Of a stretch of DNA of 64,000 nucleotides, positions 1 through 64,000 are shown in pieces. The number at the start of each line of letters is the position of its first letter. Position 1 is the first letter of the stretch. A model generated the notes under the pieces. That model saw only the letters and a program-made list of their open reading frames with translations, made no database searches and was not told the DNA's origin. The DNA lies in contig VRMN01000010.1 in NCBI GenBank assembly GCA_008690995.1, forward strand, positions 682,001 through 746,000, in the 5' to 3' direction. This stretch comes from Porphyridium purpureum (lineage: Eukaryota; Rhodophyta; Bangiophyceae; Porphyridiales; Porphyridiaceae). The position numbers and the translations under genes are program-made.

Positions 1-1389
1 CAAAGCCCCCGGTATCTTTTCGGCCTCTCTCTTTTCCATCACCTGTGTGGGTTCCCAAGTCTTAAATCTCTTGATAGTCTCTAATTCACGATGTCGCGCG
101 CTTATAGCTTCCTTCGAGGCCAACATGTCGGGGTCGATAACCAACTGCGTCAGGAAGCACAGATCCGCACGATAGCGCGTCGGCATTCGAATATCACGCC
201 CGCTCCTTGTCGACTTTATGAAAGCAGACGGTGTTTCAGTTTGCCACCCGCGAACTCGATTGCGGACAATGCCCAGAGAATCGTCTTGCGGCGTCGACGG
301 GGCTGGCACACCTCCGCTTTCCACGGTCGCGATAGAGCTCTCCGTCGAGGCCTCTTCGTCGTCAAGAGGGATATCCTGGTCTTCGTCCTCACAGTCGACT
401 TGCCCCATCGTTGTCTGCATAGGGTCTCCATTTTCGCTTACAACTCGAACATTTGTACTCACTACTATGCCCTCATTTAATTGCACCCTGTATACATGTG
501 GTCTTGTTCCATACCCAACGATGCGTCCTGCCTTGCCTTGTGGATCCAACTTTTCCGCTTGCGTGTCCAGCACTATGCACTTCGCACCAAACACGTTCAG
601 GTGGCTAACATCTGGCCGCCTTCCGAAGAACGCCTGCCACGGAGTGCACGTCAGGTCATCTACAGCTGTCCTGTTGCGCGCATGATTCACAGCCAGAAGA
701 GCTTCATTCCAAAGTTGTTTTCCCATGCCCGATGCCCGCAAAACTGTTCTTAGTTTTTCGAGCAGGGTCCGGTTCAGCCGTTCCGCACGCCCGTTCATTT
801 GCGGCGTATACGGTGGCGCAAGCTCGTGCGCAATACCGTTGTCTGCAAACCATTCTTCCATCTTCCTTGACACGAACTCGCCTCCATTGTCGGAACGGAT
901 GCGTCTCACCTTTCGCCCCGATTGCCTCTCTAAATATTTGAGTGTCCTTGTAAGTACGGCGAAAGACTCATCCTTGTTCTTAATGGGTTGCGCGACAGAA
1001 AGACGCGTGGCATCATCGTATAAAGTGACGAAGTATCTGGATCCATCATGCGCGGGGGGACTTATGGGCCAGCATATGTCAGTGTGGATTAAATCCAAGG
1101 GGGCTTGTGCGCAGGTATCTGTAGCCGGAAAGACACGCCTCGAATGCTTGAAATCAAGACATGCCGTCCAGCTCTCGTGCATGCTCACTTTTTCTCCGAC
1201 GATTTCAGCGTCCACGCCGTCCACCATACCCAATACCTCTTCCAACATTGACGGGCATGGATGGTAAAATCGTCAGTGCCACAATCAGTGCTGGTCCCCA
1301 CTTATCGAGACTACAAATGCCTTCGGCGTCTCCCTGAACCGATAGACGCAGCCGAGTTTGCTCCTAGGCTCCGTCAACAACATGCGACC

Positions 1390-1650
1390 TGTTACCAATG
1401 CTGTGCCTTTTTACTCTCTCTCTTCTCTCCTTACCTCTTCTCTCTCCGAGCAAGACCTGACCGGTTGGTCCGGGCAGGCGCGTCGCCTTTTTATACCCTT
1501 ACTTCCACCAGGGACAGCAAGGCGCCAAGAGAAATGACAATGCAAATCATTGGCATTTCTGCGCGCGTCTAGAAGTTTCCGGAACCTCTAGAAGCTTCTA
1601 GAAACGGTTAAACGGTCTACCGATTTAACGGCTTACCGGTTTCGGATTAA
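1390..1650 (-). repeat. LTR-like segment with TATA box and primer-site-like edge
   Basis: On the minus strand this stretch has an LTR-like layout: a GAA/TTC array (1571-1604), then a TATA-like GTATAAAAAGG at about 1486-1498, a purine-rich GA leader, and a TTGGTAACAGG sequence near 1395 that resembles the usual tRNA-iMet 3'-end primer site of copia elements. It sits between protease and integrase relics of the surrounding element, which suggests a nested insertion or a deletion derivative. Boundaries are approximate and no second copy was found in the window. Confidence 0.5.
1571..1604. promoter_or_regulatory. Heat-shock-element-like GAA/TTC array in the fossil LTR
   Basis: The sequence reads GAA-gt-TTC-cg-GAA, six bases, then GAA-gc-TTC-ta-GAA. 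The 2-base spacing between alternating GAA and TTC triplets is the classic binding layout for heat-shock factor trimers (nGAAnnTTCnnGAAn). It lies about 75-115 bp upstream of the LTR's TATA-like sequence on the minus strand, where a promoter enhancer would be expected. Binding is inferred from the pattern only. Confidence 0.6.
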
Positions 1651-3289
1651 CCGGACCGTTCTAGGTGACTGGGGTCGAACAGATAACACGACCGCCGTTG
1701 CTTGTTACGCACGCGTCCTCGATGAAGGATACCTTGGCTCCGCTTGCCACAACTTGCCGCACCAAGAGCAGGCTTTCCTCCAAATCTTTCACGTAGCGCC
1801 CTGTCCACGCATACACCCTCTCCGAGGATGACGAACGCTTCCATGCTCGCGGTTGAACGCCTGCCCTCAGCAACGAGAATGTTTCTCTCGCAACGAGCCG
1901 TCCGACAAAGAAGCTCCAGGTTAGGAGTCCTGTGAGACGTTGCGCCGCTATCCAGGATAAAACCGCACCGTCTCGCTTGCTCGTCGAGACGAAAGGCGTC
2001 AGTAAAATTTCTCGCCCTGAACATTATCGTGGCCGCCGTTTCCTCAGGTACTCTCCCAGACTGTGCCATTCTGCCGGCGCATGCACCCTCGTACGAACGC
2101 GTGACGGCCACTCGGCAAGAACAATCTCTCTGTTGCGGCTTTTAATTGCAGCATCTGGCCCAAGACCCAGCCGCGCGTGAGACGGGCCATGCACAGAGCT
2201 GGAGGGCGCACCGATGATTGGCGGATGCGGGCATTCGCGAATCAAATGGTCTTCGGACCGACAGCGAAAACATGTCAAACGTCGACGATGACGACGCGGC
2301 TGCCGCGATGGAGCCATCAAGGCTACGCCACTTCCGTGCTCTCCAGCCGAACGTGGCTCACTCTTCAGGTTGATCCACACTTCTGCCAAAATCAAGGAAG
2401 GTAAAATGTTCTTCAAGGCCTGAGCGCCGCCGGCCAATGCCATGTGCTCCGCAATCGCATATTCTCCTTGGAGTCCAGCAAAAAGGGCTTGATTCATTTC
2501 CTGCGCGTCGATGGAAATCCCGGCTACAATGAATTCTTTCCGAATGCGCACGGCTTCCTCAACGTACTCATTTATAGCCTGACCGGTTTTCAGTTTCATG
2601 GCGTGAAGCTCTCGCCCCAAAGATGCCCGACGCGCAGCCCCGCTCATTTGGAAGACTGATTGTAATACGTTCCAGGCATCTCTCGCCGACTCAATGTGCG
2701 CAATAAGCGATACCAACGCTGACTGAACAGCACAGCCAATGAGGCCCAGTGCGTTCATGTTCTCTGTAACTGAAGTGGAATTTTCCACGCCTTCGGCCAG
2801 GGGAACGACAGCGCTCCACACCTGCTTCTGTCGCGAACGACCTGATGCAGGTCTCAGTACAGCGATTCGGTTTACCAGGCGATCAGCATCACGATTTAAT
2901 GTTAGCTCTACGCCTTCTGACACTGCTTCTATTTCGCTTCCTTGCTGCGCCTTCGTTCATTTGCTCCGCCCGCCTTTTTATGCTTATCGTCCACACGGGA
3001 GACGTGTCGTCTGAAACCGTGCGATCTGAAACCGCGCTTCGTGGAATCGTGCACTTTGAAATCCTGTCGCTTGAAGTGGAGTGGGTTGTCGAATTCCAAC
3101 AAGTATAGCCGTTCTCCGCAGCGAAGCGTTGGGACAAGCCTTTGTAACAAATGCGCAAGCCGTTGAGTCTCGGTGGCTGAGGAGATTCGACACTTGGATT
3201 CATAGCAAGTATTCTTTCAATCCAAGAGGATATGCCCTGCAGATATATTCGTAAACCCGCACTTCGTGTATGCCATGAAACATGCGGAG

Positions 3290-4650
3290 TGCGACCGGGC
3301 GACAGGACTTTTCAGATTCTAATAATGGCTTCGGACAACAACTTGCGAAATACGAGAGACAAGCTGACTCACCAAGACATGCCGTATGCCGCTCCGGTAA
3401 GCTTGGCATCGCTTCGTGCTACCATGGCGCACTCGGCTAATGGTGGGCATTGCGTAGCAAAGCTGGACGTTGCGTCGGCCTATTTCCAAGTATGTCTTGA
3501 GGGGCCGCCAGTATTTGTTCGATTACCCAAGGAACTGGACGAGCCATGTGATGCACTGTACTACTTAGAGAAAGCATTATATGCACTCGAGCGGTGGGGC
3601 GCAGTATTTAAAGCGAAAACGTCGACAAAATGCACATGCAAGGATGACATGTCGCCCAGTCTTTTTTTGTGCGGGACGACACTACACTATTAGCGTACGT
3701 GGATGATTTTCAGTTGATTCAAAAGCGGGAGAGTGTGCAGCGCGCATAGTGCCATTTATGAAGTTTGTGCGAGGTCAGCGAATGGACCCGTCTTCTTTTG
3801 AGAGCGTGCACCTCTCTGGTTCTTCAACATACCTCTGCGATTGATCGCATATTGCGTCGATATAGACCACACGTAGTACGAGCGTTATGCTTCGTGGAAT
3901 GCCCCAACGAGATTTTCTTGGAAGAAGAGACCGAAAGCGACCGGCTTTGAGTTGCGTGGAGAAAAGCATACAAAACCTTCTGAAGATGAAAAACGAGCGC
4001 AGAAGGTAAACGGAGCCGTTATCTGATATTTTCGCGTATTTCAGATGGAAGCTGCCTACGCAACGGCCCAAAAGACATGTCTTGTCGAAAGCTGGGCGCC
4101 TGGCTCGTGTCGTTTACTTGATAGTCTCAAAAGGTACGTGATGTACAATCCGCGCAGGAAGCTTCAGTATCCTCGGCAGCAAGTGGTTTATAGTGTTTGC
4201 CAGGCCATTACGTTCAGTGATTCAGATTCTGCTGATGAGTCTGCCGCTACAGGGCACATGACAAGCGAGGCTGTATGCTTTCATCCAGACAGGAAGTGTG
4301 ATTGATTTTGTGGACCGGGCGAGTGGCCTCTAGCGAGCTGTGTCTTTGAGCTCAGCATGGGCAGAGCTCGTGGCGCTGGCGTCAGCGTGCAGGAGATCAT
4401 TTGCCGTCCTTGAATGTTTGCCTCAAGGTGCAAAGATCGCTGTCCATTTGGAAAGCTCGGCAGTTCTGTGCGTTGTGCGCCGCGGGTGTTCGACAAACTT
4501 CGCGCATGCGCGCAGGACGCAGCGGGTCATTTTCGTGAGACTCTACGAGCTGCATGAGCATCAAAGATTTTTCTTCACGTGGGCTTTTTCTGGGGGGAAT
4601 ACCTCAGACACGTTCACAGAGAATAAGGGCCTATCCGACTTTGAGCAAAC
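3290..4650 (+). mobile_element. Ty1/copia fossil: reverse transcriptase and RNase H relic
   Basis: The plus strand carries degraded copia reverse-transcriptase sequence (around 3400-3600, with the pattern of a KLDV..AY block and a following LxKALYxL block) and then, near 4100-4640, RNase H-like sequence with an SDSD stretch and an SSxxAE-type block. It is heavily broken (several interruptions) and old. It is directly followed by an LTR-like repeat, consistent with the 3' end of an element. Family by recognition of motif order only. Confidence 0.7.
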
Positions 4651-4724
4651 CATAATGCAATTGGAAACCGAACGGGTCAGTACCAACGAGCTACGAGGGA
4701 CAGCGAGCCCGGCTCCAATGCGGG

Positions 4725-4926
4725 TGCCACGATTTGGGGAGGGTGCCCCAAGCGCCCGCTCGTGTCCCAGACCCCCCAAGCGTTCAAAACCAGCTTCTTT
4801 TCTCTCTCTCTCTCATCCTACTTTTCTTCTCAATCTAATCCCCGCCGTAAAGCGGCGGAGCTTAAATACCCTACAACTAGACCCTGGAGCGAACCGGACC
4901 GCCCAGTTATTTCGAGGGCCCATGCA
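4725..4926 (+). repeat. LTR-like repeat, copy 1
   Basis: This roughly 200-bp segment resembles 5138-5329 along its length. Both open with TG(C/T)CACGATTT, have a long pyrimidine-rich middle, then share AACCGGACCGCCCA and end in GGCCCATGCA. It follows the RNase H relic directly, as a 3' LTR would. The divergence between the two copies (roughly a quarter of positions by eye) indicates age. Confidence 0.5.
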
Positions 4927-5137
4927 CTATACGAATTGTCACAGTACCCATTAGAATACGCCTTAAACTTTGACAAAAAAGAGTATAAAAGCAATTAAAA
5001 AGCGATAGGCAGACCAATGAGGGTGGATCGATAAAAGGGCTCTGTAAGAGGGTTGAACCGCTGAGAGTTGCCGGTTTAATGGTCCGGTGCTTCATGCGCA
5101 CGAGCGCGCATGGGCAGCAAGGACGGAGCCGTCCTCG

Positions 5138-5329
5138 TGTCACGATTTTAGTGTTACCTTCATCGTCCGCACGTATCGCAGACACTAAGCTTCCAAACCC
5201 AACTTTTCTCCACTCTTTCACCTCCTTTTCGCCTCTTTCTCTAATCTTCGCCTTGAAGCGGCACGGGCTCAATACCCTGCCATTTAGTCAAACTAACCGG
5301 ACCGCCCACTTATTCTGCTGGCCCATGCA
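5138..5329 (+). repeat. LTR-like repeat, copy 2
   Basis: Second, diverged copy of the 4725-4926 segment in the same orientation, about 210 bp further on. It has the same pyrimidine-rich middle and the same AACCGGACCGCCCA and GGCCCATGCA blocks near its end. It could be a solo LTR of the same family or the edge of another lost element. No target-site duplication could be seen. Confidence 0.5.
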
Positions 5330-5572
5330 CGAAAGTGCGAATAAGATGGAAAAGGCACTGTCAAAGACTTCAGAAAAAATGGCTAATGATAGTAAATTTG
5401 GATCTTTTGGTATGAAAGCACTACCGCGGAGCATGTCTGAAAAGCTTTTGAAGGGACTTGTGGTTCAAAACGGATACAGGACACTGCGTGAAAGCAAAAT
5501 ATCTTCGAAGCTGGCGGTTCAGTACAAGCGGAGAAGTACGGACTCACCGGGGCTCGAAGAACTTCATTTGAC

Positions 5573-6600
5573 GCCATGGGGTGCAATATTGGCCTTTCGG
5601 GCGAAGAGAAAGGACGTATTCACGGTCTCCCAGAGTCAGGCAACAGCATGAGAGCCATTGCGACCAGACTTGGGCGCTCTAAGAAGATGGTTTTCCGCTA
5701 TTTGTCTGCTCCAAATGACTACGGCCAGATGTCTGCCAATGCGAACGCGTTTAAAGCTCACTGAGGCGGTCAAAACGAAGATTTTTAACATCGCTAAGCT
5801 TCCGACCATTCACACGGCTCGTCAGCTTCAAGCAGCTCTGCGAATTCGTGGAGCTAAACCAAGCCAAAGTTTGACCACAATCAGGAAGGCCATGAGTGTC
5901 ACGCATGGATGCCGCAAAATTCAAGCTTGTCCGCCACTGACACTCAATCGCAAGCTCAAGAGACTGGCCTGGGCCGGGCACCATCAGCTGGAACATACGA
6001 ATTGGGCCGCAATTGTGTTCACTGACGAAAAGAAGTTCAACCTGGACGGACCAGATATTTTCAACAAGACGTGGCTTGAGCGTGCGGCGGACGTTCCAAA
6101 CGTTTGGTCGCGACATTCTGGCGGCGGTGGATGCATGGTTTGGGGTGCAATTTCTGAAAGAGGAAAGATTCACCTTCATTTTATTGAGGGGTCATTTACG
6201 GCTGCAAAATATATTTCCATGCTTCGATAGGACAATGTGCTGGACCGCTGCCGTCAGGTGGGCCCGAACACGGTTTTCAGCAGAATAACACGCCAGTGCA
6301 CACAAGTCGCCTGGTTAAGAATTTCATGAATGACGAGAATGTGGAGCTTCTAGACTGGCCAGCGTACTTGCCGGAATTCAATATCATCGATAATTTGTAA
6401 AGGAATATTAGGACGTAAGGTTTATGCGGGTGCAAAGCAGTATCAGACGGTGCTAGAGCTCAAGAATGCCATTTTACTGGCTTGAGAGACCTTGGACCAG
6501 CCTGTACTGGCCAATTTGTACGCGTCGCTGCCGAAACGAATATTCGACTGTGCGTAATTTCGAGGCGCGTACGTGCAAGGAAACCGCGACCAAGTGAGAT
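5573..6600 (+). mobile_element. Decayed Tc1/mariner (IS630-like) DNA transposon
   Basis: The first reading frame (5576-5764) contains a helix-turn-helix of transposase type (GNSMRAIATRLGRSKK). After a frame change near 5735-5760, a second frame (to 6230) carries the first catalytic-Asp block (IVFTDEKKFNL) and the VWGAIS block typical of Tc1/mariner DDE transposases. Past the stop at 6228-6230, another frame shows FQQNNTPVH, where the family normally has an Asp in place of the first N, then DWPAYLPEFN, the degenerate third catalytic block. So there are at least two frame changes and a loss of the second catalytic Asp; it is inactive. I could not see terminal inverted repeats, so the true ends are unknown and the coordinates cover only the transposase relic. 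Confidence 0.8.
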
Positions 6601-6619
6601 TCTTTATAGCTGAGTAATG

Positions 6620-8630
6620 GTCAAACATGCGCGTTGTCCCTCTTCCGTTTTGACCTTCCCAAATTCCGCCTTCATCGGACCTCTATCCTTTCTGTAGTGG
6701 GATAAATCATCCCTATTAGTAAAACTTAGAAAAGGTTCTCCAATCCGTTCCGTGGCGTTTTTTTGTACAGACGCCACGTCCAACTTCTTGAAGATGAAAA
6801 CTTTGGCCGGCCTTGGTGGAGATGCGATGATGATGAGGGAGAGGGGCGGGAAAGAACGCAAGAGGTGTGAGCGGCAAGAAGTGCCAGGAAGTCTTGATGC
6901 AGAGAAAAGAATCGGATACCCAAGGTGCATATATATGGGTGGCCTTGAAGAAGAAGCGGTGCGGGTGAGACATGGAATGTGGTAGGAGTGGCGAGGAGCG
7001 TCAGGAAGTCTTTGTCATGGGAGAGAAAAGGCATAGCAAAAACAAAGGGCAAAAACCCGTGCAGGTGCGCACTCTTGGTGGAATGGTCAGGGGCCATGGT
7101 GAAACCAGGCATCCTTTTGGTACACGTCGACGACGTTGGAGATACATGTTCAGACACGGGGTAGAATCGACGCCTGCGTCAGGAATCGCAATCGAGAAAA
7201 GGAGGGGGCAGACCATGCGGAGCAGCAGGATGCATCGTCCTCCTATCGGTGCCCGTTAAGCTCAAGAGATCTTCACACTTGAGGGGGGATTCTCGTTCGA
7301 GACCATATCCGACATTTTTCAGCCTCACCGCGCGGCCAAAAGAAATCTCTCTCGCGAGCAGCCATGTCCTTCTCGACTGTGACACCCGTGTATGGCACCG
7401 GACGCGCGGATCAAAGAATTTATTCGCCACCTTGTACACCGTCGGAGGGACAAGGGCAGTCGCCACGCCATATGGAAGTCAATCCAGCGGCGACACACGC
7501 AAACGTGAATTTGTGGAGTTGCAAGAGGCGCCGATCATACAGCCGCCGGTGGACGAGCTTGACGGAATGCAGAGACGCGCCTGGTATTTCATCCGAAGAT
7601 GGCGGCCCCGAGAAGAACTCTTTGAATGAAGGCGATAGCGACAAGCACACGTCTTACGATATTATGAGCCCCCGCCAATTTCACAGTGGAAAACGATCAG
7701 GGTCAAGAACTTGTAGTGTCAATATAATTGGTTGGATTCTTGCTATAAGCGCCTAGAGAGCTCGGCTGGTTAAGCCTTTTTCGATATAGAACGACTCTGC
7801 GATGATATGCATCAGCTGCAAATGATCGTGGGACCTGATCAAGAGTATGTCCGCGCTACGGAGAAGATTATCGAACCGATTCAATTCAGGGTCGAATAGA
7901 ACCTTTTTACCTCTCACGGTCGATCAGTTATTGTACCGTTGCCAGCAATCGTTGCGGCTTTTGGCGATTGTCACGTGCTCGCACTCATGCTCGAGAAATT
8001 GTATTTTGCGGATGACAACAGCAGGGAAAGTTTCACTCAAAGTTAAGTTGAAGTTCCAGAAGGTTCACTTCGTGCAATTTTCCCTCTGATGGATGAGCTG
8101 GGAGTGTCTGCAGTGCAGATCCGCCAAACAAAGTCGACACTGATGGGATCGGTCAAAAGTTGTGGCGAGACTTCGTCAGTTGTCGCGAATTAGAAGATTG
8201 GAAGGAAATGCAGAAGAAGTTTGATCAATTTGTCTGAAGAATGGGAAAAGTCTTTCCTCGAAATTGATGACGGTCCGAATTGGTAGAGTGCCGCTTCAAA
8301 ACAATCCCGCGTCAGTATGAAGTTTGCGGTCTTAATGTGATTATTTAGTATACAAGTAGGCAGCTCGTGTGTAAATGGCGAAAAAGCTCCTGGAAAAACT
8401 CTTGGAAAATTGTCTTTCTGTGCAATCAGAAAACATACAGTACTTTTCTCTTGTCCGTACTATTTTTGGAAACGCTTTTACAGTAAGTGGCGGAGAAATG
8501 CCTGGAAAAGCCGTGGAATTTTAGGGCTTCGAGGACGAAAACCTAGAGGGTTCTAGGATGAAACATTGCTCGAGAAGCTTGATGATTTCGGTCGTGAGCA
8601 AGCTTTGACTTTGTCGCTTCGTGTAGGGCT
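6620..8630. other. Degenerate sequence without a supported gene
   Basis: No reading frame here looks like a real gene. A short plus-strand stretch near 7070-7165 has an ILLVHVDDV pattern that recalls the YVDD block of copia reverse transcriptase, so part of this region may be another old copia relic. Two imperfect direct repeats containing CAGGAAGTCTT lie near 6880 and 7000. Nothing else could be assigned. Confidence 0.35.
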
Positions 8631-9221
8631 TTGTGCGGTGGTCAACGGCCGGTCGAATTTTCTGGACTCGTTCTTGTAGCGCTGTCCTATCCATTTTTTG
8701 CATACAAGGCCGGCTTTGGTAGCAACTTGCGGAACGAATCAAAACCGGTGGTGGAAATTCCTGTTGAAGAAATTCGCTCTCCTTTCCTTGCTGGACAGAG
8801 CAAGGGCGAAAGGGCAGGCTGGTTCTCAGGAATTTCCAGGTCAGGGTGGAAGAAGATTTAAGGGCGAAGAGAACAGAAGGAGATTTTGGATGGTTGGATT
8901 AAATCAGTCGTTGGAAGGCTTAGGTTGGATTTGCGGCAGAGGCACGCTAGCGTGTTCTGCGATCGGATATCGGTCTGGAGTGTTTTTAAATAGGCAGTTG
9001 GGCTTTAAACGTACCTTTCATCACCCTTCACTTGTCAAGACCAATCGAGTCCCTCCCTTTGTCCCCTATAAGTTGAATCGTCCTCTCTTGCTTTCTAGCC
9101 ACTTTTCTCTTATTGTTCTGCGTGTCCTTCCGTTCGTTTCGTTGCGTCGGTTCGTCGGTTCGTCAGTTTCCGGGGTGTGGCGGTTTCCAGTTTCTTTTGT
9201 CGGTAAAGCGGTCCGGTTCTG

Positions 9222-11650
9222 TTGATTCGGTTCAAAGCAGAAAGTGAGAATTTCCGAGTGGTATCATCGCACGGTTGTTTGGAGAAAATGGAAAGCCTTG
9301 AAATGGAAATGAATTTTACGCAGGAGAATTCGGCATGGGTTGAGGCAGCGAATCAGCTGCATGCGCGCATTGCAGGATATAAAATGATGATGGCACAAGT
9401 GCAGGAAGCGAATCGTCACCTGCATGAAATGATGCAAGTTTTGTTGCGCCAGCAGACCGTGGTGTCTGGGTCTGGTGATAATGATCGTGCCGTGGGCACG
9501 TTGATTGGGCGCAGTTTGAGAAAGTTTGATGGTCAGCGTGACAAGCTCGTTGTCAATGAATGGCTGATGCGAATGAAGAGCGACCTGGATATCTGCATGC
9601 CCGCAGGTGCTTTGGACTCGCAGAAAGTGATTGTTGCAAGTCGCTTTTTCGAGAGGGACGCAGCGTTGCTTTGGGCAGCGCGTCCGGAGAAGCAGAGAAG
9701 GGGCCTTGCGGACGCCGGATAGGATGCATTCGCAAACTTTGTGCGCACAGCGCTTGGGCCGTCGCAGGCTCATTTGTCAGCGCGTACCATTCTGTATCAG
9801 TTGACACAAGGAAAGATGATGGTCGAATAATTTGACCTGAATTTTAGGATGACAGCGTTATCAGTTGAAGATGTGACGGATGCAGAACTGAACACTATCT
9901 TCACGCTGGGCTTGAAGGAGAAACTGCGTATTGAGGTGGCCCGTCAGGACACAAGGCTCTTGGAAGAATCACTGAAAGTTGCGTTGGCAGCTGAGCAGGT
10001 TGCAAAGTTCGGAGGAGATATGAGTCAAGTGATCAAGAACTCGTCATCGACTCATAGCAGGGCGTTCTCGTCGCATTCTGGTAGCGCACCAATGGATTTG
10101 GGAGCCATGGACAAGCGAAAGTCAGGCAACACCAAAGTGAAATGTTACCATGGTGGACAACGTGAACACAAGCCCAAAAGCATAAAGTTGAAGGAGCACT
10201 TGGCGGGTGATCCGCCAGAGTCGGAAAACTAAGACCTCGAGAGCTTAGACAGGAGATCTCGAGGGGAATGGAGCCTTCTGTAATAGGTTTTATGGAAGGT
10301 GTTACTCATGTGGACGCGAGGGCAAGACTCTTTTACAAAGATGAGAAAGTGAATGGTTTGAAAGTCAACTTCTTGGTTGACAGCGGAGCGTCGCATATTT
10401 TCCTAGGGACTCGGTTCTTGGACGCAAGCGTGAATTCTGGTGAGAATGAATGCATGGGTGAGCTTGCAGGAGGACAAAGAATGAAGGTGCACGGCCCAAT
10501 TGTGCTTGCTGTAGACCTCGGTTTCTGGAAAGTTAGCGTCGAGTTTTCTATTGATCCTATTCGTATGGATGTCATCTTGGGGTGTAAATGGCTTAAACTG
10601 TGAATTATAAGATTGATTGGCAGGAGGGACTGATGGAAATGAGGCTCGAGGGGAAGAATATATGCACGCTAGAAAATATTGAAGAAGTCGTTCCCGAGCT
10701 TGACGGGAGGAATCAGAGCGTGGCTGCTTCGGAACACGAGTTGACCCACATGCCTACGCGAAGAGATTGTGAGACGTGTGTCCTGGCGAGGAGAAAACGC
10801 CGGCCGGTTCGAAGGCTGGAGAAGGATGTGAGTGCATTGGCATTCAATGATGAAGTCGGAATCGACTTGGTGGAGCCTCGGCGTAACGTGAATTCGGTGG
10901 ATGGTTCAAACTTCAATTTGACGCATATCGACAGAGCCACTGGACGGGTCATATTGGCGGGATTACATGCGAAAATGCACACGGTGGTTGCAAACGCTTG
11001 GAAAAGTGCGCAAGCTGGGAGAGGATGGCCGAAACTTTTGGGAACGGATGATGGCAATGAGTTCAAGGGAGATGTGGGGGGACCGGTGCGTGAACACGTC
11101 ATAAAAACGAAGTGGGAATTCCGTACAGGCCAAACAAGCACGCTGAACAGGAGCGCTTCCACCACACGCTGAATCAGGGAATCCGTGCAAATCTTGTGCA
11201 GACCAGACTTGGGAAGCGTTGGTTCATGCACGCCGCGCAGCATTTTGCGTTCATGACGAATAGACTTCACGTGGGCAGGAAGTCTGGAAAGACGACATTT
11301 GAATTAAGGCACCGAAAAAAACTGGTCACTGGCAAATCTTGCTTTGCCCTTCGTGTGCAAGGTGGTCTACAAAGATGATTAGCCTGACAATAATTATGCA
11401 CCGCGAGGAAAAGTTCGCATTCTCATTGGCGTTGGAGAGCATCCAAACGCAAATTTGGTGCTTCCTCGGGATAAGTGGACAAGTGAGACTCAAAAAGTCT
11501 TTCGCACCCAAGACGGCATGGCGTTTCCTCACGAGTTTGCTTTGCGAGGAATTGGAAGTACGGGTGGAAAGAGTGTGATGTTTTGATGGCGGTTTTGAAA
11601 ATATCCATGAGGATGGGTTCAGAAAATTATCTTTCCGTACTGGAGTCCGC
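9222..11650 (+). mobile_element. LTR-retrotransposon fossil with gag, protease and integrase parts
   Basis: In order on the plus strand: a gag-like part (about 9290-10200) whose end resembles a PMDLGA segment followed by a degraded zinc-knuckle; an aspartic protease part (about 10270-10600) with a VDSGAS core and a DVILGCKWL block; an integrase part (about 10700-11380) with an HxxTHxPxxxxCxxC zinc head, a DxxGxxxxG core and the GIPYRP...AE and GKTTFELRH blocks. The gag-protease-integrase order without an intervening reverse transcriptase is copia-like, although the gag and protease look less typical of Ty1/copia. Reverse transcriptase was not recognised downstream. Several (about five or more) breaks; old. 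A 5' LTR may lie within 8640-9220 but has no visible partner. Confidence 0.75.
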
Positions 11651-12069
11651 TCGGCTGGTGGCTATCTTCAGGGAAACACATCCAGACAGATGCATGTGGG
11701 TACATTCAGTGACTAGAGCTACAGCTCGTCTCCTTGGTCAAGTAAGCCAAGTTTGAGCATTAAGTTTTCCCCTTCAAACCATACACACAGTGCAGCTGCT
11801 TAATCAACTATGAGAGTGTACAAATATAACGGTATGCGAATAGTTTAAGACGCATTCTTGGAGGTTCGGGCAACGTTCTGGATCGAGTCAACGGGACCAT
11901 GCCAGCAATGATATTGGCGCCAATCGCCACCACGTCGAGGTAATATGCGAAATCTTCGCTTCGTGCAAGTATCAGGTTGACGTGGTTTCGTGTGCTGGGC
12001 AAGAAAGTGGCGGCTATGACACGCGTCTCGGTGTCCTAGTCACTGGTGCCATGATTATTGCCGGAAGCA
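11651..12069. other. Unassigned stretch after retroelement relic
   Basis: I see no gene, RNA or repeat that I can support here. It may be the decayed 3' part of the element that ends near 11650. Confidence 0.3.
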
Positions 12070-12790
12070 TCAGTCGATGAAGAGCTCCCGGAGCGGCGAG
12101 TGAGCGTGTATGAGCTTATGTAGCAACCGCACGGGAAGGATTCCGTGGTGGCAGAGAAGCAGCTGGGGACAGTCTAGGCTGCCTTCAAAGAGAAGGTCAG
12201 CGCCGCCCACCAAAAGGTCCATCAGTGCTTCTGTCAGCTGTTCAGGAAAGCCTGGTGAATCTACAAACAATGTAGTGCGTTTCTGACGAATGCTTATGTG
12301 TTCACAGACCAACGCTACGGTCTTGAGCTTTGCCCTGGACACAATACTTGCGCTTCCAGGTAATCAACAAGAGCCGCACGCTCCTTTCCTAGAACACATA
12401 TTCCAAATTTGTTTTCTGTGTGATTCAGTGCGGCGCGTACGGTTGTGGGGAACCACGGCCCGTAAAGCCTGCGACATTTATGAGGCAGTGGGAAACACGA
12501 AGTTTTGAAGCTCGCTTTCTGCTCGAGAAAGGCTGACAACTGTAAGGCTGTCCATGTTACCGAGGAGTAGATTGAGCACCGCGTAGACTGTATAGTCAAG
12601 TTCATGTCCTTTGGTCGGACAAGGCGCTTGTGGACTGGAAGAAGCTCTGGTGTGGCGTGTAGGCTCCGTGACATGGACTGCCGCATGCTGCGCACACTTA
12701 CCGACAAGTTGTACCAGTGCGCTCCTTTTGATTTCGAATCGCCTGCCCTGCGGCAGGAATAAGCTTCGCAGCACCAGCATCAACATGATC
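12070..12790 (-). pseudogene. Degenerate coding sequence of unknown function
   Basis: Three overlapping minus-strand frames (12478-12786, 12315-12707 and 12070-12342) each hold protein-like stretches that succeed one another along the strand, as a once-continuous coding region would after frame changes. The last part, ending at 12070, contains a fairly regular hydrophobic segment with an LFVDSPGFPEQLTEA stretch. I do not recognise the family. It could be a host pseudogene or part of a mobile element; its setting among relics favours the latter. Confidence 0.3.
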
Positions 12791-15700
12791 TGTCGCTGCG
12801 ACTGGAGAGCTCACTCCAAACTGCGCGTCGGATGATCTCTTCAAGTTACTACCGCGTCCAGAGACGGCTTGCGTTCAAGGCACGTCATTTCGAGTTTTTC
12901 TTGGTTCCGAATGCTATTCGCGACGTGTTGATTGACAGCAGACGATTGTATGTCGGGTGGCGGCGGCGGAATCGACGTGCTTGGTATCAGCAGGTTTGAA
13001 AAGGGTTGAGTCGTTCGCTCCTCTCGGAGGCGCACGGGTCTTGCTGGTACACATTGTCATTCTACGGAAAGATCATGTTTTATAGGCAGCGGACAAAAGA
13101 GTGAAGAGTTCGCATTCCGGGCGTTGGGGTTTTGCTCGTACAATACTGGACGGACCAATCCTAGGTCGAAATTATATTCGCGCGGGCTGCTTGGTGTCCA
13201 GTATCTGAGCCTCACACATGCGCCACGACCGCGTGCGGTGACTTGTACGTGCTCATGCCATCAGTTCCTTGTACAGCCAAGACAAGCACCTGCGAGCGTA
13301 CCATTGGAAAAAGCGCGCTCCGTCCAGGAGGCGCAGGCCAAAGATTTCGTCAAGAGGATAAATTGAAATGTTTCTTCATCAAACTCGAAAAAGGTGCGAT
13401 TAACACGCGCCAACTAAGTAAACAGATCCTCTTTGCGCTTTCGTTTCAATCTGAAGCGGTCCTTCAGTATGATCATGTGGTACTCGACCTTTGCTTGCAC
13501 GTTCAATGGGTCAAATTTACTCAAGAAGTTTCGCAAGTCGGATGGCAGGGTGCTCTGCACCCAGTCTAAGTCATCCACGAGCTCCGCGGTGTTCATCAAA
13601 ATAGTCTCGGTACGGTCGATGCAGAACATGGCTAATTTGAGGTGGAAGGAGCGCTCCTCATGCGCCGTTGCGTATCGAAAGAAGACCTCTTTGAATTGGA
13701 CTCAAGGTGATGGTGAAGAATGCATTGTAGTTGGCGACCTGTCGAAGCCACACAGCCACGCTACCTCATTCAAGAGTGCACGAAAGGGGAGAACGAGTCG
13801 CGTTTTCCAATTGTTGAGTCAACAATGAAAAGGATCATATTTTCAAACGATTTCACGTCACAGAATCAAAGCACTTTTCTTTTCTGAAGCAATCAGAAAA
13901 GTGAAAGTTTCCGATTCCGAAAACAGTTGAAACCGTCAAGTGCTGAATACCTTGTGCAGGCAAGGAAATTGAAAGAGAACCTTTTCTGTAACGACAGTAA
14001 ACAAATGCGGTAGCGCCGAGCAATGAGCAAGTGGCGGACGCGCGCATCTGCCTGATGCACGTGTAGATACCCGCGACACGAAAGACTCAAACGCACAACT
14101 CGTTAGAGCTTGATGGTTGGCCTGCCTGCGGTCGGCCACGCCTCTCTGCCCCGGCGGGCTATAAAATGACCGCTGAAGTCAGCGTTTTGCTGAGAGGTGT
14201 GGGTACAAGAGAAAAGAGTGAAGAAAGGGAAGAAGAGGGAATACCTTTTCGATGATTTTCCAGCGAGTACGTATGTTACAGAGACACACATTTACTGGGC
14301 AGAAGCGAGATCAGTAGTGCGAGTCGATGACGGGCTTTTCAGGCCGTCGACGCTCAAGCCAACTTGCAACGAAGTCTCGCGGTGTTCACCAGCCTAACCG
14401 CTGCGCGCCATGTGCTAACATTAAGTACGCTAAATTTGGGGACCGTGAGTTCTAATCGCGGCTCACTTTTTACTCCATACCCCAGCTTTATGCGGTTCCC
14501 TTCGTGCGCTTATTTGTTGGCACCGCGCGCTGATGGACGAGCGCATTGCGAAGAACTGCATCTGTCCAGAAATGTGGTGGTTCCACTTGATTCGGAGAGA
14601 TAGCCGGATTATGCCGCCCGGCACTGATGCGCTGCGTTTGCCGCAGTAAGATTTAGAGCATGAGTTCTTGCCGGTAGCAGGTTGCTTGTCTGCTTTTACC
14701 TTTGTTCTGTACCCAAAAGCTGAGTCCGGAAGTTTCTAGCTATTGTGTTCGCTTCAGCTTTTATGCACCCCCGCTCCGGTCGAGGAAACCCGTTGCCTGG
14801 GGAAAAGCCTTTTACTCGGGCCCGTATTCAAACGTACGTGTGGGACTGTTTGCCTCCTCATTTCAGCCGTGTCATGCTTCAGACATTGTGCTCTTCCACG
14901 ACGAAACCGGGTCACTTTCGGGATGCGCGTGCCCATCTGGAAGGCCGCTGACACTTTGCCCACCGGCCGGGGAACAATTGCCGTGCTCTTTCGCTACCGC
15001 GAGCTGCGATAATGGATGATGCAGGTGTTCGGGCGGATGAGCCGCATTCGTCACAAGATCCTTCCTTGTTCTAGTCCTCTAATTCTTTGTGGAAGTCAGG
15101 CAATATGCGGCTATTATTTGGGTTTGAGATTCAGAAGCCACTACAAAGCGCAAGATGGAAATAGAAGACCAACGGCCGCCTGGTCAAGGGGGCCTTGTTG
15201 GCCTATTGAGAAGTTGCTCGTGCCTTCTCACACCCATTTATACCGAAGTTAATTCAATTTTGCACGCGCACATTGTATTTACTTTTCAGGCTTATCTTCA
15301 TTTTAGACCAGAACTAGATGCCAGACGGCGACGAGTGATACATTAAATACCAATCACCTGGTATTAAGTGCTGGGTAATTCTCTGGGTCCTGTAGATTCG
15401 TATGAAGATTTCAGACTGTCAAGTTAAAGCCAAGTGAAAGAGCAAAGCTGAGAATAAAGTGCCAATGCTCCGAAGGCTTTGCCGGTGTCTCAGGCCTGTG
15501 CATTTTGGCATGATGGTCTTACTTTTTGAGATTGGTTCGGGTCTCTCTCTTGGCAATTCTTTCTTCTTCGTCTCTATTAAAAGAGTCCTGGCTGGACCTC
15601 ATCATAAAGTCGACGTTTGCTGTGATCGTGCTGGGGGGAGTCCTGAAGCTTGTCACGCAAGAGCCGTTCTATAAGCTGTCTAAAGTACACAAAGTTGCTC

Positions 15701-16058
15701 TGGCATTTCCAATTGACGCTCTTCCTGTTACTTCTCTTGGCTCAATGAGAAAATCTTCTCTGGCCGGAAACAGGCATTTGAATGCTATGACACCAAGTCT
15801 TCAAAACAAATATGTACCGCGCGTGCAGTACTTTGAATGCGGGAGTTGAGCGTCCTGAAGGCGTTTTGGTGCTGCCTTGAAGAGTGCGACGTCGCCATGA
15901 ACCACAACATCAAAAGCACAAAGAATATTTAATTGCACGCTCATGGTGCGCCGATCATTCTGGTGTCCAGCAGTGGGACCTGACCCTTCCGGCGAGAATC
16001 CATGCACGCTGTCTTGGGGCACCGCCAGATTTGAATCTGGAGGAGGCGACGGGAAATG
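12791..16058. other. Unassigned degenerate region with one promoter-like patch
   Basis: No convincing gene is present. At 14161 the plus strand has CTATAAAATGACC followed by a GA-rich leader (14205-14250), a layout like that of the LTR-like segment at 1390-1650, so a relic promoter or LTR is possible. A small minus-strand frame at 13414-13629 looks weakly protein-like (LVDDLDWVQSTLP) without a recognised family. The stretch probably consists of old insertions adjoining the gene island that begins at 16,059. Confidence 0.3.
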
Positions 16059-17402
16059 TTAGCTGCTCGTTCGACCCGCGTCACAGGAGCTCCGTTCGAG
16101 CGGGTGGCGCCGCGTTGCGCTGGAGGCATGTCTGACATGACTGTTGGCAATATAGCCAAATCGATCAAAGTATGGGCGCCAGCGCCTAGCAATGTCGGCA
16201 CGAAGCGACTCGGGAAGTGGTCTGTGCGTGTTTCGACGATACATCGCGAACGTCTTTCCTCGCAGAGCCTTTTTCAGCGCTTGGCGCATATTGACCGAAA
16301 GCTCCCAGCCGCAGCGCGCATAAATGTCGACTACAACTCCCTCCGGGTCCCGCGCAAGCTGCGCGTACGCAATCTCTACGGCGTGGCACTTTTCGGCCTG
16401 TGACGCCGCGTACTCGTTGTACAAAAGCTCAAACTGCGCAAAAATGAATTCACGCACTTCAGCCTCGCGGAGCACTTGCAAGGTTGTGAACCAGTACGTT
16501 GTGTCAGCCATATGTTCAGCGCTCGCATAGACCTCGTATGGATCACGATGCACGTAGCAAAACTGCGCATTGGGAAAAACGGAGCGCAGCACGGGCACGC
16601 GCGCTGTGTGACAAGGCGACTTGACGAGCAGCACACGGAGGTTTTCCGCACGTCGGGCATGAGAACCTTCGTCCACGTTGCGCATGATCTCGTCTCGCAC
16701 AAGAAGCTTGGAGATGAACAGCAGAAATGCGGCGCGCCATTGTGCAGCGTCAGTCGGATCCGCCTCACGCAGAGCAAAGAGCGATCGGAATTCGCGCTCA
16801 ATGCTCATGAAATAAAGTGTCCCTGTGTATGGGGAAACCCCGTCGGCTAGTAAAGACGTTGCCAGTTCATCTTCTCCGGGGAGATCAAATTCGAGCGGCA
16901 TATTGTCCATGGGACGCGTCGCGTCCAGCAGGCCTGCAAGCAGCCATTTACCAAGTCTCTCGAACACGAGAAACGAGCTCGGGAATCCGGCTGTAAATAT
17001 GGAGCAGTATGTAAATCTCTGCTCGTCGAGCGCAAGCAGATTGTGCAATAATGTCGTCCCCGTACGCGGGTGCCCCAGAATGAAGACCGGGCGAAGCTCT
17101 GCGGCATGCGACGTCAGCCAATGCTGCATCTCACGCACTCGGCGGCCGTACACAATCCACTCGATCACTGCCAGCACAGAGTTGAAGAATGCCATGACGG
17201 TCACGAAGAGTACGCGAAACCAGTACACTCTCCACTGTATCGAGCGCCCATGGCGTCTCAAGATCGATGCCCACTGTCCCAGCGTCACGCCTGACAGCGT
17301 GTTATTTTTGAGCGAGTAGACATGCTTGGGAGTAAATGGCACGGAGCAATCGTCCCTGCGTTCGGTATCATCGAATCCGCGCAAGTACGTCGCCGCAGCC
17401 AT
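16059..17402 (-). CDS. Sulfotransferase family protein (PAPS-dependent)
   Basis: Predicted 447-residue sulfotransferase. The 5'-phosphosulfate-binding loop FILGHPRTGTTLLHN lies at about residues 107-121. The 3'-phosphate-binding region KSPCHTARVPVLRSVFPNA with HRDP follows at about 261-288. This spacing is that of the 'sulfotransferase 3' group of membrane-linked or bacterial-type sulfotransferases. A hydrophobic stretch near residues 60-85 could be a signal anchor, fitting a Golgi enzyme. PAPS is the donor; the acceptor cannot be told from sequence, but cell-matrix polysaccharide is a reasonable inference in an alga. The frame is open upstream to 17495 but only with a GTG; the first ATG at 17402 is chosen. 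The gene follows the chorein gene on the same strand with an 89-bp gap that contains two GTACAGT motifs, so it probably has its own promoter. Confidence 0.85.
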   Translation of the reverse strand: MAAATYLRGFDDTERRDDCSVPFTPKHVYSLKNNTLSGVTLGQWASILRRHGRSIQWRVYWFRVLFVTVMAFFNSVLAVIEWIVYGRRVREMQHWLTSHAAELRPVFILGHPRTGTTLLHNLLALDEQRFTYCSIFTAGFPSSFLVFERLGKWLLAGLLDATRPMDNMPLEFDLPGEDELATSLLADGVSPYTGTLYFMSIEREFRSLFALREADPTDAAQWRAAFLLFISKLLVRDEIMRNVDEGSHARRAENLRVLLVKSPCHTARVPVLRSVFPNAQFCYVHRDPYEVYASAEHMADTTYWFTTLQVLREAEVREFIFAQFELLYNEYAASQAEKCHAVEIAYAQLARDPEGVVVDIYARCGWELSVNMRQALKKALRGKTFAMYRRNTHRPLPESLRADIARRWRPYFDRFGYIANSHVRHASSATRRHPLERSSCDAGRTSS

Positions 17403-17463
17403 CCTGTTCGCCCTTCGGCAGCGATCAGGGCGCGCTCTCGTCTGGCAGCCGGTCACTGACGCG

Positions 17464-17481
17464 ACTGTACAACTACTGTAC
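17464..17481 (-). promoter_or_regulatory. Two GTACAGT motifs ahead of the sulfotransferase
   Basis: On the minus strand GTACAGT occurs at 17481-17475 and 17470-17464, about 62-80 bases before the sulfotransferase ATG. Both sit in the 89-bp gap between the chorein stop codon and that ATG, where a promoter must lie if the genes are transcribed separately. Confidence 0.6.
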
Positions 17482-17491
17482 CGCACGCTTC

Positions 17492-19780
17492 TCACACGAG
17501 AGTGTGCGAGTCAGCCGCAGTTCCTGCGCCGCCAACGAGCTGGTTGTCTTCTAGCCAGAGCGCGTGGTCCTGTGCTCTGGAGCCGGGGCCGCCAGATGAT
17601 GAGACGACGGCGCTGTGATTCCCAGAAAACGCGACCTTTTCCAATAGGGACATCAGATTCCGCTCTGCTTTCAGCAAGGCCGCTTCCATCTGCCGAATAA
17701 TCGAGTCCTTGCTTGCAGACGCATCACTGACGAGCCTCTCGAGGTCGACAAGTTCCTCCTTCAAATCCTTGTTCTTGGTTCTTAGACGCTCTATTTCGGC
17801 CTCGAGCTCCTGAATGTGGGCCAGCGGGTCTAACACAGACGAACTTCCTTCGCCGTGATCTCCGCTACCGCGCATTGCCGCAAGCCTCAACTCGCGCTCC
17901 ACTTGGAGCTCTTGTGCGAGCTTCTCAGCCCGCTGGCGTGCCTCGTGATCTGGCGTGCGCAACTTGAATACCATTGTGATTCCACCGGACTCGCGCGCCT
18001 GCTTGACCGCCATTTCAGCTTGTGCTATCTCGTCAACGTACTCATACGGTTCAAAGCCGAGTAAATCTGCAGGATCGTTTGCAAGCTCTTTGCCCGTATC
18101 TCCCGTGATAAACGCCCAAATACGACTGAAAGGCCCAGTCCTGCTGTGTCCTTGTTCAGGCTCCGGCGAATCAGGTTCATTCGACACAGGGTCCACATCA
18201 CTAGCCTGACAATTACGCTGGGGTTTGGCCCTCTGCATGCCGCCATGCACCTTCTCTGCAACGCTTTCAATCTCGCTCAAAATACTTTCTTCCTCACTCA
18301 TCAAGAAAGCGCGTGCAGGCAGAGGCTTCGGTCGCGGACGCTTGCTTTTATCCTGCCGCTTGTCTCTTTTCAGTGCTCTGCCTTTCGAGCGCCTGTCTTG
18401 TGAATCGCTGGCACCCACGTCACCTACGTCCAGATCGGTTGTGTCTCGATCGGCGTCACTGCGATACATATGTTCATGTACTGGTTCCGACAAACTGTTA
18501 AAGGACCCAGCTTCCATTCCCAAACCATGGCCGCTTGCATGCTCTGCTGGAATCATCAGGCCGCTCGACTTTGCGGCCTCACCGCAATTGGAACATCTAA
18601 ACGGGGCAGTTTCCTCTTGCGGACTGATTTTGCAGGACGACAATGCCATGATTTCGAGTAACCAGCGCATTTGGCGGGCAGACACGCAGAAATCCGGATC
18701 GTCGATTTCGAGTGCTGCCTCACAGGCCACCGCTTCTTCACTATTGCCTTCAGAACCTGCGCTCTGATCACCAGATGCGCTTAGCAAGACTTTCAAAGTA
18801 AGCCCCAGTCCATTAATGATTGGAAATTCTGTCTCAAACATGTTCAAGAACAGCTCGCTGACTGCGTGGGCGCCGCCGCGACTGGCCAGTCTGCTTTCGA
18901 CCATTTGTGGCTGGCGCGGGATAAAAGCAACTGTAAGACCTTGAATGGAGAAAAGCTTGCGCATAACAACAATGTCCACACTGCTTGGATCTATTTGATT
19001 GAAGCACTTATGCCAGTCCGCATCCGCACTGTTTGCGAGAATTGACGCGCACGACACCCATCCTCGACATTCCGAGTCTGAGTACTCGAGTTTGAGACTA
19101 TTCACTTCGAGCTCAATATTGAAAACAAGTCGTCCGAGCATAGTTTTGTACCAGCTGAAGTATGACAGTGGGTCAAAGTCTCGCGCTTTCTCTGCTCGTG
19201 TGCCATCAGATGCCGCCTGGCCGAATGTTGTACCGCCAGTCGCTGGACTCATGCTAGCGCCTCCATTCGCGAGAAAGTGCTGGAGCTCAGTGCCAGGGAT
19301 AGAGGAGCTGTTGCTTGTTTCAGATCTCTGCGGCGGCTTCTTCGAGCTCTTACCGCTTTTCGAGCTACTTTTCCTGCTCTTGGACTTTGAGCTCGCCAAT
19401 TTGCTGCTGCCAGACTTTCGCAGCTGCGAATCCTCATCTATGGATGCGCGGTGACCGGTCGCATCCGGAAATTCGGAAGAAGCACTTGCATTATCGCTCA
19501 GCGTAGCGAGCATATGCACATTTTCCAGGTACACCTTGACGGGCGAAGACGTGAGCGCGCTCCACGGCACGTGTATTCGTAGCCTGCCGACCGACGCGCG
19601 CAGGATGCTAAGGGGTGCGCGTGCCTCACGCAGCAGCTTATTTATGGCGTCGACGCGCAGCTCGGCATTATCGAGCACCAGCTGCCCGCCGCCAATGCCC
19701 AAGCGCACATCGGACGTGCGCGACTGCACGTACTCCTGCGTCAGCTGCTGCAGCCACGCCGCAAGCGTCCCGTCAAACAT
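17492..19780 (-). CDS. Chorein N-terminal domain protein (VPS13-like) with C-terminal coiled coil
   Basis: 762 residues. The N-terminus (MFDGTLAAWLQQLTQEYV, then a segment with GGQLVLDNAELR and VGRLRIHVPWSAL...PVKVYLENV, residues 1-90) matches the chorein domain that opens VPS13, ATG2 and UHRF1BP1 proteins. That domain forms the entrance of a lipid-transfer groove at membrane contact sites. A Ser/Lys-rich low-complexity stretch follows (about 115-170), then a middle region I do not recognise, an Arg/Lys-rich stretch near 475-500, and a strong heptad-rich coiled coil at about 605-720. VPS13 proteins are usually over 3000 residues, so this is a short chorein protein, nearer in size to UHRF1BP1-like fragments. 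The open frame reaches 19819 but only through TTG; ATG at 19780 starts exactly at the family's usual first residue. Confidence 0.75.
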   Translation of the reverse strand: MFDGTLAAWLQQLTQEYVQSRTSDVRLGIGGGQLVLDNAELRVDAINKLLREARAPLSILRASVGRLRIHVPWSALTSSPVKVYLENVHMLATLSDNASASSEFPDATGHRASIDEDSQLRKSGSSKLASSKSKSRKSSSKSGKSSKKPPQRSETSNSSSIPGTELQHFLANGGASMSPATGGTTFGQAASDGTRAEKARDFDPLSYFSWYKTMLGRLVFNIELEVNSLKLEYSDSECRGWVSCASILANSADADWHKCFNQIDPSSVDIVVMRKLFSIQGLTVAFIPRQPQMVESRLASRGGAHAVSELFLNMFETEFPIINGLGLTLKVLLSASGDQSAGSEGNSEEAVACEAALEIDDPDFCVSARQMRWLLEIMALSSCKISPQEETAPFRCSNCGEAAKSSGLMIPAEHASGHGLGMEAGSFNSLSEPVHEHMYRSDADRDTTDLDVGDVGASDSQDRRSKGRALKRDKRQDKSKRPRPKPLPARAFLMSEEESILSEIESVAEKVHGGMQRAKPQRNCQASDVDPVSNEPDSPEPEQGHSRTGPFSRIWAFITGDTGKELANDPADLLGFEPYEYVDEIAQAEMAVKQARESGGITMVFKLRTPDHEARQRAEKLAQELQVERELRLAAMRGSGDHGEGSSSVLDPLAHIQELEAEIERLRTKNKDLKEELVDLERLVSDASASKDSIIRQMEAALLKAERNLMSLLEKVAFSGNHSAVVSSSGGPGSRAQDHALWLEDNQLVGGAGTAADSHTLV

Positions 19781-20078
19781 GGCAGCGCGCGGCGAGCAGC
19801 AGAGCAATAAAGCCAGCAACCTCGGTTCTGCGAGCGCGGCTGGCTGCCACTCTCGCGCAAGCCCGCGTCACTAGCGAAAGACTCCAGCGCGGCTGTGAGG
19901 TGTGCAGGGCGGGACCACCACCCGTGCGCGCCGTGACGCGAGAGCGAAAGGAGCCAGCGGCGCTCACTAGTAAAACGGGCCCATTGAATCAGGGAAAACT
20001 GTACTTCGCGTGTACCCCTGGTATGGCAACTCGAGCGCGCAGGCGTGTGGTGGCGTCTCGCGCGCGGACGACAGTGCA
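19781..20078. promoter_or_regulatory. Divergent promoter region, chorein gene and transporter
   Basis: This 298-bp gap separates two start codons pointing away from each other. A GTACAGT motif lies on the minus strand (ACTGTAC at 19998-20004), 218-224 bases before the chorein ATG. No plus-strand copy was found ahead of the transporter. Confidence 0.45.
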
Positions 20079-21569
20079 ATGGGCGACACACCGGGCGCGC
20101 ACACGGGCACGCTGGCCCTGGGATTCTCGAGCTTTGCGGTCTGCGTGGCGAGCATTCTGGGGACGGGGATTCTGGCCTTTCCAGATGCGCTGTACGCCTG
20201 TCCTGCGCCGGCGGTCGGCGCGCTTGGCGCGTCCTCCACTTTTGCTCAGGTCGGCGCTGTCATCATCATGATCGAGCTGATTCAGTGCGCCGCTGCGTGG
20301 ATGCCAGTGACAGAGCGAGCAAAGCTGCATTCAGCCAGCGCGGAAGCAGAACGTGGCTCTTTGGTATCCAAGGACATTGGCTCGGTCGAAACGCCGCGTT
20401 CTACAGACGACGCGCCTCTTCCGGAGCCTTCGTTGTACGAGCTGGCCGAACTCTTCCTTACTTCACCATGGCTCAAAGCCCTGTTCTACGCGATGATTCA
20501 GATGCATTTTGTTGCCACGATTGTGTCTTACGGGCTCGCCGCTCCGCAGGCATACCGCGAACTGCTGAGGCATATCTTTCCGGCAGCGTTCGCTTTGGAC
20601 CAGCCTCTGTCCTGGTGGCAGTCGTCTGGTATGGCCTTTAGCTTTTCCTTTTTTATGTCCGCATGTGTTCTCACATTCTTGCACGGTTGGCAGCGCGCGC
20701 TGTCGACCATGAGTGCCGTCAAAGCCGTTCTACTTCTATGCGTAGTTGCGATGATCGGGATTTTGTGGAACAAGGCAGCGGCAGTCGACAGCCTGAGTAG
20801 TGATCTGGGCCAGCAAGAGTCAATGCAGTCATGCGGAGAAGTTTTCTTACTTTGGACCATATCAGTTGGAGGCAGCGTCAATGCGTTGCCCGTTCTGTAT
20901 TCCTGGGTGCTTCTCGAAAAGGGTGTTGTGGACGAGGCTGACCTTTCCACCATTCGTCGCGCTGCACTGTTTGCTGTCGTATTCTGTGCCTTACTGGTGG
21001 CATTTTACGCCTGTGCAGTTTTCTATCTCGTCGGACCTGTTGAGCTCAAGCTTGCGCACGACGCGGGCGAAATGAGCACGGTCCTGCTCATGCGGAGCCT
21101 CATGCGCCTCAATGGGCGGACAGGTGTCCTGGCTTTGAAAATCATGGTCGACTTTTTCGTCGCTGCTTCAGTTACCGTTTCGTTCATTCTCATGGCTGTG
21201 GCCATGCGCCATTTTTTGCACGCAGCCAGCATTGCGCTCGCCAAGCACATAAGCAGCAATGGCAGAAATATTCTGTCATGGCTGGCCGAACCACTTATGT
21301 ATGTGGTTTGGTTTGGCCTCATCTGCGTGCTTGTTATTCTCAACCCTCGCGGGTTTCTGCGTGCTCTGGAAGTCTTTGCGTCTATGGCATTGAATATGCA
21401 GACGGGTGTGTTCCTGGCCTGGATGCTGTGGTGTGCACGTGCTCAGAATTTGGTTTCGACAATAGCCAATTCCATGGGCCGTGCCACGGCGTGGTTCTGG
21501 ATCTCCATAGTGGGCATTTATTACGCCATTGCAGTTTTGTACGACATTGTCTTCTCCATAACATCATGA
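20079..21569 (+). CDS. Multipass membrane transporter, amino acid permease-like (APC superfamily)
   Basis: 496 residues with about ten to eleven hydrophobic segments. The first one (LGFSSFAVCVASILGTGILAFP) has the unwound-helix pattern GTGILAFP seen in transmembrane helix 1 of amino acid/auxin permease and related APC-superfamily carriers, where the backbone binds the substrate's amino and carboxyl groups. A soluble acidic loop (about residues 85-125) splits helices 2 and 3. Substrate and membrane cannot be deduced. The frame extends upstream to a GTG at 20010, but ATG at 20079 places the first membrane segment at the usual distance. It diverges from the chorein gene and converges with the OGFOD1-like gene about 700 bp downstream. 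Confidence 0.7.
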   Translation: MGDTPGAHTGTLALGFSSFAVCVASILGTGILAFPDALYACPAPAVGALGASSTFAQVGAVIIMIELIQCAAAWMPVTERAKLHSASAEAERGSLVSKDIGSVETPRSTDDAPLPEPSLYELAELFLTSPWLKALFYAMIQMHFVATIVSYGLAAPQAYRELLRHIFPAAFALDQPLSWWQSSGMAFSFSFFMSACVLTFLHGWQRALSTMSAVKAVLLLCVVAMIGILWNKAAAVDSLSSDLGQQESMQSCGEVFLLWTISVGGSVNALPVLYSWVLLEKGVVDEADLSTIRRAALFAVVFCALLVAFYACAVFYLVGPVELKLAHDAGEMSTVLLMRSLMRLNGRTGVLALKIMVDFFVAASVTVSFILMAVAMRHFLHAASIALAKHISSNGRNILSWLAEPLMYVVWFGLICVLVILNPRGFLRALEVFASMALNMQTGVFLAWMLWCARAQNLVSTIANSMGRATAWFWISIVGIYYAIAVLYDIVFSITS

Positions 21570-22265
21570 TACGAGCAGTTGGTTTCGTGATTTTTAGCTT
21601 CGTATGTGCTCGCACATGCATTAATTTGCATGTTCGCCTGCCTGAGTGTGTGAATGTCTCAGAACTTGTGCGTGGCATGGCGTCATCTCCCGGTCAAGGC
21701 GCCGAGGAGTTGCTACCGCACCCCGCGCATGTACAAGCAAACCGGTTCATTGAAAAAGCGAGAATAAGGGGCCAATATGGCCAGCGCGAGTGGCGTAACG
21801 CTTCGTCCTGGGGTCAGAAATAGGCTTGTGGAGCCGGTAATAGCACTGCTTGGGTCATTCAATGGTCTTGTTAAGGGTACGGCGGCACAGCAAGTGGGTC
21901 GTTGCGGACCCTGCTTGATTTTTGCAACCATAAAGCGCCAAGTTTTTCGGTGGTCAGCTCTGAGCTCTACCCGCGTGTAGCTGAAGGGCAAAGGATACAG
22001 TGATGATATTGTCTTAATCCCTGATTGCTCCAATCAGTGGGAAAAGAACAATTGTTGCACCGACAGGCAACAACCATGATTTCCTACTATTTTTTTCAGC
22101 TCCGTCGGTCCCTTGAGCTTCTTCAGATTTTCGACTTTCTCGATTTTTAGGGACTTAGTAGACGGTCATGGTCCTTCAAAAGCTTGACATTGTTGTCGGT
22201 GAAGAAATTTGGATCTCGACGCAAAAGTACACCACTCCTTTGAATGCCGCTGATGTCTTGTCTCT
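21570..22265. other. Convergent intergenic region
   Basis: 3' flanks of the transporter (+) and the OGFOD1-like gene (-). Small overlapping frames are present but none resembles a gene. A T-rich run lies near 22085-22098. No RNA gene recognised. Confidence 0.4.
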
Positions 22266-24095
22266 TTATTTTCCGTCACTGGCTTCAGGCTCGGATCCGG
22301 ACCCGGATTCAGACTCTGACTCTTCGCCTTCACCTTCGCTTTCAGCATCGCCTTCATTCACCTTAAATTCAGCCGATATGTCCCATCGACTACCTGGCGC
22401 TCCTGCAGATACATACTTGATAAAGCGCATGACACCCGGGTCCCGAGCAACAAGTGTGAGCGTGTTGAAGCTAGCTTGGAAACTGGCAAGCGGTCCCTCG
22501 TCATCCTCATCCGCGCGATAAACCGCAGAGGCTTCCGCTGCGCTATCTTCGTCCTGTTCAATGTAGCAGTCAAAGCCACCCATATCGCCGTCGTCCCACT
22601 TTGCCACGCTGAGCTTATCTCTACAGTCTGCAAAACAAAAGGTCGCATCAAGACGAACTTCTGTGGTGATGCCTCCTACATGCGCGACAGTGTAGTCAAG
22701 CCCTGGCCGGAAACGCCGGACGGCAGACTGTGCCTCAAGAGGCTCCATGCCTGTGATGACCGCAAGGAAAACAGCAAAGGCAGGGCTCATGACCAGCTCG
22801 GAGCGAATTTGCTCTAACAGACTGGCGGCCTCATCAAGCTCGACGCCTGTTGTCGTTTCGAGTCGCAAGTACCTCTGCATGTGTGGAGGGCCGATCAACT
22901 GCCAACACGAGCCGGGCTTCTCACCTGGCATTCCAGCTTTATAAGATGGGACTTGGAAATTCCCCAGCTTATCTCTTTCATCACATTGCACAAGCAACGC
23001 CTCAAGCCGATGCGCAATGTCTGGAAGCAGAACCGAGTGCAGCTCCATCATGTACTCGTCTTCAAACTTTTCACGTAGATTGTTAACGCTTTGCTTGTCA
23101 AGATACACGGGATTTATCCACTTGATGAGTGTTTCACGCACGCTCTCGATGGCCAGCCAAGAAGCATCCCACACCGTGGACTCCTGCTTGTCTCTTTTCA
23201 AATCATCCGTTGGCCTGCACGGAAGTGCTACACATGTAAACTTTGCATCGCCCTCACGACCGCTCCGCTCCGCGAGCAACTGCGCGACGGTGCTGTACTG
23301 TTCGGCATCTTTGGGCGGTGCGTCCGCGTGATACCAGCCTTGAATGCTTATTCTAGGTTTTGTAGGTGCAAAAACTTCTTGCACAGAGTGAAAGCTTTGG
23401 CCAGGCTGAACAGGGAAAAGCGCAAGCGTGTTGTACTTTGGAAGCACGGATGTACTCGGAACCGAGTGCGGAATGCGCCCTCCTGTTTCAGGATCAGGGC
23501 TCGAGTCGTAGAGCTCCAGATTCCCGCCGTCCTCGCTCGTCCATGTGTCATCTGGGTCGTGCAAGTAAATGATGTATGAAATTGCGCGAGTGCCAATAAC
23601 GTCGTCATGGCACAAGAGGTGGCAACCCTGAACGTACGCATTCACAGCACAGTCTGTCTTTTCGTTCAATTTCTGTGTGCAGCCCGTAATACGTTCAATC
23701 ATGGCCCGAAACCGCTCCGAATACAATTCATCTCTCAGTGCCAACAGATTCTCCAGCTCCGGATGCGAGTCGCGCGTGAAGTTTGCAAGGTCGTTGGTCT
23801 GGAACACCTTGAACAGATCGGTTTCCTTGAAATCGCTCTTCATGGAGGTCTTGATCTCTTCAAAGATGGCACGTGCATGCTGTGGGTTGCATAGTGGGTC
23901 CAGAACGGCGTGCGGATACGGCGTTGCATTCTTGAGTTCCTGCTCCAGCCGCACGGCGCTCTCCTCCTCAAACCAGGCGTTGCGCAGCACGTTCCCCGGC
24001 ACCTTGCCCAGCGGCTCCCGTGCCGGCGCCGCCTCATGCCCGCGTTTTCTCTTGCGAATGCCTTTCGACGGCCCGCTTCCAGAGCGCTTGCCCAT
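22266..24095 (-). CDS. OGFOD1/TPA1-type 2-oxoglutarate and Fe(II)-dependent prolyl hydroxylase
   Basis: 609 residues. The N-terminal catalytic domain has the double-stranded-helix iron site: HDD (His163, Asp165), then LHDPDDTW...GGNLELYD, and the distal His236 in SFHSVQEV with Arg248 (RISIQGWYH) as the likely 2-oxoglutarate ligand. The second half matches the degenerate, non-catalytic second fold of TPA1/OGFOD1. In yeast and animals these enzymes hydroxylate a proline of ribosomal protein uS12 and affect translation termination and stress response. A basic N-terminus (KGIRKRKRGH) looks like a nuclear localisation signal and the C-terminus is a Glu/Ser-rich acidic tail. ATG at 24095 is chosen over a GTG at 24113. 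Confidence 0.88.
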   Translation of the reverse strand: MGKRSGSGPSKGIRKRKRGHEAAPAREPLGKVPGNVLRNAWFEEESAVRLEQELKNATPYPHAVLDPLCNPQHARAIFEEIKTSMKSDFKETDLFKVFQTNDLANFTRDSHPELENLLALRDELYSERFRAMIERITGCTQKLNEKTDCAVNAYVQGCHLLCHDDVIGTRAISYIIYLHDPDDTWTSEDGGNLELYDSSPDPETGGRIPHSVPSTSVLPKYNTLALFPVQPGQSFHSVQEVFAPTKPRISIQGWYHADAPPKDAEQYSTVAQLLAERSGREGDAKFTCVALPCRPTDDLKRDKQESTVWDASWLAIESVRETLIKWINPVYLDKQSVNNLREKFEDEYMMELHSVLLPDIAHRLEALLVQCDERDKLGNFQVPSYKAGMPGEKPGSCWQLIGPPHMQRYLRLETTTGVELDEAASLLEQIRSELVMSPAFAVFLAVITGMEPLEAQSAVRRFRPGLDYTVAHVGGITTEVRLDATFCFADCRDKLSVAKWDDGDMGGFDCYIEQDEDSAAEASAVYRADEDDEGPLASFQASFNTLTLVARDPGVMRFIKYVSAGAPGSRWDISAEFKVNEGDAESEGEGEESESESGSGSEPEASDGK

Positions 24096-24343
24096 CGTGT
24101 CCTGCGCTTGCACTGCCGCACAACCCCGGCCTCCCCAGGCAACCGATCACACGCGGCCGTCGCCCACGCCCCCCGTGCTGCGGCGTGCGCAGCCGCGTTG
24201 CAAACGGTTCAATTGCGAAATCGACTCGCGAGATACGAGCCGTTAAACCGTTTGTGAGGCGAGGTTTGGGGCGACGCCGTGCGGGATGTTTTGTGCTGGG
24301 CAGTAGAACGCGATAAAGGATTCGGGGGAGAGCGTCACGCGGC

Positions 24344-24344
<1 letters not shown>

Positions 24345-24388
<44 letters not shown>
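24345..24388. repeat. (AGC)14 trinucleotide repeat
   Basis: Fourteen perfect AGC units followed by AG. The run lies 22 bp before the ATG at 24411, so it would be in the 5' leader of that transcript. If translation began at an upstream non-ATG codon in the same frame it would encode polyserine. Confidence 0.9.
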
Positions 24389-24389
<1 letters not shown>

Positions 24390-24410
24390 GGCCGCACACT
24401 GACAGGCACA

Positions 24411-25751
24411 ATGGGAAGAAGTGCGGGCGCCAGCGGCGCCGCATTTGTAGGCACTTTGTCGCACGCGCAGGTACTCTTTAGGTCGGTGTCGAGATCGCCG
24501 GCCCTGCATCCAACATGTCAGCGGAAGAGGGAGGAGGATGGTTCTGCGGCGGTCGCTTGGCGTATTCGGGCTGGATTTGGCCTGGGTAAGCAAAATCGGC
24601 TAGCATTGGTTTCGCGACGCGCGTCGTCAAACGACAGCAGGAGGGGGAATGAATCGGAGCCTTCCTCATCGTCGCAGGGACCACAAGACGCACAGGCCGA
24701 GCCGACTTTCGTCGTCGCCACGCCAATGTCGGCCCAGGAAAAGAATCGAGTAGGCAAGGAGGTGTCACAGGAAATCAAGGAGATCGAGGAGGTCTCGCCG
24801 CGCGTTCTGGTGCGGCTGCTGTCCGTAATATGGATAGGATTTTCACTGTATGCGATCGTTTACCCGCTCCAGCTGCCAGCAGCTGTTCGAGTGCTAAAGG
24901 AAGCACAGTTCGCGCCAGAGCTAGCACCGCTGGTGGCAGGGCTGATTCGCATTTATCTGGGCGCACTTTCGCTCATGTCTGCGCTCGTGTTCAGCGGATT
25001 CGAGCCCAACCATCAGCAGGCTACTGAAGCAAGCTCTGCTTTCATGGCCATGGCGCTCACTCAGATCGCGTACTTTAAGAGACTTTCGTACCCCGCAATT
25101 GCACTGGCAGTCGCCCAGCTTCTGATCGGCATCTACTTCAGTGGAGTCGCGGGCAAGATGCAGAATGACAAGTCACCGCCAGACTTTTTGCGCGAATTTT
25201 TGCAGGCAATGGAAAATCCAGACTCCAAGCGCCTTCGCCCGTCGGCGGGTGCTGAAGCCAAGCCTGTAGCAGCGAAACCTGCGGATCCATCCGAAAACGC
25301 GTCTCGCACAATCTCGTTCTTGTTCGTTGCGCTGACCATCTTGATGGTGATCATGCCGCAGCGATTTTTGCGATGGACGCTGAGCCCGGCAATGCTGCAG
25401 CTCGCCACGAGCAGCGAGCAGATTCACAAAGGCGTACAAGACCTGGTCCGCAATATTCTCTCCGTCATGGTGATTGCGGCGGGCCGCGTGTTCGCGCCGG
25501 CCGGCCCCCCATCGAGCATACTTGCAGTCCGCGCCGCAAGGGGGCTTTACATTGCAGGAATCGCGCTTCTCATCTTTGCACGGGGACTGGCTGGACAGCC
25601 TCAAATAATTGCTAATACATCAGGCACCTTCTTGGCGGCGTTCTTTTTATGGAGCGCCATGAATTTCAGCGCCCTCAGCGGGAGGCTGAAAAAGCAGGAG
25701 GTGGCAGACTCGGACCCATCGAAAGCCGTGATCGACATTGATGCCAAGTGA
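24411..25751 (+). CDS. Predicted organelle-targeted multipass membrane protein, unknown function
   Basis: 446 residues. The first roughly 110 are rich in Ser, Arg and Ala and poor in acidic residues, the composition of a plastid or mitochondrial targeting peptide. Two hydrophobic halves follow. The first (about 130-245) has segments such as VRLLSVIWIGFSLYAIVYPL and LVAGLIRIYLGALSLMSALVF. The second (about 300-430) contains SFLFVALTILMVIMPQRFL and GLYIAGIALLIFARGL. They are separated by a Pro/Ala/Lys-rich linker, and the two halves may be distantly duplicated. I recognise no family. The upstream frame reaches a GTG at 24279 through the AGC repeat; ATG at 24411 is preferred. It lies head to head with the OGFOD1-like gene (315 bp apart). 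Confidence 0.7.
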   Translation: MGRSAGASGAAFVGTLSHAQVLFRSVSRSPALHPTCQRKREEDGSAAVAWRIRAGFGLGKQNRLALVSRRASSNDSRRGNESEPSSSSQGPQDAQAEPTFVVATPMSAQEKNRVGKEVSQEIKEIEEVSPRVLVRLLSVIWIGFSLYAIVYPLQLPAAVRVLKEAQFAPELAPLVAGLIRIYLGALSLMSALVFSGFEPNHQQATEASSAFMAMALTQIAYFKRLSYPAIALAVAQLLIGIYFSGVAGKMQNDKSPPDFLREFLQAMENPDSKRLRPSAGAEAKPVAAKPADPSENASRTISFLFVALTILMVIMPQRFLRWTLSPAMLQLATSSEQIHKGVQDLVRNILSVMVIAAGRVFAPAGPPSSILAVRAARGLYIAGIALLIFARGLAGQPQIIANTSGTFLAAFFLWSAMNFSALSGRLKKQEVADSDPSKAVIDIDAK

Positions 25752-26295
25752 CCTGGGCTAGCTTCGACATGCGAATACTTGTATGTGCAAACATATTGGC
25801 CAGGGGCGGCATGCATCTTCACCTTGCCGAGGTGGCAGTGAACGTACTGGTGCCCTCCCGTTTTTGGTCTGTAGAGAATCGTATACTTCGCTGGATGTTT
25901 GCCGAAAGCACGGGTGCGTGCTTAGAGTCAAGTGTAGTTATCTAAAATGTGCCATCGTTTGACTCGCCCACAACCGGGTTCCTCCAAAATGTGAACCTAT
26001 CTCATGACATAAATTCCTTTTCTTTGAGGAACAAAATGAAAAAGGAGAAACATTGTTCCTCATCGTCGTGCATACTCTCTCATCTATGACCTTTCAACCA
26101 GCCTGCGTTACTTCCAAGGGCGCAACGGATCTAATCGGACGGCCACTGCATGTCTAACAGGCGCCGAAGCCGCGGACATGCGCACAAGGTAGACTGCAGG
26201 ATGCTTATTTGTGACCGCCGGGCCAGTTGCCTGACCGGGCATCCCTGTCTCAGCACCGAACCAGGGCAGCATCGCATACGATCTTCCATCCACCT
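25752..26295. other. Convergent intergenic region
   Basis: 3' flanks of the membrane protein (+) and SUMO (-). Nothing gene-like seen. Confidence 0.4.
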
Positions 26296-26589
26296 TCAGT
26301 GGCCGCCTTGCTGGTAAACCATGGCGTCGATGCAGTCCATATCCTCCATATCGAGCGAGTCTGGCGTGTCAGACGGTGAAATGCGGTTGCCATCAAAGTT
26401 GAAACGATACGTGTTTTCGTCCACGCCGAGACGGGACGCGTATGCGCTCATGAGCTTGGACATTGGCGTGGTGCGCTTGATCTTGAACTGGACCTCGTTT
26501 CCATCCGAGTCCTTCACCTTGATGTTGAGCTGCTTGTCCTCGCCCTCCGCCTTGGCCTGGCCCTCCGGCTTTGCCGGCTTCTCATCCAT
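26296..26589 (-). CDS. SUMO: Small ubiquitin-like modifier (SUMO)
   Basis: 97 residues. After a disordered acidic and Lys-rich N-terminus (about 1-19), the ubiquitin-fold core LNIKVKDSDGNEVQFKIKR...MSKLMSAYASRLGV...YRFNFDGNRISPSDTPDSLDMEDMDCIDAMVYQQGGH is typical of SUMO/Smt3. The Gly-Gly at the C-terminus is followed by a single His, so a SUMO protease need remove only one residue to expose the conjugation site. SUMO is attached to lysines of nuclear proteins through the E1, Ubc9 and ligase cascade. A longer frame runs upstream without ATG support; the ATG at 26589 gives the family's normal length. It diverges from the DegP gene with a 473-bp shared upstream region. Confidence 0.95.
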   Translation of the reverse strand: MDEKPAKPEGQAKAEGEDKQLNIKVKDSDGNEVQFKIKRTTPMSKLMSAYASRLGVDENTYRFNFDGNRISPSDTPDSLDMEDMDCIDAMVYQQGGH

Positions 26590-27062
26590 GCCACGGACTC
26601 CCCTCCGCCACACGTGTCCGCGCACCCCCGAGACTCCGTGCGAAAGCTCTCCCTCACCGCGCGCTTGCACCCAGCCCCTCCCACGTGCCGCGCGCCGCGT
26701 CGCTCTGCTCCAACCACGCGCCTTCCGCCCCCACCTCCCCACTCCACCATCAGCACGCGCCGCTCCAGCACGTCACAAGGCAGGGCCCCCACGCCGCTGT
26801 ACCCCCACCGCGCACGTCGGTACAGCGCCGCGCCCTTCGCGCCAAAACACGCGCGCCGCCGCAGGCATTATTTATATGCGTGCTCGCTCATTAAATTAAT
26901 ACAGCGCTGTACCCCGCGCGGTACTGGAACGTTCCGCGCGGGTCCACGATCTGCGCGTCTGCGCACACGGCAAGGAGGAAGCATGCAGTACAGCGGGCGG
27001 AAGGCGGTTTGTGGGAACGTTCGCCTTGTCGTCGGCCGCGCGGGCGGGCTGCAAGAGAAGGC
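26590..27062. promoter_or_regulatory. Shared divergent promoter of SUMO and DegP
   Basis: Contains GTACAGC in sense for DegP at 26988-26994 (about 70 bases before its ATG) and 26820-26826, and GTACAGC in sense for SUMO (minus strand) at 26912-26906 and 26802-26796. It also contains the palindrome GGAACGTTCC at 26926-26935 and a second GGAACGTTC at 27014-27022, each a single nGAAnnTTCn dyad, i.e. a minimal heat-shock-factor-like half array. Extremely GC-rich between 26600 and 26870. Long overlapping frames in this region are composition artefacts. Confidence 0.5.
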
Positions 27063-28892
27063 ATGGCGAGCTTTGGTTTCGTGCCGTCGCACCTTGTGGT
27101 GCTCGCTCCGGCAGGAGACGCGCCTGCGTCCGCGCCAGCGTTGCGCGGTCGCCGCGGCTCGCGCGTGGCTCTGTGTCCGCACGCCGCCAGGGAGCTGCAC
27201 GCGCAATCTGCGCAACCGGTCGACAGCGACGCGCCGGCGGAACGAGGTCCAGAGCACAGACATGCAACAGCTTGGGAGAGAGCCCGCGCCTCCGCGTCCG
27301 GATTCCAGCGGTTTGGCGCAGCGTTCACAGCGGCGCTTCTGCTGGGTGTCGTGGCGGTCTCCCCGTTTCCAAGTCGCACTCGTCCCACGCTGTCAGACGT
27401 GCCGTCAGAGCTACCTTTCGAGTCTCACGTCGGAACGCCTGCACGCGAAACACGTTCTAGAGTGCTCCGGGTGAGCCGGACGCACCGACAGCGTTCTCAG
27501 CGTTCACCCAGGGGAAGCGCGGTGGAGCACCAGTCTGGAACTCGGTCAGCAGACAACGCAGCGGTTGCAGTAGGTTTGCGTGGTGATGAAGCAGGCTCGT
27601 CACTTGCTGCTCGAGAGAAGGATGCGCCCTATACTCAGGCGAGAAGCTGGTTCGATGGATTCAAGCCCCCGCAGCCGCGAGAACCGCCGTCGACGCCATC
27701 ATCACCGCCAAAGCTTCAGATCATACCTTTTGGGAAAAAGCAAGCCCCTGAGACGCCCGAACAAGAGGCAACGCCGGGTGGTTTGGAGTCGATAGGAATG
27801 CAGGCAAAAAAGAAAGCGCGCCAGAACTCTTCATTTGTGACAGCCGCAGTGAATGCGGTTGGACCTTCAGTAGTTCGCATCGACACGGAACGCACAGTGT
27901 CTAGCGTGACCGGGCTGGAGCCACTGCTAGATGATCCGGTTTTCAAGCGCTTCTTTGGCGATGACCTCATGAAGCAGATGCCGCGTGAACGCACGGAACG
28001 CGGCCAGGGCTCTGGCTTCTTCATCACCCGTGACGGGCTTTTGGTGACAAATGCGCACGTCGTGCAAAATGCGGAAAAGGTGACGATTACTCTCACGGAC
28101 GGACGATCGTTCACGGGCGTGGTCAAGGGCACCGATGACTTGCTCGATCTCGCGGTCGTAAAAGTGGATTCGCGCGGCGTGGACTTGCCGGTGGCGCACC
28201 TTGGCGTGAGCAGTGAATTGCAGGTCGGCGATTGGGTCATTGCACTCGGCAATCCCCTCGGTTTAGACAACACGGTGACACTTGGCATTGTGAGCTCGTT
28301 GAATCGCAGCGCCGCAGAAGTAGGCATCCCGGAGAAACGGCTCAACTTTATCCAGACGGACGCTGCCATTAACCCGGGCAATTCAGGTGGCCCACTGGTC
28401 AATGAGTTTGGAGAGGTTGTTGGGATCAACACAGCGATTCGCGCGAACGCGGAAGGCATTGGATTTGCAATCCCAATTGACCGTGCAAAAGATATCACTG
28501 GCGAGCTTGCGCAGGGGAAGAAAATCCAGCATTCATACGTTGGGATTCAAATGGTGAGCCTCACACCTGAATTTGCGCGTCAAAACAACGAGGATCCTAA
28601 CGCACCGGTCATTATTCCAGAGATTGACGGCGCGATTGTCATCAGAGTGCTTCCGAACAGTCCGGCCGCTGAGGCGGGTGTACGTCGATTCGATATCATC
28701 CAGATGGTCGATGGGATCACTGTGAAGAATGCAAAGGATGTGCAGGCGTATGTGGATAAGGCCAAGGTCGGCCAGCTCGTTCAAATTCGTATGGTGCGAG
28801 GCTCCAAGTCTATCGAACTGGCCGTCACCACGGGCGACCTCTCAGAGGCGAAGCAAAAGGATGATCGGGGTCTAAAGGGGCTTGTGCCCTGA
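27063..28892 (+). CDS. DegP/HtrA-type serine protease with PDZ domain, probably plastid
   Basis: 609 residues. The trypsin-like domain (about 250-480) carries the full triad: His332 (TNAHVV), Asp362 (DLAVV) and Ser441 in GNSGGPL. One PDZ domain (about 490-595) contains YVGIQMVSLTP and the NSPAAEAGVR...DIIQMVDG segment. The closest style is the cyanobacterial HhoA/HtrA group, suggesting descent from the plastid ancestor. The N-terminal 200 residues are low-complexity, with a hydrophobic segment at about 84-101 (FGAAFTAALLLGVVAV), as in a transit peptide followed by a lumen or membrane signal. These proteases degrade damaged proteins, in plants including photosystem II subunits. ATG at 27063 chosen; the frame opens at 27009 with GTG. 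Confidence 0.92.
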   Translation: MASFGFVPSHLVVLAPAGDAPASAPALRGRRGSRVALCPHAARELHAQSAQPVDSDAPAERGPEHRHATAWERARASASGFQRFGAAFTAALLLGVVAVSPFPSRTRPTLSDVPSELPFESHVGTPARETRSRVLRVSRTHRQRSQRSPRGSAVEHQSGTRSADNAAVAVGLRGDEAGSSLAAREKDAPYTQARSWFDGFKPPQPREPPSTPSSPPKLQIIPFGKKQAPETPEQEATPGGLESIGMQAKKKARQNSSFVTAAVNAVGPSVVRIDTERTVSSVTGLEPLLDDPVFKRFFGDDLMKQMPRERTERGQGSGFFITRDGLLVTNAHVVQNAEKVTITLTDGRSFTGVVKGTDDLLDLAVVKVDSRGVDLPVAHLGVSSELQVGDWVIALGNPLGLDNTVTLGIVSSLNRSAAEVGIPEKRLNFIQTDAAINPGNSGGPLVNEFGEVVGINTAIRANAEGIGFAIPIDRAKDITGELAQGKKIQHSYVGIQMVSLTPEFARQNNEDPNAPVIIPEIDGAIVIRVLPNSPAAEAGVRRFDIIQMVDGITVKNAKDVQAYVDKAKVGQLVQIRMVRGSKSIELAVTTGDLSEAKQKDDRGLKGLVP

Positions 28893-33600
<4,708 letters not shown>

Positions 33601-33774
33601 ACGGTTCAGCTGGCACAGGCGCGGTCCTTGAAGTCTTCGTGATGTATTTGAAAAGTTAAGACGACATGGGCACGACGAAAGATGCACACCGCGTCCGCAC
33701 ACGACTACTGTACAAGATGCGACAAAACGGGCACGAAACTCCCCACAGAAGACGCTCATGCCTTTGTTTGTGTC

Positions 33775-34290
33775 TCAGTGGCCAGCGCCAGTACCGCTAC
33801 CTCCTCCTAGTGCTGGGTCCTTTGACACAAAGTCGCCAATGGATGGAAGCGGCCCCTCCGAAAGTGGCGCAAAGCCACGTGGTTGCAAAGGTACGTGCTC
33901 GCCCGCGTCGAGAGAAGCAATCCCCGGCAAGGGCTCTGCGAAACTGGGATTCAGAGATGGGTTTGAATACAAAGGCGGCTCCTGCTTGAGCCGCTTGGCT
34001 GGCTGCGCATGCGTTGCCGAGCCTGCCACCGACGATGCCGGTCCCTTGGCGGCTGGAGTTCCATGCGCGGGGCCCTGAACGCCCACCCTCGCCGGAGCGG
34101 CTTGTGCGGGGGCAAGATTTCCGTCAAAGTCAGAGGCCGCGAGGCGCCTAACCCACGTGGCATATAAATCGCCATGCGGCTCGACAATGGACAGCAAGTT
34201 TCTATCCGCGCCGCTTGCTTCGAACTCCTTTCGCGACGCCTCAATCGTCGCCTCGATGACGTGCAGGTACACGTCCCTGGTTCCGTTCAT
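33775..34290 (-). CDS. TFIIA large-subunit-like protein, N-terminal part only
   Basis: 171 residues. Residues about 4-55 (RDVYLHVIEATIEASRKEF...LYATWVRRLAASD) match the helical N-terminal (alpha) domain of TFIIA alpha/beta, which forms a four-helix bundle with the gamma subunit and stabilises TBP on DNA. The rest is a Pro/Ala/Gly-rich linker with one KRLKQE basic patch. The conserved C-terminal (beta) domain that completes the TBP-binding beta-barrel is not encoded: the frame ends at 33775 and only about 170 bp remain before the 3' end of CDC5L. It could be a true short form, a gene with a downstream exon overlapping CDC5L antisense, or a truncated gene. ATG at 34290 chosen. A GTACAGT motif lies 151-157 bases upstream on the same strand. 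Confidence 0.6.
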   Translation of the reverse strand: MNGTRDVYLHVIEATIEASRKEFEASGADRNLLSIVEPHGDLYATWVRRLAASDFDGNLAPAQAAPARVGVQGPAHGTPAAKGPASSVAGSATHAQPAKRLKQEPPLYSNPSLNPSFAEPLPGIASLDAGEHVPLQPRGFAPLSEGPLPSIGDFVSKDPALGGGSGTGAGH

Positions 34291-35434
34291 CCTGCGCGCA
34301 TGTGGAAGGACGCCGCCCAGCACTTCCCGCCGTCCGCGCCCACCCCGTTGCTCGCGCGCTGCGTCTTGGCCACCTCTTCCCACTCCCGGATCCGCGCACA
34401 GCCCGCTCCGACTGCAAGCTCGCACTCAGCGCGGGCGCGCACTGTACACCCGCGGGAAGAACAGGTACAGCGGCGCCGCCCCGCACAGAGTGCGACGTCC
34501 GAGCGCAGCGGTCCGTGCGGCGCGGTGCGAGGCGCAAACGGGAGCCCGTCGCGCTCGCGCGCTGGCGCGCAGCACCCGCCCGAGTCGCTCTGTCGCCGGC
34601 GCAGTCGTGCGAGCCCATTTCTGCAGGCGATGGGTGCGTATCTGCCGTGAGGGCACGAGCGGCTTGCACGCTCCGACGCCCCACACCGCGGTGGCTACGC
34701 GTGCGGGTGCAGAGCAGAAGTGGCCCTGCGACAGTGAGCTCTCGGCGCACACATGTTGGTGCTACAGAACGTCATCGCGGACACATATCCTTTCACGAAA
34801 TGCTCGCGTGGGATCAAAGCATGGGTGGCTTCAGCGGTGTCTGGGCCAATGCCATGGCGAGATGGAGCCTGGGCCTGCATGTGAACGCAGGGGGAACATG
34901 CTGCTTCGTGGCTGCGCGCAGAGGCGTTCCCGAGGATTTAACATTGAGCACGAGATGCAAATACGGTCGCGTGCGTCTGTGCTCGCAGTCTTCACGGCCA
35001 TGGGATGGCCGGCTGCGCGCGGAAGCGGCAGGACTCCGTGCAGTTGGATGTTATCCCACGGTTTGCGCACGACAGCACCGCCTTCCAATGGGACGCCGCG
35101 TGTCTTGTTGACGCCTTGCGCACGATCCAACCCGCTCGCCAGACGGCCGGCCGTCCGACATCCGCGCGCGCTGCGCGACGCGGCCGTCTCGCGCCATCCA
35201 GCCCGCGCCTCCGCGCCCATGCTCTCTGGCCGCGCGTCCAGCCATCGCCGCGCTGCTGCGAGGACTCGCGCGCACGCCGCGTTCCCTGCATTCGCCCCCG
35301 TTTCTTCCATTTGCCCCCGTTCGAGCACACCATAAACGCTCTTCATAAAACGGGTGCGTTTGAGTACGAAGCACGCAGCGCGAGCGACCAGCCGAAAAAT
35401 CTCCGCGCTCGCCAACGCTTTCTGGGTTGCGCCC
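34291..35434. other. Divergent GC-rich upstream region (TFIIA-like and LRR genes)
   Basis: 1.1 kb between opposed start codons. On the minus strand a GTACAGT lies at 34447-34441, in sense for the TFIIA-like gene; on the plus strand GTACAGC lies at 34465-34471. The large overlapping frames (for example 34157-35335 plus and 34831-35766 minus) have no recognisable domains, begin mostly without ATG and reflect high GC. No gene supported. Confidence 0.4.
34441..34471 (-). promoter_or_regulatory. GTACAGT motif pair ahead of the TFIIA-like gene
   Basis: ACTGTAC at 34441-34447 reads GTACAGT on the minus strand, about 150 bases before the ATG at 34290. A plus-strand GTACAGC follows at 34465-34471. 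Confidence 0.5.
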
Positions 35435-37747
35435 ATGCGAGACGGGCGTGGCGAGGGAGAGGGCGAGAGCGGCACTGCGCGCGAATTGGGGGCAATGGGC
35501 GCGGCATTGAGCTCGCGCCAGGAGCGCGAACAGCCCGAGGAAGACGAATGGAGCCTGGCGAGCCGCTTCAGCTCGCCCAGCGTGAGCTCGCCGGTGGCGC
35601 GGGAGGCGTCGCTGCCTTCTTCGGAGGCGCTTCCCTCCTCGGCGGCGTCGTCCCCGTCGCGCTTGGGTTTCAGGCGGTGGTCGTGGCATGCAAGGTACGC
35701 TTCCAGGGCAAATGCGGCCGGTTCGTTTGACAGAGCAGCAGCAGCTCCCGAACAGCAGGCCCACACTCAGGGCGCTCGCAGCGCGAGTGCGTCGCTGCCG
35801 TCCTCCGCGTCGATGTTTTCATCAGCGTCGTCTGGCTCGTCGTCGTCTTCCAGAAGGAGGAGAAAGCCGCGTCGCTCCCTGTTCTCACTGCGGCTCGTTG
35901 CGCGCCATTTCAACATGATACCCGGTTCGTCGAGCGAGGAGGACGAGCCTGACCCGCTTGTACCAGGCAACGACTCGTTTCCGCGGTCGGCGGGTCGGCA
36001 TGAGCTAGTGCTCCTGCAATATCCTCCTCCTCTGCCCTACGACCCTTGTGATAAGGTCCGCTCGGACGACCCGCGCATTCCTTTTCCACTTCAAGTTGGA
36101 TCTCCAGGGCACCAGTTTCATGCACCAACATTGCAGGAGCTTTGTCTGTTTGCGATATGTCGCGAAGATCCTGAACTGACCAAGGTGCCCCTGCATTTAA
36201 TGCCTGTCTTGGTTGTACGTGTGCTTCTGAATTTGTTGCTGAGCTCTGAGCGGGCAACACCGGAGGCTCTCGTGAAGATTGCTGCTGCTTCACCTCTAGC
36301 ATTTGAGACGTTGAGAGTTCGAATGTGTAATAGACCAAACATGTCATGGTTGCGCGCTGTACCGAGTCTGAGCGAAACTTTGAAGGAGCTCGACCTGCGC
36401 GGTCTTGTCAGCTTGTCGGACGAAGCGCTTCCCATCCTGGCATCTGCGAGATCCCTTCGGGTCTTAAACCTTTCGTCCTGCATTGGACTCACGTCGTTTG
36501 CGCTACGGGACCTGGCGCTTCTGGAGGAATTGGAGGAATTGTACTTGGAAAATATTCCAGAACTCGACGACTCGGTGCTCGAGCATCTGAGTGCTCTCCC
36601 ACGCTTGAAACGTTTGTCGTTGAGCGGTTGCAACCGAGTGAGCGATGCCGGCGTAAAGTTCCTTAAAAGGTGCTCCAGCCTGACTCATTTGAGCTTGACG
36701 CAGTGCTTCTGCGTCACCGATAAGTCCCTCAAACTCCTTCTTGAGAGCTGTGGTCCGCAGTTTGAAGTTCTCAAATTGACGAGCACGCGCGCTACGCAAG
36801 AGATTGGCGGCGTCTTGCAGACTTGTACAAATCTGAGAGAGCTTCATCTCGGAGGGATCGTTTTGGAAAGAGACGAGGCTTGTGAGTGGCTGGGCTCTTT
36901 GACGAGGCTTGAAAGTCTTTTCCTGGACCGAACTGGTGTGGGCGACCAAGTGCTTGCCACGATTGACTCACTTTTTAATTTACGTGAGCTTTCGGTCGCG
37001 TATACGTCGGTTTCTGACCGCGGCGTCATCAATCATGTCTCGCGGCTTCAAGCACTCGAGGTCCTAGACCTTGAGTATACTTACGTAACGGACAATGCCG
37101 TGGAGTGTGGCCTCCGTAAACTGGTCAACTTGAAAAAGCTGAATCTGGCGGAAACGAGCGTAACCGATGCGGGCTTATCTGGACTACTCCCTTTACATCG
37201 TTTGGAAGAGCTCGACCTCAGCGGCTCTGGAATCTCAGGCACAAGCTGTCCCAACCTGTCGCGCCTCGTCCACCTGCGCCACTTATCTGTTGATGCATCG
37301 AATGTTAATTTTGTTTCACGCCTGAGCGCGCTGACCGAGCTCGAGAGCTTGGACTTGTTTTCGTGCAAGGTGGCAGACTCGGTTGTTCCTGCTCTCAGAA
37401 AGCTGACGAAACTTAAGCGTCTTGAGATTTGTGGCGGGCGACTCACGAATCATGGACTGATGATGATGGCTGGTCTCCATTCACTCGAGTATCTGAATGT
37501 TGCAAATAACCAAGGCGTCTCGAATTCTGGTGTGGCGAGCTTGCACGAAAATCGCAACCTTCGAAATTTGAACCTCGCGGGCACCTCTGTCAGCGACGCT
37601 GTTGTGCCTGCTTTGGAACGCTTTCCGGCGCTCGAGACTTTGTGCATTCGTGGCTGCGATAAGTTGTCAGGCGCTGCGCGACAGAGATTGAGTCGCAACG
37701 AACGCTTTGTGATCGTGGGTGAGAAAATCATGGAATCCGAAATATGA
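35435..37747 (+). CDS. Leucine-rich repeat protein (AMN1/F-box-LRR style repeats)
   Basis: 770 residues. The first roughly 190 are low-complexity (Ser, Glu, Arg). From about residue 290 to 750 there are some 17-18 leucine-rich repeats of 23-25 residues in the cysteine-containing/F-box-LRR style, e.g. LKELDLRGLVSLSDEALPIL, LRVLNLSSCIGLTSFALRDL and LKRLSLSGCNRVSDAGVKFL. Such arcs bind proteins, often as substrate receptors of ubiquitin ligases, but no F-box is evident; the segment PTLQELCLFAICREDPELTKVPLHLMP before the repeats may be a short adaptor helix. An alternative start at 35495 would give MGAALSSRQ, an N-myristoylation-type N-terminus. Its stop is only 20 bp from the stop of the convergent GH98-like gene. 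Confidence 0.8.
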   Translation: MRDGRGEGEGESGTARELGAMGAALSSRQEREQPEEDEWSLASRFSSPSVSSPVAREASLPSSEALPSSAASSPSRLGFRRWSWHARYASRANAAGSFDRAAAAPEQQAHTQGARSASASLPSSASMFSSASSGSSSSSRRRRKPRRSLFSLRLVARHFNMIPGSSSEEDEPDPLVPGNDSFPRSAGRHELVLLQYPPPLPYDPCDKVRSDDPRIPFPLQVGSPGHQFHAPTLQELCLFAICREDPELTKVPLHLMPVLVVRVLLNLLLSSERATPEALVKIAAASPLAFETLRVRMCNRPNMSWLRAVPSLSETLKELDLRGLVSLSDEALPILASARSLRVLNLSSCIGLTSFALRDLALLEELEELYLENIPELDDSVLEHLSALPRLKRLSLSGCNRVSDAGVKFLKRCSSLTHLSLTQCFCVTDKSLKLLLESCGPQFEVLKLTSTRATQEIGGVLQTCTNLRELHLGGIVLERDEACEWLGSLTRLESLFLDRTGVGDQVLATIDSLFNLRELSVAYTSVSDRGVINHVSRLQALEVLDLEYTYVTDNAVECGLRKLVNLKKLNLAETSVTDAGLSGLLPLHRLEELDLSGSGISGTSCPNLSRLVHLRHLSVDASNVNFVSRLSALTELESLDLFSCKVADSVVPALRKLTKLKRLEICGGRLTNHGLMMMAGLHSLEYLNVANNQGVSNSGVASLHENRNLRNLNLAGTSVSDAVVPALERFPALETLCIRGCDKLSGAARQRLSRNERFVIVGEKIMESEI

Positions 37748-37767
37748 GAGTGTGTTGAAATTTATAC

Positions 37768-40700
37768 TTAAATCGGCAAATGCACCAGAAACTCACAACA
37801 AGATGACTTGAAGTCAAGGTCGAAATCGGCGCTTGACGAACCTCCTGTGACCGATGCACGCACATTGCCCAAATGAATGTCCAGCATCGAGCTGTCAAGA
37901 AATATGGAATCCTCTAATACAAGTCGGAGTGACATTGTGTACGACATAAAGTACTGGGTATTTGCTTGCAACCACAGCTGGTTTCCATCTTGTCGTCCCA
38001 TGATGTACGTGTGTGGACCAATGCAGCCGTGTAATGCTGCTCGACCACTCGCCAGTGTGAGTTCAAATTTCTGCGATACATTCGCATTTTCCTCGGTGGT
38101 CATGACGAAGAAGCGAGGCCCCAAGGTCAGAACCAAAGCAGTGGTATCCTCGGAATAGCGCCTGACATAACGCGTCGTGAGCTCTCTGTGCAACGAACGA
38201 GGTGCATCTGGATCCTCGAGCGACACTCGTGCAATGGCCTCTGGAATACAATCCAGAGTACCGCAATTGCGTCCGACGGTTGCGATCGGGAAAAATTGTC
38301 CGTTTCGTGGGAAGAGCTCGCAATGCGCTTTGCCGGATGGCGAAAATCCCAGCTCGTCGCAAAAGAGAGCAGAATACTGTTCGCCCCACTGCCCAGCATG
38401 CCGGAAGTGTGGTGCGTCGACGACCAAAACATGACTCTCCTGTAGAATCTCTTCCTTTGACGGGATCATCTGGCGATCAAGCAGCGCATTAAAGAAAGGC
38501 TCTAGAAAGCGCTTGAACGCCGGCAACAAAAAGCAATCGTCCGAGTAGAGCGCTGGTCCCGGCACAGTTTCCGTATCCTTATAAGAGTCACGTAGATTTC
38601 CCTTTGCACAAATCTGGCCATCATAACACAAAAGCGTGCACCCCTGGGCGACTCCGAGTAGAAAAACCTGAATCCAAAAGATGGGCGGCATGTGCGAGCA
38701 GCTTCCCTTCCGCAAGCCAAAATTCGGTTCACCCAGGCCTTTGAAGCCAGCATGCTCCCAATACCACGGTTCGTTCCACATGAGGATCTGCGAACATCGA
38801 CCAGAAAGCCACAGGCCCATCACCGCGGACATGCTTGTCGGTCCCAAATTCGAAATATTTGTTTTGTGGCCGAGCACAATATAATCTGCGTGAGTCTGCA
38901 GCAGTCGCTGAAATTCCTCTGGTGATTCCCACCCAAAGAGTGTCCACTTGTGCCATATGTCCTGCCCGTCAGCCATCACGTATCTTCGTCCATACTTCCC
39001 GCACAACTTAATTGCACGAAAACAACGCGCAGCCGCTTCTGACCACACCGTTGGTTGCTTTGGCGTTCCAAAATGAAACCCGTACATTAGCTCTCCTGTG
39101 CTGAAACCTAGAACAAATGGACTCGTCTGAAACGCCCATTCCATCCTAGCAAGCGATGCAGTCGTCATTTTAAAGAATACCGGTATGGACCGGCGCGCGG
39201 ACAACTGGACAATCATGCCGAATGTCGTACGGTCAACGTCACCGATGCGGAAAGCCACGCGGCTGCGAAGCCGTTCTGGGAATGCATCAAAGAGCTTCTC
39301 TAATGCCGAAAAGTTCCTGAGTACCTCCCAGCTGAGCATGGGTGCGTCAGGACCTATACGAATGCTCAGCGGCTGAAAGGCGTGGTCATTGTTCACGTCA
39401 AATCGGCCGAGCGAAGACCACTGGCTCTCAAAACCTTCAAGCGGTTCCTCGATGCGAGCCCGCCAGACGTAGCTGCCGGGTACAAGAAGCCAATTCTCCG
39501 GGAAAAAGCTGTGATAACTGTTTGCACGACATGATCTGCGGTTGGCAAGCTGATAAACTACGTCTTCAGGAGTGAATGTGAGACTTGAATCCTTGAATAC
39601 TTGCACGCGAATCACGAAATGACCGACTGCCGTCTGATTCTGGATTTCATAGCTCACGGCGACGTCGGTTACATTCGCGTCATTTACGGGGGTCACCAAG
39701 CGCGGCGCATCGAGCTTCGGAGGGCCGACGACGAGCTGATGAATCGTCGCCAGCTCGCACTCGGACTCTAAACTTGCGCTTGCGTCTGCGCGAAAAGTCA
39801 ATGCGAAAGCATGATTTGCGTGAACCTGCCTCATTTCTTTAGTTCCGTTCTTTTTCGGAAACGGCTTGCGCGTATCGCCTCCTGCATACCATCCTGTTTT
39901 TGTTGATAAACAGATCTCAATCACATCATCGCTAGTGCTGTCATTGCCGCTGAACTCCGCCAGACATATCCTCGAGCCGGGATCTGATCCTATCTTTGAA
40001 ATGAAAAGCCCAGCACTCACCCCGGGAGCTTTGGAGAAGTTCAATCTCAGCTCGGGGCTCCTCTGAAAGTTGCAGCTTAGCGGCACGTGCAAAGAGGCAC
40101 CGCTCCTTCCATAAATACTCAACTCGTCGTCGATTCGCACTATCCGAGCGTCGTCGTTACAGGGCAACATTAAGCAATGCGCATTTGTAATCGATCGAGT
40201 CCATATTGCTTGCAAGACCTGTGCCTGGTTGATCCAGGCTGCTTGAGGGCTGGGAAAGGTCCATAACAGCGGGGCCGCGGATAGAGGAAGTGCTGGTCGT
40301 CTCAATGATGTCAAGAAGGCGTGCTGATGAGTGTGAAAAGCGTCCACGCCTGCGGAATAGCATGCAACCCAAAATCCGAATATGCTGGATTCCCCACCGG
40401 TACGGATGACAGTGGGTAAAGATCCCGACATCAGATCTACGAGCGACATGCGAAGCGCGTTGTTAATCAGATGCCATCTTTCCATCTCAGTCGTGTAGAA
40501 GTTTCTGTGCTGTGGGCCGCAATGAAAGCGTAATGAGCATACGCCGAGCGCTGGGCATTTGTACTCGTCCTCTCCGTGGAGCAGCATTTGGCCGCGCCCC
40601 TCTGAGTATTTGATCGGAACCTTGTCCTTCACTAGCGCACAACGGGTGCCGTTGGGCCTCTCAACATCAAGCACCCAGTGCTGCTTAGTCTTGCCAAAAA

Positions 40701-41583
40701 GCCGTCGCTCTGGTCTGACAAAGCCGTATGCTGTCAAGGCGAACACGCTTGTTGGAGCGCGCGAGGGCGCTTCGTTTCGGACGCAAATCTTATACTGGAG
40801 AGCGGTGCCGGCCATGGGAATCACGACATGCTCCTGAAGTACAATGTGCGCGAGGAACGGCGCAACGTTAGAGGGCGCCTCGCGCGTAATAATTACAGTT
40901 GTACCTTCCGTTTCGTGGCTTGTCTGAATGCCGCTCACACGCCATTGCTTTGTTTGAATCACTGCCGCAGACCCGCTTTTGCAACTTCCCTGAAAATCGG
41001 CGACTTCTTTTTGCATGGCGACGTGGATCTCGCCGCTAATATCTGACACATACCGCTTTCGCTGGTTTGGCTGAAGCGAGTTATCTTCCCAGTCGCCGGG
41101 CAAAAAGACGGCTTCAAGCCCACTATCGTTACCAAATTGCACCGCGAGAACACCATTATGGACAATAAACCCCCGACCATCTCGCGTGGACTCCTCCTGT
41201 ACAATTCGGTCGAGCATGGTTTCCGCGTGTGCTGCTCGGGAGATTCGAACGCAGTGCGAGCCCGCCGGAACACGAAGCGCGTACTGATGAGCATCTGGCA
41301 CATGCCTGATGAGCAGCTCTTCTCCCGAACCCTCGCAAACGGCGCTCAGCGCCGCGCGAGCTGATGTGTCCTTGTCCTTTCCTTTGCCTTTCGCGCTGCT
41401 CGAGGCGTGCAGCGCGGCGTCCAGAGCGTCCTGGCCGATGCCCAGCCACGTCCACCGCGGGCGCCGATCCCTGGCGGCACGTTGACGTCGAGTCGCGCCA
41501 CTGCCATTGCACCAACACGCACGCGAGGCAGCCGCGGCTCGCCCCCGCCGCGCGCGGCACGCACCAAACGCGCAGCTGCGCAC
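37768..41583 (-). CDS. Large glycoside hydrolase family 98-like protein
   Basis: Open frame of up to 1271 residues. The middle to C-terminal part (about 800-1130) has the look of a GH98-type catalytic barrel: FVLGFSTGELMYGFHFG, YGRRYVMADGQDIWHKWTL, ILMWNEPWYWEHAGF and IFWIQVFLLGVAQG. A beta-rich C-terminal part follows, as in the GH98 C-terminal domain. Known GH98 enzymes cleave internal galactosyl linkages of blood-group glycans or xylan; galactose and xylose are major sugars of red-algal sulfated matrix, so a cell-wall remodelling role is an inference. The N-terminal half looks beta-rich and may bind sugar. The start is unresolved: the frame opens at 41583 with GTG, the first in-frame ATG is at 41217, and an ATG at 41507 is in a different frame, so a short intron or a sequence error near 41450 is possible. 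No signal peptide is evident. Confidence 0.5.
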   Translation of the reverse strand: MRSCAFGACRARRGRAAAASRACWCNGSGATRRQRAARDRRPRWTWLGIGQDALDAALHASSSAKGKGKDKDTSARAALSAVCEGSGEELLIRHVPDAHQYALRVPAGSHCVRISRAAHAETMLDRIVQEESTRDGRGFIVHNGVLAVQFGNDSGLEAVFLPGDWEDNSLQPNQRKRYVSDISGEIHVAMQKEVADFQGSCKSGSAAVIQTKQWRVSGIQTSHETEGTTVIITREAPSNVAPFLAHIVLQEHVVIPMAGTALQYKICVRNEAPSRAPTSVFALTAYGFVRPERRLFGKTKQHWVLDVERPNGTRCALVKDKVPIKYSEGRGQMLLHGEDEYKCPALGVCSLRFHCGPQHRNFYTTEMERWHLINNALRMSLVDLMSGSLPTVIRTGGESSIFGFWVACYSAGVDAFHTHQHAFLTSLRRPALPLSAAPLLWTFPSPQAAWINQAQVLQAIWTRSITNAHCLMLPCNDDARIVRIDDELSIYGRSGASLHVPLSCNFQRSPELRLNFSKAPGVSAGLFISKIGSDPGSRICLAEFSGNDSTSDDVIEICLSTKTGWYAGGDTRKPFPKKNGTKEMRQVHANHAFALTFRADASASLESECELATIHQLVVGPPKLDAPRLVTPVNDANVTDVAVSYEIQNQTAVGHFVIRVQVFKDSSLTFTPEDVVYQLANRRSCRANSYHSFFPENWLLVPGSYVWRARIEEPLEGFESQWSSLGRFDVNNDHAFQPLSIRIGPDAPMLSWEVLRNFSALEKLFDAFPERLRSRVAFRIGDVDRTTFGMIVQLSARRSIPVFFKMTTASLARMEWAFQTSPFVLGFSTGELMYGFHFGTPKQPTVWSEAAARCFRAIKLCGKYGRRYVMADGQDIWHKWTLFGWESPEEFQRLLQTHADYIVLGHKTNISNLGPTSMSAVMGLWLSGRCSQILMWNEPWYWEHAGFKGLGEPNFGLRKGSCSHMPPIFWIQVFLLGVAQGCTLLCYDGQICAKGNLRDSYKDTETVPGPALYSDDCFLLPAFKRFLEPFFNALLDRQMIPSKEEILQESHVLVVDAPHFRHAGQWGEQYSALFCDELGFSPSGKAHCELFPRNGQFFPIATVGRNCGTLDCIPEAIARVSLEDPDAPRSLHRELTTRYVRRYSEDTTALVLTLGPRFFVMTTEENANVSQKFELTLASGRAALHGCIGPHTYIMGRQDGNQLWLQANTQYFMSYTMSLRLVLEDSIFLDSSMLDIHLGNVRASVTGGSSSADFDLDFKSSCCEFLVHLPI

Positions 41584-41611
41584 GCGCCAGTCGCGCCTCC
41601 GACCCCGCTCG

Positions 41612-41770
41612 GTACAGTGCGCTGTACCTCCCCAACCGCCCGATTAGGGTTTCTGTGATGCGGCACGGAGGTACAGTGCGGATGCGGTGCGGGGTACAGT
41701 GCGGATGCGGTGCGGGGGTACAGTGCGGATGCGGTGCGGGTACAGTGCGGATGCGATGCGGGGGTACAGT
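41612..41770 (+). promoter_or_regulatory. Tandem GTACAGT array ahead of the HAD-GPD gene
   Basis: GTACAGT occurs at 41612, 41671, 41694, 41718, 41740 and 41764, all in sense for the gene starting at 41901. The last five form a tandem repeat of a 22-24-bp unit beginning GTACAGTGCGGATGCGG. A minus-strand GTACAGC (GCTGTAC at 41621-41627) faces the GH98-like gene. Array to ATG distance is about 130 bases. Confidence 0.65.
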
Positions 41771-41900
41771 GTTTGTGCGGTGCCGAGCGCGCAGCTCAAA
41801 TGTCAGTTGGGAGTCCGGTGAGCGCGTGCGCAGCGTGTGTGCAGCCTCAGGGCTGAGGCGCGGGGAAGGGACGCGCGTGCAGCAGTGGCAGAAAGGCGGG

Positions 41901-43790
41901 ATGGAGGGCATGGTGCGGCGCGACGCGTCGCCGGAGGTGCTGCAGCTATGGCGCAACGCAGAGTGCGTCGCCTTCGACATCGATTGCACCATCACGATCA
42001 ACGATAGCCTCGACGCGCTGGGCGAGTTTCTGGGCGTCGGCGAGCAGATCCAGAAGATCACAAACGCCGCAATGGATGGCCACCTGGATCTCGAGACCGC
42101 GCTGCAGCAGAGGCTCGACGCCATGAACCTGACGACTCAGAAGATCCAGGCTTTCGTTAACTCTCATCCCGTCGAAAAGCGCCTCGTGCCGAACATTCGC
42201 ACGCTGATTGAGGAGCTCCAGGCGCGCAATGTCGAGGTGTTTCTCATTTCCGGCGGATTTCGTGAGCTCATTTTGCCAGTCGCAAAGGCGCTGGGCGTCC
42301 CAAAGTCCAACATATTTGCGAACCGCTTCGTGTACATGGCCGACGACAACGCCGAGGAGGATCAGGTCAGCAGCCAAAGTTTGCGCGTCACGACGTTTGA
42401 CCCAAAGGAGCCGACGTCTCGTGGTGGTGGCAAGCCCGAGGCCATTCGCCGCATACGAGAGAAACGCCCGTATAATACCATCGTTATGGTTGGGGATGGC
42501 ATCACCGACCTCGAAGCTGGGCAGGAAACCGGTGGTGCAGATCTTTTTATTGGGTATGGAGGCGTGGTTCAGCGCGAAGCAGTCATGAAGGAAGCGGATT
42601 GGTTTGTCGATGATCATGCCGTACTTGCGGAAGCTCTTCCTCGTCTCAAGGTTGCCATGATCGGCAGCGGGGCATGGGCGTGTGCAAGCATGCGCATGGT
42701 GGCTGAAAATGCACGGAGCAGGCGCATTTTCTATCCAAAGGTGAAGATGTGGGTGTTTGAAGAAGAGCACAATGGTGAAAAGCTGACAGAGCTTATCAAC
42801 CGGACTCACGAGAATCCGAAATACCTCCCGGGCTGTCATTTTGGGGACAATGTCGAGGCTTGCTCGGATATCGTGTCTGTAGTACAGGACGCAGATATCC
42901 TTATTTTTTGCACGCCACATCAATTCGTGCACCGGCTGTGCCTGCAAATTAAGAGCCATGTCAAACCGGGCTGCTTTGCTATTTCGCTCATCAAGGGAAT
43001 GAGAGTGCGGACTGACGGTCCGCAATTGATTTCGACCATGATTCAGCGCACACTGATGGTCGACTGCTCAGTGCTGATGGGAGCAAATATTGCCAATCAA
43101 ATTGGACCGGGATCTTTGTGTGAAGCTACCATTGCGTCGAAGAATGTTGAGCACGCGCGTTTGCTCAAATTGCTCTTCCACACGGAGTATTTCTACATTG
43201 ACATCATTTCAGACGTTGAAGGTGCCGAAATGAGTGGCACGCTGAAGAATGTAGTAGCTTTGGCGGCCGGCTTTGCTGACGGCTCTGGGTATCTCGATAA
43301 CTGCAAGGCCGTCATTCTCAGGGAGGGACTGAAAGAAATGCGCGAGCTGTCAATTCGCCTGTATCCGTCTGTACGGGAATCCACCTTCTTCGAAGCTTGT
43401 GGAGTCGCCGACTTGATTGCCACGTGCTCCGGAGGCCGAAATCACAAGGTCGCGATGGAATTCGCAAAGCGTGGAGGCTCTGATTCGTTCGATACATTGG
43501 AAGCCGAGCTGTTGCACGGTCAGAAACTGCAAGGGACGCTGACGAGCCACGAGGTGCAGTCGTGCTTAAAGATCAAAGGCTGGGAGGCTGACTTTCCGCT
43601 CCTGAAGGTCGTGGACTTGATTGTCAACGGCGTGTACGAACCGGCAGACATCGCGCGATTCCGTGATTTGAACTTGTTCCCCATTGTCAAGTCGCCGACT
43701 GCCGAGGCGTTGGCGGCCTCCGAGGATGCCGCGATGCTGGACTCAATCCAGCGCCGCGTCAGCATTCTGGAGGTCCGCGGGCTTGTCTGA
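41901..43790 (+). CDS. Bifunctional SerB-like HAD phosphatase / NAD-dependent glycerol-3-phosphate dehydrogenase
   Basis: 629 residues, two enzymes in one chain. The N-terminal HAD phosphatase (about 10-245) has motif I DIDCT (26-30), motif II SGG (117-119), motif III Lys178 and motif IV GDGITD (198-203), like phosphoserine phosphatase. The C-terminal glycerol-3-phosphate dehydrogenase has the dinucleotide loop MIGSGAWACA (253-262), KG at 365-366, GANIANQ, catalytic Lys449 in TLKNVVALAAGF and the N-K-A...R binding segment (468-474). The family usually reads GSGNWG, so AW replaces NW here. The same fusion is known in chlorophyte algae, where it makes glycerol from dihydroxyacetone phosphate. 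In a red alga it would also feed floridoside synthesis. ATG at 41901 (or 41910) fits; the longer upstream frame translates the promoter array and is not real. Confidence 0.92.
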   Translation: MEGMVRRDASPEVLQLWRNAECVAFDIDCTITINDSLDALGEFLGVGEQIQKITNAAMDGHLDLETALQQRLDAMNLTTQKIQAFVNSHPVEKRLVPNIRTLIEELQARNVEVFLISGGFRELILPVAKALGVPKSNIFANRFVYMADDNAEEDQVSSQSLRVTTFDPKEPTSRGGGKPEAIRRIREKRPYNTIVMVGDGITDLEAGQETGGADLFIGYGGVVQREAVMKEADWFVDDHAVLAEALPRLKVAMIGSGAWACASMRMVAENARSRRIFYPKVKMWVFEEEHNGEKLTELINRTHENPKYLPGCHFGDNVEACSDIVSVVQDADILIFCTPHQFVHRLCLQIKSHVKPGCFAISLIKGMRVRTDGPQLISTMIQRTLMVDCSVLMGANIANQIGPGSLCEATIASKNVEHARLLKLLFHTEYFYIDIISDVEGAEMSGTLKNVVALAAGFADGSGYLDNCKAVILREGLKEMRELSIRLYPSVRESTFFEACGVADLIATCSGGRNHKVAMEFAKRGGSDSFDTLEAELLHGQKLQGTLTSHEVQSCLKIKGWEADFPLLKVVDLIVNGVYEPADIARFRDLNLFPIVKSPTAEALAASEDAAMLDSIQRRVSILEVRGLV

Positions 43791-43895
43791 AAGCGCGGGA
43801 GCTGCGCCTGTCCACGCGTCGGACGCCTCCTGCGCTGCACGCGTCCTTCAATTCCGCAGTAAACCAGTCAGAATGCCCCCCTTCCGAAAACGGGG

Positions 43896-43923
43896 GTACA
43901 GCTTTGGGGACATAGTGTACAGT
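43896..43923 (+). promoter_or_regulatory. GTACAGC and GTACAGT ahead of the next gene
   Basis: GTACAGC at 43896-43902 and GTACAGT at 43917-43923, in sense, about 125-152 bases before the ATG at 44048 and inside the 257-bp gap after the HAD-GPD stop. Confidence 0.55.
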
Positions 43924-44047
43924 TATTGGCCTTGCGAGAGATCGCGCTCGGCTCGCTGCGTGGCGGCCGCCGTGGGAAGCGGGAGCACAGGCACGCCCCA
44001 TTTGCGTTCAAAGAGCATCATGCACGCGTTCGTTTGTGGAAGCAGTT

Positions 44048-44839
44048 ATGGCACGCCCGCGCGCACATCTCGCGCGGCCAAGCCTCCGCTCATGTGCGCC
44101 TCGCAGCCCCCGGGGAAGCAGTCGCGGTCGCGTGGCGAGGACGCGCACCGGCGGAAGGCCGCAAGCCATCATCCGGCAAGCGCGCACTGCGAAACGCGCT
44201 CAAGGCTGCGCTCGCGCTGGCCGCCGTCATGATTACACCCTTGGTGCCGGCGCATCCACGGCGTCGTCAGCGGCGGCCGCCGCCAGGGCGGCTCGCGCCC
44301 TCGAGCGTCGCCAGGGCCAAGTTGCGTTTAGCGTTCCCATCGAGCAGCTCGGCATCAACAAAGAAGAATTCATCGGCGAGCGCTTCATCAAGTCCAAGAA
44401 ACTGCTAAAGTATTCAGAAGCAGAGGAAGAGATTCTTCACCTCGAGGACATGGAGATGGACTCAACCTGGATGAGGTCCGCTCGACTGACAGGCCTTGCA
44501 GTGTTCGTGGCCGGCGGCATGACGGTGATGGGTGGAACGGGCAAGATTTGGGATACCTTTGCCGCTTCTCAAGAGGAAAAAGAGCGTGAAGAAGAATTGC
44601 GCATCACGGGTCGCTTCATTGACACCACAGCCAATCGTATGGACGAAGACGAGAAGCTCAAAAAGAAGGCTGAACAGCGAAAGCGACTTGAAGAGCAGTT
44701 TTCCTCCATTGAAAGTGATGACGCTGGGGAGTCCCCGAAAGAGAAAAAAAGTGGTCCCTCTGAGCCTCCTGGTGCTTCCCCTAGCGGTGGCGTGGATTTC
44801 AGCGCTCTTGATCGCTTACTCGGCGATGACGACGAGTAG
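44048..44839 (+). CDS. Predicted organelle protein with one membrane segment, unknown function
   Basis: 263 residues. The first 85 are rich in Arg, Ala and Ser and nearly free of acidic residues, as in an organelle targeting peptide. A conserved-looking core (about 92-140, VAFSVPIEQLGINKEEFIGERFIKSKK in part) precedes one likely membrane helix (about 146-166, ARLTGLAVFVAGGMTVMGG). A charged Glu/Lys helix (174-225) and an acidic tail ending LDRLLGDDDE follow. I do not recognise the family. It shares the strand of the HAD-GPD gene upstream and converges with the next gene 200 bp downstream. ATG at 44048 chosen over a GTG at 44036. Confidence 0.6.
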   Translation: MARPRAHLARPSLRSCAPRSPRGSSRGRVARTRTGGRPQAIIRQARTAKRAQGCARAGRRHDYTLGAGASTASSAAAAARAARALERRQGQVAFSVPIEQLGINKEEFIGERFIKSKKLLKYSEAEEEILHLEDMEMDSTWMRSARLTGLAVFVAGGMTVMGGTGKIWDTFAASQEEKEREEELRITGRFIDTTANRMDEDEKLKKKAEQRKRLEEQFSSIESDDAGESPKEKKSGPSEPPGASPSGGVDFSALDRLLGDDDE

Positions 44840-45039
44840 ATTAGAAAGCTTTCGCGTTTAAGTAGTTCTGGGTGCCCAAGCCCTCGAAGAAAAGATACGT
44901 GGCCAAAAAATGTGCGATTTCGCAATCGTACGCTTCTACTCCGCCGGATCGTGTGCGGCTGATCATCTCAAGCACATGATGTAGGCGGTGCTCTTACAGG
45001 GTAAGGTCTTCCTTCGTCCATCTATAATTAAAGCAGTTA

Positions 45040-46206
45040 TCAAAAATTAATGCGGTTCAGAAGCGGGATCCGATCCTCCGCCTCGTCATCCACAATTTCG
45101 TGTTCAGTAACATTCAAATCAGGGTCGCCATCATCGCTCGAAATCCCTGAGGTCATCTTGCTGAATGATCGAAGCCAACTCTTCTGCAGCATGCCCTTCA
45201 TATTCATTCTCAAGGAATTCGTCGACTTCACAGAACTCTTTCTTGACATATGCCCCGTCGATGCGGTCACCACACGCTCGCCATACGGCCGGTCCGTTCG
45301 GTCAGTCTTATTGCGTGAGAATGAGTGTTCTCGGGAACGCGACCGACTCAAGCTCTTTTTTCTCTGACCCACGGCGTACTGGTCGTAGTCCGTATCACAT
45401 ACTCCCGCATCTCCCCACACTAAACGAGAAGACGAAATCTCTGCCTTGCCCAAGCGTGTGTTGGCATCGAGTTCGACGGCTTGTATTTCTTCGTCTCTGC
45501 AAGGCCGCGCTTCACCACCGTCCAAGCTCTCGAACAAAACTCGATCACAGCTTTCATGACGATTGCGGAGGTTTCCAGACCCGAAATCTCGTGAAAGATA
45601 ACTCCTACGTGGTCCTTCTCCATCGCTACGCTCCTCCGTCTCGTCGGACTTTGCAACCCAAGTCGGAGCACATGCGTCGAAGAGCCGTTCCTCTGACGGA
45701 GACACAGGCATAATCACCAAGGATCGACTTTCTCTCTTTTCACTGACGACCGCCTGAATTTCGGGTTCCGACACGAGCGGGTTCTTTCTCATCTTCTCCA
45801 CCGTCGCCACTCTATGTCCCGGTCGCACAACTTGATCACGGGGCACGCTCAAGGTCTGTCGTTTTGAGATCTGCAACATGTCTGTGATGCTTGTCCGCCT
45901 CTCCGGTGCAACATGAAAGGTCAAATTCTTCAGCTTTCCAGTTTCATAGCTTATGTCGCGGTCAGAGTACTGTGCGCGACCCGTCGAAAGACTCTGGCTT
46001 TTGGGGCGTGCAAAGTCTGGCGGCTGCTGTTGGCGCTGCGTTTCGTTCACAATGCCGACAAGGGATTCCGCTGGCGGCCTAGAGTCGGCACGTTCCTTCG
46101 ACAGTGCATTTGCACGTTTGCTCCGTTCCTTCTCGGTTCCCGACGTCTGCGTGCTTTTCTTCGATGGCCCAAAACGAACGAATGGCTTTGTTGGTTTGCG
46201 CTCCAT
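45040..46206 (-). CDS. Ser/Arg-rich protein of unknown function
   Basis: 388 residues starting with ATG at 46206. It is almost wholly low in hydrophobic residues and rich in Ser, Arg, Glu and Asp, so probably disordered. It has many RS/RxxS-type phosphorylation-like sites (QRKKSLSRSRSREHSFSRN, MSRKSSVKS) and an acidic C-terminus (TEHEIVDDEAEDRIPLLNRINF). No domain recognised. The even amino acid use and the ATG support a gene, but conservation cannot be judged. An upstream coding exon within 46207-46860 cannot be excluded. Confidence 0.45.
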   Translation of the reverse strand: MERKPTKPFVRFGPSKKSTQTSGTEKERSKRANALSKERADSRPPAESLVGIVNETQRQQQPPDFARPKSQSLSTGRAQYSDRDISYETGKLKNLTFHVAPERRTSITDMLQISKRQTLSVPRDQVVRPGHRVATVEKMRKNPLVSEPEIQAVVSEKRESRSLVIMPVSPSEERLFDACAPTWVAKSDETEERSDGEGPRRSYLSRDFGSGNLRNRHESCDRVLFESLDGGEARPCRDEEIQAVELDANTRLGKAEISSSRLVWGDAGVCDTDYDQYAVGQRKKSLSRSRSREHSFSRNKTDRTDRPYGERVVTASTGHMSRKSSVKSTNSLRMNMKGMLQKSWLRSFSKMTSGISSDDGDPDLNVTEHEIVDDEAEDRIPLLNRINF

Positions 46207-47702
46207 TTCAAAGTCAATTTCTTACGAGAAGGCGGTGTGACACGTTCTGTTATGTTGCTATCGTTGATGAGCCCCACGCTGCCTGCCTGTGCGATTTCCC
46301 GCAACCTGAGCAGCTACCGAGTCCCAAGGACAAGGCGCGCGTTCCTCTTTGGCCGCAAAATTGGGTAAGATATAGCGCTGCTGCTGACCACGGTGTAAAA
46401 AGACAGTCAATCTTCCACCTGACCTTTGGCGCGTTCACCACAACGCGCTGGAATCTCTGCTCTGATATCCACCACGGAAAGCAAAGACCGGTCCAACGGT
46501 GGGTTGAGACTTTCGACAAAATGTTCAACAGTTGGTCACGGCCGTCACTTGCATTGAGCGTGTCTCCGCGCGCTGCGCCGAGGGACGCTGAGCCCTTCCC
46601 TTTTGGAATGGATATTTGAATCGCTGGGAAATCTCCGTGCACCTTGGCTGCAGGACACGACCGGACACACAACCCGGCCCGTCGAAAATCTGAGCCACGC
46701 GCCTGCAATGTCTTGGAGGTTGAACGTTGTCCCGTCACGCGAGCTCCTACTTCTCGAAGGCTGCGACACCCGGCCTCAGGCACGTGGGTAACCTCACGTA
46801 CCCGCCGGCTTCTTGTTGTGCCAGGGCGCCTAGGAGCAGAGTGAAGGTCGACCAACTGTGACCGCCCCCCTTTGTAGGAGCCCGAACCTCATTGACCGCA
46901 CAGAGGCCCGACCTCATCGCACTTGGCGGACAATTCGTGTGTGATCAAATGAGTTCAACGTTCGAATAGTGCCACCCACCCGATGCGCAGGTGATGCGCA
47001 CTCCTCAGCAACGCAGCCGCACAGCCGTGCATGCCGGACGCGCAACTACGCGCCGTGCGAAAGCCCCAACACGCTCTGCGTGCGGTGCGCGCGTGCCTAC
47101 GCACACGGCACGTGGCCAGAGCGTAACGAGCATGTGGTTCGCGCGCGCCCACTCCCGACCGTTGCAAGTCGCGCCCGGGGCGCGTGCGCCCCGACGCCCG
47201 GTGCGCGCGTGCATTTTGAAACGGTCACGCCTGCCCGCGATGCGCGCGCGGCGCCCGCCACGCAGCAGCCGACAAACATTTCACGGATTTTCAAATATTT
47301 GAAACTGACGCTTTACACCGCGCGTGGGCACCCGATGCGGCGGGCGTTCGTGTGCGCCCGTGGCTGCTGCTGCTGCCGCCGCGACGTCGTGCTGGCTCCA
47401 TCCTCTGGTGTCCCGGCACAAAAATGCTGCGACGATCAGAGCGACACTGACACGCGCGGCATGTAAGCGGTGGACGCAGTGCCCCTCATCCACACACTGT
47501 TCGCATGGAACAAACCCGCGCCGCAGCTCTGCAACGGATCCGCATTCATCACGAAGGCTATGTTTTAGTTCTTCTTGCGGGGTTCGCGAGGCGGGCAGAC
47601 GTAGCGCTCACTCAGGCATACACAGGTTTATTTTTCTCTCCGGCAAATGGCATGGAACGACACCGCCTCCCCGAGCAGGCGCTCTTCATTTCCAAAGAAA
47701 TA
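46207..47702. other. Intergenic region, GC-rich from about 46960
   Basis: 1.5 kb between the Ser/Arg-rich gene start and the DSCC1 stop. A minus-strand frame at 46250-46855 has no domain and overlaps others; it could hold upstream exons of the Ser/Arg-rich gene. From about 46960 to 47500 the sequence is very GC-rich with GCTGCTGCTG-type runs near 47360. No GTACAGT motif was seen. Confidence 0.35.
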
Positions 47703-48944
47703 TCATCGAAAAGGAATTACGGGTGCGCGTGCTACGTAGTTCTGGCCGCCCAGACCATGGACGAGTTTTGCATGGCGTCGCAGCATTTGATCCAAATGTC
47801 CTTCGTTCTCACCGCACAGATCTTTCAAGAATGGCTCAATTTCCGAGCGTGACCACGAGGACTGCAGCGCAAAGAGCTGCGAAAAGCGCATCGCAGGCTC
47901 TATGGAGAGTCGCCAGTACGGGGTATACTTCAGCCTGGTTCGATCCATCACAAACAAGCCCCTCAGTGTACCGAGCTCTGGTTTCACGTCGTCCGGCAGG
48001 AGCTTTCCCCAAGCTGACATAAAGTCAAGCTCCTCGTCAGGACTAGTGCTGCACCGCTGCTCCAGTAAATGTTCTCCTGAAAATCGAAGCAAACGATCTC
48101 TGTCCCACTGCTCCCAGCCTGTATGCCGCTCACTCGGGGTGCAGAACAGACCTACGACAGCGCGCACAAGTTCGTGCGCACAGTCCTTCGCCATTTCTGA
48201 TTCAAGCTCGTCACGTGGGAAGGCAGCAGAGCACCACTGCTGCAGAATAATTGTGTCAAAGAGCAAGGAAAGCGTCTCGAGCACCAGGTCGGGGTCCAGA
48301 CGTATCCAAACCCCAGAGTTCCGCTCGACAGCGCATAGTTCTTTCAAAGTTGATCGAATCTCAGCAGCGCTCGCCAGCACTTGCTCTTCGATGATGGACC
48401 ATTCTATTCCCAGTCCATCTGCAGATGAAGAAGACGACTCATTTGATGGTTGACGCAGGCCATCGCCACTTTTCAGAATGTGAGGCGCCAATAGGTCGCG
48501 CAACGGTCGCACATGGGGGGCGGTGTGGGTGAGCTCGACGGAGCCATGCATGGCCATACGAATGGGCAGCGACAGAGCAGGAGGTTCTCTCGCTCCGTTC
48601 TCCAACGAAGCAGACGCAGACTGGTCCAGGAGAAACAGTGCGTTCGAGTTCTCCCGAAATTGCAGCGCATATGTCCGCTCGTGCGTGCAAAGCACCGCAC
48701 CCGTGCTTGCCTGCGCGCCTTTGAACTGAATTTCCTCTCGTTCTTCGAGGGCGCTGAGCACATGCTGCGGAAGCTCGACAAGATACGAGCGGCGCGTGTC
48801 CAGCGGGTATGCAAAATGCACGCGCGAACATGACCAGCCGCGGAATTGGCCGCGCAGCGCCTCATGCACCCATGCGTCGTTGTCGGGCACCACAGAGGCG
48901 CTCGTAGCACTGCCTCCGGGCAATGCGTGCGCGTGCGTCGTCAT
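47703..48944 (-). CDS. DSCC1: DSCC1/Dcc1, sister chromatid cohesion subunit of the Ctf18-RFC complex
   Basis: 413 residues. The N-terminal beta-rich part (YLVELPQHVLSAL...EIQFKGA...GAVLCTHERTYALQFRENSNALFLL, about 50-110) and the RPLRDLLAPHI segment fit Dcc1. The C-terminal winged-helix region (FMSAWGKLLPDDVKPELGTLRGLFV...FSQLFALQSSWSRSEIEPFLKDLCG, about 305-395) also matches. Dcc1 joins Ctf8 and Ctf18 in an alternative clamp loader that handles PCNA and links the complex to DNA polymerase epsilon. Length is near the human protein (393). ATG at 48944. It diverges from the unknown gene at 49263 with GTACAGT-type motifs between them. Confidence 0.85.
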   Translation of the reverse strand: MTTHAHALPGGSATSASVVPDNDAWVHEALRGQFRGWSCSRVHFAYPLDTRRSYLVELPQHVLSALEEREEIQFKGAQASTGAVLCTHERTYALQFRENSNALFLLDQSASASLENGAREPPALSLPIRMAMHGSVELTHTAPHVRPLRDLLAPHILKSGDGLRQPSNESSSSSADGLGIEWSIIEEQVLASAAEIRSTLKELCAVERNSGVWIRLDPDLVLETLSLLFDTIILQQWCSAAFPRDELESEMAKDCAHELVRAVVGLFCTPSERHTGWEQWDRDRLLRFSGEHLLEQRCSTSPDEELDFMSAWGKLLPDDVKPELGTLRGLFVMDRTRLKYTPYWRLSIEPAMRFSQLFALQSSWSRSEIEPFLKDLCGENEGHLDQMLRRHAKLVHGLGGQNYVARAPVIPFR

Positions 48945-49063
48945 CCAGCGAGATCCTCTGTCTTCCGCCCTTGCATCGCGACCGTTCTAGCGTTGCGCTC
49001 CCACGCGCCGCCCTCCTCTGTTCGCTTCGCGCCAAAACGCGGGCGGCCAGAACGCCGCAGAAG

Positions 49064-49090
49064 GTACAGTGAGTGCGCGCGCTGTACAGT
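49064..49090. promoter_or_regulatory. Bidirectional GTACAGT cluster between DSCC1 and its neighbour
   Basis: Plus-strand GTACAGT at 49064-49070 and 49084-49090, in sense for the gene at 49263 (about 175-200 bases before its ATG). Minus-strand GTACAGC at 49087-49081 is in sense for DSCC1 (about 137 bases before its ATG at 48944). The GCTGTACAGT core is partly palindromic and so serves both strands. Confidence 0.55.
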
Positions 49091-49262
49091 AAATTGACCC
49101 TGGTCGAGGAGCGCTCGGCACGTGCGCCGCGCAAGCCAGCGTTCGCTGCAACGCCAACCTGCCGCGGGCAAGAGTGCTACAGCCGCGCGCGGACGCCGGC
49201 AGCTGCGGCGCCCTCTCGTCCTCGCCTGTTGTGGTTCACAGCGGCGCGTGCGGCCGGTGACT

Positions 49263-50399
49263 ATGGACCACATTCGAGCGTTGCACGAGGACGTGCTGCG
49301 GCAGGACGACGTTCTGCGCTGGCTCGTGACAGATGCGCACTCACCGGTGCCGGCGCTGCGGAGCGGTCTCGTGTGTCGCGAAAAGAACGCCATCTTCTTG
49401 CATAGGTCCAGCGTCGCCGCGGAGCAGGTCGCTATGTTCGTCCCGGCGCACGCGCGCAGCGAGAACTACATCGCAGGCGTGCTCTTTCACTTGGCCGCGC
49501 CGCGGTCATCCAACAGAAAGCGCCTGCTTGCACCGCCCGACTTTCATCAGCAACGTCTCATGGGCTCGCGTTTTGCTGCCCGCACAGAACCTCTTCCTGG
49601 CGGCGCGTGGGGCTGGGTCGAAAGCTACGCCTTTCCGGGAAATGTGGTCGTGCTGCAACTTCACGTGCTTTTGGAACATGGCACCGTGGGTCGAGAGTTT
49701 ACGGAGACCTTGTGCTTCGAGCTTTTGAATACGCCAGTGCCCCCGTCTGGAATAAGTGCACTCAAAGCCGGCGGGACGAGCTCGCGGCCGGCGGTGCTGG
49801 CGGCTCCGCCGACAGCGGCCGTCGCGGTTGAGAACTATTCAGAGCGATTACGAGTTGAAGACGCGTTCTGGCGCTGGAACACGGAAGAAATTCTGCGGTG
49901 CGTGCTCTGTTCGCCCGGACAGGACTGTTCTTGCACTTCATCAGTGCCTCCGCATCGTTCATTCGCGAGCTTCAGCGAAAGCTGGCTTGTTGACCAGAAC
50001 GTGAAAACCAAATCACCGCAGTCAGGCACGGATCGCTGGGAGCAGTTTGTCGAGCAAGTATTTGTTCGGTGGCTCCGGCGACCGTCCAGATTTCCGAGCC
50101 ACCTTCGGTGCTCTCTCTTTGAAACGGATGAGGTTTTGCTGGAATTCAAGAATGAGTTTGCCGAGCACAGCACAGACCCGCGATTCCGTGATTTGAAGCA
50201 TCGATTTCAGCGTGAATGGCCCTCATTTGCAAGCAAAGCAAAACAAGCCACCGAAGGAAACGGCAGCAACGGCACTAAGACCGGTTCTGCGGCGGGGACG
50301 GTCCACACCAAGAGACGTCGGATGGGATCAGGTAGTACTGGTACCTGCACACCGAAAGGTGCCGCGGAAACCGCAGAAAGCTCCCTGTCTTCCCACTGA
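49263..50399 (+). CDS. Protein of unknown function
   Basis: 378 residues from ATG 49263 (frame open to 49122 without ATG). The N-terminal half has a globular look: MDHIRALHEDVLRQDDVLRWLV, a Phe/Val/His-rich strand pattern, then WGWVESYAFPGNVVVLQLHVLLEHG. The C-terminal part has a CVLCSPGQDCSC cluster (about 219-230) that might bind a metal, a W-rich helix, and a disordered Lys/Ser/Gly tail with a KRRRMG basic patch suggestive of nuclear import. I do not recognise a family. It sits between DSCC1 and PEX16. Confidence 0.55.
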   Translation: MDHIRALHEDVLRQDDVLRWLVTDAHSPVPALRSGLVCREKNAIFLHRSSVAAEQVAMFVPAHARSENYIAGVLFHLAAPRSSNRKRLLAPPDFHQQRLMGSRFAARTEPLPGGAWGWVESYAFPGNVVVLQLHVLLEHGTVGREFTETLCFELLNTPVPPSGISALKAGGTSSRPAVLAAPPTAAVAVENYSERLRVEDAFWRWNTEEILRCVLCSPGQDCSCTSSVPPHRSFASFSESWLVDQNVKTKSPQSGTDRWEQFVEQVFVRWLRRPSRFPSHLRCSLFETDEVLLEFKNEFAEHSTDPRFRDLKHRFQREWPSFASKAKQATEGNGSNGTKTGSAAGTVHTKRRRMGSGSTGTCTPKGAAETAESSLSSH

Positions 50400-50460
50400 T
50401 TTTTTTGTGAGGCTAAACCCACTGATCTGTCCTGCCTTGAACTCGTTGTGAATCGCCCTT

Positions 50461-51624
50461 TTAGGACGCACTAACATAAAACCAGTAGGCTTGAATCGCA
50501 TCCAGCACTTCGACACCACCACTGATCAAACCACCAGCCAGAGGCAGCTTGGTCAGGCGACCTAGCACATGGCGACGAATGACTCTGCTGTAAACGGGAT
50601 TTCGTGCGAGAAAGTAGACAAGTGCAAGTTTGCGCCGCAGCTTCTCCGCGCGATCGGCATCTGACTCGCTTGGCACCAAGCTGATCCCGGATACATCAAT
50701 TCCGAGGGCGACGAGCCATGGAATCCAAGACATTGGACCAAATTTCATCATCAGCAATAGTTCTACCGACGGGCGAGACACATGGCAAAGTTCTCCAATC
50801 AAGCCATTCCACGGCAGTGACCGGTCCGAGACCACAACTTCGTGATTGCGTCCGCCAAAACCGTCATCGTGCATGTGACCAAGACACTCATTGCAAGGGC
50901 TAGAAGATGCATTTGTATCTTCTGGCTGGTTCCGTCCTTGATATTCGCCTTGACTGTTCGATCCCACCTCAGCAAAACCATCCTTCAAACCCGCGGCCTC
51001 GAGAGTAAGAAATCGCTTGCCTGATAAACGGCCCGTGCGGATGTGACTCGAATGGATTCTGCAGCGGCACAGACCAGACCTCGATGCTGCTGGGGCACTC
51101 GATCCTGAATCCGGTTCAAAGCTTTCATCGGACACCGTCAGCAGCTGCTGAGCGCGAAAAGGCCACCGTCGCAATCCGAAGAGTAGAGATGAGCGCAAAA
51201 TCAGCTTGAGTAATTCAACAATGACGAGGACAATGAGAATACGGTTCCTGTCTTGCTTTCGGTAAATTCGACGAGTTAGCATCTCGATGAGCAATTGCGC
51301 GCTTTTGAGAATATGGAGCGCACCAAGCACAACCGCATGCAGCGGAAACGCATGACGCTGTTTGTGAATCACCGGAGCATCGCGATAGAGGTGTAAAAGT
51401 GCCATAAGAAAATGACAGCTTTCAGCAGTAAGCTCGGAGAGTTTGCCAGGCATTACTACTGCCAACGCGCGAGTGACGTCCTCGAGCAAGCTCATGAGCT
51501 GAGCATTTTGCAACATCCATTTCCGAAACGAGTAGTCCGCGTACCGCAGGTCGCCGATGAGCTCTTTGAGTCGCGGCATGCAACCAGACATACCGCCGCG
51601 CGTTTGCGGGCTTTGCTGCGCCAT
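50461..51624 (-). CDS. PEX16: Peroxin-16 (peroxisome membrane biogenesis)
   Basis: 387 residues. The order of conserved pieces is that of PEX16: an N-terminal helix region with VVMPGKLSELTAESCHFLMALLHLYRD (about 60-85); QLLIEMLTRRIYRKQDRNRILIVLVIVELLKLILR (membrane-associated); GELCHVSRPSVELLLMMKFGPMSWIPWLVALGIDVSG; then RKLALVYFLARNPVYSRVIRRHVLG and a Tyr-rich tail. PEX16 sits in the ER and peroxisomal membrane and helps PEX3 to recruit and insert peroxisomal membrane proteins. A long polar insert with Cys/His (about 190-270) separates the halves. ATG at 51624 chosen; the frame opens at 51801 with GTG. It converges with the unknown gene (about 60 bp between stops). Confidence 0.8.
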   Translation of the reverse strand: MAQQSPQTRGGMSGCMPRLKELIGDLRYADYSFRKWMLQNAQLMSLLEDVTRALAVVMPGKLSELTAESCHFLMALLHLYRDAPVIHKQRHAFPLHAVVLGALHILKSAQLLIEMLTRRIYRKQDRNRILIVLVIVELLKLILRSSLLFGLRRWPFRAQQLLTVSDESFEPDSGSSAPAASRSGLCRCRIHSSHIRTGRLSGKRFLTLEAAGLKDGFAEVGSNSQGEYQGRNQPEDTNASSSPCNECLGHMHDDGFGGRNHEVVVSDRSLPWNGLIGELCHVSRPSVELLLMMKFGPMSWIPWLVALGIDVSGISLVPSESDADRAEKLRRKLALVYFLARNPVYSRVIRRHVLGRLTKLPLAGGLISGGVEVLDAIQAYWFYVSAS

Positions 51625-51934
51625 CCCGAGCGGAGCCTCCCACTTGAGCTCCACCGAGAAAAGCCCTCGACGCAATTGACCACACCACTCCGGGCTGCCT
51701 GTGCACGCTGATTTCTTGGCTCGCAGAACGAAAAAGCAGGGTGACCCGAGCGACCTCGCGGCTGCTGCAAGTACGCGCGCACTGCAAACCCCTGTGCGCA
51801 CGGTCGAAGCCCCTCCTGCTTCACACGAGGAAGACCTCTGGCTCCGCAGTCATTCGCATTGCCCGCGCGCCCGCGCGAGTCAGCTCGAGCACGTACGGCG
51901 CCGCGCGACGTCCACGACCGCCAGTCGCTCGGCT

Positions 51935-54268
51935 ATGGCGTCGAGCGCGCCTGCCGTTGAGCACGTGCGCGGCTCCGACACGCAGTACAGCAGCACTGCC
52001 GGCCACGGTACAGTTGTTCAGCACTGGTCGTGCGGGTGCGCACGCGCGTGGCGCTGCCGACCGCCGGTGCGGCTGCGCTGCGCAGAGCCTGCGTCGCGGA
52101 CATGGACACGCAGGCTTTTGTGCTTGTTTACGCCCACAGCACCTCGCCGTCGCGATGCGCTGTGCGCTGCGCACGCGCGCACAGCGTCGCGCGCAGTGAA
52201 CGTCCGCGCGCATCGCCCAGTGGCGACCGGACCGTCCCTGGCCGGCGGCGCCGGCGGCAATGCAAGCAGGCTCGTGTCTAACGCCCAGAGTCCAACTTCA
52301 GGGGATAGTTCTCCCACAGCCGACGCGTCCGGCAACCCTAAGAGCCGGGCCGGAAGAAGTGCATGGAACAGTGCCAGGACCCAAGCGGCTCGTGACGGGC
52401 TCGTCATCTCTGCCGAGCAGAAGCGGGCGGCATTCATTCGAGAACAGCAACGACGTTTTGTCTTGCAGTATCCCCCGGAGAATGAAACCGATGAGCGCGT
52501 TTACAGCTTCATCACCGCCAACCAGCTTGACCAAGCGCAGGCTGTGCTGCTCTCGGAACCGGTCCCAACCGCTTCCGTAGGCTCTGTTGTCCTGGTCGCA
52601 CGAGCTTTGCGCCACGCAGGAGCGCTAAGCGAGGCTTTGGAAGTGTTTCGCAGCGTTTTGGGACCTACTTTGACGAATGTGAAGACCGTGCTGACACACG
52701 ATGCCACCGCAGAACTGATCGCATGTCTTGCGGCAAGCGGCGAGCATGAGCTCGTTCTTCAAACCGTAGATTTCGCCTACACGGCCTATGGTCGGCTGGG
52801 ACCACTCATGTATCGGGCAAAAGTTTTGGCTCTGGCGGCGTTGGAACGGACGAACCGTGATGACCCTTGGCCAGAGATTCTCAGTACGCTGCGCGAGTTG
52901 CACGCAAAGGGACTGTACTTGAAAGTTCAGACTTATAACCATTTACTCCACCTTCTCGGCCAGAGAGGTTTTTGCCAGTTGGAGAACTGTCAAAAACTCT
53001 TCGAGCTAATGGAGACAGAATTCAGTGTATGTGCAGATACAGTCACGTTCAACACACTGATGAATCTGCACCTGCAGCAGTCAAATGCAGACGAGGTCGC
53101 AGCTCTCTGGTTCACCTTGCGAAAACGCGCACCTGAAGTTCAACCAGACCGCGTCTCGTATAATCTGTTCATCAGTAGCTGCAGGCTAACAGCGAAGCCG
53201 CGCATTGACGCGGCCATGAGCGCGCTGCAAGAAATGCGAAACTCGAGCAATCCCTCGTTGAGACCCGACCAAATAACGTACAATTGTGTGCTCGCTGTGT
53301 GTGAGAAAGCAGTAGAGCCTCGAGTTGCGCAGCGAGTCCTTCGCGAAATGAAAAGGGCTCGATTCGAGCCTGACGAACGGACGCACGTGGCCTTGTTGAA
53401 TTTGTATGCGCGTTGCAATGACGTCCAAGCCGCAAGCACTCTATTCCGCGAACTTCAAAAGTCACAGGATAAGGTACTGAGCCTGGAAATCTACACAACT
53501 ATGATCAATATGTACGCCGAAATGAGACGCGTTCAGGATGCATTTGACCTTTTCGTGGACATGGTTCGGTCGCCGAATATCTCACCATCGGTTGGGACTT
53601 TCAACGCACTCATGAATGCATGCCGCTCTGTTGGGGATATTGACCGAGCCCAAGAAGTTCTCAAGAAGATGGCCTCTGCTGGCCTTCGTCCTGATGTGAT
53701 CACATACTCCGTGTTTGTGGATCTTCTGGGGCGCGCAGGTCGAATCAACGACATATGGGCTACTTTAAAAGAGATGGACAGCCGGCAGATCCAGCCAAAT
53801 CTGATCACCTTGACATCGGCGCTGAATGGATGCGTGCGGGCCGGTGACTTGAAGGCGGCAGAGCAATTGCTAGGCGAGATGCCGAAGCGCGGTATGCGGC
53901 CAAATGCGTTCACCTACTCTGTGCTTATCGAAGGATACAGTCTCCGTGGAGACCTGGACCGTGCATTGTACTACTATCGCGAACTGCGCGAGCAATTATC
54001 AAGTGCAGACATGCCACGACCTAGTGCTCTGCGTGCTCTGTTCAAGGCGTCGTGCCGAGGCGGCGACGTTCAGACTCTTTCCTATCTTCTGGAGACGGTG
54101 CTGAACCAAACCTTGTTGGTGAAGGGTGCGTACAGCAATCAGGAAATTGATCGCTTTTTGCGTTGGCTGTCCGACATCCGTTCTGAGGCGCGGCCGCAAC
54201 ACGCGGGCGTGGAACCGATGCTGGCGGAGGCCGTACGGCGTCTGACACCGACGCCGGCGAATAGCTAG
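51935..54268 (+). CDS. Pentatricopeptide repeat protein, P class
   Basis: 777 residues from ATG 51935. From about residue 300 to 690 there are some nine to ten 35-residue PPR motifs (e.g. VTFNTLMNLHLQQSNADEVAALW, VSYNLFISSCRL, ITYSVFVDLLGRAGRINDIWATLKEM, FTYSVLIEGYSLRGDLDRA). No E/DYW editing tail or SMR domain is seen. Such proteins bind specific organellar RNAs and guide their processing, stability or translation. The N-terminus is Arg/Ala-rich, as expected for targeting to plastid or mitochondrion. The start is uncertain: GTACAGC/GTACAGT motifs lie at 51985-52014, inside this reading, and no in-frame ATG follows before about 52807. The true N-terminus may therefore come from a different frame through a short intron near 52100-52200. 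Confidence 0.85.
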   Translation: MASSAPAVEHVRGSDTQYSSTAGHGTVVQHWSCGCARAWRCRPPVRLRCAEPASRTWTRRLLCLFTPTAPRRRDALCAAHARTASRAVNVRAHRPVATGPSLAGGAGGNASRLVSNAQSPTSGDSSPTADASGNPKSRAGRSAWNSARTQAARDGLVISAEQKRAAFIREQQRRFVLQYPPENETDERVYSFITANQLDQAQAVLLSEPVPTASVGSVVLVARALRHAGALSEALEVFRSVLGPTLTNVKTVLTHDATAELIACLAASGEHELVLQTVDFAYTAYGRLGPLMYRAKVLALAALERTNRDDPWPEILSTLRELHAKGLYLKVQTYNHLLHLLGQRGFCQLENCQKLFELMETEFSVCADTVTFNTLMNLHLQQSNADEVAALWFTLRKRAPEVQPDRVSYNLFISSCRLTAKPRIDAAMSALQEMRNSSNPSLRPDQITYNCVLAVCEKAVEPRVAQRVLREMKRARFEPDERTHVALLNLYARCNDVQAASTLFRELQKSQDKVLSLEIYTTMINMYAEMRRVQDAFDLFVDMVRSPNISPSVGTFNALMNACRSVGDIDRAQEVLKKMASAGLRPDVITYSVFVDLLGRAGRINDIWATLKEMDSRQIQPNLITLTSALNGCVRAGDLKAAEQLLGEMPKRGMRPNAFTYSVLIEGYSLRGDLDRALYYYRELREQLSSADMPRPSALRALFKASCRGGDVQTLSYLLETVLNQTLLVKGAYSNQEIDRFLRWLSDIRSEARPQHAGVEPMLAEAVRRLTPTPANS
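51985..52014 (+). promoter_or_regulatory. GTACAGC/GTACAGT pair near the PPR gene start
   Basis: GTACAGC at 51985-51991 and GTACAGT at 52008-52014. They lie downstream of the ATG assigned to the PPR gene, so either the start is misplaced or these copies are incidental. Confidence 0.4.
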
Positions 54269-54440
54269 TGCTGACGTGAAAGACATAGCATCGTGCCTCC
54301 TTGCGGCAAGGAAAGTGGGTCAAGGGACTTGCTGGGACGGGTTTACGGACGCCCGAAATGATCTGACCGGCAATCGGCTTCCTGCGCGGGCAGAGGAGCT
54401 TCTGAAGCGGCCCGCGCGGTGCAAACTGAAAGGTGCGAAA

Positions 54441-54487
54441 GTACAGTAAGAGGTACAGTACGCTCGAAGCCGCGTCCGCGGTACAGT
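54441..54487 (+). promoter_or_regulatory. Three GTACAGT motifs ahead of mitochondrial uS5
   Basis: GTACAGT at 54441-54447, 54453-54459 and 54481-54487, all in sense, within the 170-220 bp following the PPR stop and 220-266 bases before the ATG at 54707 (28-74 bases before an alternative in-frame ATG at 54515). Confidence 0.6.
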
Positions 54488-54706
54488 GGATCCGCGCGCG
54501 CGAGGGTTGTCCCGATGCGCCCCGCGGAGAACGCTGTGGCGCAAGTGCTTGGGAGGTGCACGGGACGATCGCAGGCTCAGCGCGTGACGCCAGCTCTCTC
54601 GCGCCGCTCGCACCCTAACCGCGCGCACGGGCTCCTTTGGTCAGGGACGTATTGTGGTGGCGCGCTCAATCAGAAACATCGACGGTTCTTCACCGGCTGC
54701 GCAGCG

Positions 54707-56155
54707 ATGCAGGCCTCACGCCTTGTGGAAGCGCTTCGTCGTTCCGTCACGAGCGCCGCGCGCGTTTCGACGCATGGCCGTTCGCTTCTTTTGCGTAGCG
54801 CTCCAGCCGTGTCTTTGCACAGGCTCTTACTTTTTTCCGGCGTGCGCACGCTTCATGCATCCCCTGCTCGGGCAGACGATGCCGGAGCAGCTAACTCGCC
54901 TGTGACGCTCGGGGAAGGCAGCGTGCTCGGTATGCCTCCATCATTAGACACACCTACAGTGCGAGTTCAGCCGGCAACTCTCCCAAAGCCAGCAGATTTA
55001 CGTATTGGGCGAGACCTTGCCCAGCTCGCGCGCCTCATCGTTTTCAACCGTGCAGCCATTTCGCGACTTGATGAAATCTATGCTGAGGAGAGCGATCCAG
55101 ATCTGACCGAGGCTCAGTGGTCAGAACGTCGACGGAAATCGCCGGGCAAGTTTCAGCACGATATTGCATTTGAAGCAGAGGAAGAAGTACGCTTCACGCT
55201 CCAGACTGACGAAGCGGAACGGTTTCTCGAACGAATTCTTGACCGCTTGGGGTTGGTGAAGACAGACCTTTTGAGGATAGAGCATGATCTGTTTGCATTT
55301 GACAAACTGGAAGTGAACCGCGACGCGATGAGTCACACTGAAGTGTTTGAGCTTTTCGATCACAAAGATACGATGCAAGAGAATCTCGCAATCATGCAGA
55401 TGGGTCAACCAGATGATACGCGCACGGATGGTGAAATCTTTCCAGTCGATAAGAAGGGAATACTGATGGCAACAAAAAAGAAAGAGGATGCTGAGTTCTG
55501 CGAGGGTCGGTTACCGAATCCGGACGGAAGCATTCCGGAAATTGCGGAAGAGGAGCTCAAACTTCGTCGCGAGGCTGACATTGTCGGTGAGGAAGAAAGA
55601 GAACGATCGTCGAAGGTTGCAAACGTCTTGAGAGGTTTTTCGAGTGCCTTGATTGGAAGCACCATCACCTCAAAGGTGGTCAAGGGAGGCTCGATTTACA
55701 CCTATCGCGCAATTGTTGTGATTGGGAATGGCAAAGGTGTGGGGGGCTTTGCGACTGGACGAGGAACAGAGCTCAAGGGAGCAATTGAGAATGCTGCACG
55801 CAAGGCGCGCAAAAATCTGCTTTCCCTGGACTTGTATGAAAATAGAACCATTCACCACAGCACGAAGGCAAAGAACATGGCGAGCCTAGTGAAACTTTGG
55901 CCACTTGGAGAAGGAAGAGGGATTCGCGCGTGCCGTCAATTCATCGTTGCTCTGGACATAATTGGAATCAAAGACGCAGGCGTTCGTATTGTGGGATCGA
56001 CGAACATGATGTATGCTATCGGTGCTCTGTTTAAAGCACTTGCTAGTGTGAGAAGCGCTGAGCAAATAGCTGTGGAGCGTGGACTCAAGTTCGTTGACAT
56101 CAATGAAGCGTTTCGTCTGCGATCATTGAGGAACAGAGCACGTAACTTGAGATAG
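54707..56155 (+). CDS. Mitochondrial-type small ribosomal subunit protein uS5
   Basis: 482 residues. The C-terminal third is a complete bacterial-type S5. The RNA-binding N domain (about 318-385) has SKVVKGGSIYTYRAIVVIGNGKGVGG in part and GTELKGAIENAARKA. The C domain (about 395-450) has GRGIRACRQFIVALDIIGIKDA and the STNMMYAIGALFKAL segment. uS5 lies at the mRNA entry channel and helps decoding accuracy. The roughly 315-residue N-terminal extension, with an Arg/Ser-rich start (MQASRLVEALRRSVTSAAR) and helical Glu-rich middle, resembles mitoribosomal S5 proteins more than plastid ones. An in-frame ATG at 54515 would add 64 residues. It shares the PPR gene's strand and lies 440 bp beyond it. 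Confidence 0.9.
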   Translation: MQASRLVEALRRSVTSAARVSTHGRSLLLRSAPAVSLHRLLLFSGVRTLHASPARADDAGAANSPVTLGEGSVLGMPPSLDTPTVRVQPATLPKPADLRIGRDLAQLARLIVFNRAAISRLDEIYAEESDPDLTEAQWSERRRKSPGKFQHDIAFEAEEEVRFTLQTDEAERFLERILDRLGLVKTDLLRIEHDLFAFDKLEVNRDAMSHTEVFELFDHKDTMQENLAIMQMGQPDDTRTDGEIFPVDKKGILMATKKKEDAEFCEGRLPNPDGSIPEIAEEELKLRREADIVGEEERERSSKVANVLRGFSSALIGSTITSKVVKGGSIYTYRAIVVIGNGKGVGGFATGRGTELKGAIENAARKARKNLLSLDLYENRTIHHSTKAKNMASLVKLWPLGEGRGIRACRQFIVALDIIGIKDAGVRIVGSTNMMYAIGALFKALASVRSAEQIAVERGLKFVDINEAFRLRSLRNRARNLR

Positions 56156-57517
56156 CGTATTTCGAAGCTCAAGACGCGGCGAGATAGAGCGAGCAATCGT
56201 TTCCGCTGCCTTCGGCAATGAGCAAAGCTGGTTTGGTGCTAATCCTACCAACTGTCCTTTGTCTGTAAAGAGCATATTGAGATGCTACTTTAAGCCCGAA
56301 TGTACGGATCACGTGTTGCGGCTCCGAATGTATGCGGAGATAACGTCAACAGCATTTCGCGTGTTCGAGCTCCAATGCACGATTTCACAAGCCGAAGCCC
56401 TCATACATGCTAACTGTCACGGCCATCCAGCGAGAAGTGAAGTGCACTATTTTGACATTTTTCGTATTTGATTGACCCTGTGACGAACACGCCAAACACG
56501 AAGAAATGCTCATCGCACGGGTCAGAATTCTCCGAAGTCTATAATTTGACAGCAGAATTAACGGTACGGCATCCACACAATCGTCAAGCTCGGGGCGTTT
56601 GATCGTGCTTCGGCACGTATGTATGGTTCCGATTGTTGAAAGGCCAAGTGCGGTGGTGACGAATACTGAAAAGTAACATTGTACTTTCCCGGTGCCAAGT
56701 AGGCAGTACATCACATACTTTCGTGAACCAAAGGAAGGTCATATCTTTCAAGCACGTTGGGGTTGTAGCAGGTAAGAATTGCGCCTGTCACGTCAAAGTG
56801 AAAATTGCAGTTGTGCATTAAATCTCATCAGCTTGTACTGCGCCCAGTAAGGACTTTGTCAGCGATAAACAAGATTTGGGCTGCCATTGACCAAGCGGTT
56901 ACTGTGAGTTTGGGATCTACGTCCAAAATCATGCGATCAATAAATAATGCAAGGAAATGAATCCACTTATCCATTCTGTAGCTTTGGATCGCCCACAGAA
57001 ATTAAACGAACTGATCCACTGGGATTCGTGTGTACAATCCTGCGATCGGTAGGATCATTCGGCGAGAAGCTCGAGAAGATGATACCTCAGGTCCGAAAAA
57101 CAGATTCCAATAGAGTTCATGAGACAGAAAGGCATGTCTTTGAAATAAGGAATTACGCAATTAGAAATCTATCTGAGTAGTGAGAGAAAATAGAGCCGCA
57201 TCATTTCAGCAAGCAACGCTGAAGTCGTTCTCTGTTATAGAAGGCTCAAAACTTTCTTGGTAGTTTTCTTGGACATGGATCCTCATTAATCACTCCCAAA
57301 TTGCTAAATATCTTGGAAAAGGTATACGAAAAGCTCAACATACGCATACTTTCAGATTCAGAACGCTGCCACGGTCGATCGAAGAACACAAACTGAATTA
57401 AATTGAGGGTAGAAGAAGGATCAATCAGAATACTTTTTAAAAAGGTGCAGCTCAAAAGAATGTCGTAGATATGGTTTAAATCATATGAAATGTCCTTCTG
57501 AATATAAAAGTGGAAAA
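56156..57517. other. AT-richer intergenic region without a supported gene
   Basis: Base composition drops clearly in GC after the uS5 stop. Only short frames occur (for example 56385-56714 minus) and none has a recognisable domain. Likely start of a transposon-rich, gene-poor zone. Confidence 0.4.
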
Positions 57518-57834
57518 GAAATTGTTATGAATCCAGGGTTTCGGTAGATTCCCTCCCCAGGTAAAGTAGTAATACCATGGGGAATGTTTCAGCTCCAACT
57601 TTCTGTATTTCTCCAACTTATAGTAAATTAGGGTTTTTGCCCTGGAGGTACAGTTGGCAATCTCACTAGTGAAAGCACTACGATTGCCTATATAAAGAGC
57701 TTAGCGATGGCCGAGGCTCGGAGTCCCCGGATGACGAAGGTAAGGTTAGTTGCAAGGGCGACGAAGGGGACACGCAACTGCGTTAGTGACAAGTCACAAA
57801 GACTCCCCGATACATCAGACCTTTTAATAGAAAT
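57518..57834 (+). repeat. Solo LTR of the copia family, with 5-bp target duplication
   Basis: A 307-bp LTR (57523-57829) starting TGTTATGAATCC and ending CCTTTTAATA is flanked on both sides by GAAAT (57518-57522 and 57830-57834), a 5-bp target duplication typical of Ty1/copia. It is closely related to the 325-bp LTRs at 58569 and 62667 but has one rather than two copies of an internal 18-bp unit and some substitutions, so it is somewhat older. No internal element sequence remains, which indicates LTR-LTR recombination. It contains GTACAGT at 57648-57654. Confidence 0.9.
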
Positions 57835-58568
57835 GCAAATTCACGCTTACGGGGGCGAAAAGTAAAAAAACGCCGGAATCTTCTGCTAAGATTAGAACTC
57901 TTTATTTCAGTCTAAGCTTCCAAGTTCTGCCGAAAGTCTGAGAACCAAGTATTCCTTCGTACGTGTCAGAATCGAAGGGCAGATTGCACCGCGAAATTTT
58001 GGTGGAAATTGCCCTGTAAGATGCTTTTCATAGATACTTAAAAAATGAACTTGAGCATTCATGGCAAGTCTTGCATTTATAGTTCCAAATCACTATCAAA
58101 ACAAACCCAAGGATCGTACTCCCCAAGCTGATACCTCAAATTTGTGTCGGTATCAACCAATGATTGTATTAACATGATATTCTCCAAAATTATCATCAGT
58201 CGCGACAGTCTTACCAGTTCAAGTTTTCTCTACCAGGTCAGTTGAGGTCAGCATTCAAGCTCTTTGACATGCGTATTTTGAATTGTCGTCGAGTATCGAG
58301 AGTAAAAGACGCTTCAGATATATAAAACACTTCAATATCAGAATGGCATTGCCAGAAAAACATAAACTACTGATTATGTGTTTTCGGGACAGAGGATACA
58401 ATGCGATGTCAACATTAAAATGTACGTGTCACTGATCAACCTCAAAATCTGATCCCGCTTTTTGTAAGGCCTCATGAACATTGCTGAGGTCGGGGCTAAA
58501 CATCCATTTCCTGCAAGGTTCCCAATTTATCTATAGATGCACATTTTTGCCAGAGAGAAAATGAGAAT
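57835..58568. other. AT-rich spacer between solo LTR and copia element
   Basis: No gene or repeat recognised. The last five bases (58564-58568, AGAAT) are the expected 5' target-site copy for the element that begins at 58569. Confidence 0.4.
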
Positions 58569-58893
58569 TGTTATGAATCCAGGGTTTCGGTAGATTCCCT
58601 CCCCAGGTAAAGTAGTAATACCATGGGGAATGTTTCAGCTCCAACTTTCTGTATTTCTCCAACTTTCTGTATTTCTCCAACTTATAGTAAATAAGGGTTT
58701 TTGCCCTGGAGGTACAGTTGGCAATCTCACTAGTGAAAGCACTACGATTGCCTATATGAAGAGCTTAGCGATGGCCGAGGCTCGGAGTCCCCGGATGACG
58801 AAGGTAAGGTTAGTTGCAAGGGCGACGAAGGGGACACGCAACTGCGTTAGTGACAAGTCACAAAGACTCCCCGATACATCAGACCTTTTAATA
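58569..58893 (+). repeat. 5' LTR of the plus-strand copia element
   Basis: 325 bp, TGTTATGAATCC to CCTTTTAATA. By eye it is identical to the inverted LTR at 62667-62991, including a doubled 18-bp internal unit (TTTCTGTATTTCTCCAAC). The near identity indicates a recent origin. GTACAGT lies at 58712-58718, followed about 50 bp later by a CCTATAT stretch. Confidence 0.9.
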
Positions 58894-58907
58894 GGTTATG
58901 AGCCTAG
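58894..58907 (+). other. Primer binding site, half-tRNA-iMet type
   Basis: GGTTATGAGCCTAG follows the LTR directly. Its complement CTAGGCTCATAACC matches the anticodon stem-loop region of initiator methionine tRNA (CAU anticodon within CTCATAAC), not the tRNA 3' end. Drosophila copia and yeast Ty5 are known to prime from such a cut half-tRNA. The match is to general knowledge of initiator tRNA; the alga's own tRNA was not available. Confidence 0.7.
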
Positions 58908-61900
58908 ACGCGATGGCGTTTACGTTTGATGCGTCGAAGCTGTCCGCGCTTGCGAACGGCGTGGAAAAGTTCAATGGCGAGAATTACGACATTTGGGCAC
59001 GCCGCACGAAGCTCGCGTTGCGTGTGGTGAAGCTGTGGCCCGTCGTTGCGGGGATGGTCGTTCGCCCATCGTCGTCGTCGCGTGCAACTACCGGGATGAC
59101 GGCAGAAGAGTGGGACGATGCGGACCTGGCGGGACAGTTCTTTCTGTCCGGGGTCTTGGAGAACAGGTACGACCGTCTCGTCCGCGATAAGTCGTCGGCG
59201 GACGGTTGGTCCGCGGTGGCGAATTATGCGCACGATCAACTGTCGGCGCAGAAGTTCGCGTTTCGCATGGCGCTGGAGCGCATTGTCCAGAACAAGAACG
59301 AGGCAATGGCCGAGTACTTGGATCGCGGAATCGGTCTGTGGGACAAGCTTGTCTCGATCGGTGAGCAAGTTCCCGAGGACCATGTCGTGCGTTATCTGGT
59401 GATCGGGCTCCGCAAGGAGTTTCAGGGGTCGAAGGACTACCTGCTGCATTCGGCGCCCACGGTCTCCGCAGCTCGGCTGCAACTGCTCCAGCTGGAGGCC
59501 GGAAAAGCGCTCGAGCGCACGTTGGCAGATGAGCCCCCGCCCATCGCAATGGCGGTGTCCCAGCGTCCGCAGCAACAGCAGCGTGATCGCTCAGCGGGTG
59601 TCGTGAAGACGGCACTCGTCAAGGAGAACCTGAAGTGTGGCTACTGCCACAAGGTTGGGCACGAGACGAAGCGTTGCTTTAAGCGCAAGAATGACTTGCG
59701 CGACAAGGCTGCTGGTGCGAGTGGCGCAGCAGACCCGGAGGCAGTGAAACGCGGCATCGGAAAGCCGAATGCGCGGGTGAATGTGGTTCAGGTAAAAACC
59801 AAGGTGACGAAACCACCGGCTCCGGCGGCAAAGGCAGCCATTGAGCCAGGTTGGATGTCGTGGGAGGCCTACGCGAATAGCGTTGCGGGAAGGGGCGTGG
59901 TGCCAAAAGGCCCTTCTCTGGATATCCGCATGATTAGCCCCCCAGCGACCCCTGCACCAATCAATAAAGCCACCACTTCCATCTATGCCATCTGTGTCTC
60001 TGTTGTGCCCCACAAGCACAAGTCGCACAAATGGATGTTCGATTCTGGATCGGACAGACATATCACTTGGGATAGGTCTATTCTAATGAATGAAAGACCT
60101 TCTGATGAATCACTTGTTACTGTTGCCAACGGGGAACATGTTGAAGTTTCATTGATGGGTGATGTCATGCTCAAAACAATTATTCAAGACAAGTTTAATG
60201 ACTTGCGTCTTGAAAATGTTTTGTTGATCGAAAGCACACCCATAAATCTCCTTTCGACAAAGGTCGCAGCGAGAAAGGGCTGTGTCTTCAAACACGATGA
60301 TAGTTCATCTGTTTTGCATTTTGGGTCAGATGGGCCCGTCCTAGCGGTTGGGGATGGTGATTTAATGATCAAACTATCCGCCGCTAGAATAAATGCAATC
60401 ACAGCTTCAAATAAGTTTGAGCTATTTCACCGTCGACTTGGTCATCCTGGACTTGCTGGTCTGAAAAATACGCAAAATTGTGTACAGGGAATTCCCGCGG
60501 ACTTAAAAGTTCCGGATGAATACCATTGTGTGATTTGCCAAAAGGCAAAGGGAACACGAACTCCCTTTAAGAAGCGGAAATTGAATTCCATTTCGGCGGT
60601 TCCGGGAGAAGTCCTTCATACTGATGTATGCGGACCACTCACTCCTTCGAGTTTTGACGACCATCGATATTTTCTAGTTGTCGTCGACGAATGCTCAAGT
60701 TTGAGTGTCGTCCACTTGCTCGAGCGAAAAAGTGAAGCGGGTGAAATGTTACTGCGCACACTTAAATATCTCGAAACGACTCTTGGTGCAAAGGCAAAAA
60801 GAGTTCGGTCCGACAAAGGTGGCGAATTCGCAAGCCTTTATGTGCAAAGGCATCTCCAAGACTCTGGAATTACTTGGGAAAATACCTCTGCTTACACGCC
60901 AGAACTTAATGGTATGGCTGAACGCATGAATCGGACATTACTCGAAAAGGTTCGAAGCTTATTGTTTGATAGTAATCTACCTTTGGAAAATTGGAGTAAT
61001 GCTTTGTTGACTGCGAATTATTTGCGAAATCGCATTTCAAATAATCGCGGGAAAACGCCGATAGAAATTGCATTCAGGCAAAGGCCAGATCTCAGCAATC
61101 TCAGAATCTACGGATCGAGAGCGTTTGTTCATATTCCTAAGCAATTGCGAGGAAAACTAGAAACAAGATCTGCAATTGGATGCTTGGTCGGTTATGGAAA
61201 TGTCCATTCCGTTTATCGCATTCTTCTATCGGATGGCACGGTCGTTGAAAGTCGAAATGTCACTTTCGATGAGTCTGTCGTTGGAATAGATGTTCATGAA
61301 CATGAAATCCACGATTCGGAATATTTTTCCAACTTCGATAAAATTGTCGAAGAGTTGTTTCCAAAAGATTTCTCGAAGTCGTTTGATGAAAAGTCTCAAA
61401 TCGCGTCAAAAAATTTTGAAACAGATTCCACTCGACAAATGGATGATCGCAGTCAGGAATATTCTATTTCAAATGAAATCGGAGAAACGTTTCTGGAAAA
61501 AGTTCAGAATAATTCGAAAGATTTAGGGTTCCAAAAGGCTCCAAATGGAAACTTTGGGAATACTGAGGATGACGAAAGTCAAGACAGTGGATATGTCGCA
61601 AATCAATTCGTTGGAATAATTTCCACCGTTTCTGAACCTCGGTCAGTCGAAGAAGCACTAAAGGGTAACTTCTCTGAGCAATGGCTGGAAGCTCTGAATA
61701 GAGAATTGGAATCTCTCACTGGCAAATGCACGTGGGAGCTCGTCGATCGTCCACAGGACCGAATTCCTGTCAGATGCAAATGGGTTTTTAAGATCAAATA
61801 TAATGTCAACGGACAAATTGATCGGTTCAAGTGTCGACTTGTCGCAAAAGGTTTCACTCAGAAACCTGGTTTGGACTACGACGAAGTGTTCAGCCCTGTT

Positions 61901-62666
61901 GTGCGACACAACACTATTCGAACGGTCCTGGCAGTAGCAGCTGCAAGAAAGTTGAAAATTCGACTTTTCGATGTGGTGACTGCGTTTCTCAATGGAGAAC
62001 TTCATGAAGAAATTTTCATGGAACAGCCTCCTGGATTCGTACATGAAGGAGGAAAAGTCCTGAAACTGCGTAAAGCAATCTATGGATTGAAGCAGGCATC
62101 TCGAGCTTGGAATCAAGTTCTTGTGCAAGCACTTAAAGAAATCAATTTTTCCGAAAGTACGGCAGATCCTTGTCTGTTTTCTAAGGGTCCAAATGGTCCG
62201 TATATCATGATTTACGTCGATGACTTGGTCTTCATAGGTGAAGACGAAGTTACTTCAAATGAAGTGCTTCTGCATTTGCAAGGCAAGTTTGAAGTCAGGG
62301 ATCTTGGGCAAGTGGTCAAGCAAAAATTTGCCGGCTACACTCTTGATTATGATCAAAGGAATGGCATTATCAGACTTAATCAAAGCTTGTATGTCCAAAC
62401 CATCCTGGAAAGGTTCGGAATGGAATCGGCGAATCCAAGGAAGCTTCCCATGGAAAAGGATACGAAGTGGTATACTGCTACTGCAGAACCATGCAAGATG
62501 CCTTACATGGAACTCGTGGGAGCACTAATGTATTTGTGCACTTGCACGCGTCCGGATATTTCCTTCGCCGTGGGAGTGCTTGCACGATCAATGGCAAATG
62601 CCAATGAATCCCATTGGAATGCGGCAAAGGGAGTGCTGCGATATCTTAAAGGAACCATAAATTATG

Positions 62667-62991
62667 TATTAAAAGGTCTGATGTATCGGGGAGTCTTTGT
62701 GACTTGTCACTAACGCAGTTGCGTGTCCCCTTCGTCGCCCTTGCAACTAACCTTACCTTCGTCATCCGGGGACTCCGAGCCTCGGCCATCGCTAAGCTCT
62801 TCATATAGGCAATCGTAGTGCTTTCACTAGTGAGATTGCCAACTGTACCTCCAGGGCAAAAACCCTTATTTACTATAAGTTGGAGAAATACAGAAAGTTG
62901 GAGAAATACAGAAAGTTGGAGCTGAAACATTCCCCATGGTATTACTACTTTACCTGGGGAGGGAATCTACCGAAACCCTGGATTCATAACA
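62667..62991 (-). repeat. 3' LTR of the inverted copia copy
   Basis: 325 bp, the reverse complement of the LTR at 58569-58893. The host bases just before it are TTATG (62662-62666), the predicted 5-bp target duplication that should reappear after the far LTR of this copy. Confidence 0.9.
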
Positions 62992-64000
62992 CTCCCACGC
63001 AGCGACAACTTTTCGTCATGCCTTCCACCTCTATCTCGAATTTTCAAGACAAGCAACACCCAATAAGGTTTTGCATTTCAAAAACATTTCTCGAGGAACC
63101 ACTTTGGTTAGGAAATCTGCTGCCTGATCTGATGTGCGAATGTAAATAGCCTTGACTATTCCCCGTTGCTGACATTCGCGAGCATAGTGCTTTCTCACGT
63201 CAATGTGCTTCGACCTTTCGTGCACAATCGGGTTCTCACTCAGTTTCAGTGCAGCATCATTGTCACAAAACATTGGAATCGATTTCGACTTGAATCCTAG
63301 GAATTCCATGAGATATTGAAACCACTGGGCTTCTTTACATGCATCCGAGAGAGCCATGTACTCTGCTTCGGTTGTGGACAGCGCCACAGTTGGTTGTAGC
63401 CTGGATTTCCAGGAGACAACTGATCCATTGATCGTGAAAGCATATCCGGTGGTTGACCTTCGCGTTCGAAGATCACTAGCATAGTCTGAATCAACGTAAC
63501 CAATTAGGTCGGAGTTGCCATTTGAGCTAAATTGGAGACCATAATTTATGGTTCCTTTAAGATATCGCAGCACTCCCTTTGCCGCATTCCAATGGGATTC
63601 ATTGGCATTTGCCATTGATCGTGCAAGCACTCCCACGGCGAAGGAAATATCCGGACGCGTGCAAGTGCACAAATACATTAGTGCTCCCACGAGTTCCATG
63701 TAAGGCATCTTGCATGGTTCTGCAGTAGCAGTATACCACTTCGTATCCTTTTCCATGGGAAGCTTCCTTGGATTCGCCGATTCCATTCCGAACCTTTCCA
63801 GGATGGTTTGGACATACAAGCTTTGATTAAGTCTGATAATGCCATTCCTTTGATCATAATCAAGAGTGTAGCCGGCAAATTTTTGCTTGACCACTTGCCC
63901 AAGATCCCTGACTTCAAACTTGCCTTGCAAATGCAGAAGCACTTCATTTGAAGTAACTTCGTCTTCACCTATGAAGACCAAGTCATCGACGTAAATCATG
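62667..64000 (-). mobile_element. Second copy of the same copia element, inverted and nested; 3' part in window
   Basis: On the minus strand the 3' part of reverse transcriptase and the RNase H region run from the window edge to about 63031, then a short purine-rich stretch, then the 3' LTR (62991 down to 62667). Sequence shared with the plus-strand copy appears identical by eye, so both are young. The LTR edge abuts the plus copy exactly, as expected for an insertion of one element into the other. The 5' part lies beyond the window. No break is seen in the part present. Confidence 0.9.

Follow-up and report, generated by a model that had tools for sequence, protein, structure and literature searches.

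In the window, the 64-kb stretch of Porphyridium purpureum DNA that was analysed, the motif GTACAG[T/C] is dense in front of about half of the genes and rare elsewhere, which makes it most likely a factor site and not part of a universal start-site machinery. A sequence-specific DNA-binding protein probably recognises it in the promoters of ordinary genes that form a large class. The motif is enriched, sharply defined, located upstream of genes and clustered, and its GTACAGT form is biased towards the sense orientation; binding by a protein, activation or nucleosome clearing, and the family of the factor are what we infer.

Abundance and location of the motif

The window has a GC content of 53.8% and long, single-frame genes; for the species, 55.5% GC and 235 introns are quoted in a recent paper (PMC10866757). 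Counted on both strands, it holds 23 GTACAGT, the original prediction having put the figure at about 23, and 15 GTACAGC. All 17 GTACAGT and all seven GTACAGC positions given there were recovered exactly; added to them are six GTACAGT (57648 and 58712 on the plus strand; 3555, 33707, 52912 and 62842 on the minus strand) and eight GTACAGC (2857, 13271, 34465 and 54130, plus; 20189, 23292, 36356 and 41621, minus). The number of GTACAGT lies above all Markov simulations of order 1, 2 and 3 (means 2.5, 4.3 and 5.7; maxima 7, 12 and 12; 100 runs per model). That of GTACAGC exceeds the order-1 model only (mean 4.1, maximum 11; 100 simulations) and falls within the ranges of order 2 (mean 7.4, maximum 16) and order 3 (10.1 and 20). 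Not all copies are independent: 57648, 58712 and 62842 are one and the same site, present in each of three copia LTR copies, and the six matches at 41612–41764, correctly positioned from the outset, include a tandem array with a period of about 24 (41657–41771).

We placed 19 genes and defined 14 upstream spaces, the ATG choices, the gene list and the 300-base limit being our own. Upstream DNA, 4,160 bases in all, contains 24 GTACAG[TC], whereas the 30,432 bases of CDS contain seven (P = 9e-17, odds ratio 25, each site being taken as independent; ATG 54707 used for uS5). One more lies in the 5,505 bases of other noncoding DNA of the gene island and six lie in 23,903 bases of transposon-rich flanks. 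The excess thus sits in the upstream gaps, as had been claimed. Tallying by space instead of by site neutralises the tandem array: at least one motif is present in 8 of the 14 spaces, compared with a mean of 0.56 and a maximum of five in 1,000 dinucleotide shuffles, and a mean of 0.68 and a maximum of four in 2,000 draws of CDS segments. Within 300 bases upstream, 11 of the 19 genes have the motif on either strand and 10 have it in sense. The remaining six spaces lack it, which agrees with the earlier notion of a promoter class that does not embrace every gene. The sites and their surroundings are as follows.

17464..17481, minus strand: two sense GTACAGT (17464, 17475), 61 and 72 bases upstream of the sulfotransferase ATG, within the 89-base gap that separates this ATG from the VPS13-like stop
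19998..20004, minus strand: GTACAGT, in antisense to the divergent gene at 20079 and 217 bases 5' of the VPS13-like ATG
26796..26826: everted pair GTACAGC (minus) and GTACAGC (plus), 23 bases from centre to centre, part of the divergent SUMO/HtrA promoter
26899..26912: near-palindrome ATACAGCGCTGTAC, recognised by eye, with GTACAGC on the minus strand at 26906, in the SUMO/HtrA promoter
26988..26994, plus strand: GTACAGC, with the HtrA-like ATG 68 bases downstream
34441..34471: everted pair GTACAGT (minus) and GTACAGC (plus), centres 23 bases apart; GTACAGT at 34441 is 150 bases upstream of the TFIIA-like gene on the minus strand
41612..41627: inverted pair GTACAGTGCGCTGTAC, upstream of GPD-HAD
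41657..41771, plus strand: tandem array, 130–223 bases upstream of ATG 41901, with five sense GTACAGT (41671, 41694, 41718, 41740, 41764)
43896..43923, plus strand: GTACAGC (43896) then GTACAGT (43917), 21 bases from centre to centre and preceding ATG 44048 (G13) by 145 and 124 bases
49064..49090: GTACAGT (49064, plus), GTACAGC (49081, minus) and GTACAGT (49084, plus), in the divergent DCC1/49263 promoter; the latter two overlap as palindrome CTGTACAG
51985..52014, plus strand: GTACAGC (51985) and GTACAGT (52008), 23 bases from centre to centre, at the start of the PPR open reading frame
54441..54487, plus strand: three sense GTACAGT (54441, 54453, 54481), 5' of the uS5 gene
58712..58718, plus strand: GTACAGT within the copia LTR, the gag-pol ATG 58898 following 179 bases downstream; an LTR is expected to contain the element's own promoter, and its site speaks for the factor reading
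57648 (plus strand) and 62842 (minus strand): LTR copies of the 58712 site

Two gene starts affect this inventory. The pair at 51985 and 52008, whose coordinates are correct, is not upstream if PPR starts at its first in-frame ATG (51935). At these positions the codon score is not coding-like, which makes this start doubtful, and the two sites, tallied as CDS, are possibly 5' noncoding. The uS5 gene likely starts at ATG 54707 and not at 54515, which moves its three sites from 27–67 to 219–259 bases upstream.

Sharpness, orientation and spacing

By count probability GTACAGT ranks first among the 8,192 seven-mers of upstream DNA, with 16 occurrences versus 0.62 expected, in 7 of 14 spaces (uS5 ATG 54515 taken for this ranking); CDS contains two in 30.6 kb. 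GTACAGA and GTACAGG are absent upstream. The six-mer GTACAG is found 24 times upstream and 10 times in CDS, its 18 one-base variants combined 33 and 244 times, and G is preferred immediately 5' of GTACAG[T/C]. Scored by spaces, AATTGA (5/14, z 6.5) outranks ACTGTA (7/14, z 5.9), so that GTACAG is not the sole candidate word. A search for a second motif in the six GTACAG-free spaces gave nothing convincing.

The two forms differ in orientation. Five spaces lie within 300 bases of the ATG of just one gene. All 13 GTACAGT sites in them are in sense; GTACAGC in the same spaces is in sense once and antisense twice. The sense orientation proposed earlier therefore applies to GTACAGT and not to GTACAGC. 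Upstream sites form clusters and inverted pairs on both strands, 61–316 bases from the ATG. Clustering was also part of the original prediction: seven of the eight motif-bearing spaces hold two to seven copies, and 14 neighbouring pairs are no more than 30 bases apart (2, 10, 11, 12, 18, 21, 22, 23 four times, 24 twice, and 28). Among 10 spacings of our choosing, six fall between 20 and 24 bases (P = 0.010), and a weak, post hoc helical phase is seen (best period, P = 0.035; 10.5 bases, P = 0.024). For this phase test the array was collapsed to one value, pairs more than 30 bases apart were excluded, the two-base overlap at 49084 was omitted, and the value used at 49064 was 20, for the same-strand sites, and not the 18 of the facing sites. 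Against such a phase, better synergy of activators bound on opposite DNA faces is reported in one abstract (PMC3267773).

A probable factor site and its competitors

Four explanations compete with a factor site. The main one, on account of the GTACAGT strand bias, is a core-promoter element, in its simplest form an initiator, with transcription starting at or beside the CA of GTACAGT and clusters reflecting several starts; we regard it as possible, yet doubtful. The consistent sense orientation described above speaks for it and exceeds what a plain activator site needs. The 61–282 bases between sense GTACAGT and the ATG would be ordinary 5' leader lengths. Inspection by eye shows a TATA-like sequence some 30 bases 5' of the CA in the copia LTR and another 5' of ATACAGC in the HtrA promoter; TATAAA is otherwise rare, with four in 16–56.2 kb and one (26871, minus strand) within the 14 spaces. 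However, a single promoter carries up to six sense copies, facing pairs occur, GTACAGC lies on either strand and 6 of 14 spaces have no motif. The two to seven copies in most motif-bearing spaces also speak against an element with one copy per start, although several starts per gene would allow them. Moreover, no clear A+T-rich step was seen about 30 bases 5' of the motif across 22 sites hand-picked from 39 (38 GTACAG[TC], the LTR site counted among them), an alignment that omits three array units, some facing partners, and the CDS and flank sites. Of the 'core-promoter element' first proposed, the real and sharp upstream motif, the GTACAGT strand bias and the promoter class thus stand; because of the multiple copies, the facing pairs, the two-stranded GTACAGC and the 61–316-base spread, a factor site is preferred.

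A spread repeat or chance cluster peculiar to this window is unlikely. The tandem array and the three LTR copies do inflate the tally, and a single window of one genome was analysed; against this, shuffles never filled more than five of the 14 spaces, eight of which hold the motif, and the site flanks, compared by eye, are dissimilar outside the array. Equally little speaks for action at the RNA level, as a protein-binding or translation-control site in the 5' leader: the sense bias of GTACAGT and its placement before the ATG would suit such a role, but GTACAGC and facing partners lie on the opposite strand in several promoters, and an Rfam search of 16,000–57,500 gave no match, so that we consider it quite improbable. 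A 3'-end or polyadenylation signal of the upstream neighbour, to which the pair directly 3' of the preceding gene's stop in the sulfotransferase gap and the minus-strand GTACAGT in a convergent gap (33707) might point, was rejected as scarcely credible because four gaps between divergent genes, where no gene ends, carry sites (19998; 26796–26988; 41612–41764; 49064–49090) and other noncoding DNA of the island holds just the one site noted above.

Coming back to the factor site, the protein would read six or seven bases, tolerate little change and bind singly or in clusters roughly 60–320 bases 5' of the ATG, in many cases at paired sites that face each other or are separated by about one or two turns of the helix. 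Once bound, it may mark or open the promoter for RNA polymerase II, much as Reb1 or Abf1 do in yeast. The motif is perhaps a pervasive 'general regulatory factor' site. It is further conceivable, as a speculation that we hold to be rather unlikely as a whole, that the two forms have different roles, T in sense and C as the facing partner, and that in a red-algal lineage the main class of TATA-less promoters is defined by GTACAG[T/C], read by a factor without plant or animal counterpart. If true, such a strand-aware and lineage-specific element would set both promoter opening and the direction of firing.

Relation to known systems

Sites of yeast general regulatory factors lie 100–200 bases 5' of the ATG. 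Those of Reb1, Abf1 and Rap1 resemble GTACAG[TC] in being short, sharp motifs in many ordinary-gene promoters; they differ in sequence, and the copies in this window are more clustered. CAGT resembles known initiators, and GTACAGT has this core and the sense orientation in common with them, whereas GTACAG[TC] is multi-copy and also inverted. The E. coli LexA box (CTGT-N8-ACAG) has facing CTGT and ACAG halves as in the palindrome at 49081/49084, but the spacing of GTACAG is different and variable, and the genes are eukaryotic nuclear ones. SBP-box and Chlamydomonas CRR1 copper-response sites have the GTAC core of GTACAG[TC], which in addition requires AG and T or C after it. The SBP family moreover is reported as zero in P. 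purpureum, as is AP2/ERF, while C2H2 is the largest transcription factor family with 30.2% of factors (PMC4827209). A C2H2 zinc finger is the most plausible guess for the protein.

Red-algal nuclear promoter architecture is close to unknown. Among the open-licence titles and abstract openings listed, none describes a GTACAG promoter element in red algae, and a 2024 P. purpureum expression paper comparing promoters does not mention GTACAG, TATA, core promoter, promoter motif, promoter element or transcription start (PMC10866757). A word as sharp as GTACAG[TC] is a handle for a genome-wide tally and as one-hybrid bait, and a short element for synthetic promoters in this protein-production alga.

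Other searches touched neighbouring features. The E2F-like GCGCCAAAA showed no excess (two matches, 1.29 expected), and a scan with bacterial settings found no tRNAs in the window. In collections of viral, bacterial and archaeal contigs, neither the 26-mer of the copia LTR nor the copia protein had a match, and none of six pattern matches for GPD-HAD and 591 for CDC5L was confirmed; given the contigs compared, these results say little about red algae. The identity of the CDC5L gene was confirmed by a solved-structure search. The pattern of the GTACAGT array matched 47 viral stretches, by pattern alone.

Upstream location of GTACAG[TC]

GTACAG[TC] (GTACAGT plus GTACAGC) is a real promoter motif in the window. 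Its location was assessed against 19 genes located in the gene-bearing island (16,059–56,155) by way of long open reading frames and Pfam matches, each gene being modelled as a single open frame.

Genes of the island (Pfam and open frame unless stated)
Sulfotransferase (SULT)
VPS13 N-terminal region; Pfam 76.8 bits, slightly below the cut-off of 80
OGFOD1-like oxygenase
SUMO
HtrA-like protease with PDZ
CDC5L; name from solved-structure search
33,778–34,290, minus strand: TFIIA-alpha/beta-like, 171 aa; 27.8 bits (Pfam cut-off 36.2), profile positions 1–102 of 415
LRR protein
Glycerol-3-phosphate dehydrogenase fused to HAD phosphatase (GPD-HAD)
DCC1
PEX16
PPR protein
uS5
Six further genes; no family assigned

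Upstream spaces, taken as 300 bases or as far as the next gene and merged (n = 14; 4,160 bases), hold 24 sites (16 GTACAGT, 8 GTACAGC). There are seven in 30,432 bases of coding sequence (two at the doubtful PPR start), one in 5,505 bases of other noncoding island DNA, and six in 23,903 bases of TE-rich flanks, three of these being a single LTR site in three copies. Eight of the 14 spaces carry the motif, as compared with a mean of 0.56 (maximum 5) in 1,000 dinucleotide shuffles and of 0.68 (maximum 4) when CDS segments were drawn 2,000 times. The motif is absent from the OGFOD1/24411, CDC5L, LRR, 41217, 46206 and PEX16/PPR spaces; its lack before CDC5L and the LRR gene had already been noted. 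Sites lie 61 to 316 bases from the ATG, with the uS5 start corrected and the PPR pair set aside.

The coordinates first reported for GTACAGT and GTACAGC are all exact, and the estimate of about 23 GTACAGT is the precise count (64 kb, both strands), whereas simulated sequences average 2.5, 4.3 and 5.7 under first-, second- and third-order Markov models. GTACAGC (15 copies) stands out only against order 1 (mean 4.1), the means for orders 2 and 3 being 7.4 (largest 16) and 10.1 (largest 20); its excess is a matter of place, not of whole-window number.

Word ranking and sharpness

Because GTACAGT had been selected after inspection of the sequence, all words in the upstream spaces were ranked. By Poisson probability GTACAGT is first of 8,192 seven-mers (16 versus 0.62 expected; 7 of 14 spaces). 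Second comes GGTACAG, a shifted form of the motif, and AGC-repeat words are the sole members of the top twelve that do not overlap the motif. Among 8-mers an AGC-repeat word leads, followed by GGTACAGT. Ranked by spaces, GTACAGT (z 8.4) precedes AATTGAC (z 8.0; three copies in 3 of 14 spaces, and five in CDS). Among six-mers AATTGA (z 6.5; 5 of 14 spaces versus 0.5 expected; e.g. 46,213 (-), 49,092 (+) and 51,674 (+)) exceeds ACTGTA (z 5.9; 7 of 14), and is a possible second, weaker promoter-word candidate.

GTACAG is sharply defined: it occurs 24 times upstream and 10 times in CDS, its 18 one-base variants together 33 and 244 times, and 23 of 32 upstream GTAC fall inside GTACAG/CTGTAC. In 22 hand-picked sites, several sharing a promoter, position -1 is G in 13 and C in none, and position -3 is G in 15.

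Orientation, spacing and possible nature of the motif

Orientation was scored in five spaces lying less than 300 bases from the ATG of one gene only (SULT, TFIIA-like, GPD-HAD, 44048 gene, uS5). The sense bias first noted holds for GTACAGT, with 13 of 13 sites and all five spaces in sense (chance 1 in 32 for one direction), and fails for GTACAGC (one sense, two antisense). In the two short divergent gaps with GTACAGT (19998; 49064/49084) the orientation suits just one of the two genes. Centre spacings of neighbours within 30 bases are 2, 10, 11, 12, 18, 21, 22 and 28 (one case each), 23 (four cases) and 24 (two cases), and an everted pair with the same spacing of 23 recurs in two unrelated promoters, SUMO/HtrA and TFIIA-like. 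A 10.5-base phase test on 10 hand-collapsed spacings (P 0.024; best period 0.035) is only suggestive of helical phasing.

A putative protein-binding site is the reading suggested by the multiple copies, the facing pairs, the occurrence on either strand of divergent promoters and the variable distance. An initiator-type core element stays in play as the main rival, in view of the sense bias of GTACAGT and the absence of TATAAA from 13 of 14 spaces (the only one, 26871 (-), lies in SUMO/HtrA). The site in the copia LTR fits either reading; core-promoter status is only a possibility. With respect to a binding protein, SBP factors are known readers of GTAC. In P. purpureum these are reported absent, C2H2 fingers being the largest factor pool, according to PMC4827209; both points apply if the host is Porphyridium-like. 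Promoter elements are a known class, of which GTACAG[TC] looks a new member; among the literature matches listed, none describes it.

Start codons and neighbouring features

The uS5 open frame begins at 54515, and its codon score turns coding-like only some 200–260 bases further on. Since, in addition, the stretch after the next in-frame ATG (54707) looks by eye like a mitochondrial presequence, we take 54707 as the start. The roughly 190 bases of 54,515–54,707 have non-coding-like codons, and annotation from the first ATG would run too long. Likewise, the PPR start at 51935 is doubtful because 51,935–52,370 is open yet not coding-like; the next in-frame ATG comes only at 52808, and candidate readings are an intron concealed in the frame, an unusual start codon or a transit peptide. 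The GC content (53.8%) and the long genes in single frames agree with P. purpureum, for which PMC10866757 quotes 55.5% GC and 235 introns, and could also fit other taxa; a red alga is likely.

A pure AGC triplet run (24,345–24,388; 14.7 copies) lies directly ahead of the 24411 ATG. TAGGGTTT, a plant telo-box-like word, adjoins the GPD-HAD GTACAGT array at 41,645 and is the sole exact copy in 16–56.2 kb. GCGCCAAAA, an E2F-like site, has its only two exact copies in the window at 26,839 and 49,029, no more than chance (1.29 expected); their placing, both in divergent GTACAG promoters (SUMO/HtrA, DCC1/49263), is curious. Finally, 56,000–64,000 contains a Ty1/copia element (gag-pol open frame 58898–62713) with an LTR-like repeat of about 325 bases, present as a second direct copy (57520–57830) and an inverted copy (62667–62991). 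An inverted reverse-transcriptase end (63031–63999) adjoins the latter, and therefore two elements face each other.
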